A stretch of DNA of 64,000 nucleotides, taken from contig NZ_QGTR01000001.1 of the NCBI RefSeq assembly GCF_003182275.1, forward strand, positions 782,130-846,129. The letters are read 5' to 3'. Positions 1-64,000 of the stretch are shown one piece after another. The translations under genes were made by a program, and so were the position numbers. The stretch comes from Hoeflea marina (lineage in GTDB: Bacteria; Pseudomonadota; Alphaproteobacteria; Rhizobiales; Rhizobiaceae). The stretch's first letter is position 1; each line of letters begins with the position of its first letter. Below the pieces are notes generated by a model. That model ran no database searches. It was not told where the DNA came from and saw only the letters and a program-made list of their open reading frames with translations.

Positions 1-185
1 TGCTATCACCACAAATAACACTGAAATGGGTAGGCGATAACAACACGCTATAGACGAGCCTCTCCCTCTGCAATCCGGCCGGCATAGTGGAACGCGATGG
101 TTGCCTTATCAAAATGCTATTGGCAGGCGGAGGCTTGGACCGCCTAACGTCCTATCTCCCGCTTCTTCCGTATCGCGACACCCAA
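1..185. other. Upstream non-coding segment
   Basis: No convincing gene is visible here. The reading frame of the first lyase stays open upstream to about position 87, but those residues do not look like part of the CitE family, which begins close to the FLFVPADRP motif. The segment probably holds the promoter or the 3' end of an upstream operon. No clear promoter box was identified. Confidence 0.4.
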
Positions 186-1031
186 ATGCCCTTGTTGATC
201 GAGACCCCATCGCTATTCCTTTTCGTGCCGGCGGACCGTCCAGACCGATATGCCGGCGCGTTGGAGTCCGGAGCCGACGCCGTGGTCATCGATCTCGAGG
301 ACGCGGTGGCGGCCGAGACCAAATCGATTGCCAGATCAATGCTTGTCGACCGGCTTTTGTCCGTGCCGGTGGCGACGGTACCGGTGCTGGTGCGCGTCAA
401 CGGCGCCGGGACGTCGTTTCACGCGGATGATCTGGCGGCGGTTTCCTGCCTGCTGCAGGCTGGCCGGATGGCGGGGGTGATGCTGCCGAAGGCGGAGTCG
501 GCCGGGCATATCCGCGCGATTCGCGCCGGACTTGCTCTGCCAGCCGCGATTGTCGCCCTCGTGGAGACAGCGGCCGGGCTAGCCCTCGCCGACGAGATTG
601 CCGGCACGGCGGACAGGATTGCCTTCGGCTCGGTCGATTTTGCCGCCGACATCGGCTGCGACCATAGCCGCGAGGCCCTCCTGCATGCCCGCTCCCGCCT
701 GGTCATCGCCGCGCGCGCGGCGGGAATGCCGGCCCCCATCGACGGCGTCACCCGCGCGATCCGCGACGAGGAGGCCATCGAGAGCGACGCGCGTCATGGC
801 GCCGGGCTTGGCCTGAAGGGCAAGCTGCTGATCCACCCCGCCCAGATCGCGCCCGCGCGCAGAGGATTCGCACCCACCGAAGCCGAAGTGGCGTGGTCGG
901 ACCGGGTTCTGGCGGCCATGGGCAATGGCGCCGCCGTATCCCTTGATGGACAGATGGTTGATGCGCCGGTGATTGCCCGCGCCCGCCAGATTCGCAACAA
1001 TCACGACCGAACCTCGAACGGACACCCATGA
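186..1031 (+). CDS. CitE-like HpcH/HpaI aldolase/citrate lyase family protein
   Basis: About 281 aa, the normal size for stand-alone CitE-like (citramalyl-CoA/malyl-CoA lyase type) enzymes. These cleave 3-hydroxyacyl-CoA thioesters by a Mg-dependent retro-Claisen reaction. Visible signatures are FLFVPADRPDRYAGAL near the N-terminus, DAVVIDLEDAV (acidic metal/CoA site), VLVRVNG, and the late LLIHPAQI motif typical of the family. I chose ATG 186 because the family starts here; an in-frame start at 87 would add 33 unrelated residues. It overlaps the next gene by 4 bp (ATGA), so the genes are translationally coupled. With a PrpD-like protein, an acyl-CoA dehydrogenase and a mesaconyl-CoA hydratase-like protein downstream, citramalyl-CoA lyase is a reasonable guess, but beta-methylmalyl-CoA or malyl-CoA lyase cannot be excluded. 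Confidence 0.85.
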   Translation: MPLLIETPSLFLFVPADRPDRYAGALESGADAVVIDLEDAVAAETKSIARSMLVDRLLSVPVATVPVLVRVNGAGTSFHADDLAAVSCLLQAGRMAGVMLPKAESAGHIRAIRAGLALPAAIVALVETAAGLALADEIAGTADRIAFGSVDFAADIGCDHSREALLHARSRLVIAARAAGMPAPIDGVTRAIRDEEAIESDARHGAGLGLKGKLLIHPAQIAPARRGFAPTEAEVAWSDRVLAAMGNGAAVSLDGQMVDAPVIARARQIRNNHDRTSNGHP

Positions 1032-2395
1032 TGACGAAGACGACCGCGATCCTGGCCGACTATGTCGCCGGCCTCACCCATGAAGACCTGCCGGCCGACG
1101 TGCTCGAACGGGCGAGGAACCTGATGATCGACCTGGTGGCCAGCATCGTCCGCGCCGGTCATGAATCAGACTCGACGCCATCGGTGATGCGCATGATCGA
1201 TCGGCTTGGGCTGGGCGCGCCGGGCGGTGCGCGGGTGTTCGGACAGTCCCAACACTACGGACCGGCCAGCGCCGCCCTGCTCAACGGCGTGCTCGGCCAT
1301 TCGCTCGATTTCGATGACACCCACTCGGACAGTTCGCTGCATCCGAGCGCCCCTGTGGTCCCGGCGGCGCTGGCCGCCGCCGAGATGACCGGCGCATCCG
1401 GCCGCGATCTGCTCACCGCCATTGTCGCCGGCTACGAGGTCTGCTGCCGTCTCGGCAACGCGCTGGACCCCACCTCGCATTACGCACGCGGCTTTCACCC
1501 GACCGCCACCGCCGGCACATTCGGGGCCGCCGCTGCCGCCGGCAAACTGCTCGGCCTTGATGCGATTGGGCTTGAATCAGCCTTCGGTGTGGCGGCAAGC
1601 CAGGCAGCCGGATCGCTGCAGTTCCTGGTCAACGGCGCCTGGAACAAGCGCTACCAGGTGGGCGCGGCAGCGATGAACGGGCTGATTGCAGCGACGCTGG
1701 CGGCCGAAGGCTTCATCGGCGCCGCCGACGCGATCGAAGGTGGGCACGGATTCCTGCACGGCTACACCGACAATCCCCGGCCAGACATGGCGATCGCCGG
1801 TCTTGGGTCTGTCTACGAAACCATGAAGATCGGCATGAAGCCTTATCCGAGCTGCCGCTACACCCATGCCGCCATTGACGGGCTGCTGGCCCTGCGCGGC
1901 GAACAGGGCTGGTCCGGCGATGATATCCTCGGCGTGACCATCGGCCTGCACCGCAACGGCATCGTGCTCACCGGCGCGCCGCTGGCCGAGAAGCGGCGGC
2001 CGCAAAACGTCGTCGACGGCCAGTTCTCCATGCCGTTCACCGCCGCGATCGCGCTGCACCAGGGCCGTTTCGGCTGGGACGACTACGCCCTGCTCGGAGA
2101 TCCCGCGGTGGAAGCCATCGCCGCCCGGGTCGATGTCTGCCGGGACGACCGGCTCGAAGGCAAGCGGCATCCTTTCGGCGCCCATGTCGCCGTGCGCACC
2201 GCCACCGGCATTCACACGCGCATGATGCCTGATCCGTCGGGAGAACCGGACAGCTTCCCGCCGCCCGCGCACATGGAAGATAAATTCATGGCGCTCGTCC
2301 GACCGGTGCTCGGCAACCGCGCCTCCGACCTCTATGCGCGTCTCGCCGGCATCGAGGCTGTCGAGGACATCCGCGAACTCCTCGACCAGGCATGA
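1028..2395 (+). CDS. MmgE/PrpD family protein
   Basis: 455 aa, full length for the MmgE/PrpD family. The family includes 2-methylcitrate dehydratase and cis-aconitate decarboxylase (the itaconate-forming enzyme). Features include the N-terminal helical domain with ARNLMIDLVAS, the signature region GHSLDFDDTHSDSSLHPSAP, and the second motif KPYPSCRYTHAAID near residue 275. Bacterial members act as dehydratases or isomerases on branched di- and tricarboxylates. No prpB/prpC genes are nearby, so a methylcitrate-cycle role is unlikely. The operon context (CitE-like lyase, CoA hydratase) favours a C5/C6 branched dicarboxylate. The start overlaps the stop of the preceding gene. The exact reaction cannot be assigned from sequence. 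Confidence 0.85.
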   Translation: MMTKTTAILADYVAGLTHEDLPADVLERARNLMIDLVASIVRAGHESDSTPSVMRMIDRLGLGAPGGARVFGQSQHYGPASAALLNGVLGHSLDFDDTHSDSSLHPSAPVVPAALAAAEMTGASGRDLLTAIVAGYEVCCRLGNALDPTSHYARGFHPTATAGTFGAAAAAGKLLGLDAIGLESAFGVAASQAAGSLQFLVNGAWNKRYQVGAAAMNGLIAATLAAEGFIGAADAIEGGHGFLHGYTDNPRPDMAIAGLGSVYETMKIGMKPYPSCRYTHAAIDGLLALRGEQGWSGDDILGVTIGLHRNGIVLTGAPLAEKRRPQNVVDGQFSMPFTAAIALHQGRFGWDDYALLGDPAVEAIAARVDVCRDDRLEGKRHPFGAHVAVRTATGIHTRMMPDPSGEPDSFPPPAHMEDKFMALVRPVLGNRASDLYARLAGIEAVEDIRELLDQA

Positions 2396-2493
2396 TGGCC
2401 ATATCTAGGAAGTATGGATGATCTCACCTTATCCTATTTGAAGTTATGGCGGCGCCACCCTAACGTCCGGTGGACTGCAATTGAGGATCGACC

Positions 2494-3654
2494 ATGTCCG
2501 GGACTGGTGAGGAATACGCCGAGATTCGCGCGGAAGTGGCCAAGTTGTGCGCCGGTTTTGCGGGTGACTACTGGCAGCGTCTCGAGCGCGACAACACCTA
2601 TCCGGCGGAGTTCGTCGCAGCCCTGACGGATGCGGGCTACCTGGCCGCGCTGATTCCGGAGGAATATGGCGGCTCCGGGCTGCCGCTCTCGGCGGCCGCA
2701 GCAATTCTCGAGGAAATCCAGCGTTCCGGCGGCAACGGCGGCGCCTGCCATGCGCAGATGTACATCATGGGCGCCATCCTCAGGCATGGCAGCGAGGCGC
2801 AGAAGCAGCAATACCTGCCGGAGATCGCCGCCGGGCGCCTCAGGCTGCAGGCCTTCGGCGTCACCGAGCCGACAAGCGGCACCGACACGACGTCGATCAA
2901 GACCTTCGCCGCGCGGGACGGCGACGACTATGTCGTCAATGGCCAGAAGATCTGGACCTCGCGGGCCGAATACTCCGACCTGATGCTGCTGCTCGCCCGC
3001 ACCACGCCGCGCGACGCGGTGGCAAAGCGCACCGAGGGGCTCTCCGTCTTCATCGTCGACATGCGCGAGGCGCAGAAGGCCGGCATGAGCATTCGCCCGA
3101 TCCGGACCATGATGAACCATTCGACCACGGAGGTGTTCTTCGACAATGTCCGCATTCCCGCCGCCAATCTGATCGGCGAAGAGGGAAAGGGCTTTCGCTA
3201 CATCCTCTCTGGCATGAATGCCGAGCGAATTCTGATTGCCGCCGAATGCGTCGGCGACGCCAAATGGTTCATAGAGAAGTCGAGTGCCTATGCCAGGGAG
3301 CGGGTCGTCTTCGGCCGGCCGATCGGCCAGAACCAGGGCATCCAGTTTCCCATAGCGCGCGCCTACGCGCAGATGAAGGCCGCCGATCTGATGGTCCGGG
3401 ATGCCTGCCGGCGCTATGAAGAGGGCGAGAATTGCGGCGAGGAAGCCAATATCGCCAAGCTCCTGGCTGCGGACGCCTCCTGGGCCGCCGCGGAAGCCTG
3501 CGTTCAGACCCATGGCGGCTTTGCCTTCGCCGAGGAATACGATGTCGAACGCAAGTTCCGAGAGACCCGGCTCTACCAGGTGGCACCGATCTCGACCAAT
3601 CTGATCCTGAGCTACATCGCCGAGCATGTGCTCGGCATGCCGCGATCCTATTGA
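2494..3654 (+). CDS. acyl-CoA dehydrogenase family protein
   Basis: 386 aa with the standard three-domain acyl-CoA dehydrogenase layout. Visible are FGVTEPTSGTDTTSIKT (FAD/substrate loop), VVNGQKIWTSRAEYSDLMLLLART in the beta domain, RVVFGRPIGQNQGIQFPIARAYA, and the C-terminal QTHGGFAFAEEYDVERKFRETRLYQVAPIS. It oxidises an acyl-CoA to the 2,3-enoyl-CoA and passes electrons to ETF. GAGGA precedes ATG 2494 at good spacing. It is 98 bp downstream of the PrpD-like gene and 16 bp upstream of the hydratase, so it is probably co-transcribed. At 386 aa it is too short to be classical methylsuccinyl-CoA dehydrogenase (about 550 aa). The substrate is unknown, but a branched dicarboxyl- or monocarboxyl-CoA fits the neighbours. 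Confidence 0.85.
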   Translation: MSGTGEEYAEIRAEVAKLCAGFAGDYWQRLERDNTYPAEFVAALTDAGYLAALIPEEYGGSGLPLSAAAAILEEIQRSGGNGGACHAQMYIMGAILRHGSEAQKQQYLPEIAAGRLRLQAFGVTEPTSGTDTTSIKTFAARDGDDYVVNGQKIWTSRAEYSDLMLLLARTTPRDAVAKRTEGLSVFIVDMREAQKAGMSIRPIRTMMNHSTTEVFFDNVRIPAANLIGEEGKGFRYILSGMNAERILIAAECVGDAKWFIEKSSAYARERVVFGRPIGQNQGIQFPIARAYAQMKAADLMVRDACRRYEEGENCGEEANIAKLLAADASWAAAEACVQTHGGFAFAEEYDVERKFRETRLYQVAPISTNLILSYIAEHVLGMPRSY

Positions 3655-3670
3655 CCCTGGGAGATCAGGC

Positions 3671-4534
3671 ATGAGTGCACTCGACATCGAACACCTTCGC
3701 GGCTGGATCGGCCGCACCCAGGAGAAAAGCGACACGGTCTCGCCGCGGCTGGTCGAGAGCTTCAATGCCCTCTTCGACGCCGAATCCGGCATCGCGGCCG
3801 GCGACATCGCGCCGCTCGGCATTCACTGGTGCCTGGCGCCAGACATCGCCCCGATGCATGTGCTGGGCCCGGACGGCCATCCGGCTCGCGGCGGCTTCCT
3901 GCCGCCGGTGCCGCTGCAGCGACGCATGTGGGCGGGCGGACGGATGCAGTCTCCCGGCGACATACGGGTGGGCGACATCGTCACCAGGCGCTCGCGGATC
4001 GAGGACGTGACCGAGAAGTCCGGCCGCTCCGGCCCGCTTGTGTTCGTGACCGTCCGTCATGATTATGTGACGCCGCGCGGCGTGGCGCTCGGCGAGCGGC
4101 AGGATATCGTCTACCGCGACCGGGAGACCGGCGGCACCGGCCGGACCGCCCCCACGACCGGTCCCGGTCCAGAGCCGATCCGGGCCGAGCATTCGCGCCA
4201 GATCAAGGCCTCGCCGACCTTGCTCTTCCGCTATTCGGCACTGACGTTCAACGGCCACCGCATTCACTACGACCTGCCCTATGCCATGGATGTGGAGCAG
4301 TATCCGGGCCTGGTCTTCCATGGTCCGCTGCAGGCGACCTGTCTCATGCGCCTGGCGGCGGAGATCGCCGGTACCCCGCTTGCAAGTTTCGACTACCGCT
4401 CGGTGGCGCCGTTGTATGCGGGTGGCGAAATCTCGCTCCATGCGGCGGAGAGTCAAGCTGGGCTCGACCTGTGGGTCGCCGACGCCTCGCACAATGTCAC
4501 GATGAAGGCCACGGCGGTTCTTTGCGCTGGATGA
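3671..4534 (+). CDS. FAS1-like/MaoC hot-dog dehydratase, mesaconyl-C4-CoA or itaconyl-CoA hydratase-like
   Basis: About 287 aa, a double hot-dog protein of the HTD2/mesaconyl-C4-CoA hydratase group, which also includes itaconyl-CoA hydratase. Typical stretches are the N-terminal LRGWIGRTQEKSDTVSP, GGFLPPVPLQRRMWAGGRM in the FAS1-like N-terminal domain, and LLFRYSALTFNGHRIHYDLPYA in the C-terminal MaoC half (the HRIHYD catalytic signature). It would hydrate a C5 enoyl-CoA to citramalyl-CoA or methylmalyl-CoA, giving the substrate for the CitE-like lyase at the operon start. ATG 3671 has GGGAGA upstream. An upstream start at 3626 lies inside the acyl-CoA dehydrogenase and was rejected. Confidence 0.8.
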   Translation: MSALDIEHLRGWIGRTQEKSDTVSPRLVESFNALFDAESGIAAGDIAPLGIHWCLAPDIAPMHVLGPDGHPARGGFLPPVPLQRRMWAGGRMQSPGDIRVGDIVTRRSRIEDVTEKSGRSGPLVFVTVRHDYVTPRGVALGERQDIVYRDRETGGTGRTAPTTGPGPEPIRAEHSRQIKASPTLLFRYSALTFNGHRIHYDLPYAMDVEQYPGLVFHGPLQATCLMRLAAEIAGTPLASFDYRSVAPLYAGGEISLHAAESQAGLDLWVADASHNVTMKATAVLCAG

Positions 4535-4713
4535 AGCAAGCCGCGTCCCGCAGCGACAGCCCCGGGGCGACCGAGTCAAGCGGATCCCGTCCGTTCACTT
4601 CGCCGAAACCGCCCAGTGCCCGCATGTCTGTGTTGCTGAATATCCTGATTGTGATACTGTAGAGATGCGAAAACCATTGCAAATTGCGGGAAATTTGGGC
4701 GAGGAGACATACT

Positions 4714-5409
4714 GTGTCCGACAGTTCGGCACCTTACATCTTGTCTTTGCTTGTGGCAGGTCTGGGGTGGCTCATCAATTCGTCGGTTGCGGAGTTCAAG
4801 GCGCTCAATCTCATCGAGTATGAGTTGACCCGGGTCGAGGCTGACTACAAGGGAAGCCGCCAAGCCTACGTCAACATCGACATCTCCAACCGCTCCTATT
4901 CGAAGGCGCTGCTGAGTGGCGCTTTCACATTCATATGCGTTGAGGCCGACCGCGACAGTTGTTTCGGCCATTCCGGCGGCTCGGCTGACAAGCCACTGGA
5001 CACTGACCTGATCACGTTCCAGCCGCTTGAAGGGGTAGGAATGAAATCCAGGACACGAGTGGATGGAGGCGTATCGCAGCTTTCTGGGGATGCCCGGATC
5101 ATGCCCCAGTCGGCAGTGCGATACCGGGTCATGGTCACCAGACCGGATCAGGAGTTCCTCGTCCTCCTCGATTATCCCGCCACTGCCGTTGATGCGTCCG
5201 CCCTGCAATTCAGAGAGGGCTCGTCGCTTGAAGGCTGGGTGGTGCGCAATTACCTCACCATTCTGCTGACGGGGTTCATCATCGTGTCCGTCATACTGGC
5301 GCTGTGGTTTGCGACCGCGTTCCTGGCCGCCGTCGGCGCCCGGCTTCGGCCGTCTCCACCCCCTGCCAAGCAAGCGGAGAAACATGATGTCCATATCAGC
5401 TTCACTTGA
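4714..5409 (+). CDS. hypothetical membrane protein with N- and C-terminal TM segments
   Basis: About 231 aa, not recognised. GTG 4714 was chosen because GAGGAG lies 7 bp upstream; the TTG at 4684 has no site. A hydrophobic segment (PYILSLLVAGLGWLI) sits at the N-terminus and a stronger one (YLTILLTGFIIVSVILALW) near residues 180-205. Between them is a soluble, probably periplasmic, domain of about 140 residues with two cysteines (FICVEADRDSCFGH). The C-terminus is short and basic. The gene overlaps the following secreted-protein gene by 26 bp, so the two are probably expressed together. There is no homology on which to base a function. Confidence 0.65.
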   Translation: MSDSSAPYILSLLVAGLGWLINSSVAEFKALNLIEYELTRVEADYKGSRQAYVNIDISNRSYSKALLSGAFTFICVEADRDSCFGHSGGSADKPLDTDLITFQPLEGVGMKSRTRVDGGVSQLSGDARIMPQSAVRYRVMVTRPDQEFLVLLDYPATAVDASALQFREGSSLEGWVVRNYLTILLTGFIIVSVILALWFATAFLAAVGARLRPSPPPAKQAEKHDVHISFT

Positions 5410-6286
5410 ATTCAGAGTGGCTGTTGCTTTCTTGGCCTTCGGCTGGATGCCGGCCGTCGCCGAGGGCCAGGCGACGGCCGCCACCGCCGCGTCGGGCAAA
5501 ACCGTTCGCATCGTGACCAGGACATCAGGCGGCGCGGAGGTTTGGGCAGAAGTAAAGCAGAAGCGGCTCGACGGCGAAGTGTCCGACGTCTCCTACATTC
5601 GCCATGTAAAAGGCCTAGCGGAGATCTACGCTCCGTCGTGCGACGCAACCCTGTATTTCAACGCCTATACCACCAAGCTGGGGGTCAACAATCCCGAAGG
5701 CGAACGCTGGTTGCCTTGCGCCCAACCCGAGGTCACCTTCAGTGATTTCGAGCTGATGACGGCGACCATCCTTTATCGCGACAAGCGCTTCTCCGATCCG
5801 GCGACGTGGCAGAAGGCCTTCGGTGGTGTCGTGACCGACAGCACCCTGCCCGATCAACTGGCCGAAGCCTTTGCGAACAAAGAGTACGGCCGGGTTGCCA
5901 TCATCAGCACCGAACTCAAGGAACAGTTCAGGACGGCAGGCAAGGTCGAAGAGGCAGGTTTCTTTTATGGCATCGCCATCGATGCAGGCGCGCGCGGCGC
6001 CGTGGCCAAGCTCGACCTGCCGATCAGCGACGAGACGCTTGAAACGTTCGCCTATTTTGACGACCGGCCGGAGCTCACCACTGAGGCCAAGGGCTGGCTC
6101 GGAGACTACCAGATCAAAGATCTTGGGGTAAGCGCTGGAGCCCAAAATCTCGGCAAGCTCGACTGGAAGACCATGCGGTCCCTGCAGGGTGGGGACAGCG
6201 CCAATGTCGAACTCTACAAGGTACCCGACGGGGCCATTGCGAATTTCGATCCCGATGTATTCATCAATCGCAAGCCTGTCATGTAG
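5384..6286 (+). CDS. hypothetical secreted protein
   Basis: About 300 aa, family not recognised. It begins with a likely Sec signal peptide (hydrophobic core VAVAFLAFGWMPAVAEG), and two start codons lie at 5384 and 5387 behind GCGGAGA. The mature part has two cysteines spaced by about 27 residues (APSCDATLYF and LPCAQPEV), which could form a disulfide. No catalytic motif was seen. Its 5' end overlaps the preceding membrane-protein gene, suggesting a two-gene envelope unit. It converges on the DUF2235 gene, with about 200 bp of non-coding DNA between them. Confidence 0.65.
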   Translation: MMSISASLEFRVAVAFLAFGWMPAVAEGQATAATAASGKTVRIVTRTSGGAEVWAEVKQKRLDGEVSDVSYIRHVKGLAEIYAPSCDATLYFNAYTTKLGVNNPEGERWLPCAQPEVTFSDFELMTATILYRDKRFSDPATWQKAFGGVVTDSTLPDQLAEAFANKEYGRVAIISTELKEQFRTAGKVEEAGFFYGIAIDAGARGAVAKLDLPISDETLETFAYFDDRPELTTEAKGWLGDYQIKDLGVSAGAQNLGKLDWKTMRSLQGGDSANVELYKVPDGAIANFDPDVFINRKPVM

Positions 6287-6494
6287 ACAGCACCGCAGCC
6301 GCGCCTCGCACGTGCTCCTCCGATCTGTCAGCTGTCTTGTTGAAGCCAATGCGCGAGTCGGCAAGGCTAAAGCCAGATCGATATGGATGGGAGGGTCCGA
6401 GAATATCCCGCGGCGGGGGCCACAATTCGGCTCTTATGCGGGTGGCACCGTTTCCCCCTCGTTGGCGCAGCCGCCACGATCGGGCACGCTGCCG

Positions 6495-7730
6495 TCATGG
6501 CGTTCGCCGTTCTGCTCCTTCACCGCGCAGATTCCCCGGCCTGTAGCCGGCGACGGACGTCGTCCGGTCGCGGACGGACGGATGAATCCTCGCGTTCGCC
6601 GGGATGTGCCGTGGCTCCGACAACGGCAGGTACCAACCCAGGAATGACCGCCTCCCGGGCCACTGCCGCAGGTGGACAGACTTTGGAACATATTCGAGAA
6701 GTCGCCACCAGACGCTCATCGAATCGTGAAGCTTCGCCGCCGCGTCCGGGGCCGGATAGAGGTATTCCGTGCTTGAACTGAAAGCCCTGATGCCGGTGAC
6801 ATAGTCCGCCATGCGATCGAAGACCGCCAGGCCGCAGGACTTGGCCTCCTGGATCATCCAGATCAGCGGGAACTGCGAGATGCCGCTGTCCTTGCGGGCA
6901 TGGCCGCCGCCGACGTCGCTGTGATAGCCGCTGAACCACATCTCCACCGCATCCTGGGGATCAGGCGTCCCCCGGGAATGGATGTTGGGCTGAAACCGCT
7001 GCCCCTGCTCCCAGTCGTCCGGACGGAACATGCGTCGTCGTTCATCGATGGATATCGCATGCCGGAACGTCCGCACCGCGGGATTGCTGAGCGTGTGCGG
7101 CAGTTTTTCCGAAACAAGCGGAGGCCAGAGGCCTCCGGCATTGGGCACAAGCACCGAAGAGACGGTGTCGAACACACCCAGAAACGTCACAGACCCTGTG
7201 CGGGTCCCGGCAACCCGGCGGAAATTGGCGCCCTCGCCCTCGTAGCCATCGCCGCCCGAGGTGCCGGCTCCGCTCGACGTCGATCGGGACTGCTTGTAGG
7301 CCGTCAGGGCCGCGCCCGCCAGATGGATCTGTTCAGGTCGCAGGATGCCGATCTCGTAGATCAGCCCCGCAAGCACCCGCGCCGTGTGGGCGCCGCGGCT
7401 GAACCCGAAGATGAAGATCCTGTCGCGGATCGTCGCTTTGCCGCTTCCGGACTCGGCATAATGGGCGACGATGAACTCGTAGGCCTTGAGCACGTTGCCA
7501 TCGAGGCCCAGGCCGAAGGCCAGGCCGAGAATATTCCTGAATTCCTGCCAGCGCCGGCCCCAGGCCCGAACCTGCCCGAGCGTGCCGACACCCTGGTCGT
7601 AGAAGACAAGCTGCTCGTCATTCTTTTCCAGCGTCCGGTAAAGCTTGAGCACATTGGAGAGGTTTTCCTCGATCTGGTTTCCCGTGCCATCGAGGCAGAT
7701 CACGATGTTCTTCGGCTCTGGCGCTTCCAT
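6495..7730 (-). CDS. DUF2235 alpha/beta-hydrolase domain protein
   Basis: 411 aa, stand-alone DUF2235 protein. The start has NIVICLDGTGNQIEENLSNV, the usual first strand of the family. The nucleophile elbow GFSRGAHTARVLAGLI lies around residue 120, with Ser in G-F-S-R-G. A late conserved part includes FSGYHSDVGGGHA, a candidate Asp/His catalytic region. The family covers uncharacterised hydrolases and the Tle1 phospholipase effectors of type VI secretion. Here there is no VgrG, PAAR, immunity gene or other T6SS component within the window, so an effector role is not supported. It is divergent from kup and convergent with the two unknown envelope genes. Confidence 0.8.
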   Translation of the reverse strand: MEAPEPKNIVICLDGTGNQIEENLSNVLKLYRTLEKNDEQLVFYDQGVGTLGQVRAWGRRWQEFRNILGLAFGLGLDGNVLKAYEFIVAHYAESGSGKATIRDRIFIFGFSRGAHTARVLAGLIYEIGILRPEQIHLAGAALTAYKQSRSTSSGAGTSGGDGYEGEGANFRRVAGTRTGSVTFLGVFDTVSSVLVPNAGGLWPPLVSEKLPHTLSNPAVRTFRHAISIDERRRMFRPDDWEQGQRFQPNIHSRGTPDPQDAVEMWFSGYHSDVGGGHARKDSGISQFPLIWMIQEAKSCGLAVFDRMADYVTGIRAFSSSTEYLYPAPDAAAKLHDSMSVWWRLLEYVPKSVHLRQWPGRRSFLGWYLPLSEPRHIPANARIHPSVRDRTTSVAGYRPGNLRGEGAERRTP

Positions 7731-7945
7731 CCGATATTTCCCCGTTCAGCAGAACTGTACTTTGAAACGCGCAGAATGTCTTGCCGAACCTGTCAGGATG
7801 CCATTGGCCGCGTGGCGGAACCAGGTCGGGCTGCCGGCTCCGATGGACTGCTGCGGGCCGCTCGAAAGATTTCCGTGTCATGCCGGTTCCAATTCCCGTC
7901 CAATCGCCCTAGGTCTTTGACATCAGCGACACGGAAGGGCCATGC

Positions 7946-9859
7946 ATGTCCGTCGGAAGTATGTCTGCCGCCTCCGAACTCCCAACAGATGGCAATCCAC
8001 CCGGCCTCAAGCGCAATTCGGCGCTGGCGCTCGGCGCTCTGGGGGTTGTCTACGGCGACATCGGCACCAGCCCTCTCTATGCGCTCCGCGAGGCGGTGCG
8101 TGCGTCTGCGGGTCCCGGCGTGCCGATGGACCAGGAGATCACCGGGGCGCTGTCGATCATCTTCTGGGCGCTGACGCTGATCGTCACTGTCAAATACGCC
8201 ATCTTCGTGCTGCGCGCCGACAACAAGGGCGAAGGCGGCACGCTGGCCATCATGTCGGTGGCCAAATCCGTGGCGGGCCGCCATGCCACGGTCGTGGCGG
8301 CGCTGGGCATGATCGGCGCCTCTCTCTTCCTGGGTGACGCGGTGATCACGCCCGCCATTTCGGTGCTCTCCGCCGTGGAGGGCCTGCAGGTTGCGGCACC
8401 TCAGGTCGCCCACTTCACCGTTCCCATCGCCGTGGTGATCCTGATCATGCTGTTTGCCGTCCAGCGCTTCGGCACGGGAAGCGTGTCGCGCATCTTCGGC
8501 CCGATCACGCTGCTCTGGTTCCTCGTGCTTGGCGCCAGCGGCGCGGTGCACATCATCGACGCCCCCTCCATTCTCCGCGCCATCAATCCGCTGGAGGCCA
8601 TCCGCTTCATCATCGAGAATATCGGTGTTGCCTCGGTGGTCATCGGCGCCGCCTTTCTCGCCGTGACCGGTGCCGAAGCGCTGTATGTGGATCTCGGCCA
8701 TTTCGGCCGCCGACCGATCCTCTATGCCTGGTTCGGCCTGGTGTTCCCATGCCTCCTGCTTAACTATTTCGGCCAGGGCGCCTATCTCATTGCTGCAAAC
8801 GCGCCCGTCGACCAGCCGTTTTTCCAGATGGCTCCGGACTGGGCCCATCTGCCGCTTGTGCTGCTGGCGACGGTGGCCACCGTGATTGCCAGCCAGGCAG
8901 TGATCTCGGGCGCGTTCTCACTCACCCGTCAGGCCATCCAACTGCATTTCCTGCCGCGCATGGGCATAGTCCACACCTCGTCGTCGCAATCGGGCCAGAT
9001 CTATCTTGCGCAGATCAACACCATCCTGCTCATCTGTGTGCTGCTGCTGGTGGTGGGATTCGGCTCCTCGGAAGCGATTGCCTCCGCCTATGGCATTTCC
9101 GTCTCCGGCGAAATGCTGGTCACCACGATCCTGCTGCTGATCGTCATGCGCAAACTGTGGAAATGGTCGCCGCTGGCGGTGCTGGCGGCGGCCGTGCCGT
9201 TCCTGATCATCGACATCACCTTCCTCGCGGCCAATTCGCTCAAGTTCCTGGATGGCGGCTGGGTGTCGATCCTGATCGCGGGTACCGTGCTCGTGCTGAT
9301 GTGGACCTGGACCCGCGGCAGCGCCTATCTGTTCCAGAAGACGCGGCGGGCGGAAATGCCGTTGCCGGCATTGCTGCGCTCCCTCGCCGGCAACCCGCCG
9401 CACATCGTGCCCGGCACCGCGGTCTTCCTGACTGGCGATCCCGACAGCGCGCCTACCGCGCTCCTGCACAGCCTCAAGCACTACAAGGTGCTGCACGAGA
9501 AGAACATCATCCTGACAGTCGTCACCATGCCGCAGCCCAGGGTGACACGCGCCGACCGCGCCGAGATCAGCGAACTGTCTGACCTGTTCACCCTTGTCAC
9601 CCTTCGCTACGGTTTCATGGAGACGCCCAACGTCCCGATGGCGCTCGCCCAGTGCCGGAAGAAGGGCCTGGCGTTCGACGTCATGACCACATCGTTCTTC
9701 CTGTCGCGCCGCTCGCTGGTGCCGAGCCGGCACTCGGGCCTGCCCATGTGGCAGGACCGCATCTTCATCGCCATGGCACGCAGCGCCACCGATGCCTCAA
9801 GCTACTTCGCGCTCCCCACCAGCCGTGTCGTGGAGATCGGCGCCCAGTTCATCATCTGA
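7946..9859 (+). CDS. kup: Kup/HAK family potassium:proton symporter
   Basis: 637 aa, normal for bacterial Kup (E. coli 622). After a short cytosolic lead come about twelve hydrophobic segments. Hallmarks are LGALGVVYGDIGTSPLYALREA at the start of TM1, KYAIFVLRADNKGEGGTLAIM, GDAVITPAISVLSAVEGL, and AEALYVDLGHFGRRP. The soluble C-terminal domain runs from about residue 480. Kup imports K+ with H+ at the inner membrane and is important at low pH or under osmotic challenge. ATG 7946 is preceded by GGAAGGG. The gene appears monocistronic. About 215 bp of divergent intergenic DNA separates it from the DUF2235 gene; no Kup-associated riboswitch was recognised. Confidence 0.95.
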   Translation: MSVGSMSAASELPTDGNPPGLKRNSALALGALGVVYGDIGTSPLYALREAVRASAGPGVPMDQEITGALSIIFWALTLIVTVKYAIFVLRADNKGEGGTLAIMSVAKSVAGRHATVVAALGMIGASLFLGDAVITPAISVLSAVEGLQVAAPQVAHFTVPIAVVILIMLFAVQRFGTGSVSRIFGPITLLWFLVLGASGAVHIIDAPSILRAINPLEAIRFIIENIGVASVVIGAAFLAVTGAEALYVDLGHFGRRPILYAWFGLVFPCLLLNYFGQGAYLIAANAPVDQPFFQMAPDWAHLPLVLLATVATVIASQAVISGAFSLTRQAIQLHFLPRMGIVHTSSSQSGQIYLAQINTILLICVLLLVVGFGSSEAIASAYGISVSGEMLVTTILLLIVMRKLWKWSPLAVLAAAVPFLIIDITFLAANSLKFLDGGWVSILIAGTVLVLMWTWTRGSAYLFQKTRRAEMPLPALLRSLAGNPPHIVPGTAVFLTGDPDSAPTALLHSLKHYKVLHEKNIILTVVTMPQPRVTRADRAEISELSDLFTLVTLRYGFMETPNVPMALAQCRKKGLAFDVMTTSFFLSRRSLVPSRHSGLPMWQDRIFIAMARSATDASSYFALPTSRVVEIGAQFII

Positions 9860-9937
9860 AGCGCCTGACCGGATGGCGGCGGCGGCCCCGACCGTGACAT
9901 CGGGGACCCGGTCCATCCACGGTGATCCCGAATCCGG

Positions 9938-10720
9938 TCAGTTCATGTACCAGCCATGGCTGACCACCAGCGACTGGCCGGTGAGCGCATTGGTGGGGAA
10001 ATCGGCGAAAAGATGGGCCACCGCCGCCACGTCCTCGATGGTGGTGAACTCCTTGTCCACCGTCTCGCCGAGCATCACGGTCTCGATCACTTCCTGTTCG
10101 GAGATGCCGAGCGTCCTGGCCTGTTCGGGGATCTGCTTTTCCACCAGCGGCGTCTTGACGAAGCCGGGGCAGATCACATTGGCGCGAACGCCATGGGCGG
10201 CGCCTTCCTTCGACAGCACCCGCGCGAACCCCAGCAGCCCGTGCTTGGCGGTCACATAGGCCGATTTGAGCTTCGAGGCTTCCTTCGAATGCACCGATCC
10301 CATGAAGATGATCGAGCCGCTGCCCTGCTTGTACATGTGCGGCAGGCAGGCTTTCGACGTCAGGAACGCGCCGTCGAGATGGATGGCGAGCAGTTTCTTC
10401 CATTGAGCGAAGGGAAAGTCCTCGACCGGGTGGACGATCTGGATCCCGGCGTTGGAGACCAGCACGTCGACAGTGCCCCATTTCTCCACGACCGCGGCGA
10501 CGCCGGCATTGACCTGGTCCTCGTCGGACACATCCATCGCCACCGCCATGGCCGTGCCGGGACCCTGCTTGCTCAGCGTGTCGGCGGCCTCCTGCGCCAC
10601 GTCAAGCTTCAGGTCGGCGATCACCACCCTGCCGCCGTCGGCGATGAAGCGTGTCGCGATGCCGTAGCCGATGCCGCTTGCGGCACCCGTGATCAGGCAG
10701 ACTTTTCCGTTAAGACTCAT
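9938..10720 (-). CDS. bdhA: 3-hydroxybutyrate dehydrogenase (SDR family)
   Basis: About 260 aa, classical short-chain dehydrogenase. The N-terminal [12 protein letters not shown] binds [16 protein letters not shown] follows strand 4, and the catalytic Ser/Tyr/Lys set is in [21 protein letters not shown]. The C-terminal [25 protein letters not shown] matches the 3-hydroxybutyrate dehydrogenase subgroup. It interconverts D-3-hydroxybutyrate and acetoacetate in PHB or ketone-body metabolism. ATG 10720 is chosen; a GTG nine bases upstream is in frame. The start lies 5 bp from the stop of the b561 gene, so it is the last gene of a four-gene minus-strand operon that also contains acetoacetate decarboxylase, which strengthens the assignment. 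Confidence 0.88.
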
Positions 10721-10725
10721 GACTA

Positions 10726-11343
10726 TCACTCACTTTCTTGATTTTGGCCGCGGCGCAATGACCACATTTCGCCGAGGCTGAGGTTGGAGAGGTAATGATG
10801 CAGAACGGCGAGCGCGGCATGGCCGATCAGATAGGCCCAGACCAGATTTGCGAACAGTTCGTGGGCTTCCTTGTCGAGACGGACGAATGCGCTCTGCGTG
10901 GCGTCGTTCAGTTCGCCAATGAAGTAGATCGTCCCCGTCAGCGCCATGAATGTCATCAGCAGCAGGCCGAGGCCATGCACGGCGGAGGCGAGCGGCGCGT
11001 CATCCTCATACGGCGGCAGCCGGAGCTTCATCAGCGACCGAAGATGGATCTTGATGTCGGTCCAGACCGCGCCGATGCGGCTGCCGGAAAGCCACGGGAA
11101 CAACAGACCGGCACTTATGCCCCGGCGGCGTGCGGCCATCGCCAGCCAGAAGCCGAACGCCGCCAGCAGCGCGAACAGGCCGACATATTCATGCACGCTG
11201 AACAGCCAGTCGCCGGGCGTCGCTCCTCTTGGATGCCGCATGAACTGGCTGCTCGCCAGTTGCAGGATGATCGCCGTCGCCAGCGACGCATGCGCGAGGC
11301 GTGTCGCCAGCGTGTGTTTGGGAGAGATGGATTGAGTTGCCAT
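10726..11343 (-). CDS. cytochrome b561 family membrane protein
   Basis: 205 aa with four predicted transmembrane helices and conserved histidines typical of bacterial cytochrome b561/Ni-Fe-hydrogenase b-type subunits: THRLAHAS-like segment ([13 protein letters not shown]), [35 protein letters not shown] and [14 protein letters not shown]. It would pass electrons through the inner membrane with haem b. ATG 11343 has GGAAGG upstream; the longer frame upstream overlaps the decarboxylase gene and was rejected. It sits between acetoacetate decarboxylase and 3-hydroxybutyrate dehydrogenase with gaps of 5 bp on both sides, which is an unusual placement. Its partner oxidoreductase is not evident. Confidence 0.82.
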
Positions 11344-11348
11344 TGCTG

Positions 11349-12092
11349 TCAGCCTTCCGCGAGATAGTCGTGAATCACCTCGCCGAGCCCCAGTGTGAGG
11401 TCGGCAACCAGGTGTACCGCGGAAATCACTTTTTTCACCGGCAATTCCGCCACCGGCGCCAGCGCGTGATCGCCCAGTTGCAATCCGGCCGGACCTTCCC
11501 AGGCGCCCTTCACCGTCAGGTCGATGAGATGGTAGCGCACCAGTTCGCAGATGCGCGGCGTGCAATCCACGTGCGGAATGATCTTGAGCAGGAACGAGGG
11601 CGTTTCCAGGCGGGCTTTTACCGCCGCCAGATCCAGCGCCCTGTGCTTGTATCCCATCGTGCCGGTGGCGACCCGAACGGAACCGACATCTAGCGTGCCG
11701 ACCAGCGTGTCCTTTTCCACCCTGAGCGCCGGATCGGCGAGTTTCTTCGGGAAGCCCCAGATCTCGCGGCCGCCGGCGATCGGGGCATCGTCGTTGAGAT
11801 ACATCGAATGGACATATCCGCCCTTCTGGCCGTTGAAGCTGACGGGAATTACCTGCCCGGATTCGGTGTAATCGCCGAAACCGGTGGAATCGGGCATCCG
11901 GATGAACTCGTATTTGACGATCGGCTCGGTGACCTGCAGCGGCTCGGGCACCACGGCCCTGAGCGCATCCATGTCGGTTTCATAGGTGATGACCAGATAT
12001 TCGCGGTTGATGAACCGGTAGGGGCCGACTGGAAAGGACGGATTGGTCAGCGGCATGGCGAAGGCGGATTTCTTGACGTCGGAGATGTTCAT
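11349..12092 (-). CDS. adc: acetoacetate decarboxylase
   Basis: 247 aa, matching the Adc family (C. acetobutylicum enzyme 244 aa). It decarboxylates acetoacetate to acetone and CO2 through a Schiff base on lysine. The active-site region [15 protein letters not shown] (near residue 115) contains the adjacent lysine pair and upstream glutamate characteristic of true Adc proteins. The N-terminal [21 protein letters not shown] is also typical. AAGGA precedes ATG 12092. The gene lies between the patatin-like gene and cytochrome b561 in one operon ending with bdhA, so acetoacetate is the likely shared metabolite. Confidence 0.9.
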
Positions 12093-12113
12093 CGGAAGAT
12101 CCTTGGGCGACGG

Positions 12114-13229
12114 TCAGTCGTCTCCCTTGTTGAGGTCGAAGATCTGCAGGCTGTCGGCCGAGATCGTGCGGTTTTTCCACGCCGTGTGACCCAGCGTCTT
12201 CACCACGTCGGCCTTGCCGGCATTCCAGTGGTCGTTCATCGACAGCCGGGAAAATTCGTAATCCTTGGCGCTGCCTTCATATTCCGCCATCCGGTGGATG
12301 AGGTGCACGAGGGTCACAGCGCATTTTGCGTCGATCTCGAGCAGGCGCTTGAGATCGGGGTCGTCCTTGAATTCATCCGGCAACTTCTCCTGCAGCCGCT
12401 GCGCGGCGGCGCTGATGTCGTGGAGCTGCAGGAACCGGTCGGTGGTCAGTCGCGTCCGGCTGGAGTATCGGATGTCCTTCTCGCGCTGCGCCACTTCGAT
12501 CAGGCTCTCGGGCAGCGCCCCGCGGGCGCTGAACAGGTCGATCTGGAAGATGCACAAGGGCCTCTCGCCGGAATTTTCCAGCACGTGCTGCAGCGGCGTG
12601 TTGGAAACGAGGCCACCGTCCCAGTACCAGTGGCCGTCGATCTCGACCGGCGGGAAACCCGGGGGCAGCGCGCCGCTGGCCATGATGTGCTCCGGCCCTA
12701 AGCGGGTCGTGGTGGAATCGAAATAGGCGAAGTTGCCGGTCTTTATGTTGACCGCCCCGAGGCTGAGCCGTGGGCCGCGCTCGTTGAGATAATCGAAATC
12801 GATGATGTCCGTCAGCGTCTTGAGCAGCGGCGAGGTGTCGTAGAAGCTGACCCCTCGCGCGGCCGGACCCGTCCCCGGCCAGGCGAAAGGCCACCAGGGA
12901 CGAAAGAACCCGGACACGCCGTTGACCAGCGAGAGATTGGCCGAGATCTCGTTGAACGCCGTGCGCGAACGGACATCGCCGAAGAGCGGATGGCCGAGAA
13001 CATCGTTGGTGATCTCTTCCCAGAAGCCACGCAATCGCCTGAGCCTGTTGGCCGGTTCGTTGCCGGCGATGATGCCGGCATTGATGGCGCCGATGGAAAT
13101 GCCCGCGAGCCACTCCGGTTCGTAGCCACGGCCGCTCAACACCTCGTAGGCGCCGGCCTGGAAGGAACCGAGCGCTCCACCGCCTTGAAGCACAAGCGTG
13201 TTGAGCTCTTTTTGGTCGTTGCGCGCCAT
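12114..13229 (-). CDS. patatin-like phospholipase/lipid acyl hydrolase
   Basis: 371 aa with an N-terminal patatin domain: LVLQGGGALGSFQAGAYEVL gives the oxyanion-hole glycines, WLAGISIGAINAGII the Ser nucleophile (G-I-S-I-G), and WYWDGGLVSNTPL the catalytic Asp motif DGG. The C-terminal part is helical and ends FDLNKGDD. Patatins hydrolyse acyl esters of lipids; some rhizobial members sit beside acetoacetate and PHB genes. It is the first gene of the operon and ends 21 bp before adc. A role in hydrolysing PHB-type or lipid esters to feed the downstream enzymes is inference. Confidence 0.87.
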   Translation of the reverse strand: MARNDQKELNTLVLQGGGALGSFQAGAYEVLSGRGYEPEWLAGISIGAINAGIIAGNEPANRLRRLRGFWEEITNDVLGHPLFGDVRSRTAFNEISANLSLVNGVSGFFRPWWPFAWPGTGPAARGVSFYDTSPLLKTLTDIIDFDYLNERGPRLSLGAVNIKTGNFAYFDSTTTRLGPEHIMASGALPPGFPPVEIDGHWYWDGGLVSNTPLQHVLENSGERPLCIFQIDLFSARGALPESLIEVAQREKDIRYSSRTRLTTDRFLQLHDISAAAQRLQEKLPDEFKDDPDLKRLLEIDAKCAVTLVHLIHRMAEYEGSAKDYEFSRLSMNDHWNAGKADVVKTLGHTAWKNRTISADSLQIFDLNKGDD

Positions 13230-13568
13230 TCAGACTGCCTTTCCGGTGTCGGCCTTGCGGGCGTCGGCCCGGGCCACAAGACCTGCGGCCACCGATTTGC
13301 TTCAACCTCGCCCCAGTCATGCATATAGTTATGACATGCGCATATTGCAGGTGCGAAGAAGGGGTGCGGCAATTTGGGAGTCTGCGCCGGTGCCTCGTCG
13401 CGCGCCCGCTGTGTCGGCCACTCTCCGGCCTTGGCCGCAATGTTTGAAATCCGCCAAGTCCCTCCGGCGCCGGCCGGAATTAATCCTGTTCCGCGCTCCC
13501 GCACCCTTCCAAAAATGCGAAAATTGTGTTCTTATTGAATGAATGTTCAGCAAACAAGGACAAGCGAT
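13230..13568. other. divergent intergenic region, patatin operon / Rieske oxygenase
   Basis: About 340 bp between two divergent operons. The left half is GC-rich, with only shadow frames. The right end (13500-13560) is AT-rich and holds the operator-like palindrome at 13533-13551 and the AAGGA ribosome site at 13556-13560. A patch with repeated ATGCATAT/ATGCGCATAT elements around 13318-13345 may be part of the patatin-operon promoter. No RNA gene was recognised. Confidence 0.4.
13533..13551 (+). promoter_or_regulatory. operator-like palindrome, copy 1
   Basis: The sequence TATTGAATGAATGTTCAGC is almost identical to the reverse complement of 22835-22853 (one mismatch in 19) and matches the arms of 16355-16373. 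It has GAA and TTC half-sites separated by six bases, as in TetR/BetI-type operators. It overlaps the most upstream ATG (13539) of the Rieske gene and lies just before the AAGGA site of the GTG start at 13569. Binding by the TetR protein at 21243-21920 is inferred. Confidence 0.6.
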
Positions 13569-14774
13569 GTGACCGCAATTGCTCGAAATACCTCCGTTCC
13601 GGAACAGTGGGATCGCCGGGGTCTTCCGGGCTGGTGCTATCACAGCGAGGAATTGCTGCTGCTGGAAAAGACACTTGTCTTCCGCAGCCACTGGCAGATC
13701 GCCTGCCACGTCTCCGATGTGCCCGAGCCGGGCAATTACCTGGCGCTCGACGTCATGGGCGAGCGGGCACTGATCCTGCGCGACCAGGACGGCGTGGTGA
13801 ACGCCTTCCACAACATCTGCCGGCATCGCGGCTCGCGCCTCGTCGCCGACGAGACCGGAACCTGCAGGAACGCGCTGGTCTGTCCGTTCCACGGCTGGGT
13901 CTACAATCTCGACGGCACCTTGCGCGGCCCTGCCCGGCCGAAGAGCTTTCCGCCGCTCGACAAGGACGAATTCGCGCTCAAGCGCATCGAGAGCGAGATC
14001 TGGAACGGCCTGGTCTTCATTCGCTTCCGGCCGGGCCCGCAGCCCGACGTGGCGTCCCTGATGGCGCCGTTTGCCGACGAACTCGGCCACTACGGCATCG
14101 CGGACATGGTGCCGACGGAAGATGGCATCTGGTCGCAGATCTCAGACGTCAACTGGAAGTCGGTGCGCGACGTCGACAACGAGGGCTACCACGTCGCCAT
14201 GGCCCACCCTGCGCTGCAGGATCTCTACGGCCAGACCTATTACGACGAGCCTTTCGTCAACGGCCTGTCGCGATCCTTCGCCACCTGGAACTCCAGGCGC
14301 GCGCGGCGCTGGAGCGTGCGCAATTATGTCGGCATCGCCGAGGAAAATGCCCGCCTCCCCGAAAGCCACCGCAAGGCCTGGGCCTATTTCGGCATCTTTC
14401 CGAATGTCGTCATCGGCGTGACCCCGGAATGCGTCCAGTTCTATCAGGAATTCCCGATCTCGGTGTCGAAGTCGCTGTTGCGCGGCGGCATCTACCGCTA
14501 CCGCGACGAGACCCGGCGGGCGAAGGCCGCGCGCTATCTGGCCGCCCGCATCGATCGCGAGACCCAGGCCGAGGACGTCCAGCTCACCGTCTGGTCGAAC
14601 GAGGCGATGCGCTCGGACGCCTTCTCGGGTTTCTACCTCTCGGACCTCGAATACGGGGTGCGCAGCCACCACGACCATCTGCGCGCGCTGCTGCCGGTCA
14701 TCACCCTCGCCGACAGCCCCGGCGAAGGCAATATCGCCACCACCAATGCGCGGATGCTCGCCGAGCGCGGCTGA
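13569..14774 (+). CDS. Rieske-type aromatic-ring-hydroxylating/N-demethylating oxygenase, large subunit
   Basis: About 401 aa. The Rieske [2Fe-2S] site is clear: CRHRGS (near residue 84) and CPFHGW (near residue 105). The mononuclear iron site follows as DNEGYHVAMAHP, with two histidines near residues 208 and 213. The family includes ring-hydroxylating dioxygenases and the quaternary-amine monooxygenases (choline, carnitine, glycine betaine and stachydrine demethylases). In this amine-rich context the latter type is more likely. No reductase gene is adjacent. GTG 13569 has AAGGA 8 bp upstream; ATG 13539 is also in frame but lies inside the operator-like palindrome and lacks a ribosome site. 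A strong terminator follows. The substrate is unknown. Confidence 0.85.
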   Translation: MTAIARNTSVPEQWDRRGLPGWCYHSEELLLLEKTLVFRSHWQIACHVSDVPEPGNYLALDVMGERALILRDQDGVVNAFHNICRHRGSRLVADETGTCRNALVCPFHGWVYNLDGTLRGPARPKSFPPLDKDEFALKRIESEIWNGLVFIRFRPGPQPDVASLMAPFADELGHYGIADMVPTEDGIWSQISDVNWKSVRDVDNEGYHVAMAHPALQDLYGQTYYDEPFVNGLSRSFATWNSRRARRWSVRNYVGIAEENARLPESHRKAWAYFGIFPNVVIGVTPECVQFYQEFPISVSKSLLRGGIYRYRDETRRAKAARYLAARIDRETQAEDVQLTVWSNEAMRSDAFSGFYLSDLEYGVRSHHDHLRALLPVITLADSPGEGNIATTNARMLAERG

Positions 14775-14805
14775 GCCGGACCACCCGGCTCCGAGGCAAT
14801 CCAAG

Positions 14806-14838
14806 AAAAGGCCGGGATCACTCCCGGCCTTTCTGTTT
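14806..14838. terminator. Rho-independent terminator, bidirectional
   Basis: AAAAGGCCGGG / CCCGGCC-TTTTC hairpin with a six-base loop, placed between the convergent Rieske and aminotransferase genes. The A run on one side and the T-rich tail on the other suit termination from both directions. Confidence 0.8.
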
Positions 14839-14856
14839 GATGATCGAGGCGGACCC

Positions 14857-16281
14857 TCAGCCGTTCCACAGCCCGTCGCGCGTGAGATCGTCCATCGTCT
14901 GCCTGATGCTGGCGGAGAGGATTTCCGTCATGCGGTCGATTTCCGGTTCGGTGATAATCAGCGGCGGCGAGATCACGCACATGTTGATCAGCGGCCGCAC
15001 CAGAAGGCCCCGCTCCTGGCAATGCGCGTCGATGCGCTTGCCGACTTCAACATCGAGCGCCAGCGGATTGCGGTTGACCTTGTCGGCGACGCAGTCGACG
15101 CAGGCCATCAGACCCATGCCGCGCACTTCGCCGACCAGCGGCAGTTCCTCCAGCGTCTTCAGGCTCTTCTGGAAATAGGGCGAAATCGCCCGTGCATGCT
15201 CCAGCAGACCGTCCTCCAGAATGTCGAGATTCTTCAATGCCACCGCGCAGCCGATCGGATGACTGGAATAGGTCAGCCCGTGGGCAAACATCGCCTCGGG
15301 ATGGTTGGAGCGGCGGAGTTCCTCCAGCAGACGCGCCGAGATCATCACACCGCCGAGCGGAAAATAGCCCGAGGTAACCCCTTTGGCGAAGGTGATCATG
15401 TCCGGCTCGATGCCGAAGACGTCCTTCGAGGCGAACACATGACCGAGCCGTCCGAAGGCTGTCACCACCTCGTCGGCGATGTAGAGAATGTCGTTGGCGC
15501 GGCAGAGCTCGAACATGCGTTTGACATAGCCGGCCGGCGGCACGATGACGCCGCCCGAGGCCATGATCGGCTCGGCCACATGGGCGCCGATGTTCTCGGC
15601 GCCGACCCGCTCGATCACCTGGCGGAACTCATCGACCAGGAAATCGGCGAACTGCGCCTCGTCCATGCCGGAGGGACGCTGGAACGGATTGGGGCACGAC
15701 AGCATCACCACCTTGTCGGACAGACTGTCCATCCAGTTGAGGTCGCGTGGCCGTCCGTTGAGAGACGCCGACAGGTAGGTCGAGCCGTGATAGGCGCCCT
15801 GGCGCGAGACGATGATCTTCTTCTCCGGCCGGCCCCGGACATTGTTGGAAAACTGCATGAAGCGCAGGGCCGTTTCCACTGCCGACGAGCCGCCGGTGGT
15901 GAAAAAGACATGATCGAGATCGCCGGGCGCGTGCGCCGCCAGCCGTTCCGCCAGCTGCAGCGACGGCGCACTGGTGGTGTACCAGGGCGAACTGTAGGAC
16001 AGTGCCATCGCCTGGTCGCGCATCGCGTCGGCGAGTTCGGCGCGGCGGTGACCGACATTGACGCACCACATGCCCGCCGGCCCGTCCATCAGCTTGCGGC
16101 CCGCCTCGTCGGTGACGTAGATGCCGTCGCCGGAGCCGATCGGGCCGAGGAGCGTGGTGCCGATGCTGCCGGCCTGCGGCCATGGCTGCACCAGCGGCCG
16201 TTGCCGATCGACGCGCGCTGCGTCAAGCTTCGGTCTGGCGGAAGTCTGGTGGTCGGCCGGCTTGGGCGAATGGGCTGTCAT
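14857..16281 (-). CDS. class III PLP-dependent aminotransferase (omega-amino acid type)
   Basis: About 474 aa, fold-type I class III aminotransferase. Seen are GSGDGIYVTDEAGRKLMDG, the PLP-phosphate loop FFTTGGSSAVETALRFM, the Asp of ILYIADEVVTAFGRLG, and the Schiff-base lysine in FAKGVTSGYFPLGG. The C-terminal VRPLINMCVISPPLIIT is typical. The group includes taurine, beta-alanine and putrescine:pyruvate aminotransferases, so a primary omega-amine or amino acid is the expected donor. ATG 16281 (ACGGAGATACGGC upstream) was preferred over a longer frame starting 42 bp upstream. It is divergent from the ABC permease genes, and the shared region carries operator copy 3. The substrate cannot be decided. 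Confidence 0.87.
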   Translation of the reverse strand: MTAHSPKPADHQTSARPKLDAARVDRQRPLVQPWPQAGSIGTTLLGPIGSGDGIYVTDEAGRKLMDGPAGMWCVNVGHRRAELADAMRDQAMALSYSSPWYTTSAPSLQLAERLAAHAPGDLDHVFFTTGGSSAVETALRFMQFSNNVRGRPEKKIIVSRQGAYHGSTYLSASLNGRPRDLNWMDSLSDKVVMLSCPNPFQRPSGMDEAQFADFLVDEFRQVIERVGAENIGAHVAEPIMASGGVIVPPAGYVKRMFELCRANDILYIADEVVTAFGRLGHVFASKDVFGIEPDMITFAKGVTSGYFPLGGVMISARLLEELRRSNHPEAMFAHGLTYSSHPIGCAVALKNLDILEDGLLEHARAISPYFQKSLKTLEELPLVGEVRGMGLMACVDCVADKVNRNPLALDVEVGKRIDAHCQERGLLVRPLINMCVISPPLIITEPEIDRMTEILSASIRQTMDDLTRDGLWNG

Positions 16282-16354
16282 GCCGTATCTCCGTGTGTTT
16301 TTCTGGATCGGGTCTCGAAACAACCCGATGTTTTTTCATATCTAAATATATCCG

Positions 16355-16373
16355 TATTGAATATCCGTTCAAT
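16355..16373 (+). promoter_or_regulatory. operator-like palindrome, copy 3
   Basis: TATTGAATATCCGTTCAAT contains perfect arms ATTGAA and TTCAAT with a six-base centre, the same geometry as copies 1 and 2. It lies in an AT-rich divergent promoter region, 74 bp upstream of the aminotransferase start and about 140 bp upstream of the first permease gene. It could control both. Confidence 0.6.
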
Positions 16374-16512
16374 CAAAATCTGGAAGTTTCGCTTGATTTG
16401 ATCGTCAAACTGTTGTCATCATTGGACAACGCTGATGCCTCATTGCCGACGGAGCACCGCCTTTGCGCATGCCGCATCTTCAGACTTGGGCCGATTCGAC
16501 GGGTGCCCGGCC

Positions 16513-17412
16513 ATGACGGCCGGCGCCACGGTCCCGGCGGCGCAGTCCCGGCGCTGGCGCGAGAGCGACGAGGCCCGCGGACTGGCGCTCATCTCCCCCA
16601 CTCTCCTCTATGCAATAGCGCTGTTGCTGCTGCCGGTGATGATCGTCATTCTCTACAGCTTCTGGTCCCAGGATTACCTGACGATCGACCGCACCTTCAC
16701 GCTGAAGAACTACCAGGAGGCGCTGTTCCAGCCGATCTATCGCGACCTCTTCCTGCGCTCGCTGTCGATCTCGCTGGTGGTCAGCGTCACGACCGTGCTG
16801 ATGGCCTATCCGATCGCCTGGTACATCTCCTTCCATGGCGGCCGGAACAAGAACCTCTGGCTGTTCCTGGTCACGATCCCATTTCTCACCAGCTACCTGC
16901 TCCGGGTTCTGTCCTGGAAGGTGATCCTCGGCTATGAGGGCGTGCTGAACACCGGCCTGATGGCTTCCGGGCTGATCCACGAACCGATCACCTCGCTGCT
17001 CTACAATTCCAATGCCGTGGTGATCACCCTGGTGCACAGCTGGGTGGCCTTCGCCATCCTGCCGATCTATGTGTCGCTGGAAAAGATAGACCGCTCGCTG
17101 ATCGAGGCCGGCCGCGATCTCGGTGACACCGCGCTGCAGAGTCTGATCCGGGTGGTGCTGCCGTTGTCACTCCCTGGCGTGATCTCGGCCTTCCTCATCG
17201 TCATGATTCCGACGGTCGGCGACTATGTCACGCCGAAGCTCGTCGGCGGCAAGGACGGGGTGATGATCGCCACCGCCATCCAGGTCAATTTCGGCCGCGC
17301 CGCCAACTGGCCGCTCGGTGCGGCGCTGTCGGTCACCACCATGGTGCTGGTCTCCGCCGCAGCCGGCATGATCGTGCTCGGCTTCCGCGCGCTTGTCAGG
17401 TCGGTGCGATGA
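16513..17412 (+). CDS. ABC transporter permease, PotB-like
   Basis: About 299 aa with six hydrophobic helices. The cytoplasmic EAA-type loop is IEAGRDLGDTALQSLIRVVLPLSLPGV near residue 200, which contacts the ATPase. The first TM is LLYAIALLLLPVMIVILYSFW. It belongs to the spermidine/putrescine-type permease family, which imports polyamines or similar cationic compounds. ATG 16513 is chosen because the residues encoded upstream look non-native; an in-frame ATG at 16435 exists and neither has a strong ribosome site. It overlaps the second permease gene by 4 bp. The transported compound is probably the amine degraded by the neighbouring enzymes (inference). Confidence 0.87.
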   Translation: MTAGATVPAAQSRRWRESDEARGLALISPTLLYAIALLLLPVMIVILYSFWSQDYLTIDRTFTLKNYQEALFQPIYRDLFLRSLSISLVVSVTTVLMAYPIAWYISFHGGRNKNLWLFLVTIPFLTSYLLRVLSWKVILGYEGVLNTGLMASGLIHEPITSLLYNSNAVVITLVHSWVAFAILPIYVSLEKIDRSLIEAGRDLGDTALQSLIRVVLPLSLPGVISAFLIVMIPTVGDYVTPKLVGGKDGVMIATAIQVNFGRAANWPLGAALSVTTMVLVSAAAGMIVLGFRALVRSVR

Positions 17413-18224
17413 CGGCCATCCTCTCCCGAGTCCGCTGGCTGCCGGTCTATCTGACGCTGTTCATGGTGTTCCTGTATTTCCCCATCCTGCTCTTGCCGCT
17501 GTTCTCCTTCAACGACGCGGCCACCGCCAGCTTCCCCCTCACGGGCTTCACAACCCGATGGTACACCGCGCTCGCCGGCAATGACGTCATGCTGGGGGCC
17601 GCCTGGAACAGTCTCGTCGTCGGGCTCACGGTCTCGATCATCACCACGCTGCTTGCCATCTGCGCCGCCCGCGCGGTCACCCGCTACCGCTTCCGCGGCC
17701 AGCGCCCGGCCACCGGGCTGATCATGGCGCCGCTGTTCCTGCCCGAGATCATCGTCGCCGTCTCGCTGCTCATCGTGGTGCTGCAACTGGGTCTGCAGCT
17801 GTCACTCCTGACCATCGTTCTCGGCCAGATCGTCTTCTGCCTGCCCTATTCGATGTCGGTGCTGATGGCGGGTTTCGATGGCTTCGACCGCAGCCTCGAG
17901 GAGGCATCGCTGGATCTTGGCGAGACCGCCTTCGGCACGTTCCGCAGGGTGACGCTTCCGGTGGTCGCGCCGGCAATTCTCGCCAGCCTGCTGGTCAGCT
18001 TCACCGTCTCGCTTGACGAGTTCATCCTCGCCTTCTTCCTCTCCGGCACGTCGCCGACCCTGCCGGTCTATATCTGGGGCCAGTTGCGCTTCGCCGCCAA
18101 GCTGCCCGAGGTTCTGGCACTGGGATCGATCATGATGGTCGCCTCGGTGCTTCTGCTCTCCGCCGCCGAACTGTTCCGCCGCAATGCCGAACGCCGCCTC
18201 CAAGCCAGGGAATCCAAGTCATGA
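17409..18224 (+). CDS. ABC transporter permease, PotC-like
   Basis: 271 aa, second inner-membrane permease of the same importer. The N-terminal TM is LTLFMVFLYFPILLLPLFSF, and the EAA loop is LEEASLDLGETAFGTFRRVTLPVVAPA around residue 160. Helices such as LIMAPLFLPEIIVAVSLLIVVL follow the PotC pattern. It overlaps the upstream permease and downstream ATPase genes by 4 bp each, so the three are translationally coupled. Confidence 0.9.
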   Translation: MTAILSRVRWLPVYLTLFMVFLYFPILLLPLFSFNDAATASFPLTGFTTRWYTALAGNDVMLGAAWNSLVVGLTVSIITTLLAICAARAVTRYRFRGQRPATGLIMAPLFLPEIIVAVSLLIVVLQLGLQLSLLTIVLGQIVFCLPYSMSVLMAGFDGFDRSLEEASLDLGETAFGTFRRVTLPVVAPAILASLLVSFTVSLDEFILAFFLSGTSPTLPVYIWGQLRFAAKLPEVLALGSIMMVASVLLLSAAELFRRNAERRLQARESKS

Positions 18225-19315
18225 CCGATGAGCCGATGATCCGGATCGAGGGCCTGTCGAAGGCCTATGGCGAGTTCCTGGCGCTCGACGATGTGTCGCT
18301 GACCATCCGGGAAGGCGAATTCTTCTCGCTGCTCGGCCCCTCCGGCTGCGGCAAGACCACGCTGCTCAGGCTCATCGCCGGCTTCAATGCCCCGACCGCC
18401 GGAACCATCGCCATTGACGGCAAGGCTAGCACGGGGCTGAAGGCCAATCAGCGTCCGACCAACATGGTGTTCCAGAACTACGCCATCTTTCCGCATCTCG
18501 ATGTCGCGGAAAATGTCGGCTACGGCCTCAAGCGGCTCAGGCTCAGCCGCGCCGAGGAGGCACGGCTGGTGCAGGAGGCGCTGGACATGGTGCAACTGCC
18601 CGATCTCGGCCGCCGCAGGGCCAATGAGCTCTCCGGAGGTCAGCGCCAGCGGGTGGCGCTCGCCCGCGCCCTGGTCATGCGCCCCAAGGTGCTGCTGCTG
18701 GACGAGCCGCTCTCGGCGCTCGACAAGAAGCTGCGCGAGGAGATGCAGGCCGAACTGCGCGCCCTCCAGCAGCAGGTCGGAATCACCTTCGTGCTCGTCA
18801 CCCATGACCAGTACGAGGCGCTGGCGCTGTCTGACCGGGTCGCCGTCATGTTCAACGGCCGCATCGCGCAGATGGACACGCCGATGCAGCTCTACCAGCA
18901 CCCGGTCACCCGGCAGGTCGCAGATTTTCTCGGCGGAATGAATTTCCTCGACAGCCGCATTCTCGACGAGACTGGCGAACGTCTCACCGTCGAAACCGAG
19001 CGCTTCGGCCGGTTGACGCTGGCCAAGCCTGCCGGGTTTGCGGCGGCCGGCGGCCGCGCCACCGTCGGCATCCGCCCCGAACGGCTGCGCGTCCTCTGGG
19101 ACGACGAGCGCGCCGAGCACGAGATCACCGGCACGGTGGCCAGCCGCGCCTACTTCGGAGAGACCACCAGCCTCGCGGTCAGGGTCGAAGGCCTCGATGC
19201 GCCGCTGTCCATTGTCGAGACCAACAATTTCGGCGCCGACGGCCTGCTGGTCGGAGCCGAAATCCGCCTTGCCTACGATCCGGATGCCCTGGTGCTGATG
19301 TCCGACCTTCGCTGA
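18221..19315 (+). CDS. ABC transporter ATP-binding protein, PotA-like
   Basis: 364 aa, full-length PotA type. Walker A GPSGCGKTT (near residue 43), Q-loop MVFQNYAIFPHLDV, signature LSGGQRQRVALARAL, Walker B VLLLDEPLSALDKKL and the H-loop VLVTHDQYEAL are all present. The C-terminal TOBE domain starts at about residue 285 (VGIRPERLRV). It powers import by the two permeases encoded just upstream. The cognate binding protein is probably the minus-strand gene at 20163-21227. Confidence 0.93.
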   Translation: MTDEPMIRIEGLSKAYGEFLALDDVSLTIREGEFFSLLGPSGCGKTTLLRLIAGFNAPTAGTIAIDGKASTGLKANQRPTNMVFQNYAIFPHLDVAENVGYGLKRLRLSRAEEARLVQEALDMVQLPDLGRRRANELSGGQRQRVALARALVMRPKVLLLDEPLSALDKKLREEMQAELRALQQQVGITFVLVTHDQYEALALSDRVAVMFNGRIAQMDTPMQLYQHPVTRQVADFLGGMNFLDSRILDETGERLTVETERFGRLTLAKPAGFAAAGGRATVGIRPERLRVLWDDERAEHEITGTVASRAYFGETTSLAVRVEGLDAPLSIVETNNFGADGLLVGAEIRLAYDPDALVLMSDLR

Positions 19316-19475
19316 ACCCACCCTCCATGCAGCAGAAAACCTCGGAGCTTTCGAGATTAAGTTGATCGATTGGGTCGACGATGATTCAAAAAAAGGCATC
19401 CGAGGCCTGAATGGAAGCGCTATTTGCAACCCGACCATCCGTGACAATGAACATCTGCTGCGTTAGCTTCCGTCC

Positions 19476-20063
19476 ATGATAGGCGGACACGACGAAAATC
19501 CTCCCGGGCTCTCTCACGTAATCATACTCAACGGGGCAGGCAGCGTCGGCAAAAGTTCAACGGCACGCGCCATGCAGGCAATTGCTCGCGTGCCCATGCT
19601 CCATGTATCGATGGACACCTTTGTAGAAATGATGCCGGAGCATCTGTTCGGCCACCCCGACGGCCTCGTTTCCGAAAATGTAGGCGGACGAGAGCCCGCC
19701 ATTGCCCTTCGCGTAGGCCATGTACTGAAGCGAACACTGGCAGGCATGCGTCATGCCGTTGCTGCCATGGCTGCCCAAGGCAATCACCTCATCGTCGATG
19801 AAGTCATGATCGGGCGCGGTATCGAGGCGGAGTATCGCAAGCTGTTGTCGGGCTACAACGTAAAAATAGTTGGTATATTTGCTCCTCTGTCCATTCTCGA
19901 GGAGCGCGAAAGAATGCGCGGCGACAGAGAGATTGGCCTTGCCCGATGGCAGTTCGAGCGTGTTCATGTCGGCAGAACTTACGATCTGGAAATCGATGCT
20001 GCCACCCCGGAGGAGAATGCAACGCGCATCCTGCAAGCCTTTGGCCTCTTGTCGGCTGCCTGA
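19476..20063 (+). CDS. chloramphenicol phosphotransferase-like (CPT) P-loop kinase
   Basis: 195 aa. The P-loop is GAGSVGKSSTARAMQ near residue 24 and is followed by HVSMDTFVEMMPEHLFGH, a pattern of the CPT-like family typified by the chloramphenicol 3-O-phosphotransferase of Streptomyces venezuelae. NHLIVDEVMIGRGIE and ARWQFERVHVGRTYDLEIDA also fit, the latter matching the conserved R-x-x-x-H...YD region. The physiological substrate of most CPT-like proteins is unknown. It lies between the permease operon and the binding-protein gene and seems less GC-rich than its neighbours, which might reflect transfer. Antibiotic resistance should not be assumed; phosphorylation of an imported hydroxylated compound is another option. 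Confidence 0.78.
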   Translation: MIGGHDENPPGLSHVIILNGAGSVGKSSTARAMQAIARVPMLHVSMDTFVEMMPEHLFGHPDGLVSENVGGREPAIALRVGHVLKRTLAGMRHAVAAMAAQGNHLIVDEVMIGRGIEAEYRKLLSGYNVKIVGIFAPLSILEERERMRGDREIGLARWQFERVHVGRTYDLEIDAATPEENATRILQAFGLLSAA

Positions 20064-20094
20064 GGGCGAATTCTCGGACGGCCTCTCAGCAAAA

Positions 20095-20124
20095 AAAGGG
20101 CGCCCCGCCAGGCGCCCTTTCGTT
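20095..20124. terminator. Rho-independent terminator, bidirectional
   Basis: Perfect ten-base arms AAAGGGCGCC / GGCGCCCTTT with a six-base loop, flanked by an A run on the left and T residues on the right. It separates the convergent CPT-like gene and the substrate-binding protein gene and should work in both directions. Confidence 0.85.
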
Positions 20125-20162
20125 GTCCGACAGAATTATGTTCTGCCGCCACGTACGGCCGC

Positions 20163-21227
20163 TTAGTAGCCGGCCTTGATCTTCTCGAATTCGGCGATCA
20201 TCTTCTGCTTCAATTCGACCGGAACCGGTGACTGGAACAGGGTGTTGGCGGTGAACTTGTCCAGATTGTCATAGCCGGCCGCCGCCAGCACATCTGGCGC
20301 CACCGAGGCCATGCCCTTGCCGTTGCCGTGGCCGTAGCCCCAGGAATCCACCAGGTATGGCGAAACCGCCGGATCGGTCACCGCGTTGAGATAGTCATAC
20401 ATCTTGGCTTCGTCGCCGGTGCCTGACTTGAGCGCAACATAGCCGCAGACCCAGGTCGACAGGCCTTCGCTGGTGTCGCGGTTGATGGCGGCATCCACAT
20501 TGTCGCCCTTGAGCGTGGTCACCGTCTCGTTCCAGGCCCAGGCCAGATCGACTTCGCCGCTCGCCATGGCGCCGCTGATGTCCGTGTTGTCGGTCCAGTA
20601 CATCCGGACGTTCTTGTGCACCTCGCGCAGGAAGGCGGAGGCCGCCTTGAACTGTTCGTCGGTCATCGCCGACCAGTCCTTGAGCCCCATCACCAGGCTT
20701 GCCAGCGCATAGGCGTCATCGACATTGTCACCGATGGAAACACGATCCTTGAACTTCGGATCGGCAAAGGCCTTGAGCGATGTCACCTCTTCCGGCTTGA
20801 TCTTGTCGGCGCGGTAGGTGAGCACCGTGTTGCCCCACTCGAAGGGGATGAACCAGGCGGTGCCGTCGGCCGACGTCATCAGGTCCTTCATGGCCTGGAA
20901 CCCCGGCATGGTGTCGTTCCAGTTGGTGAGTTTGGCCGTGTCGAGCGGCTTCAGCAGGCCTGCGTCGCGCCACTTGGTCACCGATTGCGAACACGGATGC
21001 GCCACATCCGCCTTGTAGCCCGAAGTCAGCTTCTGGAAAGCCTCGTCCTCATCGCCGAAGAAGGAGAAGTCGGGCGAACCGCCATGTTTCTCGACATAGG
21101 CCGGATGAAACGCCGGGTCCTCGTATCCGGCCCAGTCGAACACCGTCAATCCATCGGCGCGGGCCACCGCTGTGCTGGCCAAAAGCGCCAGGGCTGCTGC
21201 ATATCGGACATGGGATCGTTTCATCAT
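20163..21227 (-). CDS. periplasmic substrate-binding protein, PotD/PotF-like
   Basis: 354 aa, group of the spermidine/putrescine-binding proteins. A Sec signal peptide (AAALALLASTAVARA) ends near residue 24. The mature protein starts LTVFDWAGYEDPAF, the usual first strand in this family. Later come FIPFEWGNTVLTYRADKI and DLAWAWNETVTTL, which line the ligand cleft. AAGGAG stands 7 bp before ATG 21227. It follows the TetR gene by 15 bp in an operon of methyltransferase, tetR and this gene, and is encoded opposite to its probable permeases. Its ligand would be a cationic amine, but the exact one is not predictable. Confidence 0.9.
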   Translation of the reverse strand: MMKRSHVRYAAALALLASTAVARADGLTVFDWAGYEDPAFHPAYVEKHGGSPDFSFFGDEDEAFQKLTSGYKADVAHPCSQSVTKWRDAGLLKPLDTAKLTNWNDTMPGFQAMKDLMTSADGTAWFIPFEWGNTVLTYRADKIKPEEVTSLKAFADPKFKDRVSIGDNVDDAYALASLVMGLKDWSAMTDEQFKAASAFLREVHKNVRMYWTDNTDISGAMASGEVDLAWAWNETVTTLKGDNVDAAINRDTSEGLSTWVCGYVALKSGTGDEAKMYDYLNAVTDPAVSPYLVDSWGYGHGNGKGMASVAPDVLAAAGYDNLDKFTANTLFQSPVPVELKQKMIAEFEKIKAGY

Positions 21228-21242
21228 GACTGTTCTCCTTGA

Positions 21243-21920
21243 TTAGGTCGGACGCTCCTGAGTGGGCGCCGTTTCGGCGAAATGCTTCGGGAAAACCGAA
21301 GCGAGAAAACTGCCGGCGCTCTGATGCGCCGCTTCGCGGGTCAGGCCGTCGTCCATCATCAGACGGAACCACAGGCCCTCGAGCATGGCGCACATCGCCA
21401 GCGTCAGTGCGGCCGAATCGTAGCTGTAGCCGCCTTCCTGCTTCAAGATCTCGACGATGGACTGCATGGTAACCTGGTAGGTTCTGTCCTGGGCGCCGCA
21501 GAGCGCCTTGTAGGTCGGGCGTGACTTCGCCTCGCCCCAGAAGGCGCACCAGGCGGCGAGCTTGCGTCGCGTGCAGATCTTGCGGTCGAAGTCGGCCGCC
21601 ACCAGCGCTTGCAGCTGGTCGGACGGGCGGACACCCGCTTTCTCAAGTGTCGCCTCCCAATGCCCGGCATATTCCTCGGTCATGAATTGCAGCGTGGCAA
21701 CGAGCAGCTTTTCCTTGCTCTCGAAATGGAAGTTGACGATGCCGCGCGACATCTCTGCGCCATCGGCGATGTCTGCCAGCGTGGTTTCCGAGTAGCCGCG
21801 CTTGGCAAGGCTGTCGATCGTCGCCTCGATCAGCTGCTGGCGGCGGGTTTCCTTCGATGCCTTGCGGCCCTTCTGGCTGCCGTCGGCCTGCGTGGCGCGT
21901 GGTCGTGCTGTATCGCTCAT
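21243..21920 (-). CDS. TetR family regulator, BetI-like
   Basis: About 225 aa. The N-terminal helix-turn-helix runs RRQQLIEATIDSLAKRGYSETTLADIADGAEMSRGIVNFHFESKEKLL. The effector domain carries ICTRRKLAAWCAFWGEAKSRPTYKAL, which closely resembles the choline-sensing repressor BetI. ATG 21920 is selected because AGGGACG precedes it; the frame extends 11 codons upstream into the methyltransferase gene. It is embedded in the locus whose promoters carry the ATTGAAT-N4-GTTCA palindrome, including the promoter of its own operon, so it is the prime candidate for their repressor, with autoregulation. The inducer is probably a quaternary or other amine (inference). Confidence 0.85.
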   Translation of the reverse strand: MSDTARPRATQADGSQKGRKASKETRRQQLIEATIDSLAKRGYSETTLADIADGAEMSRGIVNFHFESKEKLLVATLQFMTEEYAGHWEATLEKAGVRPSDQLQALVAADFDRKICTRRKLAAWCAFWGEAKSRPTYKALCGAQDRTYQVTMQSIVEILKQEGGYSYDSAALTLAMCAMLEGLWFRLMMDDGLTREAAHQSAGSFLASVFPKHFAETAPTQERPT

Positions 21921-21949
21921 CAATTCGTCCCTGGGAAAGGCCGCGGCGA

Positions 21950-22756
21950 TCATGACGCCACCGCCTGCGGTTTATGCCCGCGCAGATGCGTCGGGCAGTG
22001 CTCACCGCTGTCTAGCACTTTCTGCATGGCCGTCCATGTGGCAATGTTCTTGGCCACATAGGCCTCGCCGACGGCGTCGACCGCCGTCTGGCGCAACGGC
22101 CCCTTGAGCCGTTCGAGTTCACCGCGCGCCACGTCGCGGTACCAAAGATTGCGATTGACCGTGGTCACGCCGACAAATCCTGCCCGCCGCATGGCCGACT
22201 GGTAGCGGGCCGGAGAAGCCATACCGAAGCTCAGCCCTTCCGCCTTGATATAGGATACCATCTCCGCCGACAGCGGCCCGTCGTCTGAGCGAAGCCAGTC
22301 CGACGCTGCAAAGATGCCGCCGGGACGCAGAACCCGGAAGATGTCGGCGAACACCGCCTCCTTGTCGGCGACATGGATCAGGGCATCCTTGGAAAACACC
22401 AGATCCAACGAAGCGTCGGCAAAGGGCAGCGGTCCCGGGGCCGACTGCACGAAGCCGACCCGGTCGGACAATCCATCGGCATCCGCCCGCCGCCGCGCCG
22501 CCTCGATGACAGGCACCTCGACGTCGAAGCCGGTGACGTGCCGCGGTTGGTGCTTGCGGGCGATATGCAGAGTGATCCCCCCGGTGCCGCAGCCGATGTC
22601 GAGCACATCCAGTCCGGAGAGGTTCAGCCCGGCCAGAACCCGGTCGACTTCATCCGGTCCGCCCGGCGACAGATAGCCCTCGCCCCACAGCACTTCCAGG
22701 AAGCGGATCGCCGTGTCGTCATATTCCGGTTCTGGTCCCGACTCTGCCGGCTGCAT
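21950..22756 (-). CDS. SAM-dependent methyltransferase, phosphoethanolamine-methyltransferase-like
   Basis: About 268 aa, class I methyltransferase. Motif I is [16 protein letters not shown] near residue 52, the acidic loop is [16 protein letters not shown], and the post-motif region [31 protein letters not shown] is typical. The start [15 protein letters not shown] resembles the catalytic domain of plant-type phosphoethanolamine N-methyltransferases, which suggests an N-methyltransferase acting on a small amine. ATG 22756 was chosen since GGAG lies 8 bp before it; two upstream ATGs are in frame. It is the first gene of the minus-strand operon with tetR and the binding protein, and it is divergent from the flavoprotein genes. 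Confidence 0.8.
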
Positions 22757-22834
22757 GCCTGCTCCGCTCCATTGCCGCACCATGGCGGCGACAGCCAAAA
22801 TCCTACAGAAGTATCAGCCCATTGCAACATACTT

Positions 22835-22853
22835 GCTGAACAATCATTCAATA
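22835..22853 (-). promoter_or_regulatory. operator-like palindrome, copy 2
   Basis: Read on the minus strand this is TATTGAATGATTGTTCAGC, differing from copy 1 by a single base in 19. It lies in the 154-bp divergent promoter region between the methyltransferase-tetR-binding protein operon and the flavoprotein-GcvT operon, so one site could control both. The regulator is probably the TetR protein encoded about 1 kb away. Confidence 0.6.
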
Positions 22854-22910
22854 TGGATGGACAAGTGGCTGCATTCCATGTCATTTTTTCGGAGAACCGA
22901 AGGACGTGAG

Positions 22911-24530
22911 ATGCAAAAATATGACGTGATCATGATCGGCGGCGGCCACAATGGCCTCGTCGCGGCGGGATATCTGCAGCGAGCCGGGCTGAAAGTCGTG
23001 GTGCTGGAAAAGAACGACTGGGTCGGCGGCGCGGCCACCAGCCGGGAACTCACCGAAGGCTTTCTCTATTCCAACTGCTCCTATGTCTGTTCGCTGTTCC
23101 GACCCGAGATCATGCGCGACCTGGAACTGCCCAGACACGGCCTGCAGATCATCTCCTATGACGGCGGCGCGGTGTTCGCCCGCAATGGCGATTACCTCGG
23201 CACCTACCGCGATCACGAATCGCACCGGCGCGAGTTCGCCCGCTTCTCGCCCCGCGACGCCGAGGCCTATGACCGCTATTCGCGCGACGTCACCCGCCAG
23301 TGCCGCTTCATCCAGCCGCTGTTGATGCGCACCGCACCCGATCCGTTCAGCTTCAGGCCGCGCGACATTTCCGAACTCGTCTATCTCGCCCGCAAGTTCG
23401 GCGACATGGGGGCTGCCGACATGGCGGCGATGATGCGCTTCTGGACCATGTCGATCTCGGACTATCTCGACGAGTATTTCGAAAGCCCGGTCATCAAGGC
23501 GTCGCTGGCGATCTCCGGCATCATCGGCACCGCGCTGGGCCCGAAATCGCCGGGCACCGCCTATGTGCTGCTGCACCACTACATGGGCGAGGTGGACGGC
23601 TCGGTCGGCGCCTGGGGCTATGCAAGAGGCGGCATGGGTGCCGTCACCAAGGCGCTGGCGGCCTCGTTCCAGTCGGTGGGCGGCACGATCCTCACCGGTT
23701 CCGAGGTCGACAAGGTCATCACCCGCAACGGACGTGCCATCGGCGTGGCGCTCGCCAATGGCGACGAGGTGCATGCCGATCGTGTGGTCTCCAATGCCGA
23801 CGTCAAGCGCACCTTCCTCAAGCTCGTCGACGAGAAGGACCTGCCCGATCGCTTCGTCCACCGGGTCAGGCATTTCAAGATGCGCGGCTCCTCGGGCAAG
23901 CTCAACATCGCGCTCGACAGCCTGCCGGAGTTCCCTGCCCTGCCGAAGGATTCCCGCTGCCTGCGCGGCGACATGCATTTCACCGACGATCTCGAGCGCA
24001 TGGAGCGCGGCTACGACGATTGGAAGGCCGGGCGTTGGTCGGCCGACCCGTTCATCGACATGATGATCCCCACCACGCTCGACCCGACCATGGCGCCGCC
24101 CGGCAAGCACTTCATGAGCTGCTTCGTGCAATATTGCCCGCCGCAGGTGGAGGGCCGCGACTGGACCGACGCCGACCGCGACGCATTCGCCGAGACGGTG
24201 GTGAGCCAGATCTCGGACTACTCGCCGGGTTTCCGCGACCGCATCCGCCACATGGAGGTGCGCACGCCGCGCGAACTCGAAGCCGAAGTCGGCCTCACCG
24301 AAGGCAACATCTTCCAGGGCGAACTGACCTTCGACCAGCTGCTGTTCAACCGTCCTGTGCCCGGCTACGCGCAATACCGAAGCCCGATCGACGGGCTCTA
24401 TATCTGCGGCTCCTCGACCCATCCCGGCGGCGGCGTCATGGGGGCACCGGGGCGCAACGCCGCGGCCGAAATTTTGCGCGACGCGAAGATGAAACCGGCG
24501 CAGATGCGGGAGGCCCACGATGTCCTTTGA
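22911..24530 (+). CDS. NAD(P)/FAD-dependent oxidoreductase, PYROXD2/phytoene desaturase-like (paralogue 1)
   Basis: 539 aa. The N-terminal dinucleotide-binding site is IMIGGGHNGLVAAGYLQRAGLKVVVLEKND, with the GGGHNGL form seen in the PYROXD2 subgroup of the phytoene-desaturase/amine-oxidase superfamily. The C-terminal FAD-contact motif is LYICGSSTHPGGGVMGAPGRNAA. Such proteins are often annotated as phytoene desaturases, but no carotenoid gene (crtB, crtE, crtY) is present and the setting is amine metabolism. ATG 22911 has AAGGACGTGAG directly upstream. It overlaps the next, related gene by 11 bp. An amine or amino-acid dehydrogenase role is inference. Confidence 0.82.
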   Translation: MQKYDVIMIGGGHNGLVAAGYLQRAGLKVVVLEKNDWVGGAATSRELTEGFLYSNCSYVCSLFRPEIMRDLELPRHGLQIISYDGGAVFARNGDYLGTYRDHESHRREFARFSPRDAEAYDRYSRDVTRQCRFIQPLLMRTAPDPFSFRPRDISELVYLARKFGDMGAADMAAMMRFWTMSISDYLDEYFESPVIKASLAISGIIGTALGPKSPGTAYVLLHHYMGEVDGSVGAWGYARGGMGAVTKALAASFQSVGGTILTGSEVDKVITRNGRAIGVALANGDEVHADRVVSNADVKRTFLKLVDEKDLPDRFVHRVRHFKMRGSSGKLNIALDSLPEFPALPKDSRCLRGDMHFTDDLERMERGYDDWKAGRWSADPFIDMMIPTTLDPTMAPPGKHFMSCFVQYCPPQVEGRDWTDADRDAFAETVVSQISDYSPGFRDRIRHMEVRTPRELEAEVGLTEGNIFQGELTFDQLLFNRPVPGYAQYRSPIDGLYICGSSTHPGGGVMGAPGRNAAAEILRDAKMKPAQMREAHDVL

Positions 24531-26073
24531 TGCCATCATCATCGGCGGCGGCCACAACGGCCTCACCGCGGCGGCAACGCTTGCAAAGGCCGGCCGCAAG
24601 GTTCTGCTGCTCGAAGCCGCCGACACGGTCGGCGGCGGCGCAAGCACGGTCGAATTCGCTCCCGGCTTCCGCACCAGCGGCCTCGCCCATATCATCAACC
24701 GGCTCGATCCGGACGTGGTCAAGGCAATCGGCCTTGACACCTCGGGCTTTGAGGCCACCGCCATGCCGACGGCGATCCTGTCGGAGACATCCGAAGCCAT
24801 CGTGCTGCGCGGCGCCTATGGCGAGAGCATTGACGGTGTCGGCAAGGAGGAGGCAGCCGCCTTCGCCGCGCTGCGCAAGAAGCTCCTCTTCCACGCAGGT
24901 CTGCTCAGGCGCTTCATGAAGAAGCCGCCGCCCGAGCTCGGCAACACCAGCCTCAAGGATCTGGCGGCACATGCCGCCACCGGGTTGAAGCTGCTGAGCC
25001 AGGGTCGCGAGGAAGCCCGCGACGTGCTGCGCATGTTGCTGATGAATGTCGCCGACATATCCGACGAGTTCCTGACCGACGACCGGCTCAAGGGCCTCCT
25101 CGCCTTCGACGCGACGCTCGGCCTGCATCTGGGACCGCGTTCGCCGACATCGCTGATGGGGCTTTATTATCGTCTCACTGGCGAGGCCTTAGGTGCCAGC
25201 GGCGGCCAGTTCCTGCCCCGGGGCGGCATGGGTGCCGTGGCGCAAGCCTTCGCCGAGGCGGCCACGGCCGCCGGCGCCACCATCCGCACTGCCTCTCCCG
25301 TTCGTCGCATCATCGCCAATCGCGGCCTTGCCGGCGGCGTGGAGCTGGAAGATGGCGAAATCCTGATGGCATCGACCATCCTCTCTGCCATCCATCCGCG
25401 CACGACCTTCCACCATCTCGTCGATCCCGCCGATACGCAGACCGGTCTCTCCCGCGCGATCGGCCATATCCGATCGAACGGCGACGTCGCCAAACTCAAC
25501 CTGGCGCTCGACAAAGTGCCGCAGTTCCAGGGCCTTTCGGAGGCCGACCACAAGGGCCGGCTGGTGATCGCGCGCTCGATGAACCATGTCGAAACGGCGT
25601 TCAACCCATCGAAATACGGCGAATATTCGCCGGACCCGGTGATGGAGATCACCCTGCCCTCGCTGTCGGACCCGAAGCTCGCCGACACCGGCTGCACGCT
25701 CTCTGCCATGGTGCAGTTTGCGCCCTATGCCCTGCGCGAAGGCTGGGAATCCGGCAAGCCGAAATTCCTCGAGATCGTGCTCGATGGCCTTGAGCGCCAC
25801 GCCCCCGGCCTGCGTGCAAGCGTCGAGCATGCCGAACTGCTGACGCCCGCCGACATCGAGACCCGCTACCGCATGCCCGGCGGCCATTGGAGCCACGGCG
25901 AAATGCAGCCCGACCAGTTGCTGTTCAACCGTCCGGTGCATGCCGCCGCGGGCTATTCGACACCGCTCGAAGGCCTGTATCTCGCCAGCGCCGGTTCGCA
26001 TCCCGGCGGCGGCATTTCCGGCCTGCCGGGCCTGCTGTCCGCCCGCCACATCCTCGCAGGAGGCAGCCGATGA
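24520..26073 (+). CDS. NAD(P)/FAD-dependent oxidoreductase, PYROXD2/phytoene desaturase-like (paralogue 2)
   Basis: 517 aa, clearly related to the preceding gene product. It has IIIGGGHNGLTAAATLAKAGRKVLLLEAAD at the N-terminus, the central FLPRGGMGAVAQAFAEA, and LYLASAGSHPGGGISGLPG at the C-terminus. The shared MQPDQLLFNRPV-like block (QLTFDQLLFNRPV in the partner) supports tandem duplication or an obligate pair. It overlaps paralogue 1 by 11 bp and the GcvT-like gene by 4 bp, so equal and coupled expression is expected. The two may form a heteromeric enzyme. Substrate unknown. Confidence 0.82.
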   Translation: MSFDAIIIGGGHNGLTAAATLAKAGRKVLLLEAADTVGGGASTVEFAPGFRTSGLAHIINRLDPDVVKAIGLDTSGFEATAMPTAILSETSEAIVLRGAYGESIDGVGKEEAAAFAALRKKLLFHAGLLRRFMKKPPPELGNTSLKDLAAHAATGLKLLSQGREEARDVLRMLLMNVADISDEFLTDDRLKGLLAFDATLGLHLGPRSPTSLMGLYYRLTGEALGASGGQFLPRGGMGAVAQAFAEAATAAGATIRTASPVRRIIANRGLAGGVELEDGEILMASTILSAIHPRTTFHHLVDPADTQTGLSRAIGHIRSNGDVAKLNLALDKVPQFQGLSEADHKGRLVIARSMNHVETAFNPSKYGEYSPDPVMEITLPSLSDPKLADTGCTLSAMVQFAPYALREGWESGKPKFLEIVLDGLERHAPGLRASVEHAELLTPADIETRYRMPGGHWSHGEMQPDQLLFNRPVHAAAGYSTPLEGLYLASAGSHPGGGISGLPGLLSARHILAGGSR

Positions 26074-27287
26074 CCCTCGATCCGATCCGCAAGGCCGAGC
26101 AGGAGCATTTTCGCACGCTGCTGATGCCGACGCCGTTCCACCCCCGCCTGGCGCCGCTGGTCGAGACCCAGTCCTGGTACGGGTGGGCAGGCATGCTCGT
26201 GGCGCATTCGGTGTTCGACGAGGAGCTCGAATATTTCGCCATCCGCTCGACGGCGGCGCTGTTCGACATCTCGCCGATGATCAAATACCGCATCACCGGC
26301 CCGGATGCCGAGCGATGCCTCAACCGGCTCACCGTCCGCGACGTGAGCAAGCAGAAGGTCGGCCGGGTGCAATACACCGCCTGGTGCGACGACGAGGGCC
26401 ATGTGCTCGACGACGGCACACTGTTCCGGCTTGGCGCGGCAGACTTCCGGCTCTGCTGCCAGGAGAGGCACCTGCCCTGGCTTCTCGACACCGCCCGCGG
26501 CATGGACGTCGCGATCCGCGAGGAAACCCAGGAGATCGCCGGACTGGCGCTGCAGGGGCCGACCAGCTTCGCCGTGCTGTCCAAGGCGGGTTTTGATGGC
26601 GTCGAGGCGCTGCGCCCGTTCCAGCTGGCGGAATTCGACCATGATGGCGGCAAGGTGATGATCTCGCGCACCGGCTTCACCGGCGATCTCGGCTACGAGC
26701 TGTTCGTCCCGGCGACGGCGGCGCTGAGCCTCTGGGACAGGCTCTGGGAGGCAGGCCGGCTGCACGGGCTCAACGCCATCGGCTACAATGCCCTCAACCG
26801 GGCGCGCATCGAGGCCGGCTTCATCGTCGCCAACGGCGATTTCGTCACTGCCGAGACGGCCCTGCGCGCCGACCGGGTGCGCATGCCCGACGAGATCGGC
26901 CTCGACTGGCTGGTCGATGTCGACAAGGTCCAGTTCAACGGCCGCAGCGCCATTCTCGCCGCCCGCAAGAACGGGACGCTGAAGCACGTGCTCGTGGGGC
27001 TGGAGATCGACGACAATACGCCGGCCGAGGCGGCAATCGTCTATCACGGCAACAAGCGCGAGGTGGGGCTGATCTCGGCGGCCATCTGGTCGCCGACGGC
27101 CAAGCGCAACATCGCCATCGCCAGCCTCGAGCGGCCCTACGGATCGGAAATCCTCGACGATCTCTGGGTCGAGATCTACGCGCTTCGCGAGCTCAAATAC
27201 CACAAGATGATGAAGCGCGCCCGCGTCGTCGAGCGCCCCTTCGTCAAGCTGGCGCGGCGCTCGGCCAATCCGCCGGCGCGCTTCTGA
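26070..27287 (+). CDS. GcvT-like aminomethyltransferase family protein (folate-binding)
   Basis: 405 aa, somewhat longer than GcvT of the glycine cleavage system. The folate-binding T-protein fold is visible: FDISPMIKYRITGPDAERCLNRLTVRDV, YTAWCDDEGHVLDDGTLFRL (with the conserved acidic residues near the folate site), ISRTGFTGDLGYELFVP, and the C-terminal GLISAAIWSPTAKRNIAIASL. Relatives accept one-carbon units from methylated amines onto tetrahydrofolate, for example the C-terminal part of dimethylglycine dehydrogenase. As a separate chain next to two flavoproteins it could serve the same purpose here: flavoprotein oxidises the N-methyl group, this protein captures formaldehyde as methylene-THF. 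That is inference. No gcvP or gcvH is nearby. Confidence 0.85.
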   Translation: MTLDPIRKAEQEHFRTLLMPTPFHPRLAPLVETQSWYGWAGMLVAHSVFDEELEYFAIRSTAALFDISPMIKYRITGPDAERCLNRLTVRDVSKQKVGRVQYTAWCDDEGHVLDDGTLFRLGAADFRLCCQERHLPWLLDTARGMDVAIREETQEIAGLALQGPTSFAVLSKAGFDGVEALRPFQLAEFDHDGGKVMISRTGFTGDLGYELFVPATAALSLWDRLWEAGRLHGLNAIGYNALNRARIEAGFIVANGDFVTAETALRADRVRMPDEIGLDWLVDVDKVQFNGRSAILAARKNGTLKHVLVGLEIDDNTPAEAAIVYHGNKREVGLISAAIWSPTAKRNIAIASLERPYGSEILDDLWVEIYALRELKYHKMMKRARVVERPFVKLARRSANPPARF

Positions 27288-27290
27288 GCC

Positions 27291-27560
27291 ATGGCAGCCG
27301 ATCCGGAAATGGACGCGGAGACACGACGGCAGATGGATCTGGTGGCGACACCGCCCGGCGGAGAATGGTCCGGCCGCGCCCGCTATGCTGCGGCGATGTA
27401 TTTCTACCAGCGCGGCGAGATGCCGGCCGAGGTGCTGGAGGTCTACCGCATCTCCTCCAGGCTTGACGCCGAGGACGCCGTCGACGTGCTCAGACTCTGG
27501 CAGATCGGCACCGATTGGATCGCCCGGATCGAGGCCTGGCGGGCGGCTCATTCGACCTAA
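27291..27560 (+). CDS. small conserved-looking hypothetical protein
   Basis: 89 aa, family not recognised. The gene starts 3 bp after the GcvT-like gene and is surely in the same transcript. The sequence is soluble and acidic, with PPGGEWSGRARYAAAMYFYQRGEMPAEVLEVYRI in the centre and a Trp-rich C-terminal helix (LWQIGTDWIARIEAWRA). No metal-binding or catalytic motif stands out. A structural or accessory subunit of the flavoprotein/folate complex is a possible role. Confidence 0.65.
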   Translation: MAADPEMDAETRRQMDLVATPPGGEWSGRARYAAAMYFYQRGEMPAEVLEVYRISSRLDAEDAVDVLRLWQIGTDWIARIEAWRAAHST

Positions 27561-27574
27561 CCTTCCGTTGAGGC

Positions 27575-28561
27575 TCAACGGTTCGGCGGCTGCGCCCGGT
27601 AATGCGCAGGTGCTGCGCCGAACTCCCGCTTGAAGGCGCGGGAGAACGCCGCCTCGGATGAAAACCCTGTCCGCAGGGCGATGTCGGTCATCCTGAGCGA
27701 CGTGTCGAGCACCAGCCGCCGTGCCGCATTCAGCCGCAGGACAAGGAAATACGCCCCCGGCGTGCTGCCGACCTCGCGCGTGAACAATTGCTCCAGTCCG
27801 CGCACCGACAGCGATATCCGTTTGGCGATCGCCGCGATGGTCACGGGCGCGTCGATGCACATCTCCATGGCGCGGATGGCCTTGACCACGCGCGGATCGT
27901 GGCTGTTGCCCGGGCCGAAGGAGATGACCGACTGCACGTCGGAGGCGCCGCGCGCCGCCTCGTAGACGAAGACGCTGGCGACATCGAGCGCGGTCGACAG
28001 GCCGGCATGGCGGCGCACGAGATCGATCATCATGTCGAAGGTCGGCGAGGCGCCGGAGGTGGTGACATAGCGGCCATCGGTGACGTAGCGGTCGGGCCTG
28101 AGATTGACGAGCGGAAACGCCGCGGCGAACTCCTCGAAATCCTCCCAGTGGGTGGTGGCGTTGCGGCCGTCGAGCAGGCCGGCGCGCGCCATCATCCAGG
28201 CACCCGATTCCACCCCGATGGTGGACCGCGCATTCTTGGCGGCCTGGAAGATGCGCGAGATCACCCGCCGGTCCTGCATCTCGGCGGTGTGAAATCCCGA
28301 GACGATGGCGAGCACGTCGCGTTTCAGGCCCGGGTCGAAGCGTCCCGACACCGGCCATTCCCCCCCGGCAGTGGTGACCGGGTTGCGCCCGTCCAGCGAG
28401 ACATAGCGCCAGTCGAACAGCTTTCGGCCGCTGACCCGGTTCGCCGCCCTGAGCGGATCGCCCGCGCAGGCGGCCGTCATCAGCGACGATCCCGACAGGA
28501 CCAGGATGTCGACGCTCAGCGGCCGGGATCCGTCCTCCATGGGTACTGCGTAATCTGTCAT
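27575..28561 (-). CDS. cdhR: GlxA/CdhR-type AraC family regulator of carnitine catabolism
   Basis: About 328 aa. The N-terminal domain is DJ-1/GATase1-like (VDILVLSGSSLMTAACAGDPLR; IGVESGAWMMARAGLLDG) and the C-terminal domain, from about residue 225, is a double AraC helix-turn-helix (ITIAAIAKRISLSVRGLEQLFTREV; MTDIALRTGFSSEAAFSRAFKREFG). This architecture matches CdhR, the activator of carnitine dehydrogenase operons in Pseudomonas. ATG 28561 was taken as the start, 76 bp from the divergent BKACE gene. The regulated operon is probably 28638-35343. The symbol is assigned on architecture and context rather than direct homology. Confidence 0.78.
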   Translation of the reverse strand: MTDYAVPMEDGSRPLSVDILVLSGSSLMTAACAGDPLRAANRVSGRKLFDWRYVSLDGRNPVTTAGGEWPVSGRFDPGLKRDVLAIVSGFHTAEMQDRRVISRIFQAAKNARSTIGVESGAWMMARAGLLDGRNATTHWEDFEEFAAAFPLVNLRPDRYVTDGRYVTTSGASPTFDMMIDLVRRHAGLSTALDVASVFVYEAARGASDVQSVISFGPGNSHDPRVVKAIRAMEMCIDAPVTIAAIAKRISLSVRGLEQLFTREVGSTPGAYFLVLRLNAARRLVLDTSLRMTDIALRTGFSSEAAFSRAFKREFGAAPAHYRAQPPNR

Positions 28562-28637
28562 CCCCCTTGCGTAAATCGAAAAACAATCGCCTGCAAGTGG
28601 CGCATCATCCCGGCCAAGAACGAGGAGAAATGACGAT

Positions 28638-29549
28638 ATGCCACTGACCATGAACCGCGATGTCTTCATCACCTGCGCCGTCACCGGCTCCGGCGGCACC
28701 CAGGACCGCTCGCCGCACGTGCCGCGCTCGCCCGAGCAGATCGCGGAAAGCGCCATTGCCGCCGCCAAGGCAGGCGCGGCAATCGTCCACTGCCACGTGC
28801 GCGATCCCGAGACCGGCGCGCCGCGCCGCGACGTCTCGCTCTACCGCGAGGTCACCGACCGCATTCGCGCCGCAGATGTCGACGTCGTTCTCAACCTGAC
28901 CGCCGGCATGGGCGGCGACATGATCTTCGGCTCGACCGAATCTCCGCTGCCGCTCAACGCCAAGGGCACCGACATGGCGGGCGCCACCGAACGTGTCGCC
29001 CATGTCGCCGAGTGTCTGCCGGAAATCTGCACGCTCGATTGCGGCACGATGAACTTCGCCGAGGCCGACTATGTCATGACCAACACGCCGGGCATGCTCC
29101 GCGCCATGGGCGGCATGATGACCGAACTCGGCGTCAAGCCCGAGATCGAGGCCTTCGACACCGGCCATCTCTGGTTTGCCAAGCAGCTGGTCAGCGAAGG
29201 CGTGCTCAAGCCCGACGCGCTGGTGCAGCTCTGCATGGGCGTGCCCTGGGGCGCACCGGACGATCTCAACACCTTCATGGCCATGGTCAACAATGTGCCG
29301 GCCGACTGGAACTGGTCGGCCTTCGCGCTCGGCCGTCACCAGATGCCCTATGTCGCGGCCTCCGTGCTCGCCGGCGGCAATGTCCGCGTCGGGCTTGAGG
29401 ACAATCTCTGGCTCGGCAAGGGCAACCTCGCCACCAACGCTGAACTCGTCTCCCACGCCGTCAAGATCATCGAGGGCCTCGGCGCCCGCGTCATGGGACC
29501 GGCCGAAGTCCGCGAAAAGCTCAATCTCACCAAGAGGATGCCGAAATGA
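28638..29549 (+). CDS. BKACE/DUF849 3-dehydrocarnitine cleavage enzyme
   Basis: 303 aa beta-keto acid cleavage enzyme. The Zn-binding pair is in AAIVHCHVRDPETG near residue 50, followed by VVLNLTAGMGG and later LMTELGVKPEIEAFDTGHLWFAK. The family condenses a beta-keto acid with acetyl-CoA to give acetoacetate and a new acyl-CoA. Directly coupled (4-bp overlap) to carnitine dehydrogenase, it should convert 3-dehydrocarnitine plus acetyl-CoA to betainyl-CoA and acetoacetate. GAGGAG lies upstream of ATG 28638. The specificity is assigned from the neighbouring gene; other beta-keto substrates are known for relatives. Confidence 0.9.
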   Translation: MPLTMNRDVFITCAVTGSGGTQDRSPHVPRSPEQIAESAIAAAKAGAAIVHCHVRDPETGAPRRDVSLYREVTDRIRAADVDVVLNLTAGMGGDMIFGSTESPLPLNAKGTDMAGATERVAHVAECLPEICTLDCGTMNFAEADYVMTNTPGMLRAMGGMMTELGVKPEIEAFDTGHLWFAKQLVSEGVLKPDALVQLCMGVPWGAPDDLNTFMAMVNNVPADWNWSAFALGRHQMPYVAASVLAGGNVRVGLEDNLWLGKGNLATNAELVSHAVKIIEGLGARVMGPAEVREKLNLTKRMPK

Positions 29550-31015
29550 TCTCTCATGCAGCCATTATCGGCGGCGGCGTCATCGGCGCCGGCTGGGCCG
29601 CGCGCCTGATCGAGAACGGCATCGACATCACCATCTTCGACCCGGCGAAGGACGCCGAGGCCAAGATGCAGGCGGTGCTCGACAATGCCGACCGCGCCTA
29701 TGCCAGGCTCACCATGGCCGCCCGGCTGAGGAAGGGCTCGGTGCGCTTCACCGGTTCGATCGCCGAGGCGGTCGACGGTGCGCAGCTGATCGTCGAATCT
29801 GTTCCGGAACGACTGGACATCAAGCAGTCGGTCTATGCCGAGATCGAGAAGTCGGCATCGAAGGACGCGCTGATCGCCTCCTCCACGTCCGGCATCATGC
29901 CCACCGACCTGCAGGCGAAGATGGAAACGCCAGGCCGGCTGATCGTCGCCCACCCGTTCAACCCGGTCTACCTCCTGCCGGTGGTCGAGATCGTCGGCGG
30001 CAGGGCGACCGACGCAGCGATGATCGCGCGCGCCATGGAGTTCTATGCCGGCATCGGCATGAAGCCGATCCATGTGAAGAAGGAAATCGAGGCCTTCGTC
30101 GCCGACCGGCTGCTGGAATCGATCTGGCGGGAATCGCTGTGGCTGATCAAGGACGGCATCTGCACGACGCAGGAGCTCGACGACATCGTCCGCTACGGCT
30201 TCGGCCTGCGCTACGCCCAGATGGGCGTGTTCGAGACCTACCGCGTCGCCGGTGGCGAGGCCGGCATGCGCCATTTCATGGCCCAGTTCGGCCCCTGCCT
30301 GACATGGCCCTGGACGCATCTGATGGATGTGCCCGAATTCAACGACGAACTGGTCGACCTGATCACCGAGCAGTCCGACGCCCAGTCCGGCCACCATTCG
30401 ATCCGCGAACTCGAACGCATCCGCGACGACAATCTGGTCGCCATCCAGCAGGCGCTGAAGGTCAATGACTGGGGAGCGGGCCAGGTGCTCGCCGCCTACG
30501 AGAAGAAGCTCTTCGACGCCGGCGCGAAATCGACAGGCGACATCGATGTCTCCAGACCGATCAGGACCATGGAACGCACGATCCCGGTCGACTGGACCGA
30601 CTACAACAACCACATGAACGAGGCCCGCTACCTGCAGTGCTTCGCCGACGCCAGCGACGCCTTCATGCGCATGATCGGCGTCGACGCCGCCTACATCGCC
30701 GAGGGCGGCTCCTATTTCACCGTCGAGACCCATATCCGCCATCTGGCCGAGGTCAAGGCCAACGAGCCGGTCGAGGTAAAGACCCGGGTGATCGAGGGCA
30801 AGGGCAAGAAGCTGCATCTGTTCCACGAACTGTTCCACCGCGACGGCACGCTGCTCGCCACCGGGGAGCACATGCTGCTGCATGTCTCGCTCAAATCCCG
30901 CGCCGCCTGCGATCCGGCCGCCGAGATCCTGGCGAAGCTGGAACCGATCGCCGCCGCCCACGCCGCCCTAGCCGCGCCGGAAGGTCTCGGCCGCGCCGTC
31001 GGCCAGAAACGCTGA
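29546..31015 (+). CDS. L-carnitine dehydrogenase fused to a hot-dog thioesterase
   Basis: 489 aa, two domains. Residues 1 to about 315 form a 3-hydroxyacyl-CoA-dehydrogenase-like fold with the NAD motif AIIGGGVIGAGWAARLIENG, IVAHPFNPVYLLPVVEI and the C-terminal helical domain. Residues about 330-489 form a 4HBT-type hot-dog domain with VDWTDYNNHMNEARYLQ. The fusion is known in rhizobial carnitine dehydrogenases: the first part oxidises L-carnitine to 3-dehydrocarnitine with NAD+, and the second part hydrolyses betainyl-CoA to glycine betaine and CoA, completing the BKACE step. It sits between BKACE (4-bp overlap) and an acyl-CoA dehydrogenase 10 bp downstream. Confidence 0.92.
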   Translation: MISHAAIIGGGVIGAGWAARLIENGIDITIFDPAKDAEAKMQAVLDNADRAYARLTMAARLRKGSVRFTGSIAEAVDGAQLIVESVPERLDIKQSVYAEIEKSASKDALIASSTSGIMPTDLQAKMETPGRLIVAHPFNPVYLLPVVEIVGGRATDAAMIARAMEFYAGIGMKPIHVKKEIEAFVADRLLESIWRESLWLIKDGICTTQELDDIVRYGFGLRYAQMGVFETYRVAGGEAGMRHFMAQFGPCLTWPWTHLMDVPEFNDELVDLITEQSDAQSGHHSIRELERIRDDNLVAIQQALKVNDWGAGQVLAAYEKKLFDAGAKSTGDIDVSRPIRTMERTIPVDWTDYNNHMNEARYLQCFADASDAFMRMIGVDAAYIAEGGSYFTVETHIRHLAEVKANEPVEVKTRVIEGKGKKLHLFHELFHRDGTLLATGEHMLLHVSLKSRAACDPAAEILAKLEPIAAAHAALAAPEGLGRAVGQKR

Positions 31016-31025
31016 GGAGCCCGCC

Positions 31026-32189
31026 ATGCAGTTCGGACTGAGCGAAGAACAGGCTATGATCGTCGAGACCACCCGGGCCTTTGTCGAGAAGGAGCTCTAC
31101 CCGTACGAGGCCGAGGTCGAGCGCACCGGTCACCTCGACATCGAGCTGGTGCGAGAAATCCAGAAGAAGGCGATCGCCGCCGGCCTGTATGCCGCCAACA
31201 TCCCTGAGGAGTTCGGCGGTGGCGGCCTCGATACGCCGACCTGGCTGCTCTACGAGAAGGAACTGGGCAAGGCCAACTACGCGCTGCACTGGACTGCCGT
31301 GGCGCGGCCCTCCAACATCCTCTGCGCCGGCACGCCGGAGCAGCGCTCCCGCTATCTCGACCCCTGCGTGCGCGGCGAGACCTGGGATTGCCTGGCGATG
31401 ACCGAACCCGGGGCGGGCTCGGACCTGCGCGGCATGAAGGCCACGGCGAAACAGGACGGCAGCGACTGGGTGCTCAACGGCACCAAGCACTTCATCTCCC
31501 ATGCCGACATCGCCGGCTTTGCCATCTGCTTCATGGCCACCGGGGAGGAAGACACGCCGCGCGGAAAGAAGAAGCTGATCACCGCTTTCTTCGTCGACAA
31601 GGGCACCCCGGGATTCGCGGTCCGGGACGGCTACTCCAATGTCTCGCATCGCGGCTACACCAACGCCATCCTGGAGTTCGACAACTGCCGGATCCCGGCC
31701 GAAAACGTGCTCGGCGAGGTGCACAAGGGTTTCGAAGTGGCAAACACCTGGCTTGGCGCGACACGCCTGCAGGTCGGCGCCACATGCCTCGGCCGCGCCG
31801 AGCGCGCATTCGCCCATTCTGTCGAATGGGCGGCGACGCGGGAGCAGTTCGGCCAGCCGATCGGCAAGTTCCAGGGCGTCTCCTTCAAGCTTGCCGACAT
31901 GGCGACCGAAATGAAGGCGGCCGAACTGATGATCCTCGAGGCTGGCTGGAAATTCGACCAGGGCACGGCGTCCGACGCCGACATGGCGATGGCCAAGCTC
32001 AAGGCCACCGAGATGCTGGCCATGGTCGCCGACGAGGCGATCCAGATCCATGGCGGCATGGGGCTAATGAGCGAACTGCCGCTGGAGCGGATCTGGCGCG
32101 ACGCCCGCATCGAGCGGATCTGGGAGGGAACGTCGGAGATCCAGCGCCATATCATCAGCCGCTCGCTGCTCAGATCGTTCGGCGCCTAG
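31026..32189 (+). CDS. acyl-CoA dehydrogenase, probable gamma-butyrobetainyl-CoA dehydrogenase
   Basis: 387 aa, full-length acyl-CoA dehydrogenase. LAMTEPGAGSDLRGMKATA and WVLNGTKHFISHADIAGFAICFM mark the FAD and substrate domains. The C-terminal IQIHGGMGLMSELPLERIWRDARIERIWEGTSEIQRHII contains the usual catalytic region. Next to a CaiD homologue and carnitine dehydrogenase, the likely reaction is gamma-butyrobetainyl-CoA to crotonobetainyl-CoA with ETF as acceptor, the reverse of CaiA. ATG 31026 has GAGGAG upstream. The enzyme could also act on another betaine-CoA. Confidence 0.87.
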   Translation: MQFGLSEEQAMIVETTRAFVEKELYPYEAEVERTGHLDIELVREIQKKAIAAGLYAANIPEEFGGGGLDTPTWLLYEKELGKANYALHWTAVARPSNILCAGTPEQRSRYLDPCVRGETWDCLAMTEPGAGSDLRGMKATAKQDGSDWVLNGTKHFISHADIAGFAICFMATGEEDTPRGKKKLITAFFVDKGTPGFAVRDGYSNVSHRGYTNAILEFDNCRIPAENVLGEVHKGFEVANTWLGATRLQVGATCLGRAERAFAHSVEWAATREQFGQPIGKFQGVSFKLADMATEMKAAELMILEAGWKFDQGTASDADMAMAKLKATEMLAMVADEAIQIHGGMGLMSELPLERIWRDARIERIWEGTSEIQRHIISRSLLRSFGA

Positions 32190-32222
32190 GCGACCACCCA
32201 TGCACCAAGGATCACCACGCCC

Positions 32223-32510
32223 ATGAAACCGGCCATCGCGATCACCTATTGCCGCCAGTGCAACTGGATGCTGCGCGCCGCCTGGATGGCGCAGGAACTG
32301 CTCTCAACCTTCTCCGAGGAACTTGGCTCGGTGACGCTGGTGCCGGACACCGGCGGCATCTTCACCATCGACGTCGATGGCGAGCGGATCTGGGACCGCA
32401 AGCGCGACGGCGGCTTTCCCGACGTCAAGACGCTGAAAGGCAAGGTGCGTGACCGCATCGATCCGGACCGCGATCTCGGACATCTCGACCGCACAAAGGC
32501 AGACGAATGA
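32223..32510 (+). CDS. SelT/SelW/SelH (Rdx) family protein with CxxC
   Basis: 95 aa, thioredoxin-like Rdx fold. The N-terminal strand-loop AITYCRQCNWMLRAAWMAQEL holds a CxxC in place of the Cys-x-x-Sec of mammalian SelW. The end of the fold is GGIFTIDVDGERIWDRKRDGGFPDVKTLK, where the G-x-F-x-V and GGFPD parts are family hallmarks. The biochemical role of bacterial Rdx proteins is unclear (a thiol redox function is assumed). It overlaps the downstream CoA ligase gene by 4 bp, so it belongs to the carnitine operon, which is unusual. Confidence 0.85.
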   Translation: MKPAIAITYCRQCNWMLRAAWMAQELLSTFSEELGSVTLVPDTGGIFTIDVDGERIWDRKRDGGFPDVKTLKGKVRDRIDPDRDLGHLDRTKADE

Positions 32511-34552
32511 GCCGCGATCTTTCCCGCCTGATGAAGCCAAAATCGATCGCCCTCTTCGGTGGTGGCTGGGCCGTCAATGTCATCGCGCAACTGCAGAAAT
32601 CCGGTTATCAGGGCGAAATCTGGCCGGTCAATCCGAAGCGCCGCGACGTGCTCGGCGTCGCGTGCTTCGCCAGCGTCGATGACCTGCCCGGCGTGCCCGA
32701 CGCGAGCTTCATCGGCGTCAACCGCGACGCCACGGTGGATGTGGTTCGAGCGCTGAGCCGCATGGGTGCGGGCGGCGCCACCTGTTTTGCCTCCGGATTT
32801 CTGGAGAGCGAAGCCGAGGGCACCGGCGGCGGCGACCTGCAGCAAAGGCTCGTCGAGGCCGCCGGCGACATGCCGATCCTCGGCCCCAACTGCTACGGGC
32901 TCCTGAATTATCTCGACAATGTCACGCTGTGGCCCGACCAGCATGGCGGCACGGCGGTCGACAGCGGCGTGGCGATCATCGCGCAATCATCCAACATCGC
33001 CATCAACATGACGATGCAGAAGCGCGGCCTGCCGATCGCCTGCGTGGTCGCCGCCGGCAACCAGGCCCAGACCGGCACCAGCGACATTGCCTCCTTCCTG
33101 CTCGCCGATCCGCGCATCACCGCCATCGGCCTTTATCTCGAGGGGTTTGGCGACATCCGCGCACTTGAAGCCTTCGCGGCCAGGGCGCGTGCACTCGGCA
33201 AGCCTGTGGTCGCATTGAAGATCGGCAGGTCGGAGAAGGCGCAGGCCGCGACCATGACGCACACGGCGTCGCTGGCCGGCAACGCCTCGGCGTCCTCGGC
33301 ACTGCTGGCCCGCCTCGGAATCATCGAGGTGCACTCCATCGCTGTGTTCCTGGAAACGCTCAAGCTGATGCATGCCTTCGGTCCCCTGCCCGGCCCGTCG
33401 GTGGTCTCGGTCAGTTGCTCGGGCGGCGAAGCCAGCCTGATGGCTGACATGGCATCGGCCACGAACATCGAGTTCCGAGACTTCACCACGGCCAGCCGCA
33501 GCGCGCTCAGGGCAGAACTCGGCGCCATCGTCACCATCGCCAATCCGCTTGACTACCACACCTTCATCTGGGGCGACGTGCCGAAGATGACTGCGGTCTT
33601 CGCCGCCGTGATGGCTGACGCTTTCGATCTCGCGGTCTTCGTGCTGGATCTGCCGCGCGGCGACCGCTGCGACCCCTCCGGCTACCGGTGTGCCGTCGAC
33701 GCCATCATCGCCGCCAGAGGCCAGACAGGGGCGCGGGTCGCGGTGCTGGCGAGCCTGCCGGAGAACCTCTCCGAAGACCTCGCCGCCACGTTTCAGGCCG
33801 CCGGCATTGCAACGATTCACGGCATGGAAGAAGGCCTGGCCGCAATCGATGCCGCCATTGCCGCGGGCCGGCGCGGCAGTGCCGCTCAAGCACCGGTGCT
33901 GCTGGCGCCGCCGGCCCTGCCCGGCACGGTTCTGTTGAGCGAGGCGGACTCGAAGGCCGCGCTCGGCCCCTTCGGCCTGCGCATGCCCGAATCGGCCACC
34001 GCGCCCACTGCCGAAGGCATTCTCGAGGCATCCGAGGTGCTGGCCTTCCCCATCGTGCTCAAGGGGCTGGGCATCGCCCACAAGAGCGAAGCCGGCGCCG
34101 TGGTGCTCGACATCACCGACACAGAGACCTTGCGGGCTGCGGCGCTTGCCATGGAAGCCGTCGCCACAGGCTATCTCGCCGAGGAGATGATCACCGGCAC
34201 GGTCGCGGAACTCATCGTCGGCGTCAGCCGGGAATCAAGCGGCATGCTGCAGCTGACCATGGGGGCCGGCGGCGTCATGGCGGAGCTGTTCGCCGATACC
34301 GCCAGCCTGCTGCTGCCGGCCAGCCCGGACGCCATCCGCGCCGCTCTTGCCCGCCTGAAGATCAGTCGCGTCCTGGCCGGCTATCGCGGACGGCCTGCCG
34401 CCGATATCGGCGCAGTCGTTGACGCGGTCAACGCCATATGCCGCTATGCCGAAGCCAACGCCGACAGGCTCATCGAGCTTGACGTCAATCCGCTGATCGC
34501 CAGGGCGGCCGATGCCGTGGCGGTCGATGCCCTGATACGACTGAGCGAATGA
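32507..34552 (+). CDS. ADP-forming acyl-CoA synthetase (acetate-CoA ligase family), probable carnitine/butyrobetaine-CoA ligase
   Basis: 681 aa, with alpha and beta parts fused. The N-terminal CoA-binding domain is SIALFGGGWAVNVIAQLQKSGYQGEIWPVNPKR, followed by succinyl-CoA-ligase-like domains with the phospho-His region. The C-terminal part from about residue 480 is an ATP-grasp domain (FPIVLKGLGIAHKSEAGAVVLDI; LIELDVNPLIARAA). It would activate an organic acid with ATP and CoA, giving ADP and phosphate. Placed between an acyl-CoA dehydrogenase and CaiD, gamma-butyrobetaine, crotonobetaine or carnitine is the likely acid. It replaces the AMP-forming CaiC or CoA transferase CaiB of E. coli. 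Confidence 0.85.
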   Translation: MSRDLSRLMKPKSIALFGGGWAVNVIAQLQKSGYQGEIWPVNPKRRDVLGVACFASVDDLPGVPDASFIGVNRDATVDVVRALSRMGAGGATCFASGFLESEAEGTGGGDLQQRLVEAAGDMPILGPNCYGLLNYLDNVTLWPDQHGGTAVDSGVAIIAQSSNIAINMTMQKRGLPIACVVAAGNQAQTGTSDIASFLLADPRITAIGLYLEGFGDIRALEAFAARARALGKPVVALKIGRSEKAQAATMTHTASLAGNASASSALLARLGIIEVHSIAVFLETLKLMHAFGPLPGPSVVSVSCSGGEASLMADMASATNIEFRDFTTASRSALRAELGAIVTIANPLDYHTFIWGDVPKMTAVFAAVMADAFDLAVFVLDLPRGDRCDPSGYRCAVDAIIAARGQTGARVAVLASLPENLSEDLAATFQAAGIATIHGMEEGLAAIDAAIAAGRRGSAAQAPVLLAPPALPGTVLLSEADSKAALGPFGLRMPESATAPTAEGILEASEVLAFPIVLKGLGIAHKSEAGAVVLDITDTETLRAAALAMEAVATGYLAEEMITGTVAELIVGVSRESSGMLQLTMGAGGVMAELFADTASLLLPASPDAIRAALARLKISRVLAGYRGRPAADIGAVVDAVNAICRYAEANADRLIELDVNPLIARAADAVAVDALIRLSE

Positions 34553-34560
34553 GGAATGCC

Positions 34561-35343
34561 ATGACAGGACCCGTCAAGACCCGCATCGAGGGACAGATCC
34601 TCGAAGTCATGATCGACCGACCCAAGGCCAATGCCATCGATCTGGCCACCAGTCGCATCATGGGCGAAATCTTCCGCGACTTCCGCGACAATCCCGAGCT
34701 GCGCGTCGCCATCCTGACCGCATCGGGCGAGAAATTCTTCTGCCCCGGCTGGGACCTGAAGGCGGCGGCCGGCGGCGACGCCGTCGACGGCGACTACGGC
34801 GTCGGCGGATTCGGTGGCCTGCAGGAGCTGCCGCATCTCAACAAGCCGGTGATCTGCGCCGTCAACGGCATCTGCTGCGGCGGCGGTCTGGAGATCGCGC
34901 TCTCCTGCGACATCATCCTGGCAGCCGAGCACGCCACCTTCGCCCTGCCCGAGATCCGCTCCGGCACGGTGGCCGACGCGGCGTCCATCAAGCTCCCAAA
35001 GCGCATTCCCTACCATGTCGCCATGGAGATGCTGTTTACCGGCCGCTGGCTCGACGCCGAGGAGGCGCACCGCTGGGGCTTCGTCAACCACATCCACAAG
35101 GCCGAAGACTTGATGGAAAAGGCCTGGGAGATGGCCCGCCTGCTCGAATCCGGCCCGCCGCTGGTCTTTGCCGCCATCAAGGAGGTCGTCCGCGAGGCCG
35201 AGGACAGCAATTTCCGGGACATGATGAACCGCATCACCCGGCGCCAGCTCAGGACTGTCGACGAGCTGTACGGCTCCGAGGACAACATGGAAGGGTTTCG
35301 AGCCTTTGCCGAGAAACGCGATCCGGTCTGGAAGGGTCGCTAG
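34561..35343 (+). CDS. caiD: crotonobetainyl-CoA hydratase (CaiD-like enoyl-CoA hydratase)
   Basis: 260 aa crotonase. The sequence tracks E. coli CaiD closely: DRPKANAIDLATSRIMGEIF, LRVAILTASGEKFFCPGWDLKAA, and the identical-looking C-terminal end GFRAFAEKRDPVWKGR. The oxyanion-hole region is ICCGGGLEIALSCDIILAAEHATFALPE. It should hydrate crotonobetainyl-CoA to carnitinyl-CoA. ATG 34561 is preferred because GAGGA stands just before it; another ATG at 34549 overlaps the previous stop. It is the last gene of the carnitine operon. Confidence 0.9.
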   Translation: MTGPVKTRIEGQILEVMIDRPKANAIDLATSRIMGEIFRDFRDNPELRVAILTASGEKFFCPGWDLKAAAGGDAVDGDYGVGGFGGLQELPHLNKPVICAVNGICCGGGLEIALSCDIILAAEHATFALPEIRSGTVADAASIKLPKRIPYHVAMEMLFTGRWLDAEEAHRWGFVNHIHKAEDLMEKAWEMARLLESGPPLVFAAIKEVVREAEDSNFRDMMNRITRRQLRTVDELYGSEDNMEGFRAFAEKRDPVWKGR

Positions 35344-35455
35344 GCCGGTCGCTCTGCGAACTGTGTTATGATGGACGAGTGGGCAACCGCATCTCGCATT
35401 CCGCGTGGAGCGCCCCATCTATGGTGGACGACATGATGCATGAGAGGACGCCACG

Positions 35456-35611
35456 ATGACCGAACCGCACAACCACGATGATCCCGACGTCGATGAAGCC
35501 GGCAGCGACGTGCCGCTCAATGTGCGCGGACCGTTCTGGTGGTGGCGCGAGGCGATGATCGTGTTTGCGGTCATGGTGGTTGCCATCTGGTTCCTGATCC
35601 CGTTCATATGA
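35456..35611 (+). CDS. small single-pass membrane protein
   Basis: 51 aa. The acidic, His/Asp-rich N-terminal half ([16 protein letters not shown]) is followed by FWWWREAM and one hydrophobic helix ([17 protein letters not shown]) at the C-terminus. GAGAGGAC precedes ATG 35456. The gene is 112 bp after caiD and 43 bp before fumC. I do not recognise the family. The codon composition and ribosome site suggest a real gene. Confidence 0.6.
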
Positions 35612-35654
35612 CCTGAACCCGATCCAGCCCAGACCAGTACGGAAGCCTGACACC

Positions 35655-37046
35655 ATGAGCGACACCCGCACCGAAACCGACAGTTTTGGCGACATCGAAG
35701 TGCCCGCCGACCGCTATTGGGGTGCGCAGACCCAGCGCAGCATCGGCAATTTCCGCATCGGCACCGAGACCATGCCGTTGCCGCTGGTGCATGCGCTCGG
35801 CCTGATCAAGCAGTCAGCGGCGCTCACGAACATGGAGCAGGGTCTGCTCGACGCGAGGATTGGCAACGCCATCGTCGCCGCGGCGCGTGAAGTGACCTCC
35901 GGCAAGCTCGATGATCATTTCCCGCTCAAGGTCTGGCAGACGGGGTCGGGAACCCAGACCAACATGAATGCCAACGAGGTGATCGCCAACCGCGGCAGTG
36001 AAATGCTTGGCGGCCAGCTCGGCAAGAGCTCGCTCATCCACCCCAACGACCACGTCAACAGGTCGCAATCCTCCAATGACACCTTTCCGACCGCCATGCA
36101 CATCGCGGCAGTGGGCGAGATCCGCGGCGGGCTCGTTCCCGCGCTTGCCCATCTGCTCGGTCATCTGAAGATGAAATCGGAGGCCTGGCAGGACATCGTC
36201 AAGCTCGGGCGCACCCATCTGCAGGACGCCACCCCGCTGACGCTCGGCCAGGAATTCTCCGGCTACGCCCGGCAGGTGGAACTCGGCATAGAGCGTGTCG
36301 AGGCCTGCCTGCCGCGGCTCTATCCGCTGGCCCAGGGCGCCACGGCCGTCGGCACCGGACTCAATACACGGGCCGGATTTGCGGAAAGCTTCGCCGCCCA
36401 TGTCGCCGACCTCAGCGGCCTGCCCTATACCAGTGCCGCCAACAAGTTCGAGGCCATCGCCGCCCACGACGCTCTGGTCGAGCTCTCCGGCGCACTCAAT
36501 ACGGTGGCCGTCAGCCTGTTCAAGATCGCGCAGGACATCCGCTTCCTCGGCTCCGGCCCGCGCTCGGGTCTCTACGAGCTCGTCCTGCCGCAGAACGAAC
36601 CCGGTTCCTCGATCATGCCTGGCAAGGTCAACCCGACCCAGTGCGAGGCCGTGACCATGGTCTGCACCCAGGTGATTGGCAACCACGTCACCGTGACGAT
36701 GGCCGGCAGCCAGGGCAATTTCGAACTCAACGTGTTCAAGCCGGTGATCATCTACAATGTGCTGCAGTCGATCCGGCTTCTCGCCGACGCCAGCCGCTCC
36801 TTCGCCGACCATTGTGTCTCGGGCATCGAGCCGGACCGGCAGCGCATCGCCGAGCTGATGCAGCGCTCACTGATGCTGGTCACCGCCCTTGCGCCACATA
36901 TCGGCTACGACAAGGCCTCCAAGATCGCCAAGGCTGCGCACGAGAGCGGAGGCAGCCTGCGCGACACTGCGCTCTCCCATGGGATTGAGCCCGCCGATTA
37001 CGATCGCTGGGTTATCCCGCTCGACATGACCCGCCCCGGCGATTGA
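35655..37046 (+). CDS. fumC: class II fumarate hydratase
   Basis: 463 aa, normal for Fum[12 protein letters not shown] near the N-terminus, [21 protein letters not shown], the Ser/His loop region [22 protein letters not shown], and the family signature [15 protein letters not shown] near residue 320 are all present. It catalyses the reversible hydration of fumarate to malate in the TCA cycle, cofactor-free and oxygen-stable. The following unknown gene lies 95 bp downstream of its stop codon if ATG 37142 is used, although that frame stays open back to a 4-bp overlap. Confidence 0.97.
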
Positions 37047-37141
37047 CGAGGATGGCTGACATGGCGGGTGACCTTGTGCTTGACCCGGGAGCGGCTGCGT
37101 CCGTATCCTTGGCCGATCCAGTTCTCCAGACGCGAGGACCC

Positions 37142-37924
37142 ATGGCGACCGGCCCGATAGTTCTCATCCTCGGCAGCAGTCCCGCCGCGCCGAAGGCGGC
37201 GATGTGGCCAAAGACGTCCGATCTAAGGATCGTCGCCATCAACAACGCATGGAGGGTGCGCCCGGACTGGGACGTGCTGATCCATCCGGAGGACTTTCCC
37301 GTAGAGCGAAGGCCGACCGGCGTATCGCCGCCGCAGCGCCTGTGCACCCACACCGACTATGTTCCGGCCCAGAACCGTCTCGGCGGCTTCGTGTTTGCTG
37401 GCGGCACCATGGCATTCACCGCCGGATACTGGGCGCTTGACGCGCTCAGGCCGTCCACGCTGGCCTATTACGGCTGCGACATGATTTATGATGGCCCGGT
37501 GTCGCATTTCTACGGTCAGGGCACAGCCGATCCGCTGCGCGATGACATCACCCTGCGCTCGCTCGAAGCCAAATCCGGCAGGCTGCTGGCGATTGCGGCC
37601 CGGCAGGGCTGCTCCTGTGTGAACCTGTCCGACGCGCCAACAAGCCGGCTGCTCTTTCCCCGCGCCGACACAACGGCGCTGACCAATCCATCGCCGGTAC
37701 TGCCATTGGACATCGGCGGCATCGATGCGATCCTCGACGCCGAATCCCGCCTCGGCTACATGGTCGAAAGCGGCCGGTATTGGACTGAGGCCGAGCGGTT
37801 CGATGCAGACGCACTGGCGCGGATCGACACCATGTGGCTGCAATTGCTGTGCTGGACGCCGGTGGCGGCTCAACCCGCGACGGTGCCAGCGCTACCCGGG
37901 GACGAAGGTCGCCTAGGATTTTGA
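37142..37924 (+). CDS. hypothetical protein with N-terminal nucleotide-binding-like strand
   Basis: About 260 aa, not confidently recognised. It begins IVLILGSSPAAPKA, then LRIVAINNAWRVRPDWDVLIHPEDFP, a layout reminiscent of DUF115/MptE-like or sialyltransferase-like glycan enzymes in which a G-x-G loop is followed by an x-N-N/N-x-A segment. A second conserved-looking region is LAYYGCDMIYDGPVSHFYGQGTADPL. ATG 37142 has GAGGA upstream; in-frame starts at 37043 and 37061 exist. It follows fumC and converges on the DUF3008 gene, overlapping it by 12 bp at the 3' ends. A role in polysaccharide or glycan modification is only a guess. Confidence 0.6.
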   Translation: MATGPIVLILGSSPAAPKAAMWPKTSDLRIVAINNAWRVRPDWDVLIHPEDFPVERRPTGVSPPQRLCTHTDYVPAQNRLGGFVFAGGTMAFTAGYWALDALRPSTLAYYGCDMIYDGPVSHFYGQGTADPLRDDITLRSLEAKSGRLLAIAARQGCSCVNLSDAPTSRLLFPRADTTALTNPSPVLPLDIGGIDAILDAESRLGYMVESGRYWTEAERFDADALARIDTMWLQLLCWTPVAAQPATVPALPGDEGRLGF

Positions 37925-38107
37925 CGTCTTCTTTTTGGACGGCAGGTTGTTGCGTTTGGTCGAGGCGAAGTCGTCGAGTTCCTTTTCCGACATGCTGTCA
38001 TACATGTCCTTCGACGCACCTTGCAGTTCGGACACCTTGGTGTCGCCACGCTTGGCGGACAGGGCCGCGCCGGCCGCCTTCTGCTGAGCCTTGGATTTGG
38101 CAGGCAT
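37913..38107 (-). CDS. DUF3008 family small basic protein
   Basis: 64 aa, rich in Lys and Ser. It starts MPAKSKAQQKAAGAALSAKRG, the hallmark of DUF3008, and ends in a lysine-rich tail. These proteins are common in Rhizobiales and are often stress induced; their molecular role is unknown, though the charge suggests nucleic-acid contact or a desiccation-protein-like behaviour. AAGGA precedes ATG 38107. An EcfG-type promoter lies 37 bp upstream at 38144-38169, which directly supports general-stress control. Confidence 0.85.
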   Translation of the reverse strand: MPAKSKAQQKAAGAALSAKRGDTKVSELQGASKDMYDSMSEKELDDFASTKRNNLPSKKKTSKS

Positions 38108-38143
38108 GGTCAATTCCTTTCGCGAATGATGCCAGTCCCGTCA

Positions 38144-38169
38144 AACGCGATTGTACTCCTGGCGGTTCC
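38144..38169 (-). promoter_or_regulatory. EcfG-type (general stress sigma factor) promoter for DUF3008 gene
   Basis: On the minus strand GGAAC (38169-38165) and CGTT (38147-38144) are separated by 17 bp, matching the alphaproteobacterial EcfG consensus GGAAC-N16/17-CGTT. The -10 box lies 36 bp before the DUF3008 start codon. Confidence 0.75.
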
Positions 38170-38453
38170 GGCGGGACGCGTCTGCGTCGATGATGCCCCG
38201 GACGTGGAACTCTTCCCGCATTTCGGCATTGATTTCCGGGAAGCGGGTTCCGCATGTCAATCGGACCCGATGGTATGGAAAACGCCGGGATTTTTCCGAT
38301 TTCTTCCGGCGGCCAACGCAACGGCAGTCGAGTTCCTGTCCCATCTGCGGATCCCGCTCTCCCAGCCCTTCATCCACTCCGATCGAGCGACCGTCGCGCG
38401 GGTCGACGTCTTGCGGCCCGCCGTCCTCGCCGGTCCCGTGGTCAACGGCGTCT

Positions 38454-38478
38454 GGAACCACTTCCAGGGACCGACGTT
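38454..38478 (+). promoter_or_regulatory. EcfG-type promoter for PRC-barrel gene
   Basis: GGAAC at 38454-38458 and CGTT at 38475-38478 with a 16-bp spacer. The -10 element is 55 bp upstream of ATG 38534, leaving room for the GAGGAG ribosome site. Confidence 0.75.
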
Positions 38479-38533
38479 TGATCATGGCGCAAACAAGCGT
38501 TCAAAGAGTCAACGAGGAAGAGGAGTTGAGACA

Positions 38534-38896
38534 ATGGCTTACGATGGAGAAAGACACGACCTGATTGCCAGCGACCGGGTCGAAGGCACCAAGGTCTATG
38601 ATCGCGAAGGCAACCACATCGGCAGGATCGAGAAGCTCATGCTGGAGAAGCGTGGCGGCAGAGTCTCCTACGCGGTGCTGAGTTTCGGCGGCTTCTTCGG
38701 CATCGGCGACGATCACTATCCCCTGCCCTGGGCCAAGCTCGACTACGACGAAAGCCTTGAGGGCTATCGCGTCGATATCAGCAAGGAACAGGTCACCGGC
38801 GCCCCGAAATATGATCGCAACGAGGCCTATGACTGGACCCCGGACGTCGGGCGCAGCGTCTATGAGCATTACGGCGAAGCGCCCTACTGGCGCTGA
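38534..38896 (+). CDS. PRC-barrel domain protein
   Basis: 120 aa. A single PRC-barrel fills the N-terminal 85 residues: LIASDRVEGTKVYDREGNHIGRIEKLMLEKRGG, then VSYAVLSFGGFFGIGDDHYPLPWAKLDYD. The C-terminal tail YDWTPDVGRSVYEHYGEAPYWR is typical of stress-related rhizobial PRC proteins. The domain is a small beta-barrel used in photosynthetic reaction centres and RimM; here the role is unknown. ATG 38534 follows GAGGAG. The frame runs far upstream but lacks a plausible start there. Control by the EcfG-type promoter at 38454 is expected. Confidence 0.85.
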   Translation: MAYDGERHDLIASDRVEGTKVYDREGNHIGRIEKLMLEKRGGRVSYAVLSFGGFFGIGDDHYPLPWAKLDYDESLEGYRVDISKEQVTGAPKYDRNEAYDWTPDVGRSVYEHYGEAPYWR

Positions 38897-38922
38897 CAGA
38901 AACTGTTGTCCGCCATGGTCAC

Positions 38923-38957
38923 AGGCCCGGCACGCCGAGGCGTTCCGGGCCTCTTGC
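38923..38957 (+). terminator. Rho-independent terminator after PRC-barrel gene
   Basis: Arms AGGCCCGG and CCGGGCCT with an inner ACGCC/GCGTT pairing, followed by CTTGCT. The stem is strong but the T tail is weak. Confidence 0.55.
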
Positions 38958-39018
38958 TGTCAGCGCGGCAGGTCTCCGCCGAAGCCGCCGGCAATTGTGG
39001 CTAGATCAAGGAACTGAG

Positions 39019-39043
39019 GGAACCAAACCCGCCAAGCAGCGTT
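39019..39043 (+). promoter_or_regulatory. EcfG-type promoter for DUF3309 gene
   Basis: GGAAC at 39019-39023 and CGTT at 39040-39043 with a 16-bp spacer, 34 bp before the ATG at 39077. Confidence 0.75.
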
Positions 39044-39076
39044 CAATCAGCGCAACATCAAATAGGGATTTCTCTC

Positions 39077-39229
39077 ATGTCCACCGTACTCATCGTCATT
39101 CTGGTTCTCCTGCTGCTCGGCGCCTTCCCTGCCTGGCCGCACGCCCGCAGCTGGGGCTACGGCCCGTCCGGCATCCTGGGCGCCATTCTCCTGGTCATCA
39201 TTATCCTGGCTCTTCTCGGGCGCATCTGA
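39077..39229 (+). CDS. DUF3309 family small membrane protein
   Basis: 50 aa. Two short hydrophobic stretches (STVLIVILVLLLLGAFP and GILGAILLVIIILALLG) flank WPHARSWGYGPSG, the distinctive centre of the DUF3309 family. Such tiny membrane proteins are widespread in alphaproteobacteria and often belong to the general stress response. Function unknown. An EcfG-type promoter precedes it. Confidence 0.85.
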   Translation: MSTVLIVILVLLLLGAFPAWPHARSWGYGPSGILGAILLVIIILALLGRI

Positions 39230-39283
39230 TCCCGGCCCCGGCGCGCCATTCCGCTGAAGCGGACCGCGGTGCCATAAGCAACC

Positions 39284-39318
39284 ATCCCCCGACCCGCGAG
39301 CTCCCGGGTTCGGGGGAT
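39284..39318. other. GC-rich hairpin downstream of DUF3309 gene
   Basis: ATCCCCCGACCCG pairs with CGGGTTCGGGGGAT around a short CGAGCTC centre. No T run follows, so it is a weak candidate terminator or mRNA-stabilising stem. Confidence 0.35.
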
Positions 39319-39492
39319 GAGACGTTCTACGGCCCGTCGACCTGCCACCTCCCCGGACCGGAGCAGTCTCAACACCGCCCAGCGCCCCATCCCGGAGCAA
39401 TTCTAAAGTACCCGTCCACGCACTCGGCGCGGCCAGCATCCGGCGAGTGCCGGTCGGTGATCGACAGGCTTGCCGATTGATGCCAACACCGT

Positions 39493-41040
39493 CTATGCCG
39501 CTGCGGCGGTTCCATATTCGAGCGGAAACGTGACTTCCACCAGAGCGCCATTCTCGTTGCTGATGGTGCTCGATCCGCCGAGCTGACGGGCGAATGCCTC
39601 CACCAGCCTGCTGCCCATGTTCTGCTTGCCGTCAATGGCTATCCCTGGCCCGTCGTCGGCCACGGTCAACGCGATCATGTCGTCGTCTCTCTGCTTCAGG
39701 CTTACCCGCAGAGTTCCGTCCTGCCTGCCGTGATAGGCATGCTTGAAGGCATTCGACACCAGCTCGTTGATTAGCAGGCCAAGCTGCATCGCCCGATCGC
39801 CGGAAAGACTGATGGGATTGATGTCGTATGTGATCACAACAGCCTGACCGTAGCCCTGCGCGATTTCCCGGGTCAACTTTTGCAGATACGGAGCTACCTC
39901 GACGGATTCGAACTTGTCGGAACTGTACATTTCCTCGTGCACTGCCACCATCGCGGCAATGCGCCCGAGCAGGCTCTTCTTGTCTTCAGGCGCCATCTTC
40001 TGCAACCGCACCAGCGACATGACGGTCTGGAGATTGTTCTTGACCCGGTGATGGATCTCCCGGAGCAGGAACGTGTTGCGATCGTTTGCCTTGGCCAATT
40101 CCGTCTGGCGCGCCTCGTCGGTCCGCAACAGCGCGATCATCTTGTAGACCAGATATCCCAAGGCAGCAGCCGCCGGCACTGCGATCGCCAGCCAGATCGA
40201 GATCGTCCGCCAGAAATTCGCCATGACGCTGTGCTGGTCCAGCGCGGCGATGGCGACGACCGGCCATGCATCCAGCTTCCAGTATCCAACGATCCGCGCC
40301 ACCCCGTCGGCTGGCGAGGCGCGGCTGTCGTAAACGCCCGAAGGCGCCGTCTTCATCGCCTCGAAGACCGGGGATTTCGAAAGGTCCATGGATTCGATGG
40401 GGGGCGAACGGGCAATCAATGTGCCGTCCATCCGGATGAGGGTGATGGAGGAGCGATCGATGAATTCCAGCGATTCCTTGAGCCGCGCCAAAGTCGAAAC
40501 CGGAATGGCGATCGTCGCCACGCCAGTCAGGACGCCGTCCGTGTCAAGCCGGCGCGCCATGACGAAGATCTGTTCGCCGTTGACCGTCTCGGTCAGCATC
40601 GGCGACAGGTAGATCTCCATGCCGCTGACCAGCTGCTTGAAATAATCAGACTGGCTGACATCCCGTTCGGCACTGTCGGGAGCGCTCGTATAGGTCAGTC
40701 GCCCCGACGCGTCATAGACGGCATACTGGAAGCCCGACGGCAGATCGCGCACCGCATCATCGAGATCGGCAATGGAAATGGAGCCGCGCTCGGCCTCCTC
40801 GCGCGGAACCACGTCCTCGATGCGCCACAGTGCCTGCGAACTGGCTGCAAAGATCCAGCCGAACTGTGTGGCCACCACCTGCGCCGAAGTCTGCACCCGC
40901 ACGCGGGCATTGGATTGCTCGGACCGGTACTCCTTGGCGACCAGCAGCGCGCCGAGCACCGTGATCAGAACCAGCATGAGGAGGCCGAGATTGCGCACCA
41001 CCGTGGTCGACAGCCTTGTGCCTTTGATGGCCTGATCCAT
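39493..41040 (-). CDS. membrane sensor histidine kinase, Cache + HisKA_2 type
   Basis: About 515 aa. TM1 is residues 17-36 (LGLLMLVLITVLGALLVAK), then an extracytoplasmic Cache-like sensor domain of about 240 residues (FQYAVYDASGRLTYTS; FVMARRLDTDGVLTGVATIAIPV). TM2 is near 276-302. The cytoplasmic kinase is of the HisKA_2/HWE-related class: REIHHRVKNNLQTVMSLVRLQ with the phospho-His near residue 329, NELVSNAFKHA (N box) near 424, and DDGPGIAIDG. Kinases of this class often feed the PhyR-NepR-EcfG general stress pathway. No response regulator is adjacent, so it is an orphan. ATG 41040 has GGAGA upstream; the frame is open for another 78 bp. Confidence 0.87.
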   Translation of the reverse strand: MDQAIKGTRLSTTVVRNLGLLMLVLITVLGALLVAKEYRSEQSNARVRVQTSAQVVATQFGWIFAASSQALWRIEDVVPREEAERGSISIADLDDAVRDLPSGFQYAVYDASGRLTYTSAPDSAERDVSQSDYFKQLVSGMEIYLSPMLTETVNGEQIFVMARRLDTDGVLTGVATIAIPVSTLARLKESLEFIDRSSITLIRMDGTLIARSPPIESMDLSKSPVFEAMKTAPSGVYDSRASPADGVARIVGYWKLDAWPVVAIAALDQHSVMANFWRTISIWLAIAVPAAAALGYLVYKMIALLRTDEARQTELAKANDRNTFLLREIHHRVKNNLQTVMSLVRLQKMAPEDKKSLLGRIAAMVAVHEEMYSSDKFESVEVAPYLQKLTREIAQGYGQAVVITYDINPISLSGDRAMQLGLLINELVSNAFKHAYHGRQDGTLRVSLKQRDDDMIALTVADDGPGIAIDGKQNMGSRLVEAFARQLGGSSTISNENGALVEVTFPLEYGTAAAA

Positions 41041-41139
41041 GATGAGAGTCTCCCCGTGCGCGCCTGCGCCACTCAGCCGTGCAGGTATCTCCGAATGATG
41101 GCCAAAATCAAGCGCCACACGGGGCGGGAACCCATCGAT

Positions 41140-41165
41140 GGAACCTCACCCATGCCCGCGGCGTT
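41140..41165 (+). promoter_or_regulatory. EcfG-type promoter for small ORF 41217
   Basis: GGAAC at 41140-41144 and CGTT at 41162-41165 with a 17-bp spacer. It points to the small plus-strand ORF starting at 41217. It lies just upstream of the sensor kinase gene but points away from it. Confidence 0.65.
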
Positions 41166-41216
41166 CTCCATGGCATGACCGAAGCAACTCCGCTTCGTTC
41201 CGGCAGGATCCACGCC

Positions 41217-41420
41217 ATGAACCGTTTCGCACGCCTGGACCAGGCATTCGATCATTTCCTAGAAGAAAGCCTGTCATCCGGCACCGACCGGGTCAGCGGA
41301 CTCGCCCGGGTCGGGGCGATCTTGGACCTGATGGGCCGGCGAAAACCGGGATCGGCGCTGCGGGACGTTCGGGACCGGTTGTCTCGGCACAGTGAGCGTT
41401 GGGAATGTCCGACGGCATGA
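41217..41420 (+). CDS. small hypothetical protein, possible general-stress gene
   Basis: 67 aa, no family recognised. The N-terminal half is MNRFARLDQAFDHFLEESL and the C-terminal part is strongly basic (LMGRRKPGSALRDVRDRLSRHSERW). ATG 41217 has a weak AGGA; an upstream in-frame ATG at 41175 would be at or very near the predicted transcription start and is less likely. The good EcfG-type promoter at 41140-41165 is the main reason to accept it. Alternatively it is a spurious frame. Confidence 0.45.
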   Translation: MNRFARLDQAFDHFLEESLSSGTDRVSGLARVGAILDLMGRRKPGSALRDVRDRLSRHSERWECPTA

Positions 41421-41648
41421 ATCTCAACCCAACAAAAACTCATTTCCGCCTCACAATTGCCCGACGCTGCGGCGAGAGGCCATGGCCATCATGCGCGTCC
41501 AGAGCTAAACGGATCAACCAGACCTGCATGCAAGTGAAACCGTTCTGATTCGCCACCTGCTCCGGTGGAAACCTTTTCATCTCATGCATCCGTGTGACCC
41601 GCTCCGGTCCTCCCGAACCTGGGCACCCTATCAGATCGAGGACGACCC

Positions 41649-44600
41649 ATGGCGGACAGAAGTGCCAACCCAGCAGAGGAGCCTGTGACCTCAATCTCCG
41701 CTGCTTCCAGACCGGCACTGCCGATACGCTACGAATTTTGGGATGGCGAAAGCCTCTTCAAGACCGGTCGGGACCTGGCCGAAGCGTCCGCTTTCGATCT
41801 GCCCGCCTACGTACCCGTCCCATACGCCGAACGGCTGCGCTCCAACCAGCAGGCCATCCGCGCCAATTACGTCTCGATCCTCAAGGCCACCCGCGAACAG
41901 ATGATCCTGACGCCCGCGGCCGAGTGGCTGCTCGACAACCATCACGTTGTCGACGAGAATTTCCGCCACCTCAAGCGGGATCTGTCGCTGAAATTCTATC
42001 GTCAACTGCCTGCGGTCCCCGCGCTCGACGGCCCCCCGGTGCCGCGGGCGCTGGGCATCGTCTGGACCTATATCGCCTGCTGCAACTCCGAGGTTTCCCT
42101 CAAGACGCTGACCGAGATCGTCAACGGCTTCCAGGCCTCGGACACGCTCACGATCGGAGAAATCTGGGCCATACCGTCACTGCTGCGCTTCGTGCTGCTT
42201 GAGAACCTGCGGCGGCTGTCGGACCGGGTCGAGCTTGCGCGCCAGCGCCGCTCGGCGGCCAACCGTCTTGCCGACCGGCTGGCGAGCTCCGATGAGCACG
42301 AGGCGGTGCTCATCGGCCACAATGGCGATGTCGACGACGACACATTCGCTGCGCAATTGCTGTACCGGTTTCGCGACGGGCCCGGGGAAGCGACGATGGC
42401 GCTCACCTGGCTTGAGGGCCAGCTTGCCCGCCGCGGCAGCAGCCCCGATCTTGCCGTGCAGACCGAGCACAACCGCCAGTCGTCCGGCAACGTCACCACC
42501 GGCAACATCATTCGTAGCCTCAAGCTCGTCGATGACATCGACTGGCTCAAATGGTTCGAATCCGTCAGCCGAATCGACGAGGTGCTGCGCGACGGCACCG
42601 ATTACGACCGGCTCGACAAGGCCACGCGCAACGATTACCGGAACGCGATCGAACGCATCGCGCGCCGCTCCCCGATCGAGGAAATCGAAGTGGCCAGGAT
42701 TGCCATCCGGCTGGCCGGTGGGCTGGAGGGCGAATGCAGGGCCATGTCAGGCCATTTTCTGGCCGGCAAGCGCATCCACGAACTCGAGGAAGCCTGCTCC
42801 TACCGACCGACATGGACGGAAAGGCTCTTCCGGACCTATCGCAAGGCGGGCTGGCTCGGGATCCTGATCCCGGGGGTAACTCTCTCGCTCGCCATGGTCG
42901 CCCTGGCCGCCTACATGCTGCCGCTGGCCCGGCTCAACCCCGGATTCGAAGTGCTGTTGCTGGTGCTGTTCTTCTTCCCGGCGTCTGAGGCTGCATCGGG
43001 TCTGGTGAACTTCTTCGCCTCGCGGCTCATCCGGCCGTCGCGCCTGCCCGGCTATGACTATTCCGCCGGTATTCCGCGCGAGAGCCGCACCCTGGTGGTC
43101 ATCCCGTGCATGATCACCAACATCGATACGATCGACGAACTGGCTCGCAACCTGGAACTGCATTACCTCGCAAATTCACGCGGAGAAGTGTATTTCGCGC
43201 TCTTGTCGGACTGGCGCGACAGCGGCAAGGAAACGACGCCGGAAGACGATGCGCTGCTTGACCATGCCCGCAAGCGGATCGCCGAACTCGCGGAGCGCTA
43301 CGCTCACACCGGCGCCCGGCGCTTCTTCCTGCTGCATCGCCGCCGCCTGTTCAATCCGCAGGAAGAAGTGTGGATGGGCTGGGAACGCAAGCGCGGCAAG
43401 CTGAGCGAGCTCAACCAGCTTCTGCGCGGCGACATGGACACCACCTTCCTGCCGTCCGAAGCGTTTCCGCCTGCCGACATCCGCTATGTACTGACGCTCG
43501 ATTCCGACACCCGCCTGCCCCGCGATTCGGTTCCGGAGCTGGTGGCCAAGATGGCCCATCCGATCAACCACGCAATCTGCGATCCCGAGACCGGTGCGGT
43601 CACCTCGGGCTACTCCATCCTGCAGCCCCGCGTCACCCCCTCGCTGACCACCGGCGAGGAAGCCTCGCTTTATCAGCGCACCTTCTCGGTCAACCGCGGC
43701 ATGGACCCCTATGTGTTCACGGTCTCCGACGTGTACCAGGACCTGCTCGACGAAGGCAGCTTCACCGGCAAGGGCCTTTACGATGTAGACAGTTTCGAGG
43801 CGGCTGTCGGCGGCAAGATCGATGAGAACACGGTCCTCAGCCACGATCTGCTGGAAGGCGCCTTTGCCCGCGCCGCGCTGGTCACCGATGTGCAGTTCGT
43901 CGAGGACTTCCCGATCCGCTACGAGGTCGACCGCTCCCGCCAGCACCGCTGGGTGCGCGGCGACTGGCAGTTGCTCCCCTTCATCTTCGATCTCGGCAAC
44001 GGCATCGGCGCCACCTCGCGCATGAAGATGGTCGACAATCTGCGCCGCTCTGTCGTGCCGGTGACGTGGGTTGCGGCATCGCTTGCCGGCTGGCTGCTGC
44101 TCGATTACCCCTCCGCGGCGCTCTGGCAGTTCTCGCTGATGATGAGCATGATCGTCACGCCGGCAATGAATTTCAACGCCACGCTGATGCCGAGCCAGCC
44201 CGGCGTGTCGATCGCCCGACACTTGCGTTCGCTGGCCATCGACGCCGCCGCCCACATCGCCGAGATTGCGCTGCGCCTCACCTTCCTGATGGATCAGGCC
44301 GCCAGCATGATCGATGCGATCATCCGTACGCAGCACCGGCTCCATGTGTCGCGCAAGCACCTGCTCGAATGGCGCAGCGCCCAGCAGGTCCATCAGGAAG
44401 CCAAATCCGGTGCTGTCTATTACGCGCGCATGATGGCGGTGCCCTCGCTGGCTGCGCTTGTCTTCCTGGCGCTGGTTGCCGCGTTCAATCCCCAGAACCT
44501 TCTGCTTGCCGCGCCCTTCTGCCTGATCTGGATCCTGGCGCCGCTGGCCGCACTCTATGTCAGCCGCACGCTGGAGACCGAGGACCGGCTCCAGATCCGG

Positions 44601-47600
44601 CCCGAGGATGCCGCCGAACTGCGCAAATTCGCGCGCGAGACCTGGCGGTATTTCGAGGCCTTCGTCGATGCCGACAACAACTTCCTCCCGCCGGACAATT
44701 TCCAGGAGATCCCGCAGCCAAAGGTGGCGGAGCGCACCTCGCCGACAAACATCGGGCTCTATATGATGTCGGTTCTGTCGGCCCGGGATCTGGGCTGGAT
44801 CAGCTTCAAGGACGCCATCCTCCGTCTCGGCCAGACCCTGGCCACCATCGAGAAGATGGACAAGCACAAGGGCCACCTGTTCAACTGGTACGACACGCGA
44901 TCGCTCGCCGTTCTCGAGCCGCGCTATGTCTCGTCGGTCGACAGCGGCAACCTCGCGGGATACCTCATCGCCATCGCCTCCGCGCTGCGCGAGTGGTCGG
45001 GCAGCCCGAGCGTCTACATGTTCAGCAACCTGGACGGTATCGGCGACACGCTTCAGATCCTGCGCGAGAAGCTCGACCAGGTGCCGGCCCCCCGCAAGGC
45101 CCTGCGGCCGCTGCGCTCGCGCCTGATCAGTCACATCGAGGGGTTCAACGACACCTATATGGGGTTCAAGTCCAGCCCCGAGCTGGCGCCCATGCGCTCG
45201 ATCAGCCTGTCAGTTGTCTCCGAGGACATCCGCAAGCTGGCCCGCGACTTCAGTGCCGAGATCAACACGCCCGCTTCGCGCGACATGGCTTGGTGGGCGG
45301 GCGCGCTGAAGGCCAATTGCGAGGCCTCGATCCAGGATGCCGTCATCGACATGGACGAGCTCAGTTCCCTGCGCGCCCATCTGTCCGATCTGGCCGAGCG
45401 GGCAAGGGCGCTCGCCTTCAAGATGGATTTCCGCTTCCTGATGAACCAGGAGCGCAACCTGCTCTCGATCGGCTTCCGTCCCGGCGAGCAGGAACTCGAC
45501 AATTCCTGCTATGACTTGCTGGCGTCAGAAGCGCGGCTGGCGAGCTTCTTTGCCATCGCCAAGGGCGACTTGCCCAACGAGCACTGGTTCCGCCTTGGCC
45601 GGCCGGTGACGCCTGTCGGCATGAGCGGTGCGCTCGTGTCCTGGTCGGGATCGATGTTCGAATATCTGATGCCGCCGCTGATTATGCACGAACCGGTCGG
45701 CGGGCTGCTGAGCCAGTCCAACATCGCCGCCATCAACCGCCAGATCACCTATGGCGACAATCGCGGCATCCCGTGGGGCGTCTCCGAATCCGCCTTCAAT
45801 GCGCGTGACCGCGAGATGAACTACCAGTATCATTCCTTCGGCGTCCCGGCGCTCGGCCTTAAGCGCGACCTGGCCGAAGATGTGGTGATCGCGCCCTACG
45901 CCTCGGCCATGGCCACCCAGTACCGCCCCAGGCAGGCACTGCGGAACCTCCGGGCGCTCGAGGCGCTCGGCGCCAAGGGCATCTACGGCTTTTACGATGC
46001 AGTCGACTACACCCCGTCGCGCGTGCCCGAAGGCGAGAAATCCGCCATCGTGCGCAACTACATGGCCCATCACCAGGGAATGGCGCTCGTGGCCATCACC
46101 AACGCTGTGATGGAGGGCATTCATCGCAGCCGCTTCCATGCCGACCAGGTGGTCCAGGCCGCCGCGCTGCTGCTGCAGGAAAAGGCGCCGCGCGAGATCG
46201 TGCCGGTGACCCAGGCGCCGGAATCCGCATCGAGGTCCGACGGCGCAGCCGAACTGCCCGGCGCCGGTCAGCAGATCATCTCCAATCCGCTGCATGCCCC
46301 GCGCCAGATCGCCATCCTTTCCAATGGCCGCTATTCGACGATGATCACCGCGACCGGCTCCGGCTATTCGCGGTTCGATGGCCTGGCGGTGACTCGCTGG
46401 CGCCCCGATCCCACGCTTGACGACTACGGCGTGCATCTGTTCATCCGCGACATGGAAACCGGCAACTGGTGGTCTGCAACTCCCGGCCCGTGCCCGGCGG
46501 CGGTCGAGACCGCCCATGCCAGCTTCACCGACGACAGGGCGGAGTTCCACAAGATCGCCAACCAGCTGGAGAGCCGTGTCGAATGCATCGTGGCCTCGGA
46601 GGCCAACGCCGAAGGACGCCGGCTGACCATCCGCAACCGCAGCGATCGGGAGCGGATGATCGAGATCACCTCCTACGGCGAAATCGTGCTGGAAAGGGAC
46701 GACGCCGACCTCGCCCACCCGGCCTTCTCCAAGATGTTCATCAAGACGGAGATCCTGACCGCTGACGGCGTCATCCTGGCCTCCCGCAACAAGCGCACTG
46801 AACACGACCGCAAGATCTATTTCGCCCATCTGTTCAGCGAGAGCGTCGGCGTCAACGACCTGCAGGCCGAGACCGACCGCCGCGCCTTCATCGGCCGCGG
46901 CCGCAGCCTGCGCAACCCGGCCGCCTTCGACGCCGGCGCCCGGCTGGGCGGCTCGGACGGCTTCACGCTCGACCCGGTCTTCTCGCTGCGCAGGGTTCTG
47001 CGGATTCCCGCCGGGCAGAAGGTCAGTCTGGTGATGTGGAACATCGTCACCGAGGATCTGCCGGCCCGAGACGCGGCGGTCGCCCATTACCGCCGGGCGG
47101 AAACCTTCGACCACGAAAGCCGGCTTGCCTGGACCCATTCGCAGATCCAGCTGCGGCACGTCTCCACCACCATGGTGGATGCCGAGCTGTTCCGCCGCTA
47201 CGCCAGCTTCATCGTCTATCCTGACACGTCGCTCCGGCATCAGGACAGCGAGCAGCGGGCGCAGATGCTGCCGCAGAGCGCCCTTTGGGCCCTGGGGATC
47301 TCCGGCGATGCGCCGATCATGGTGATCCGCATCGACAACGAGGCCGACCTGCCGATCGTGCGCAAGGCGGTGGCCATGCAGGAATATCTTCGGATCCACG
47401 GCGTGGAAATCGATGTCGCCGTGATCAACGAGCGCTCTTCCTCCTACACCCAGGATCTGCAGAACCAGATCGCGGCCATCGTCGATGTCGCCGTACGCCG
47501 CGGTCCGGGTGCCGACAAGCGCCACATGTTCGCGCTGCGCAAGGACCTGATGGGTGACACCGCATGGTCGAACCTGCTCGCCATCGCGCGGATTGTGCTC

Positions 47601-50165
47601 CACGCCCGCAACGGCAAGCTCTCCGAGCAGCTCAAGCGCTTTGACCAGAGCGCCGCCATGGCTGCGGAGCCCGATTACGAGGCGCGGCCGGCAACGCCGC
47701 TGCTGGCGCCGCCGCATTCGAGCTATCTGCCGGTGGTCCCCGTCCACGGCTTCCCCGATGAGGAGCTGGCCTTCTTCAACGGCATCGGCGGCTTTTCAGC
47801 CGACAAGCGCGAATATGTGGTCCGTCTGCGGCAGGGTGACCGCACCCCGCATCCGTGGATCAATGTCATTTCCGGCAAGCAGTTCGGATTCCATGTGTCC
47901 GCCGGCGGCGCCGGCTTCACCTGGGCGCGGAACTCGCGCGACTACCAGATTTCGCCCTGGTCCAACGACCCGGTCATCAATCGCCCTGGCGAAGCCTTTC
48001 ACGTCGTCGACCTGCCGACCGGCCGCATCGCCGCGCCTTTCGCCTGTCTTTCCGACGATCCCGGCGCCATATTCGAGGCGCGCCATGGCATGGGCTATTC
48101 CCGCTTCCGCTCCTGGCAGGACTGGCTGAGCATGGACGTGACGCAGACGCTGGCTGGGGACCGCCCGGCCAAACTGACCCGGATCACGTTGACCAATCCG
48201 GGCGAGCGGACGTTGAAGCTGCGCGTCTTTGGTTATGTGGAGCTGGTGCTGGGCAACAACCGCTCGCGCACCGTCACCCAGATCTCGGCCGGCCGCGACG
48301 GGGATCGTGACGCGATTGCCGCCAGCAATCCCTACAGCGTCGATTTTGCCGACCGTGAGATGAGCTTCTCCGTGGACAGGCCGCTTTCCTGGTGGACCGT
48401 GTCACGCGAGGAATTCCTCGGTCACGGCGGCTCTCTGCAGCGGCCGAGGGCGGTGGCGCATGTCTCGGACCTGCCGGGCAGGCACGGCACCGGGGGCGAC
48501 CCCTGCGCGGCGCTGGCGACCGACATCACCATAGAACCCGGCGCCACCGCCACGCTGTGCTTTGCCCTGGAGGACCGCCAGCGCCGTCATGACGACGCCG
48601 CGGCCGTTGCCGCGCCGGAACTCACCGCCGCTGATGTCGAAGGCTTCCAGGCCAAATCCAGTGCAACCTGGGAGAACTTCCTTCAGACCCTGCAGGTCGA
48701 GACTCCCGACTCCAAGCTGGACCTGATGGTCAACACGTGGCTGCCCTATCAAAGCCTTGCCTGCCGGATCAATGCGCGCTCCGCCTTCTACCAGGCTTCG
48801 GGCGCCTTCGGTTTCCGCGACCAGTTGCAGGACACGGCGGCGCTGCTGCTGCATGACCCTTCACTGGCGCGATTCCAGATCATCAATGCCGCCTCTCGCC
48901 AGTTCGAGGAAGGTGACGTGCAGCACTGGTGGCTTCCCGCCACCGGCGCCGGCGTGCGCACCATGATCTCCGATGATGTCGTCTGGCTCGGCCACTGCAC
49001 GGCCGGATATGTGGACGCCACGGGCGACAGCGCGATCCTCGACGAGCAGATCGCCTTCATCAAGGGCGACCCACTCGCCCCGGGACAGCATGACGCCTTC
49101 TTTGTTCCCGAACGCAGCGGGAACCAAGCACCGCTCTACGAACATTGTGCACGCGCCCTGGATCTCGCCATCAAGCGCACCGGCAGCAACGGATTGCCGC
49201 TGATGCTGGGCGGCGACTGGAACGACGGCATGAACCAGGTGGGTGAAGGCGGCCGCGGCGAAAGCGTCTGGCTGGGCTGGTTCCTGGCCGATACCCTGGA
49301 GGCGTTCCTGCCGCACGCACGCCGGCGTGACGATACCGGCCGGGTCGATGCCTGGACCGCCCATCGCACCCACCTCGCCGAGGCGCTGGAAAGCGCCGGA
49401 TGGGACGGCGACTGGTATCGACGGGCCTATTACGACGACGGTACCCCTCTCGGGTCGGCGACGAGTGACGAATGCCGCATCGACTCTCTCGGACAATCCT
49501 GGGCGGCGCTCTCCGGCGTCGGCGACAGCGAGCGCACGGAGACGGCCATGAACCAGGTGCTGGCCCGTCTGGTCGATCGTGATAACCGCATCATCCGCCT
49601 GTTCACCCCGGCTTTCGAGAAAACCGAGCGAAACCCCGGCTACATCAAGGGCTATCCGCCCGGCGTCCGGGAGAACGGCGGGCAGTACACCCATGCCGCC
49701 ACCTGGGTGGTGATGGCGCTGGCGCGCCTCGGCCGCGGCAACGATGCCCATGCCTGCTTCGACCTGATCAACCCGATCACCCATTCGCTGACGCGCGAGG
49801 AGGCCGAGACCTACCGCACCGAACCCTATGTGGTGGCAGCCGACATCTACGGCGAGGGAGACCGCGCCGGTCGCGGCGGCTGGACCTGGTATACAGGGTC
49901 GGCAGGCTGGCTCTACCGCGCCGCCGTCGAAGGCATTCTCGGCATCAGCGTCCGCGACGGGGAAATCCTGACCGTCCGGCCGGCAGTGCCCGATGAGTGG
50001 CCGGGCTTTTCGGCGCGCATTACCCTGCTGGGCCGGCCGCGCGACCTGAAGGTCGTGCGCAGCCCAGCCGGCGGATATGCTGTCACGCTGGACGGCGTGG
50101 CGTCTCAGGACGGCGTCTTCGATCTGTCGACCGAAGGCGCCCTTCCGCCCGCGCGCGTCGGCTGA
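41649..50165 (+). CDS. ndvB: cyclic beta-1,2-glucan synthase
   Basis: 2838 aa, as expected for NdvB/ChvB/Cgs (about 2830-2870). The protein spans the inner membrane and makes its own protein-bound beta-1,2-glucan from UDP-glucose, trims and cyclises it. Three hydrophobic regions lie near residues 400-470, 800-840 and 925-975. The GT84 glycosyltransferase centre is TLDSDTRLP (DxD near 617) with QHRWVRGDW (Q-x-x-R-W-like, near 763). The C-terminal third is a GH94/phosphorylase-type chain-length controlling domain, including LMLGGDWNDGMNQVGEGG near 2518. GAGGAC precedes ATG 41649. Cyclic glucans act in periplasmic osmoadaptation and host interaction. A terminator follows directly. Confidence 0.97.
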   Translation: MADRSANPAEEPVTSISAASRPALPIRYEFWDGESLFKTGRDLAEASAFDLPAYVPVPYAERLRSNQQAIRANYVSILKATREQMILTPAAEWLLDNHHVVDENFRHLKRDLSLKFYRQLPAVPALDGPPVPRALGIVWTYIACCNSEVSLKTLTEIVNGFQASDTLTIGEIWAIPSLLRFVLLENLRRLSDRVELARQRRSAANRLADRLASSDEHEAVLIGHNGDVDDDTFAAQLLYRFRDGPGEATMALTWLEGQLARRGSSPDLAVQTEHNRQSSGNVTTGNIIRSLKLVDDIDWLKWFESVSRIDEVLRDGTDYDRLDKATRNDYRNAIERIARRSPIEEIEVARIAIRLAGGLEGECRAMSGHFLAGKRIHELEEACSYRPTWTERLFRTYRKAGWLGILIPGVTLSLAMVALAAYMLPLARLNPGFEVLLLVLFFFPASEAASGLVNFFASRLIRPSRLPGYDYSAGIPRESRTLVVIPCMITNIDTIDELARNLELHYLANSRGEVYFALLSDWRDSGKETTPEDDALLDHARKRIAELAERYAHTGARRFFLLHRRRLFNPQEEVWMGWERKRGKLSELNQLLRGDMDTTFLPSEAFPPADIRYVLTLDSDTRLPRDSVPELVAKMAHPINHAICDPETGAVTSGYSILQPRVTPSLTTGEEASLYQRTFSVNRGMDPYVFTVSDVYQDLLDEGSFTGKGLYDVDSFEAAVGGKIDENTVLSHDLLEGAFARAALVTDVQFVEDFPIRYEVDRSRQHRWVRGDWQLLPFIFDLGNGIGATSRMKMVDNLRRSVVPVTWVAASLAGWLLLDYPSAALWQFSLMMSMIVTPAMNFNATLMPSQPGVSIARHLRSLAIDAAAHIAEIALRLTFLMDQAASMIDAIIRTQHRLHVSRKHLLEWRSAQQVHQEAKSGAVYYARMMAVPSLAALVFLALVAAFNPQNLLLAAPFCLIWILAPLAALYVSRTLETEDRLQIRPEDAAELRKFARETWRYFEAFVDADNNFLPPDNFQEIPQPKVAERTSPTNIGLYMMSVLSARDLGWISFKDAILRLGQTLATIEKMDKHKGHLFNWYDTRSLAVLEPRYVSSVDSGNLAGYLIAIASALREWSGSPSVYMFSNLDGIGDTLQILREKLDQVPAPRKALRPLRSRLISHIEGFNDTYMGFKSSPELAPMRSISLSVVSEDIRKLARDFSAEINTPASRDMAWWAGALKANCEASIQDAVIDMDELSSLRAHLSDLAERARALAFKMDFRFLMNQERNLLSIGFRPGEQELDNSCYDLLASEARLASFFAIAKGDLPNEHWFRLGRPVTPVGMSGALVSWSGSMFEYLMPPLIMHEPVGGLLSQSNIAAINRQITYGDNRGIPWGVSESAFNARDREMNYQYHSFGVPALGLKRDLAEDVVIAPYASAMATQYRPRQALRNLRALEALGAKGIYGFYDAVDYTPSRVPEGEKSAIVRNYMAHHQGMALVAITNAVMEGIHRSRFHADQVVQAAALLLQEKAPREIVPVTQAPESASRSDGAAELPGAGQQIISNPLHAPRQIAILSNGRYSTMITATGSGYSRFDGLAVTRWRPDPTLDDYGVHLFIRDMETGNWWSATPGPCPAAVETAHASFTDDRAEFHKIANQLESRVECIVASEANAEGRRLTIRNRSDRERMIEITSYGEIVLERDDADLAHPAFSKMFIKTEILTADGVILASRNKRTEHDRKIYFAHLFSESVGVNDLQAETDRRAFIGRGRSLRNPAAFDAGARLGGSDGFTLDPVFSLRRVLRIPAGQKVSLVMWNIVTEDLPARDAAVAHYRRAETFDHESRLAWTHSQIQLRHVSTTMVDAELFRRYASFIVYPDTSLRHQDSEQRAQMLPQSALWALGISGDAPIMVIRIDNEADLPIVRKAVAMQEYLRIHGVEIDVAVINERSSSYTQDLQNQIAAIVDVAVRRGPGADKRHMFALRKDLMGDTAWSNLLAIARIVLHARNGKLSEQLKRFDQSAAMAAEPDYEARPATPLLAPPHSSYLPVVPVHGFPDEELAFFNGIGGFSADKREYVVRLRQGDRTPHPWINVISGKQFGFHVSAGGAGFTWARNSRDYQISPWSNDPVINRPGEAFHVVDLPTGRIAAPFACLSDDPGAIFEARHGMGYSRFRSWQDWLSMDVTQTLAGDRPAKLTRITLTNPGERTLKLRVFGYVELVLGNNRSRTVTQISAGRDGDRDAIAASNPYSVDFADREMSFSVDRPLSWWTVSREEFLGHGGSLQRPRAVAHVSDLPGRHGTGGDPCAALATDITIEPGATATLCFALEDRQRRHDDAAAVAAPELTAADVEGFQAKSSATWENFLQTLQVETPDSKLDLMVNTWLPYQSLACRINARSAFYQASGAFGFRDQLQDTAALLLHDPSLARFQIINAASRQFEEGDVQHWWLPATGAGVRTMISDDVVWLGHCTAGYVDATGDSAILDEQIAFIKGDPLAPGQHDAFFVPERSGNQAPLYEHCARALDLAIKRTGSNGLPLMLGGDWNDGMNQVGEGGRGESVWLGWFLADTLEAFLPHARRRDDTGRVDAWTAHRTHLAEALESAGWDGDWYRRAYYDDGTPLGSATSDECRIDSLGQSWAALSGVGDSERTETAMNQVLARLVDRDNRIIRLFTPAFEKTERNPGYIKGYPPGVRENGGQYTHAATWVVMALARLGRGNDAHACFDLINPITHSLTREEAETYRTEPYVVAADIYGEGDRAGRGGWTWYTGSAGWLYRAAVEGILGISVRDGEILTVRPAVPDEWPGFSARITLLGRPRDLKVVRSPAGGYAVTLDGVASQDGVFDLSTEGALPPARVG

Positions 50166-50517
50166 GCGGCGGGCCATTCGGACCCCAGACAAAAACACCC
50201 GCGGCGCCATCGGCACCGCGGGTGTCTTTTGTTCCATACCGCCGGGCCGGAGCCCGTGGTCGGATCCCTGACAGGGGCAGCCGGAGCATCCCATTTCAGC
50301 CGGCGCGATCCGTCATGCCGATCAAGGGGGTGGAGCCCGTCTGTTTTTCCGTGAACCGCTGACGCTCCAAGCTTTTGATATTTCGCCTTATCCTACGACG
50401 AAGTGAATGCAACTTCCTCTGGAAATGCTCCAATGACGGCGGCCGGTGTCACCCTGCCGAACCACGCTGCTTCGAAATCTGCGAAGGCAGTTCCGACACG
50501 CACCAATGGGGAATGTA
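50166..50517. other. convergent intergenic region after ndvB
   Basis: About 350 bp between ndvB and a minus-strand small gene. It contains the terminator at 50195-50234. The rest shows only short shadow frames and no repeat or RNA that I can recognise. Confidence 0.4.
50195..50234 (+). terminator. Rho-independent terminator of ndvB
   Basis: CACCCGCGG (50196-50204) pairs with CCGCGGGTG (50216-50224), followed by TCTTTTGTT. An A run precedes the stem, so it could also work from the other side. Confidence 0.85.
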
Positions 50518-50721
50518 TCAGTTCGATTCCCCGGGCACGGCTGCCGGGACTGGATTGGTCTCGTTGGTGTCGAAGCCTGTCGCAAGCCAAGTCACCGCCG
50601 CGAGCGCGAACACCACCGCCAGAAAAACGACGAGAGTGTTCCGCGACCTGTTCGACCGCGCCTGGAGAGGCGTGACGCCTTCTTCTTTCAGAATCTCGGA
50701 TTCGGTGTTCGGGTTGGGCAT
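50518..50721 (-). CDS. small single-pass membrane protein, probable general-stress gene
   Basis: 67 aa. The N-terminal half is polar (MPNPNTESEILKEEG), then RSNRSRN and one transmembrane helix (TLVVFLAVVFALAAVTWLA), then a short extracytoplasmic tail. AGGAG lies 6 bp before ATG 50721. The EcfG-type promoter at 50754-50778 is at the right distance. Family not recognised. Confidence 0.65.
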   Translation of the reverse strand: MPNPNTESEILKEEGVTPLQARSNRSRNTLVVFLAVVFALAAVTWLATGFDTNETNPVPAAVPGESN

Positions 50722-50753
50722 GAGCATCTCCTGTTGGACTTCACACCTTGACC

Positions 50754-50778
50754 AACGCCCCCTGACGGCGATGGTTCC
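50754..50778 (-). promoter_or_regulatory. EcfG-type promoter for small membrane protein gene
   Basis: On the minus strand GGAAC (50778-50774) and CGTT (50757-50754) are 16 bp apart, 32 bp before the start codon at 50721. Confidence 0.75.
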
Positions 50779-50844
50779 TGCCGGCCCCGGCATCGGCAGG
50801 CGCCGAGACGACAGCCACGGCGGGGAACGGCCGTCATGGCCGCG

Positions 50845-52935
50845 TTATTCGATGACCACGCTGACGCTCGCGGCGCGTCCACGGGCGTCGATCACCGTGA
50901 GGTTCGACGTACCCGCGCCGTCGGGCGACCACGAGATGTTGCGCCGCCGGGTGGTATCCGGCAATGGACGTCCGTTGACGATCCAGCGATAGGGCGCGGT
51001 TCCGCCCTGCAGCTTCAGCGCCAGCGGCTGCGCTGTCCCTGCCCCAGCGGCGGCCCCCAGATCCACCCTCGCGCCATCGGGGGGAAAGACGATTTCGGGA
51101 GCACTGGCCATCAGCGGTCCCTCGCCCATCGCCCCGTCCGGCCGGAACTTCCGCAGCGCGAACGGCAGGTCGGCGCGCGACCGGGCCCGGATGCCGGCAA
51201 GCCGTCTCGGCAGCGCCGCCAGTTCCACGCCCGAACGCGCGAAGGCATCAAACAGCAGCGGCGCCGCGGTCGACACCCCGGCCATGCCCGGAACCGGCGT
51301 GGCGTCGGCGCGCCCGACCCAGACACCGAGCACGTGCCGGCCGTCAAAGCCGATCGCCCAGGCGTCGCGGTAGCCGTAGCTGGTGCCGGTCTTGTAGGCG
51401 ATGGCGAGCCGCGCCGCCTCCTGCGGCGCCGGCACGCCGGCGAGAATGTCGAGCGTCTCCCAATTGGCCACGGGACTGAGCACCGGCGCATCGAGCGGCG
51501 CCGGAGGCCGCGGGTCGATGCCGTCGCTGAGTACCGTTGCCGCTCCATTGTTGGGAAAGATCGTGTAGAGCTGCACCAACTGCCTCAGCGTCAGCCCCGC
51601 GCCACCGAGTCCGATCGCCAGCCCGGGCGCGCCGCCATCGGGCAGGTCAAGCCTGACGCCGCCGCGCCTGAGCCGCGCCAGCAGCCGCTCGGGCGCTACC
51701 GCCTGCAGCAGCCTTACCGCCGGTACGTTGAGCGAACGCTGGAGGGCGTCGCGCACCGTCACCTCGCCCTGATAGCTCAGATCGAAATTCCGCGGCCGGT
51801 AGCCGGAAAAATTGGCAGGCGTGTCATCGATCAGCGTCTCGGGCGCCACCACCGCATCCTCGAGCGCAAGACCGTAGATGAACGGCTTGAGCGCCGAGCC
51901 GGGCGAACGGATTGCCCGCGTCATGTCGATGGCGCCGAAGCGCTGATCATCAAGAAAACCGGTCGACCCCACCGAGGCGATGATCTCGCCGCTGTGCGCA
52001 TCCGCCATCACCAGGGCGACGGACTGGCGCGGACCGAGCCAACCCGCCGCCTCGGCGGCAACCTTTTCCAGATTTCGCTGCACCTCGGCATGGATGGTAA
52101 GCCGGATCTCCTGGTCCATCGGCCGGGTTCGCACCGCCTCGTCGGCCAGATGTGCGGCAAGGTCCGGCATGGTCTGGCGGCGATGCGGAACCGCCGCCAG
52201 CGCCGCGCGCCCGACTTCGGATTGAGGCAGCAGACCCGCCTCGTGCATCCGCCGCAGCACCCGGTCCCGGGCAATCCGCGCCTCGCCGGGATGCCGGTCC
52301 GGCCGTCGCGCCTCCGGCAGCTGCGGCAGCGCCACCAGCAGCGCCGACTGCGACAGGGTGAGCTTCCGCGGCTCCCGACCGAACCAGGACAGGCTCGCCG
52401 CGCGCACTCCCTCGATGTTTCCGCCATAGGGCGCATAAGAGAGATAGCGAGCGAGGATCTCGTCCTTGGTCAGCCGTCGTTCGATCTGCAGCGCGCGCGC
52501 CATCTGGCGGAGCTTTGCTGTCACCGACCGCTCGTCGCGCGGCTCGATCAGCCGCGCCAGCTGCATGGTCAGCGTCGAGCCGCCCGAGACGATGCGCCCG
52601 CCATGGCTCACGAACTGCCAGCCGGCACGCAGCACCGCCAGCGGGTCCACGCCGTGGTGCCGGCGGAAGCGCCGGTCCTCGTAAGCGATCAGCATGGCGA
52701 TGAAATCCGGATCGACGGCGGACAGCTCGACCGGCAGCCGCCAGCGTCCGTCCGGCGCCGCATAGGCCCTGAGCAGCGCCCCGCCCTCGCCCGTCACCTG
52801 CCGCGACAGGCCGGCGGAGTGGTCGAGCGGCGGCGGGAAGGCCCGGTCGGCCCAGGCCAGGCCCGCAGCGCTGATGCACACGACGGACGCCACGGCGGCG
52901 GCTGTGGCCAGAAAGACCCGGAATCGACGGCGCAT
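50845..52935 (-). CDS. pbpC: penicillin-binding protein 1C
   Basis: 696 aa, bifunctional class A PBP of the PbpC type. After an N-terminal membrane anchor (FLATAAAVASVVCISAAGLAW) comes the GT51 glycosyltransferase domain with YEDRRFRRHHGVDPLA and GGSTLTMQLARLI near residues 112-125. The transpeptidase domain has SxxK in GSALKPFIYG near 343 and KTGTSYGYRDAWA near 513. The C-terminal BiPBP_C domain starts near residue 610. It polymerises peptidoglycan in the periplasm. Its start codon overlaps the stop of the alpha-2-macroglobulin gene by one base, the usual partnership in bacteria. Confidence 0.95.
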   Translation of the reverse strand: MRRRFRVFLATAAAVASVVCISAAGLAWADRAFPPPLDHSAGLSRQVTGEGGALLRAYAAPDGRWRLPVELSAVDPDFIAMLIAYEDRRFRRHHGVDPLAVLRAGWQFVSHGGRIVSGGSTLTMQLARLIEPRDERSVTAKLRQMARALQIERRLTKDEILARYLSYAPYGGNIEGVRAASLSWFGREPRKLTLSQSALLVALPQLPEARRPDRHPGEARIARDRVLRRMHEAGLLPQSEVGRAALAAVPHRRQTMPDLAAHLADEAVRTRPMDQEIRLTIHAEVQRNLEKVAAEAAGWLGPRQSVALVMADAHSGEIIASVGSTGFLDDQRFGAIDMTRAIRSPGSALKPFIYGLALEDAVVAPETLIDDTPANFSGYRPRNFDLSYQGEVTVRDALQRSLNVPAVRLLQAVAPERLLARLRRGGVRLDLPDGGAPGLAIGLGGAGLTLRQLVQLYTIFPNNGAATVLSDGIDPRPPAPLDAPVLSPVANWETLDILAGVPAPQEAARLAIAYKTGTSYGYRDAWAIGFDGRHVLGVWVGRADATPVPGMAGVSTAAPLLFDAFARSGVELAALPRRLAGIRARSRADLPFALRKFRPDGAMGEGPLMASAPEIVFPPDGARVDLGAAAGAGTAQPLALKLQGGTAPYRWIVNGRPLPDTTRRRNISWSPDGAGTSNLTVIDARGRAASVSVVIE

Positions 52936-55900
52936 CAGGGCGCCGCCGTGATTTCCAGGATGCCGGTGGCCGTTCGCGCCGCCAGTTCCGGCCGGTACAT
53001 GTTCTCGACCACGGCCGCCGGCAACGTGTAGGTGCCGGGGGAGACCGCGCGCACCACATAGGCCGCCTTGAAATCCCGGCTCGACGACGCGGTGCGGTCA
53101 AAGGCCGCCACGAACCGGTCGGCGCGGAATTCCGCGTGGTTGGCGTCCGCCGCCCCGAGCCAGTCCATGTTGGAGAGTTCGGCGCTGCCGACCAGCCGCG
53201 GATTGTCGATGACGAAGCCGGCGGGCAGCAGGTCGGTGACGATGACCCGCGACGTCCAGGACGCCGCCTCGCTCATCTGCAGCACCACGACGAAACGCTG
53301 GTTCTGCTCGACCTCGGAGATCGAGACCGGCTCGCCCTCCAGCGTGTAATAGCCCTTGTCGATGGTGAAGCCGTCGCCGCCCGCCGTCAACGGCTGCAAC
53401 GGAGCGGCAATCGTCGTCACCACCGCATCGACCGGCTCGGGACCGCGATTGACCAGCGTCAGCGGTTCGGCCAGCAACTCGTCGCCGCTCATCCGCCGCG
53501 AATAGGCGCCCGTCTGCTCCTCGCCGTTGACATTGAGTGCAATCCCCCTGTTGGCCTCGGAGAGCGCGCGGGCGGCAAGCACCATCCAGACATTCTCCTG
53601 AGTGCTGGTCTGCCGCCGCTGCTCCAGCTGGCCGCTGACGAAGCCCACCAGTTCGCCGAGGAATTCCGCACTCGGGCTCGATTCGCTGGCAAGCGCCAGG
53701 ATGCCGGCGCCGTCGCGGAGCGTGGAGCCATAGTCGCTGCGCGAACTCACCAGCCCCGCCGACGACTTGACCTGGACGAAGGCCGAACGGAAGCTTTCGA
53801 CCGCCCTCGGCGCATCGCCGTAGAGCGACAGCGCCGCCCCGATCTGGGCCCGCGCCAGCGGCTCGGAAAAGGACTGGAGGCGCGTGTCGGAATAGTAGCG
53901 CAGGTCGCTCGCCGATGCCTTGCGATTGCGCGCCAGCACATAGAGCGCATAGGCCATGCCGGAGCCGTCCGCCGCCACGTCGGTCGTGTAGGCCAGAGTG
54001 TTCTGCAGGCTGTCGATCGCCAGACGGCTGGCCTCGGGCGGCACCGCAAACCCCTTTTCGGCCGCACGCGTCAGGAAGTCGGTCACATAGGCATCAAGCC
54101 AGAGGTCTCCCGACCCCGGACCCCACAGGCCGAAACTGCCCGATGACGACTGGTAGGACACCAGCCTGGTGATGGCGTCGTTGATCCGCTTGGCGACAGC
54201 CTGATCGCTGTCGAAGCTGCCACCCTCCTCGAGTTCGCTCAGATAGAGCAGCGGCAGCGCCCGGCTGGTCGTCTGCTCGGCGCAGCCATAGGGGTAGCGG
54301 TCGAGCGCCATCAGCAGGGAGCCGACATCGAAGGCGGCGTTGCGGGTGACACCGACGGTGACCGCGGCGCCTTCGTGCACGTTGCCCTCCATGAGTTCGC
54401 GGTCGATCCGCAGGGTGCCGCCATTGCCGGCCAGCGCAACCACCCGCCGGGTGGTCACCGGCATCGCCGATGGCCGCACCTCGATCTGCTCCACATGGCT
54501 GACCGCCAGTCCCGAGGGACCCTCGAGACTGACTGTGATGGTGTCGGTCCCGATCGCCATGCCGGTCAGCGGCAGCGACAGCGTCGCCCTGCCGCCTTCG
54601 GCAAGGGTGAGTGACTGGCTCGTCTCTCCGCCGATCTCCACCCGGCCGTTGCCGGAGGCAAGCGCCACCTGATAGGTGCCGGCGGGAGCATCGGTGTTGG
54701 CGAAGTCGACGCGGAGCCGGGATTCGTCTCCGGGTGTCAGGAATTGCGGCAGGCTCGCCGTCATCACCACCGGATCGCGCACGATGATGTCCTTCTCGGC
54801 GTGACCCACGCCCTTCGCGCTCCACGCCGCCACCGAGACCCGGACCGTGCCGTTGAACTGCGGCAGGTCGAAGCTGACCTCGGCCATGCCATTGGCATCG
54901 ACCTCGATCGGCCCCTCGAAGAAGGCCACCAGCTTTTCCTTGGGCGGGCTGCCATCGGCGCGCATCTCGGCGCCGTCGCCGCCCGTGCGGATGCGACCGG
55001 CAACCCCGGCCGACCCGTCGATGAGATTTCCGTAGATGTCGCGGATCTCGAGCCCCAGCATGCGCTGACCGAAATACCAGGATTCGGGATCCGGTGTTTC
55101 GTAGCGCGTCAGGTTGAGGATGCCGACATCGACGGCGGCAATCGACACATAGGCCTGCTGTCCCGCCAGCCCCGCAAGACGCACAGGCACCCGCAGCGGC
55201 TCGCGCGGCGGCAGCTGCGCCGGCAGGTCGATCGCCACGTCGAGCTTGCGCCCGCCGGGCTCGACGGTCAGCCACTTGACCCCGATGGCGCGGGCCGGCA
55301 TGCGCGATTCCGCTTCACCCGCAGGCCGGAACAGCGTCGCCGTCACATAGGCGCCGCTGCCCCAGTCCTCCGTCACCGGCAGGTCGATGGTGACGCCGTC
55401 CACACCCGCGGACGCGGTATCGACCGTGATCAGCCGCTCGGCGCCGACCGTGACCAGCACCTCGCCGGCAAAGCGCGGCGAGATCCTGAGCCTTGCCGTA
55501 TCTCCCGTCTGGTAGCTGTCCTTGTCGAGCGCGATTTCCAGCCCGTCGGGCGTCTCGGTCGAGGCGGCGGCGACATACCAGCCGGCGTCGAACAGAACGC
55601 TTGATTCGGCCCCCTCGCCGCCGGCGATCTCCAGCCTGTAGCGACCCCAGCCCACGGGCACCGAAATCGTGGCCACCCCGTCGGTGCCGATATCGACCGT
55701 CCCGTCATCGACTTTGGTGGAAAGATCGACCGGCTCATAGCTCCAGCTGTCGCCGCTGCGGTACCACTGGTACTGGCGCTCCACCCGGACCAGGGTCCAT
55801 TCGGCGCCATCCATGGCGACGCGCGAGCCGTCGGGCGCCACCGCAATCACCGCGAACCCCGCCTCGCCGCCTTCCTTGGCCTGGCCGCCCTCGAACAGCG

Positions 55901-58385
55901 GGCGGATGCCGATGCGATCGCCGTCGGCCTCCACCTCCAGCGTCGTCTGCCGCTCCACCGCCCTGCCCCCCGCTTCCTTCAGGCGGATGGTGACCTCGGC
56001 GGTGACGAACTGCGTCGTTGCCATCACCTCGTCGACGGCGACCTCGACTTCGCCGTGCCCGTTCTCGTCGAGCGGCTCGATGCTGTCGAGCGCGATGCGG
56101 GCGTCGCTGATTTCCTCGTCGGCGAGACCGAACTCGTAGCCGGGAAAAGCTTCGCGACCGCGCGAGCGGCGCAGCACCACCTCGCCCTCGGCGGACAGGC
56201 CCGCCGCCGGCGCGCCGTAGAGATAGCGGCCGTCGATGGCAACCGTGGCCGGCTCCCCCGTGGTCAACGGCACAGCCGGAGCCGTCAGGTCGAATTCGAT
56301 CCGGTCGGGCTGGAAATCCTCCACCAGGAATGTCTTCTCGATCAGCACGTCCCGGTCCGGATCGGTGAAGATCCGCGCCCGCCAGGTGCCGGTCATCGAG
56401 TTGTCGGCGAGCGCCAGCGCCAGCGCATGGCCGCCGAGCGCCGCGCCGTCGCTGACCAGACGCCGGTCCTCGACACCGTCGGGCCGCTGCAGCACCACGG
56501 TGAGCGGAATGCCGGTCAGCGCCTCCGCCTTGTCGTCGCGCACAAGCGCCGAGAGATGAACGGTCTCGCCGGGGCGGTAGATGCCGCGCTCGGTCCAGGC
56601 CATCACGTCGATGGCGCCCGGGGCGACGCGCCCGGAAACGCCGCGGTCGGAAAGATCGAAGCCACCGCGCGTGAGGTCTAGAAAGACGAAATCATCCTCG
56701 CCGCTGCGCGCAAGAAGCGCCGCCGGCGCAAGCCCGGCCGTGCCGCGCATCAGCCCTGCGGTGAACACCGCCTTGCCGTCGGCATTGGTGCTGGCGGTGC
56801 CCAGCACCTCGTTGTTGCGGGCAAGCAGCGTCAGCGTGACGTCGCCGACCGGCCTGGCGGACTCCAGCGAACGGATGAAGACCGACAGGCCGTCGGTTCC
56901 GGCAAAGGTCGACAGTCCGAGATCGGAGACGACGAACCACTGCGTGGCCCTGGGCGCCCAGTCATCGCTCTTGTCCCCCTCCGCCACGGCGGTGAGCACA
57001 TAGACGCCGGGCCTGCGCTCGGGCAGAACCTCGTCGAGCGGGATGGAGGTTACCACCTCCTTGTTCGCCGCGGGCGTCACCTCGATGTCGCCTTTCCACA
57101 CCGGCTCCCCGGTCTCGTCGGCCAGGCGCCCGGTGCTGTACGAGTCGAGCTGGTTGAGGAAGTCGGACCCCGCCAGCACGGTGGTCAGTGCCCGCTCGCC
57201 CACGCGGTAGAGATTGAGATGGGCCACGGTGGCGTTGATCGACACCATCGGGATGCCGTGCCGCCCCTTGGAGGGCAGGACGAAGTTGCTGCCGGTAAAG
57301 CGCACCGTCGGCGCCCGGTCGCGCACATAGACGGTCAGCTCGACCGGCGCCTCCAGCGCCTCGTCGATGGCCGCCGGCAGTCCTTCCCGCAGGGTCACGT
57401 GATAGCGCTGGCCGTGTTCGAGCCCGTCCACGCAGATCTGCTGGCCCTCCACCTCGATGGCCGCGCTGGGCGCCTCCGGCACGCTGACATAGCCGGCATA
57501 GTCGAGGTCGCCCCGCAGCGCCTCGGAAAACTGCACGCAGATGCGCGGCGTGGTGGCGTCGGAGTCGACCGCATTGTCAACGACGCGAAACCCCTTGCGG
57601 CTGCGCAACTCGGCATAGCTGGCCCGAAGCCCGGGCGTTTCCCTGATGGCGAGGCTTGCCCGCCAGGAATCGAGAGCCGGCCGCCAGTCTTCTGTGGCGA
57701 CGAAGGCCGTGCCGAGCGCGGCCAGCGCATCGGCACGCAGCGTTGCCGTCCGGGATGTCCGATAGGCATTGATGGCGGAGGATATCGCCACCGAGCGCAG
57801 GCCGCGGGCCACCGTGTCGTCGACCGGCTTGTAGGCATTTGCGGCACGCGACAGCTCGAGCCAGATGTCGCCGCGCTCCGGATCGGCGGCGACGCCGGCA
57901 GCGAAGCCGCGGATGGCGGCGGCATAGTCGGACGCGCCCATGGCGGCGGTGGCGTTGCGCATCAGCGCATCGGCACTCAGCGAAGCGCCGTCATGATTGG
58001 CCATGTTGCGGTCGCGGTAATTGCGCGCCTCGTCGCTGCTCGTGGCCGGCAGGAAGCCCAGATCCGGCGCGGCACCGATGTCGGGTTCACCCGTGTCGGC
58101 GACCACGCGTCCGGCAACGGCGCCGGGAAAGCTGTTGATCTGGTTGTAGTCGGACTTCAGGAAACACCAGGCTGCCCTGGTGTTGTAGGTGAACGCCTTG
58201 CACTGGCTGTCGCCGAGGCAGATTGCCTTGCAGTCGTCGAGACCGATGTTCTGCACCGTGCGCAGGTCGAAGCCGAAATAGTCTGAATCGGGCGTGGTCT
58301 CGATCGTCCGCCCGTCGGCGGCAAGCGCCGGAAGCGCGGCAAAGATCAGGAGCAACAGAGCGGCAAAACGCGACACCTTCAGCAT
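52935..58385 (-). CDS. bacterial alpha-2-macroglobulin with N-terminal PAN/apple domain
   Basis: About 1816 aa. A Sec signal peptide (FAALLLLIFAALPALAA) is followed by a PAN/apple-like domain at about residues 30-100 with four cysteines (DDCKAICLGDSQCKAFTYN, WCFLK). The rest is the MG-domain body with the central bait-type region and the thioester motif GCAEQ near residue 1368, then the alpha-helical TED. Bacterial A2M traps incoming proteases and protects the cell when peptidoglycan is damaged, next to PbpC. Unlike E. coli YfhM there is no lipobox cysteine at the signal peptide, so a soluble or differently retained periplasmic form is predicted. ATG 58385 was taken over an upstream frame start. 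Confidence 0.93.
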   Translation of the reverse strand: MLKVSRFAALLLLIFAALPALAADGRTIETTPDSDYFGFDLRTVQNIGLDDCKAICLGDSQCKAFTYNTRAAWCFLKSDYNQINSFPGAVAGRVVADTGEPDIGAAPDLGFLPATSSDEARNYRDRNMANHDGASLSADALMRNATAAMGASDYAAAIRGFAAGVAADPERGDIWLELSRAANAYKPVDDTVARGLRSVAISSAINAYRTSRTATLRADALAALGTAFVATEDWRPALDSWRASLAIRETPGLRASYAELRSRKGFRVVDNAVDSDATTPRICVQFSEALRGDLDYAGYVSVPEAPSAAIEVEGQQICVDGLEHGQRYHVTLREGLPAAIDEALEAPVELTVYVRDRAPTVRFTGSNFVLPSKGRHGIPMVSINATVAHLNLYRVGERALTTVLAGSDFLNQLDSYSTGRLADETGEPVWKGDIEVTPAANKEVVTSIPLDEVLPERRPGVYVLTAVAEGDKSDDWAPRATQWFVVSDLGLSTFAGTDGLSVFIRSLESARPVGDVTLTLLARNNEVLGTASTNADGKAVFTAGLMRGTAGLAPAALLARSGEDDFVFLDLTRGGFDLSDRGVSGRVAPGAIDVMAWTERGIYRPGETVHLSALVRDDKAEALTGIPLTVVLQRPDGVEDRRLVSDGAALGGHALALALADNSMTGTWRARIFTDPDRDVLIEKTFLVEDFQPDRIEFDLTAPAVPLTTGEPATVAIDGRYLYGAPAAGLSAEGEVVLRRSRGREAFPGYEFGLADEEISDARIALDSIEPLDENGHGEVEVAVDEVMATTQFVTAEVTIRLKEAGGRAVERQTTLEVEADGDRIGIRPLFEGGQAKEGGEAGFAVIAVAPDGSRVAMDGAEWTLVRVERQYQWYRSGDSWSYEPVDLSTKVDDGTVDIGTDGVATISVPVGWGRYRLEIAGGEGAESSVLFDAGWYVAAASTETPDGLEIALDKDSYQTGDTARLRISPRFAGEVLVTVGAERLITVDTASAGVDGVTIDLPVTEDWGSGAYVTATLFRPAGEAESRMPARAIGVKWLTVEPGGRKLDVAIDLPAQLPPREPLRVPVRLAGLAGQQAYVSIAAVDVGILNLTRYETPDPESWYFGQRMLGLEIRDIYGNLIDGSAGVAGRIRTGGDGAEMRADGSPPKEKLVAFFEGPIEVDANGMAEVSFDLPQFNGTVRVSVAAWSAKGVGHAEKDIIVRDPVVMTASLPQFLTPGDESRLRVDFANTDAPAGTYQVALASGNGRVEIGGETSQSLTLAEGGRATLSLPLTGMAIGTDTITVSLEGPSGLAVSHVEQIEVRPSAMPVTTRRVVALAGNGGTLRIDRELMEGNVHEGAAVTVGVTRNAAFDVGSLLMALDRYPYGCAEQTTSRALPLLYLSELEEGGSFDSDQAVAKRINDAITRLVSYQSSSGSFGLWGPGSGDLWLDAYVTDFLTRAAEKGFAVPPEASRLAIDSLQNTLAYTTDVAADGSGMAYALYVLARNRKASASDLRYYSDTRLQSFSEPLARAQIGAALSLYGDAPRAVESFRSAFVQVKSSAGLVSSRSDYGSTLRDGAGILALASESSPSAEFLGELVGFVSGQLEQRRQTSTQENVWMVLAARALSEANRGIALNVNGEEQTGAYSRRMSGDELLAEPLTLVNRGPEPVDAVVTTIAAPLQPLTAGGDGFTIDKGYYTLEGEPVSISEVEQNQRFVVVLQMSEAASWTSRVIVTDLLPAGFVIDNPRLVGSAELSNMDWLGAADANHAEFRADRFVAAFDRTASSSRDFKAAYVVRAVSPGTYTLPAAVVENMYRPELAARTATGILEITAAP

Positions 58386-58561
58386 GACACACTCCCACGT
58401 CAACAACTTGCCCCTCGGCCGGCCCGGCAGGATTCAACCTTGCGGAACCGCGCTCACGATAGACCTGAAGCGTGACATTCGGAAGCGCCCGCTGCGGAAA
58501 TACTTGCCGCTTCTACTTCCCTCGTGAAACCGCACCATGCAGACCCGGCGGCACGCCCGCG

Positions 58562-58594
58562 CCGACCCGGCGCGGTCGCCGCGTGCCGGGTCGG
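58562..58594. repeat. GC-rich hairpin
   Basis: CCGACCCGGC pairs with GCCGGGTCGG, and the loop itself contains GCGG/CCGC pairing. The GACCCGGC word is repeated 20 bp to the left. No T run follows, so it is not a typical terminator. Confidence 0.5.
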
Positions 58595-58670
58595 CGATGC
58601 ATCGGGCCGCGGCGGCTCGGCAGGGAACGCCGCCGGTCAGCACCGCCTCGCGCCCCATCGCGACGTTCAG

Positions 58671-58714
58671 CTAAAGCACATCGCGTGAATTCGCATTCAC
58701 GCGATGTGCTTTAG
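58671..58714. repeat. perfect 20-bp inverted repeat (REP-like palindrome)
   Basis: The arms at 58671-58690 and 58695-58714 are exact reverse complements, separated by TCGC. The element is AT-richer than its surroundings and ends in TTTAG/CTAAA. It has no flanking T tract. Its sequence style (CACGCGATGTGCTTTAG) is reminiscent of dispersed intergenic palindromes of Rhizobiales, which I recall but cannot verify. It may also limit transcription after soxD. Confidence 0.7.
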
Positions 58715-58790
58715 CTCTTTGTAATTATGCATGTCGTGATCCCGAAACCGCTGCACACTTTCGGGCGGCATGCACTATTGCCGACACCTG

Positions 58791-59912
58791 TCAGTCGACG
58801 GACCCCGCGCCCTGGTCCTCGTTGTCCGCGTCCGGCGTCACGTCCAGCACCGCCGCCCGCATGGAGACCCCGGCCGGCTCGGCCATGCAGTTGCTCATGC
58901 AGGGCTCGGTCTTGTCGGCCATGCCGGGTTCCGACTTGCGGTCGTCCTCGATGAAGTTGTCCTCGTTGGGCAGGCGCGCCTGCGAGAAATTGTCCTTGCT
59001 GAGCTCGAAATCCTCGTCGGTGACGATGTCGTTGAGATAGAGCACATAGGCGGTCAGCGCATAGACATCGTCATCGCTGAGCGACCTGGCATTGCCGAAC
59101 GGCATGGCGCGGCGGACATAGTCGTAGACCGTCGAGAGATAGGGCCAGTAGGAGCCGATGGTCTTGACCGGGCGCTCGCGCGTCAGTGTGTCCTGCCCGC
59201 CCGCCAGCACCGGCCAGCGACCGGCGCCCTCGCCGAAATCACCATGGCAGCTCGCGCACTGTTCGGCAAAAATGGTTTCGCCTTGCGCCACCGTCCCCTG
59301 GCCCGCCGGGAGCCCAAGCCCGTCCGGCCGGACGTCGATGTCCCAGGCGGCGACCTCGTCGGCGGTTGCCGGCCTGCCGAGGTGCAGCACGCCGTGTGCG
59401 GCCGCGGCTTCGGCGCTGCCGGTTTCCATTTCCGGCGCTGCCGGCGTCCCGGCAGCCGTTTCGGCCGGTTCGGCGGCTGGTTCTGCCGGGGCGGCGTCGG
59501 CCGCCTTGTCGGGCCCGCCGAACGTCTTCAGATAGGCGATGACATCGGCGATGTCGTCGTCCTTCTTGAGTCCCGCGAAGGCCATCTTGGTGCCCTTGAG
59601 GAAACCCTTGGGGTCGGCAAGGAACTGCGACAGCGTGTCCTCCGACCAGACGAGACCGTCCGCGCCGGCAGCCACGATGGGCTTGGAATACCGGTAGCCT
59701 TCGACCGTGGCAGCGGCCCTGCCGACCACAGCGTTCAGTTCCGGTCCGACCCGGTTCTTGGCTCCTTCGCCCACCGCATGGCAGGCGCTGCACTTCTTGA
59801 ACACCTTTTCCCCAAGTGCCGGGTCGCCATCGGCGTGCGCCGGGCCGGGTGCGAGCAACAGCACGCCGCCCACGAATGCACCGACGGTGAACATCTCAAG
59901 AAATCTCGACAT
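58791..59912 (-). CDS. soxD: SoxD, dihaem cytochrome c subunit of sulfur dehydrogenase SoxCD
   Basis: About 373 aa. The signal peptide is FTVGAFVGGVLLLAPGPAHA. Two class-I cytochrome c domains carry CSACH (residues 41-45) and CASCH (near 218), joined by an Ala/Pro/Glu-rich linker (about residues 125-170). The axial-ligand region GTKMAFAGLKKDDDIADVIAYLKTF follows the first haem. A C-terminal tail holds EPCMSNCMAEPAG. SoxD accepts electrons from the molybdenum subunit SoxC during oxidation of the SoxY-bound sulfane sulfur. ATG 59912 overlaps soxC by 17 bp. It is the last sox gene in the window. Confidence 0.9.
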   Translation of the reverse strand: MSRFLEMFTVGAFVGGVLLLAPGPAHADGDPALGEKVFKKCSACHAVGEGAKNRVGPELNAVVGRAAATVEGYRYSKPIVAAGADGLVWSEDTLSQFLADPKGFLKGTKMAFAGLKKDDDIADVIAYLKTFGGPDKAADAAPAEPAAEPAETAAGTPAAPEMETGSAEAAAAHGVLHLGRPATADEVAAWDIDVRPDGLGLPAGQGTVAQGETIFAEQCASCHGDFGEGAGRWPVLAGGQDTLTRERPVKTIGSYWPYLSTVYDYVRRAMPFGNARSLSDDDVYALTAYVLYLNDIVTDEDFELSKDNFSQARLPNEDNFIEDDRKSEPGMADKTEPCMSNCMAEPAGVSMRAAVLDVTPDADNEDQGAGSVD

Positions 59913-61176
59913 TTTCAACCATCCCGTCTGTCCTGACCTGCCAGGTCTGTATGCCATTGTTGTGATAGATCGAATTGACACCGCGAACGGCGCGAAGCGC
60001 GTCCTTCGTCGGCTGCACATAGCCGTCCTCGTCGATGGCGCGCGACTGCAGGAACATCTCCGATCCGTCCCAGTCGATTTCCAGATAGAACCGGTGCAGC
60101 GCCTTGGGCAGGCTCGGTCCGTCGATCCGCGCCGTGCGCCAGTTGCGGCCGCCGTCGATGGTGACATCGACGCGGGAGATCCGACCGCCGCCCGACCAGG
60201 CAAGCCCGGTGATCACCAGCGGCCCCTTGCCGTGGGTGACCGGCGCCTGCGGGCTGGGGCTGGTGATCACCGACTTGACGTCCATCAGGAAGGTATGCCG
60301 GCGCGCCTTGCCGTCGGGCATGAGGTCAGTGTATTTCGACGTCTCCTCGCGCTGCGCCCAGGGCGCATCGCCCACTTCCAGGCGCCGGAGCCACTTGACC
60401 CACATGTTGCCCTCCCAGCCGGGCACCACCAGCCGGACCGGATAACCCTGTTCGGGGCGAAGCGCCTCGCCGTTCATCTTGAAGGCGACCAGGCAATCGT
60501 CGAGCGCCTTGTCCATCGGAATCGAGCGGGTCATGGCGGACGCATCGGCGCCCTCGGCAAGCAGCCACGAGCCGCCCGGCTTCACCCCGGCTTCGGCCAG
60601 CAGGTATCTGAGCGGCACGCCGGTGTACATCACGCAATGGACCATGCCGTGGGTGAACTGACAGCCGTTGAGCTGGGCGCCGCGCCACTCCATGCCGGAA
60701 TTGGCCGCGCATTCGAGGAAGTAGATGCGGTTCTCGCGCGGGAACCGCTTAAGGTCCTCCATCGTGAAGACCAGGGGCGTATCGACCATGCCGTTGATTA
60801 TGATCCGGTGGTCGGCGGGGGCGATCACCGCCTTGCCGCCGTGATGGCGCTCGAAGCACAGTCCGTTGGGCGTGATGATGCCGTCGAGCTCGTGCAGCGG
60901 CGTGAAGTTGATCGACGAGATCGGGTCGGCCGTCAGCCAGGGGACATCGCGGCGCACCACTTCGGCCTCGAATTGCGACGGCTGGCCATAGGGTGCCGCG
61001 TCGACGCCATCGCCGGGATAGCGGTTCCAGTCCTGAATCTCGGTGATCAGCGGATCGCCCGCCGCCCGCGCAGCGGCGGATCCCGCCATCAGCGCGGCGC
61101 CGCCGGCAAGTCCCGACTTCAGAAAGGATCGTCGCGACCGCTGCAACGCGGAGTCGATGATGCTCGTGGATGTCAT
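59896..61176 (-). CDS. soxC: SoxC, molybdenum cofactor subunit of sulfur dehydrogenase
   Basis: About 426 aa, sulfite-oxidase family. A twin-arginine signal (RSRRSFLKSGLAGGAALMAGSAAARA) directs the folded protein to the periplasm. The molybdenum-ligand cysteine is in FLECAANSGMEW near residue 156. The C-terminal dimerisation domain begins about residue 300 (VTHGKGPLVITGLAWSGGGRISRVDVTIDGG). ATG 61176 is chosen since GGAG lies 6 bp before it; an ATG two codons earlier has the ribosome site immediately adjacent. Overlap with soxD supports a SoxCD complex. It removes six electrons from the protein-bound sulfane sulfur. Confidence 0.93.
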   Translation of the reverse strand: MTSTSIIDSALQRSRRSFLKSGLAGGAALMAGSAAARAAGDPLITEIQDWNRYPGDGVDAAPYGQPSQFEAEVVRRDVPWLTADPISSINFTPLHELDGIITPNGLCFERHHGGKAVIAPADHRIIINGMVDTPLVFTMEDLKRFPRENRIYFLECAANSGMEWRGAQLNGCQFTHGMVHCVMYTGVPLRYLLAEAGVKPGGSWLLAEGADASAMTRSIPMDKALDDCLVAFKMNGEALRPEQGYPVRLVVPGWEGNMWVKWLRRLEVGDAPWAQREETSKYTDLMPDGKARRHTFLMDVKSVITSPSPQAPVTHGKGPLVITGLAWSGGGRISRVDVTIDGGRNWRTARIDGPSLPKALHRFYLEIDWDGSEMFLQSRAIDEDGYVQPTKDALRAVRGVNSIYHNNGIQTWQVRTDGMVENVEIS

Positions 61177-61240
61177 GCGCATCTCCAGGTAGGTACTCGT
61201 GCTGTGAATTCGTCAGCGCCGTCGGGCGCCTGTGCTGCGG

Positions 61241-62935
61241 TCAGGCGATGACCTTGACCGAATGGTTTTCGTTGACCGTGACGACGGGATTCTTCGCCAG
61301 ATGCGCCTCGACCACGTCCCAGATCGGCGGGCCTTCAGTCGCCTCGTTGACCGATGCCCAGCCGGCGACCGCGTAGTCGCGGCCGGCCTCGATCGCCTCG
61401 CCGGACTTGAGCAGCGTCATGCCGGAAATGCGCGAGCCGATCGGCTGGTTGATGTCGATCGTGTAGCCCATCCCGCCGAGCCGGACCATGTCGCCGCCCT
61501 GCTGGTAATAGGGGTCGGTGTTGAACAGGTTGTCCGCCACGTCCTCTAGGATGTCCTTGATCGTGGTGCCGGTCATCATCGATCGGTAGGCGGCCGGATA
61601 GGTCATGGCGCAGGCGCTGTGCAGATCCTCCACCGTGATCGCCTGCCCTGGCAACAGGCTCGCGCCCCATCGGAAGCCCGGCGACAGCGAGATGTCGGCC
61701 TCGCGCTCCGACAGCAGCGCATCGCAGAACAGGTCGTCGAAGGTGCCGTTGAAATTGCCGCGGCGGTAAAGCAGCGAGTCCGTCCGGCCGAGCTCGCGGG
61801 CGAGTTCCGCCTCGTAGGGCGCGCGCACCTTGTCGATCAGCGCGGTCATCTCCGCATCCGGCGCGATCACGTCGGAAAACACCGGGATCAGCCTGTGGCC
61901 GTAGCCCTGCACCTTGCCGCCGCGCACGTCGAGATCAACCCGCGAGACGAACTTGCCGTTCGAGCCCGAGGCAATGACCAGCGTCTGGTTGACAATGACC
62001 GGCTCGGGCAGCGCATCATGGGTGTGGCCGGTGAGAATGACGTCGATGCCCTCGACGCGGCTCGCCATCTTGCGATCTACGTCAAAGCCGTTGTGCGACA
62101 GGAGCACCACCACGTCCGCGCCGGCGGCGCGGGCGTCCGCCACGTTCTTGATCACGTCCTCCTCGCGGATGCCGAAGGACCAGTCCGGGAACATCCAGCG
62201 CGGATTGGCAATCGGCGTGTAGGGGAACGCCTGGCCGATGACGGCGACCTTGACGCCGCCCTTCTCGAACATCTTCCAGGCCTCGAAGGCCGGCTCGTTC
62301 CACTCGGCGTCGTAGATGTTACCGCCGAGGAACGAGAACGGCAGACCATCGACAAGCTCCTTGACGCGCTCCGCGCCATAGGTGAATTCCCAGTGCCCGG
62401 TCATGGCGTCGGGCGAGAGTGCGTTCATCAGCTCGACCATGTCGGCGCCGGCGGTCTGGTTGGCGGTGTAGGAGCCCTGCCAGGTGTCGCCGCCGTCCAG
62501 CAGCAGCACATTGTCCTCGCCGCGGTCGGCGCGGATCCGCTTGACGATCGTCGCCACCCGGTCGAGACCGCCCATCCGACCGTAGCTCTTGGCCAGCGAG
62601 ACGAAATCCTCCGATGTCAGCGCATAGGCCTGAGGGCTGCCCGGCTCGATGTTGTAGAGCTTGAGGAAGTCGGCGCCGGTGACATGCGGCGGCAGGCCCT
62701 TGACCTCGCCGACGCCGAGATTGATCGACGGCTCGCGGAAATACAGCGGTTTGACCTGGGCATGGATGTCAGTGATGTGGATCAGCGTGACTGTGCCGAC
62801 TCCGTCCATCGACAGGAGATCGTCCTCGCTGAGCATCTGCTGGGCGGACGCTTTGCTCCAGCCGCCCCGAAAGTCCGGGCCGGCGATGGCGGAGAGCGCC
62901 ACCGTTGCCATCAGGAATTCGCGCCGATTGATCAT
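61241..62935 (-). CDS. soxB: SoxB, S-sulfosulfanyl-L-cysteine sulfohydrolase
   Basis: 564 aa, 5'-nucleotidase-like metallohydrolase of the Sox system. A Tat-like signal (NRREFLMATVALSAIAG) is present. The dimanganese site residues lie in LIHITDIHAQVKP, LLLDGGDTWQGSYTA, VVLLSHNGFDVD and ILTGHTHDALPEPV. The C-terminal domain has GFRWGASLLPGQAITVEDLHSACAMTYP. It hydrolyses the terminal sulfonate from SoxY-cysteine-bound thiosulfate, releasing sulfate. GGAG precedes ATG 62935. It is located between soxA (111 bp upstream) and soxC (64 bp downstream). Confidence 0.96.
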   Translation of the reverse strand: MINRREFLMATVALSAIAGPDFRGGWSKASAQQMLSEDDLLSMDGVGTVTLIHITDIHAQVKPLYFREPSINLGVGEVKGLPPHVTGADFLKLYNIEPGSPQAYALTSEDFVSLAKSYGRMGGLDRVATIVKRIRADRGEDNVLLLDGGDTWQGSYTANQTAGADMVELMNALSPDAMTGHWEFTYGAERVKELVDGLPFSFLGGNIYDAEWNEPAFEAWKMFEKGGVKVAVIGQAFPYTPIANPRWMFPDWSFGIREEDVIKNVADARAAGADVVVLLSHNGFDVDRKMASRVEGIDVILTGHTHDALPEPVIVNQTLVIASGSNGKFVSRVDLDVRGGKVQGYGHRLIPVFSDVIAPDAEMTALIDKVRAPYEAELARELGRTDSLLYRRGNFNGTFDDLFCDALLSEREADISLSPGFRWGASLLPGQAITVEDLHSACAMTYPAAYRSMMTGTTIKDILEDVADNLFNTDPYYQQGGDMVRLGGMGYTIDINQPIGSRISGMTLLKSGEAIEAGRDYAVAGWASVNEATEGPPIWDVVEAHLAKNPVVTVNENHSVKVIA

Positions 62936-63046
62936 GTCTCAACTCCGGACAATATTCCGCTCCGGCCGGCTCGTGGCCAGCGTCGGGGCATGCGTTGGAT
63001 TTCAATAGTCGATCCGGGCGGCGCGCTGCCGCCCGGCATATGGCGC

Positions 63047-63898
63047 CTACTGGCGAACCGAGGGCGTTTCGACCGACAGGCCGGTTCCCCGCCAGGTGAC
63101 ATAGGTCTCAAGCGCCATCAACTCGTCCGAGAATGCCTTCGGAAATTCGGCCCGGGTGTCGCGGATGCAGCCGCGGAAGCGGTTGTGCAGCGATGTCAGG
63201 CCGGAATTGAGGCGATAGGTCGGAAAGCCGTTGACCTGACCCTGGCTGAGATGGTCGGCGCGGATGTACTTGCCCATCGAAGCCTCGTGGCAGGAGGCGC
63301 AGGACAGGTTGAGCTGGCCGGTGCGGGTGTAATAGACATCCTTGCCCTTTTCCCACCACGACTGCAGGTCGCCCTGGGTCAGATCCAGCTGCACCGGCAC
63401 GCCCAGCGACTGGTTCTTGATGAAGGCTGTCAGTTCCCGCTGCCCGCCCTTGTCGAATTCATAGGCCTCGGCGCCCATGTTCTCGGTCCGGCACTTGTTG
63501 ATCTGCAGTTCGATGTTGATCGGCTTCTTCGAGTCGGCGTCCCACTTGGGATAATTGGCCGCAATGCCCTTCATGCTGACCGAAGCGTCGTCGTGGCAGC
63601 TGGCGCAGGACTTGCCGGCCGTGCCCTCGACCGTGTTCCAGATCGCTTCGCCCTCCTCGACAGCAAGCATGCCGGGATTTTCGAACGAATCAACCTCAAG
63701 CGCGCGAGTCTCGCCTTCCCGGAAGAGCCAGCCGGACAGGACCTCGTCGAAGGGATGCCCTTCCGGTGCCTTGGCGCGGGAAATCATTTCCTGTCCGTCG
63801 ATCACCAGCGTGTCGTCGACCGGATCGGCCCTCGAGCCCACCATGCCGGCCAGCAGCATCGCCAGCGCCAGTCCCGATGTCATCAATCGCTTAGTCAC
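63047..63898 (-). CDS. soxA: SoxA, dihaem cytochrome subunit of L-cysteine S-thiosulfotransferase
   Basis: About 283 aa. GTG 63898 is the start because GGAGG stands exactly 7 bp before it; the frame is open for 48 bp upstream. The signal peptide is TSGLALAMLLAGMVGSRA. Two haem-binding CASCH motifs occur at residues 98-102 and 200-204, so this is the dihaem form. The active-site cysteine is in FRGCIRDTR near residue 244. With SoxX it attaches thiosulfate to the SoxY cysteine. SoxX is not in the window and presumably lies further upstream. Confidence 0.94.
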   Translation of the reverse strand: MTKRLMTSGLALAMLLAGMVGSRADPVDDTLVIDGQEMISRAKAPEGHPFDEVLSGWLFREGETRALEVDSFENPGMLAVEEGEAIWNTVEGTAGKSCASCHDDASVSMKGIAANYPKWDADSKKPINIELQINKCRTENMGAEAYEFDKGGQRELTAFIKNQSLGVPVQLDLTQGDLQSWWEKGKDVYYTRTGQLNLSCASCHEASMGKYIRADHLSQGQVNGFPTYRLNSGLTSLHNRFRGCIRDTRAEFPKAFSDELMALETYVTWRGTGLSVETPSVRQ

Positions 63899-63951
63899 TT
63901 CAATTCCTCCCACCGAAGAACAACAAAGGGCCCCAACCCGTTGCATCTTCT

Positions 63952-64000
63952 CTATTTCACCTCGATTGCCTGCTCGCTCTCATAGACCGAGCCGTCATCA
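63952..64000 (-). CDS. soxZ: SoxZ, C-terminal end only (runs off the window)
   Basis: Only the last 15 codons and the TAG stop are inside the window. They read DDGSVYESEQAIEVK, which fits the final beta-strands of SoxZ (Paracoccus SoxZ ends DDDGSVYED...PIAV). SoxZ is the partner of the carrier protein SoxY. The position immediately upstream of soxA also agrees with the usual soxXYZABCD order. Confidence 0.75.
   Translation of the reverse strand, partial: DDGSVYESEQAIEVK

Follow-up and report, generated by a model that had tools for sequence, protein, structure and literature searches.

Genes and predicted operators

The locus described here lies in a window of 64,000 nucleotides of Hoeflea marina DNA and comprises thirteen open reading frames around the gene of a BetI-like TetR regulator, with three copies of an operator-like palindrome. 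The positions and families that the initial annotation had given to the thirteen genes were borne out by an ORF check and profile searches. The gene order is RO (plus strand), AT (minus), PotB-PotC-PotA (plus), MT-TetR-SBP (minus) and FPA-FPB-GcvT-89-aa gene (plus), with a CPT-like kinase gene (plus) besides:

13535..13549, plus: predicted operator 1, RO promoter, TTGAATGAATGTTCA (pattern match)
13539..14774 (likelier start GTG 13569), plus: Rieske oxygenase alpha subunit (RO); Pfam Rieske and Ring_hydroxyl_A, nearest PDB entry CntA 6y9c
14857..16281, minus: class III aminotransferase (AT), NF005447/PRK07036; 693 bits, cut-off 618
16357..16371, plus: predicted operator 2, between AT and PotB (pattern match)
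16435..17412 (start possibly 16513), plus: PotB-like permease (family profiles)
17409..18224, plus: PotC-like permease (family profiles)
18221..19315, plus: PotA-like ATPase (family profiles)
19476-20063, plus: CPT-like kinase, outside the system
20163..21227, minus: substrate-binding protein (SBP), distant PotD-like; PotD model 67 bits, cut-off 582
21243..21953, minus: BetI-like TetR regulator; BetI model 113 bits, cut-off 201
21950..22756, minus: SAM methyltransferase (MT), nearest phosphoethanolamine N-methyltransferases; 5wp5, E 2.3e-33
22837..22851, minus: predicted operator 3, between MT and FPA (pattern match)
22911..24530, plus: flavoprotein A (FPA), amine oxidase/CrtI superfamily (profile searches)
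24520..26073, plus: flavoprotein B (FPB), 30% identical to FPA (profile searches)
26070..27287, plus: GcvT-like protein, nearest the TMAO demethylase C-domain (profile searches)
27291..27560, plus: 89-aa protein, last gene of the FPA unit; no family match

The CPT-like kinase, earlier counted as a member, was excluded from the system because none of 100 regions from relatives carries such a gene. The carnitine operon at 27575-35343 was also rejected as part of it, its genes being found near 2-6 of 100 loci only. No Rieske reductase gene is encoded within the cluster, and the 89-aa protein has no match in Pfam or NCBIfam. Since operator 1 overlaps the ATG chosen earlier for the RO gene and the RO genes of relatives begin later, translation more likely begins at GTG 13569.

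Linkage and palindrome in relatives

Gene neighbourhoods were compared in 80 named loci, the best 80 of 406, with flanks of up to 10 kb (11 are short by more than 100 bases) and genes called by a simple gene caller. For a further 20 regions the same-genus FPBs, at 37-39% identity, fall out of the count at the threshold of 45%. The FPA-FPB-GcvT-TetR core was found in 79-80 of the best 80 of 406 and the 89-aa gene in 79, followed by SBP (74), AT (69), the importer (66-67), MT (57) and RO (48 of the same best 80), and the adjoining carnitine genes, serving as a linkage control, occurred in 0-3 of these 80. The expectation that the genes would co-occur in other Rhizobiales thus held; their distribution is patchy across that order and reaches the Rhodobacterales. 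Among the 32 of the best 80 loci in which RO was not found, 9 also lack AT, 15 have AT at most 1.4 kb from the end of the stretch and 8 have more room; PotB was not found in 14 and AT in 11 of these best 80. The halves of the locus occur in two arrangements (69/97 and 8/97). Furthermore, a third flavin gene, resembling MAO and putrescine oxidase, adjoins SBP in 35 of 100 loci. The window holds no such gene: what matched there was confined to brief FAD-motif segments within FPA and FPB. Elsewhere in the genome six weak hits turned up, the strongest at 26.5 bits.

The palindrome common to three promoter regions, already noted in the initial annotation, proved to be far from a chance occurrence. 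The pattern TTGAANNNNNGTTCA is present three times in the window (13535 plus, 16357 plus, 22837 minus) against 0.07 copies expected, and 0 of 100 shuffles of the window reached three copies. The 5.26-Mb genome contains 8 copies, against 2 for the reversed-pattern control, and the symmetric form TGAAYRNNYRTTCA has 6 genome sites, 3 of them at the locus, against none for its control. In relatives, where the control was one mononucleotide shuffle per locus, the palindrome precedes the lead genes AT (78/80), PotB (74/77), MT (69/70) and FPA (84/97) and is absent ahead of PotC, SBP, FPB, GcvT and the 89-aa gene. For RO, 34 of 36 relatives whose RO is at least 60% identical showed it when the stretch was extended 40 bases beyond the alignment start and a looser pattern was used; the other method, without extension, gave 13 of 37. 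Two of the three other genome sites were inspected by eye: one (L147) lies by a TetR gene and glycine-decarboxylase-like coding sequence, the other (L148) by an ABC ATPase and a TetR gene, and neither offers a further regulon member with a Rieske reductase. The block of about twelve genes is a real, conserved regulon.

Protein families and candidate substrates

The nearest solved relatives of RO are CntA (6y9c) and the 4qup and 3vca entries, all quaternary-amine enzymes, and the Rieske C-X-H / C-X-X-H motifs, the 2-His-1-carboxylate ligands and the bridging Glu are retained. As far as the available text of PMC7948474 goes, group V enzymes carry Tyr/Phe (Va) or Asn (Vb) two residues ahead of the bridging Glu, and the available part of PMC10952381 describes a Cys-X-X-Cys pair near the iron in some of them. 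All 44 aligned cluster ROs share DVDNEGYHV, with Asp at the first of these positions, and have Gly and Val in place of the Cys pair. Despite this kinship of RO with quaternary-amine enzymes, its role as a quaternary-amine demethylase is not established, as the group V residues described in those texts are missing in 44/44. Their lack, like that of a reductase gene in the cluster and of RO itself in some loci, counts against the favoured reading, stepwise N-demethylation of an imported methylated amine.

The profile searches upheld the amine-oxidase kinship proposed for FPA and FPB and the GcvT-like family of their partner. Both flavoproteins fall within the flavin amine oxidoreductase superfamily; neither FPA (314.8 and 144.2) nor FPB (202.3 and 110.7) reached the CrtO and CrtI cut-offs (1000 and 238.1 bits). 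The superfamily alone says little, because FPA-like paralogues of 38-41% identity occur with neither GcvT nor RO nearby. The GcvT-like protein is nearest TMAO demethylase (243.9 bits; structures 9q5a/9q59) and exceeds the Pfam cut-offs for GCV_T (192.8 against 25.6) and GCV_T_C (35.4 against 25.9). Its LDDGTLF stretch, where we take the catalytic Asp of GcvT-type folate carriers to be located, keeps both Asp in 80/80 loci (best 80 of 406). AT belongs to NF005447 (PRK07036; 693 bits, cut-off 618), a family for which no reaction is named there. The regulator exceeds the Pfam cut-off for a BetI-type C-domain (59.7 against 27) and stays below the BetI models TIGR03384 (112.9 against 201.3) and PRK00767 (109.8 against 118).

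Taken together, these data led us to consider the locus a conserved catabolic regulon whose substrate is a methylated amine, most likely a quaternary one. Its nature as a conserved regulon is well shown; for the whole reading, in which the amine is inferred, we see about an even chance. In its favour are the linkage in 80 relatives (best 80 of 406) with the operator kept at the lead genes, the relationships of RO, GcvT, FPA and FPB, the MAO/putrescine-oxidase-like gene beside SBP, the methylamine genes of two loci (L034 and L035) and one version of the locus in which genes for an aminotransferase, FPA, FPB, GcvT, a CoA ligase and an aldehyde dehydrogenase are consecutive.

The substrate could instead be a cationic, polyamine-like and non-quaternary amine which RO hydroxylates, FPA and FPB oxidise at backbone C-N bonds and GcvT relieves of a one-carbon fragment. 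This fits the Pot-type family of the importer, the Asp of RO where group V, in the published text available, has Tyr/Phe or Asn, the MAO-like gene in 35/100 loci and the PotF-like binding proteins of two locus versions (G049 and G040). The importer subunits score beneath the Pot equivalog cut-offs (SBP reaches 67.4 bits against 582 for PotD and 42.7 against 636 for PotF). However, the two SBP positions that we take to correspond to the polyamine-contacting acids of PotD are Asn in 93/95 and Cys in 95/95 cluster SBPs. The earlier label of a polyamine-type importer therefore stands for the transporter family and not beyond it. As the GcvT-like partner and BetI-like regulator also point to N-methyl groups, a polyamine-like substrate seems unlikely.

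The kinship of RO with CntA also allows for C-N cleavage that frees trimethylamine, with FPA, FPB and GcvT acting on methylamines and not on the carbon skeleton. Dimethylamine- and trimethylamine-oxidising genes do lie downstream of the cluster in two loci: L035 has a trimethylamine monooxygenase above its cut-off, and L034 a DmmA-like reductase together with a haem N-demethylase. Yet methylamine genes adjoin just 4-5 of 100 loci and RO lacks the aromatic residue of CntA, making this route distinctly improbable.

Glycine betaine, carnitine or stachydrine use in disguise, which the resemblance of RO to GbcA, CntA and the Stc2 entry and the adjoining carnitine/gamma-butyrobetaine operon might suggest, is very improbable: RO scores 126.4 bits with the GbcA model NF058607 (cut-off 670), whereas a separate gbcAB-like pair elsewhere in the genome scores 520 and 371 (below the cut-offs of 670 and 500), in agreement with the initial view that the locus is not gbcAB, and carnitine genes are scarce beside the relatives' loci. 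Homarine degradation, also considered, was rejected, as no match to the gene set appeared among the papers listed for it.

MT matches 5wp5 over the whole domain (residues 11-252), and almost all of 61 members carry a WG[ED]G[YF]LSPGG-type motif, comparable to the FG-X-GY-X-S-X-GG-like stretch of phosphoethanolamine N-methyltransferases, which by sequence appear to be the nearest relatives of MT. A 53% identical MT gene closes the Fuscovulum gene run. The presence of MT in 57/80 relatives (best 80 of 406) fits poorly with a purely demethylating path. That the locus serves to produce or recycle a methylated solute, with MT methylating and the oxidases tuning the level, would suit this frequency, the affinity of MT and the operator common to MT and FPA, but we give it very little credence, for MT is missing in 23 of the best 80 of 406 with the demethylation core kept, and the importer and class III aminotransferase suggest catabolism.

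Proposed pathway and known systems

In the favoured reading, that of methylated-amine catabolism, the BetI-like TetR would occupy the three predicted palindromic operators until freed by a ligand. SBP and PotABC would import the compound, and RO, with a reductase encoded elsewhere, would oxidise one N-methyl group. The N-methyl groups still present may then be oxidised by FPA and FPB, working as flavin amine oxidases, with the GcvT-like protein handing the carbon to tetrahydrofolate, and AT would convert the leftover primary amine to an aldehyde. The logic would be that of glycine betaine conversion to glycine, with another oxygenase clade and CrtI/PYROXD2-type flavoproteins. The initial proposal, import and dismantling of an N-methylated or polyamine-like compound, is thus partly supported, by conserved linkage, shared operator and gene families; the RO chemistry and the polyamine label are not established.

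A bolder version, rather unlikely in its entirety, is that FPA and FPB demethylate N-methyl amines in a folate-coupled manner and that the regulon breaks down an N-methylated compound of lysine type, or an omega-trimethylammonio compound (e.g. trimethyllysine or valerobetaine), to the primary amine. The same chemistry would be the missing function of PYROXD2, and RO would found a third quaternary-amine oxygenase clade, with Asp-Asn-Glu-Gly-Tyr-His-Val as its hallmark. Human PYROXD2 variants are linked to N6-methyllysine and dimethyllysine in the available text of PMC9730628 and PMC13352909, which names no reaction for the protein.

The gene block has the appearance of a previously undescribed pathway for taking up a methylated nitrogen compound and removing its methyl groups, and no description of the gene set was found among the open PMC papers listed. 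If true, it would be a new route by which bacteria obtain nitrogen and one-carbon units from methylated amines, kept in many soil and root bacteria under one DNA switch, and would explain genes annotated so far only by superfamily. Moreover, an RO clade that carries Asp where the cation is recognised could serve as a probe of ammonium-group binding in the Rieske family.

Glycine betaine is demethylated by GbcAB, after which dimethylglycine and sarcosine are oxidised with the help of GcvT domains. The cluster resembles this route in placing a Rieske enzyme first and then flavoproteins coupled to a GcvT-type folate domain, but its RO is far below the GbcA cut-off (126 against 670 bits), its flavoproteins are of the CrtI and not the dimethylglycine/sarcosine oxidase type, and it ends in transamination. 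With CntAB and Stc2 (group V), the nearest solved relatives, RO has the iron ligands and bridging Glu in common; it differs in its Asp in place of the Tyr/Phe/Asn known from the published text available and in having neither the Cys pair nor an adjacent reductase gene. The GcvT-like protein is nearest TMAO demethylase, and genes related to trimethylamine oxidation adjoin the cluster in some relatives, but here GcvT is a separate protein with flavoproteins as oxidising partners. The importer shares subunit composition and family with PotABCD, the spermidine/putrescine importer, unlike which its subunits fall under the equivalog cut-offs and the presumed ligand-site acids are changed. Finally, FPA and FPB are presumably CrtI-like kin of human PYROXD2, and a regulon with an importer, a repressor and a folate partner makes the question of PYROXD2-type function testable.

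Gene content and linkage of the cluster

The genome comprises 20 contigs totalling 5.26 Mb, and the window spans 64 kb of it. All thirteen open reading frames counted in the initial annotation were found in the window. Family searches identified a Rieske oxygenase alpha subunit (RO), a class III aminotransferase (AT) exceeding the NF005447/PRK07036 cut-off, PotB-, PotC- and PotA-like importer components, a distantly PotD-like binding protein (SBP), a TetR regulator with a BetI-type C-terminal domain, a SAM methyltransferase (MT), two flavin oxidoreductases of the amine oxidase/CrtI superfamily (FPA and FPB) and a GcvT-like protein. The other features are:

19476-20063, + strand: chloramphenicol-phosphotransferase-like kinase (CPT), NCBIfam 100.7 bits against a cut-off of 250
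27291-27560, + strand: 89-aa protein, without match in Pfam and NCBIfam
27575-35343: carnitine/gamma-butyrobetaine operon, the next genes after the cluster

Of the products of the carnitine operon, only carnitine 3-dehydrogenase exceeds its model cut-off, with 771.6 bits against 592; the GbdR-like AraC regulator, beta-keto acid cleavage enzyme, acyl-CoA dehydrogenase, CoA ligase and crotonobetainyl-CoA-hydratase-like protein all score lower than their models require. Elsewhere in the window, 41649-50165 encodes a GH94 protein of 2838 aa that includes a glucoamylase-like domain and that we take to be cyclic-glucan-synthase-like.

Scanning genome contigs with FPA yielded 406 relatives, the best named ones from Rhizobiaceae and kin. 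The best 80 were kept with flanks of up to 10 kb per side and joined by 20 additional regions (100 in total), three of which were 40-41% paralogues serving as comparators.

Cluster genes present at identity of at least 45% (best 80 of 406 loci, 11 of them with incomplete stretches; additional 20 regions)
FPA: 80; 17
FPB: 80; 7
TetR: 80; 15
GcvT: 79; 17
89-aa protein: 79; 14
SBP: 74; 12
AT: 69; 11
PotA: 67; 13
PotB: 66; 11
PotC: 66; 11
MT: 57; 13
RO: 48; 7

Without the identity threshold, FPB was present in 97 of 100 loci. The neighbouring carnitine genes, which in the window begin 4 kb downstream of FPA, served as the linkage control and were present in only 0-3 of the 80 loci, as against 79-80 for FPA, FPB, GcvT and TetR; the co-occurrence that the initial annotation proposed to check was confirmed. 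The thirteen-gene system stands in that most of its genes are linked in relatives, but CPT was found in 0/100 loci and is ruled out as a member. CPT lies in the PotA-SBP gap, where 28/100 relatives have a monoamine-oxidase-like gene. This monoamine/putrescine-oxidase-like flavoprotein gene, absent from the window, precedes the SBP gene in 35/100 loci (L033:5926-7242 and 34 others) and directly follows PotA in 28 of those. Among 97 loci with FPA, 69 have the PotB block on the upstream side and in the same orientation, and 8 have it downstream and with the orientation reversed. RO went undetected in 32 of the 80 loci; in eight of these, AT has over 1.4 kb of sequence beside it and RO is probably truly missing.

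The distribution of the system is patchy. FPA at an identity of at least 60% occurs in 19 of 61 related genomes (H. marina included), and a second flavoprotein gene adjoins it in 19/19, one clipped by a contig edge. Seven of 299 genomes drawn from the phylum reach E 1e-150, six of the same family (H. marina included) and one from another part of the class. Within the genus, 11/17 genomes have a more distant version (63-65%), and four genomes from other genera of the family have closer ones (79-83%). Judging by these identities, the H. marina copy was probably gained horizontally.

A palindrome common to the lead genes

The operator-like palindrome reported earlier for three promoter regions proved well founded: the window has three copies of TTGAANNNNNGTTCA, where 0.07 would be expected, and the site is kept before lead genes in relatives. 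The three copies lie before RO, between AT and PotB and between MT and FPA. In the genome TTGAANNNNNGTTCA occurs eight times (reversed-pattern control, 2), and the palindrome TGAAYRNNYRTTCA has six sites, three of them at this locus (control, 0). Relatives carry a palindrome of this kind upstream of AT (78/80), PotB (74/77), MT (69/70) and FPA (84/97). Before RO, where the site overlaps the aligned start, the count was 13/37 for the sequence preceding the alignment alone and 34/36 once 40 further bases were included. It is rare before PotA (4/82) and TetR (14/95) and was not found before PotC (0/77), SBP (0/98), FPB (0/87), GcvT (0/96) and the 89-aa gene (0/93). The 100 loci (2.03 Mb) hold 223 palindromes, compared with 5 after shuffling each locus once. 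In two divergent versions (L116, L118) it likewise stands at the head of the unit formed by the aminotransferase and flavoprotein genes; none was found in two Rhodobacterales regions (L132, L133). In Rhizobiales the locus is a conserved regulon, very probably controlled by its own TetR.

The Rieske oxygenase and its partners

Among solved structures, RO is closest to that of carnitine monooxygenase CntA and to the 4qup/3vca entries, cited as stachydrine demethylase Stc2. RO retains the iron ligands and the bridging Glu. Two reports set group V apart by the residue two positions ahead of the bridging Glu, Tyr/Phe in Va and Asn in Vb, and describe a Cys-X-X-Cys pair in some members (PMC7948474, PMC10952381). 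In contrast to CntA and Stc2, RO has Asp at this position and Gly/Val in place of the cysteines in 44/44 aligned members from the cluster, and is thus without the published signature; judged from its sequence, it may work like a group-V enzyme. The gbcA-like protein of the same genome has both the Asn and the Cys pair. A third Rieske oxygenase, on contig 3, shows a group-Va-like Tyr and Cys pair; its neighbours are a GcvT-domain protein and a hydroxyacid dehydrogenase-like gene, the latter identified by eye.

No Rieske reductase gene was found within the cluster. A PF00970 search of the genome returned two reductases, a gbcB-like one beside the gbcA-like gene and an orphan DmmA-like ferredoxin reductase (contig 2 near 151598, adjoining a MOSC-domain protein), the latter a possible RO partner.

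In SBP, W32, Y35, W232, W259 and Y298 are invariant in 23/23 aligned proteins, four PotF-like among them. PotD Asp168 and Asp257, presumably polyamine contacts, are replaced by Asn (93/95) and Cys (95/95), and the position aligned to Glu171 is Asp (95/95). The nearest relative of the GcvT-like protein is TMAO demethylase, and both Asp of LDDGTLF are kept in 80/80. FPA and FPB score far under carotenoid-enzyme cut-offs. The nearest relatives of MT are phosphoethanolamine N-methyltransferases, a kinship at odds with a pathway that only demethylates.

Variant clusters and proposed function

On a Fuscovulum ytuae plasmid, one strand carries AT, FPA, FPB, GcvT, two RO genes, a binding protein, a Pot ATPase and two permeases, followed by a DMSP-lyase-like protein, an amidohydrolase and MT (53% identical to that of the window). 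Parasedimentitalea marina combines FPA-FPB-GcvT-AT with four Rieske-type genes and with importer genes of the Pot type. L116 (G049) comprises a GntE-like aminotransferase, FPA, FPB, GcvT, a CoA ligase and an aldehyde dehydrogenase, and L118 (G040) an aminotransferase, FPA, FPB, GcvT and a CoA ligase. Following the cluster, L034 encodes a DmmA-like reductase and a subunit of a haem-dependent N-demethylase, and L035 encodes a GcvT-like protein together with a trimethylamine monooxygenase that exceeds its cut-off; these methylamine gene families recur in 4-5 of 100 loci. FPA-like paralogues (38-41%) occur at sites without GcvT or RO, for example adjoining a bile acid:sodium symporter in Sphingobium, so the flavoprotein superfamily alone is no proof of N-demethylation.

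On a Shinella sumterensis plasmid (L135:8026-17164), an FPA-like flavoprotein (42%) shares an operon with gcvT, an enoyl-CoA hydratase, a CoA ligase and a 3-hydroxyacyl-CoA dehydrogenase. A gene for a beta-keto acid cleavage enzyme lies further along, and the set may represent a CoA-linked pathway for methyl-amino acids. In L067, L075, L076 and L081, loci in which no PotB was found, RO adjoins genes for a choline-dehydrogenase-like GMC enzyme and a LysR regulator resembling GcvA, and in some of them also one for a hydroxyacid dehydrogenase.

Gene families, linkage and the common operator are as observed; substrate class, order of steps, coupling to folate and control by this TetR are as we infer them. 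SBP-PotABC would import the substrate, RO with a borrowed reductase would oxidise the first N-methyl group and FPA and FPB the remaining ones; GcvT would hand the carbon to folate and the primary amine product would undergo transamination. By analogy, trimethyllysine or an omega-trimethylammonio acid is an attractive candidate substrate, because human PYROXD2, which we take to be a relative of FPA, is genetically tied to methyl-lysines and trimethylamine. Published associations link it to N6-methyllysine, dimethyllysine and N2-acetyl-dimethyllysine (PMC9730628, PMC13352909) and to trimethylamine (PMC8777681).

No description of this gene set was found in the open-access literature searched; the initial annotation likewise could not match the combination to a pathway. 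We rate methylated-amine demethylation as a known theme, and the unusual flavoprotein pair and the distinct Rieske clade as its new part.
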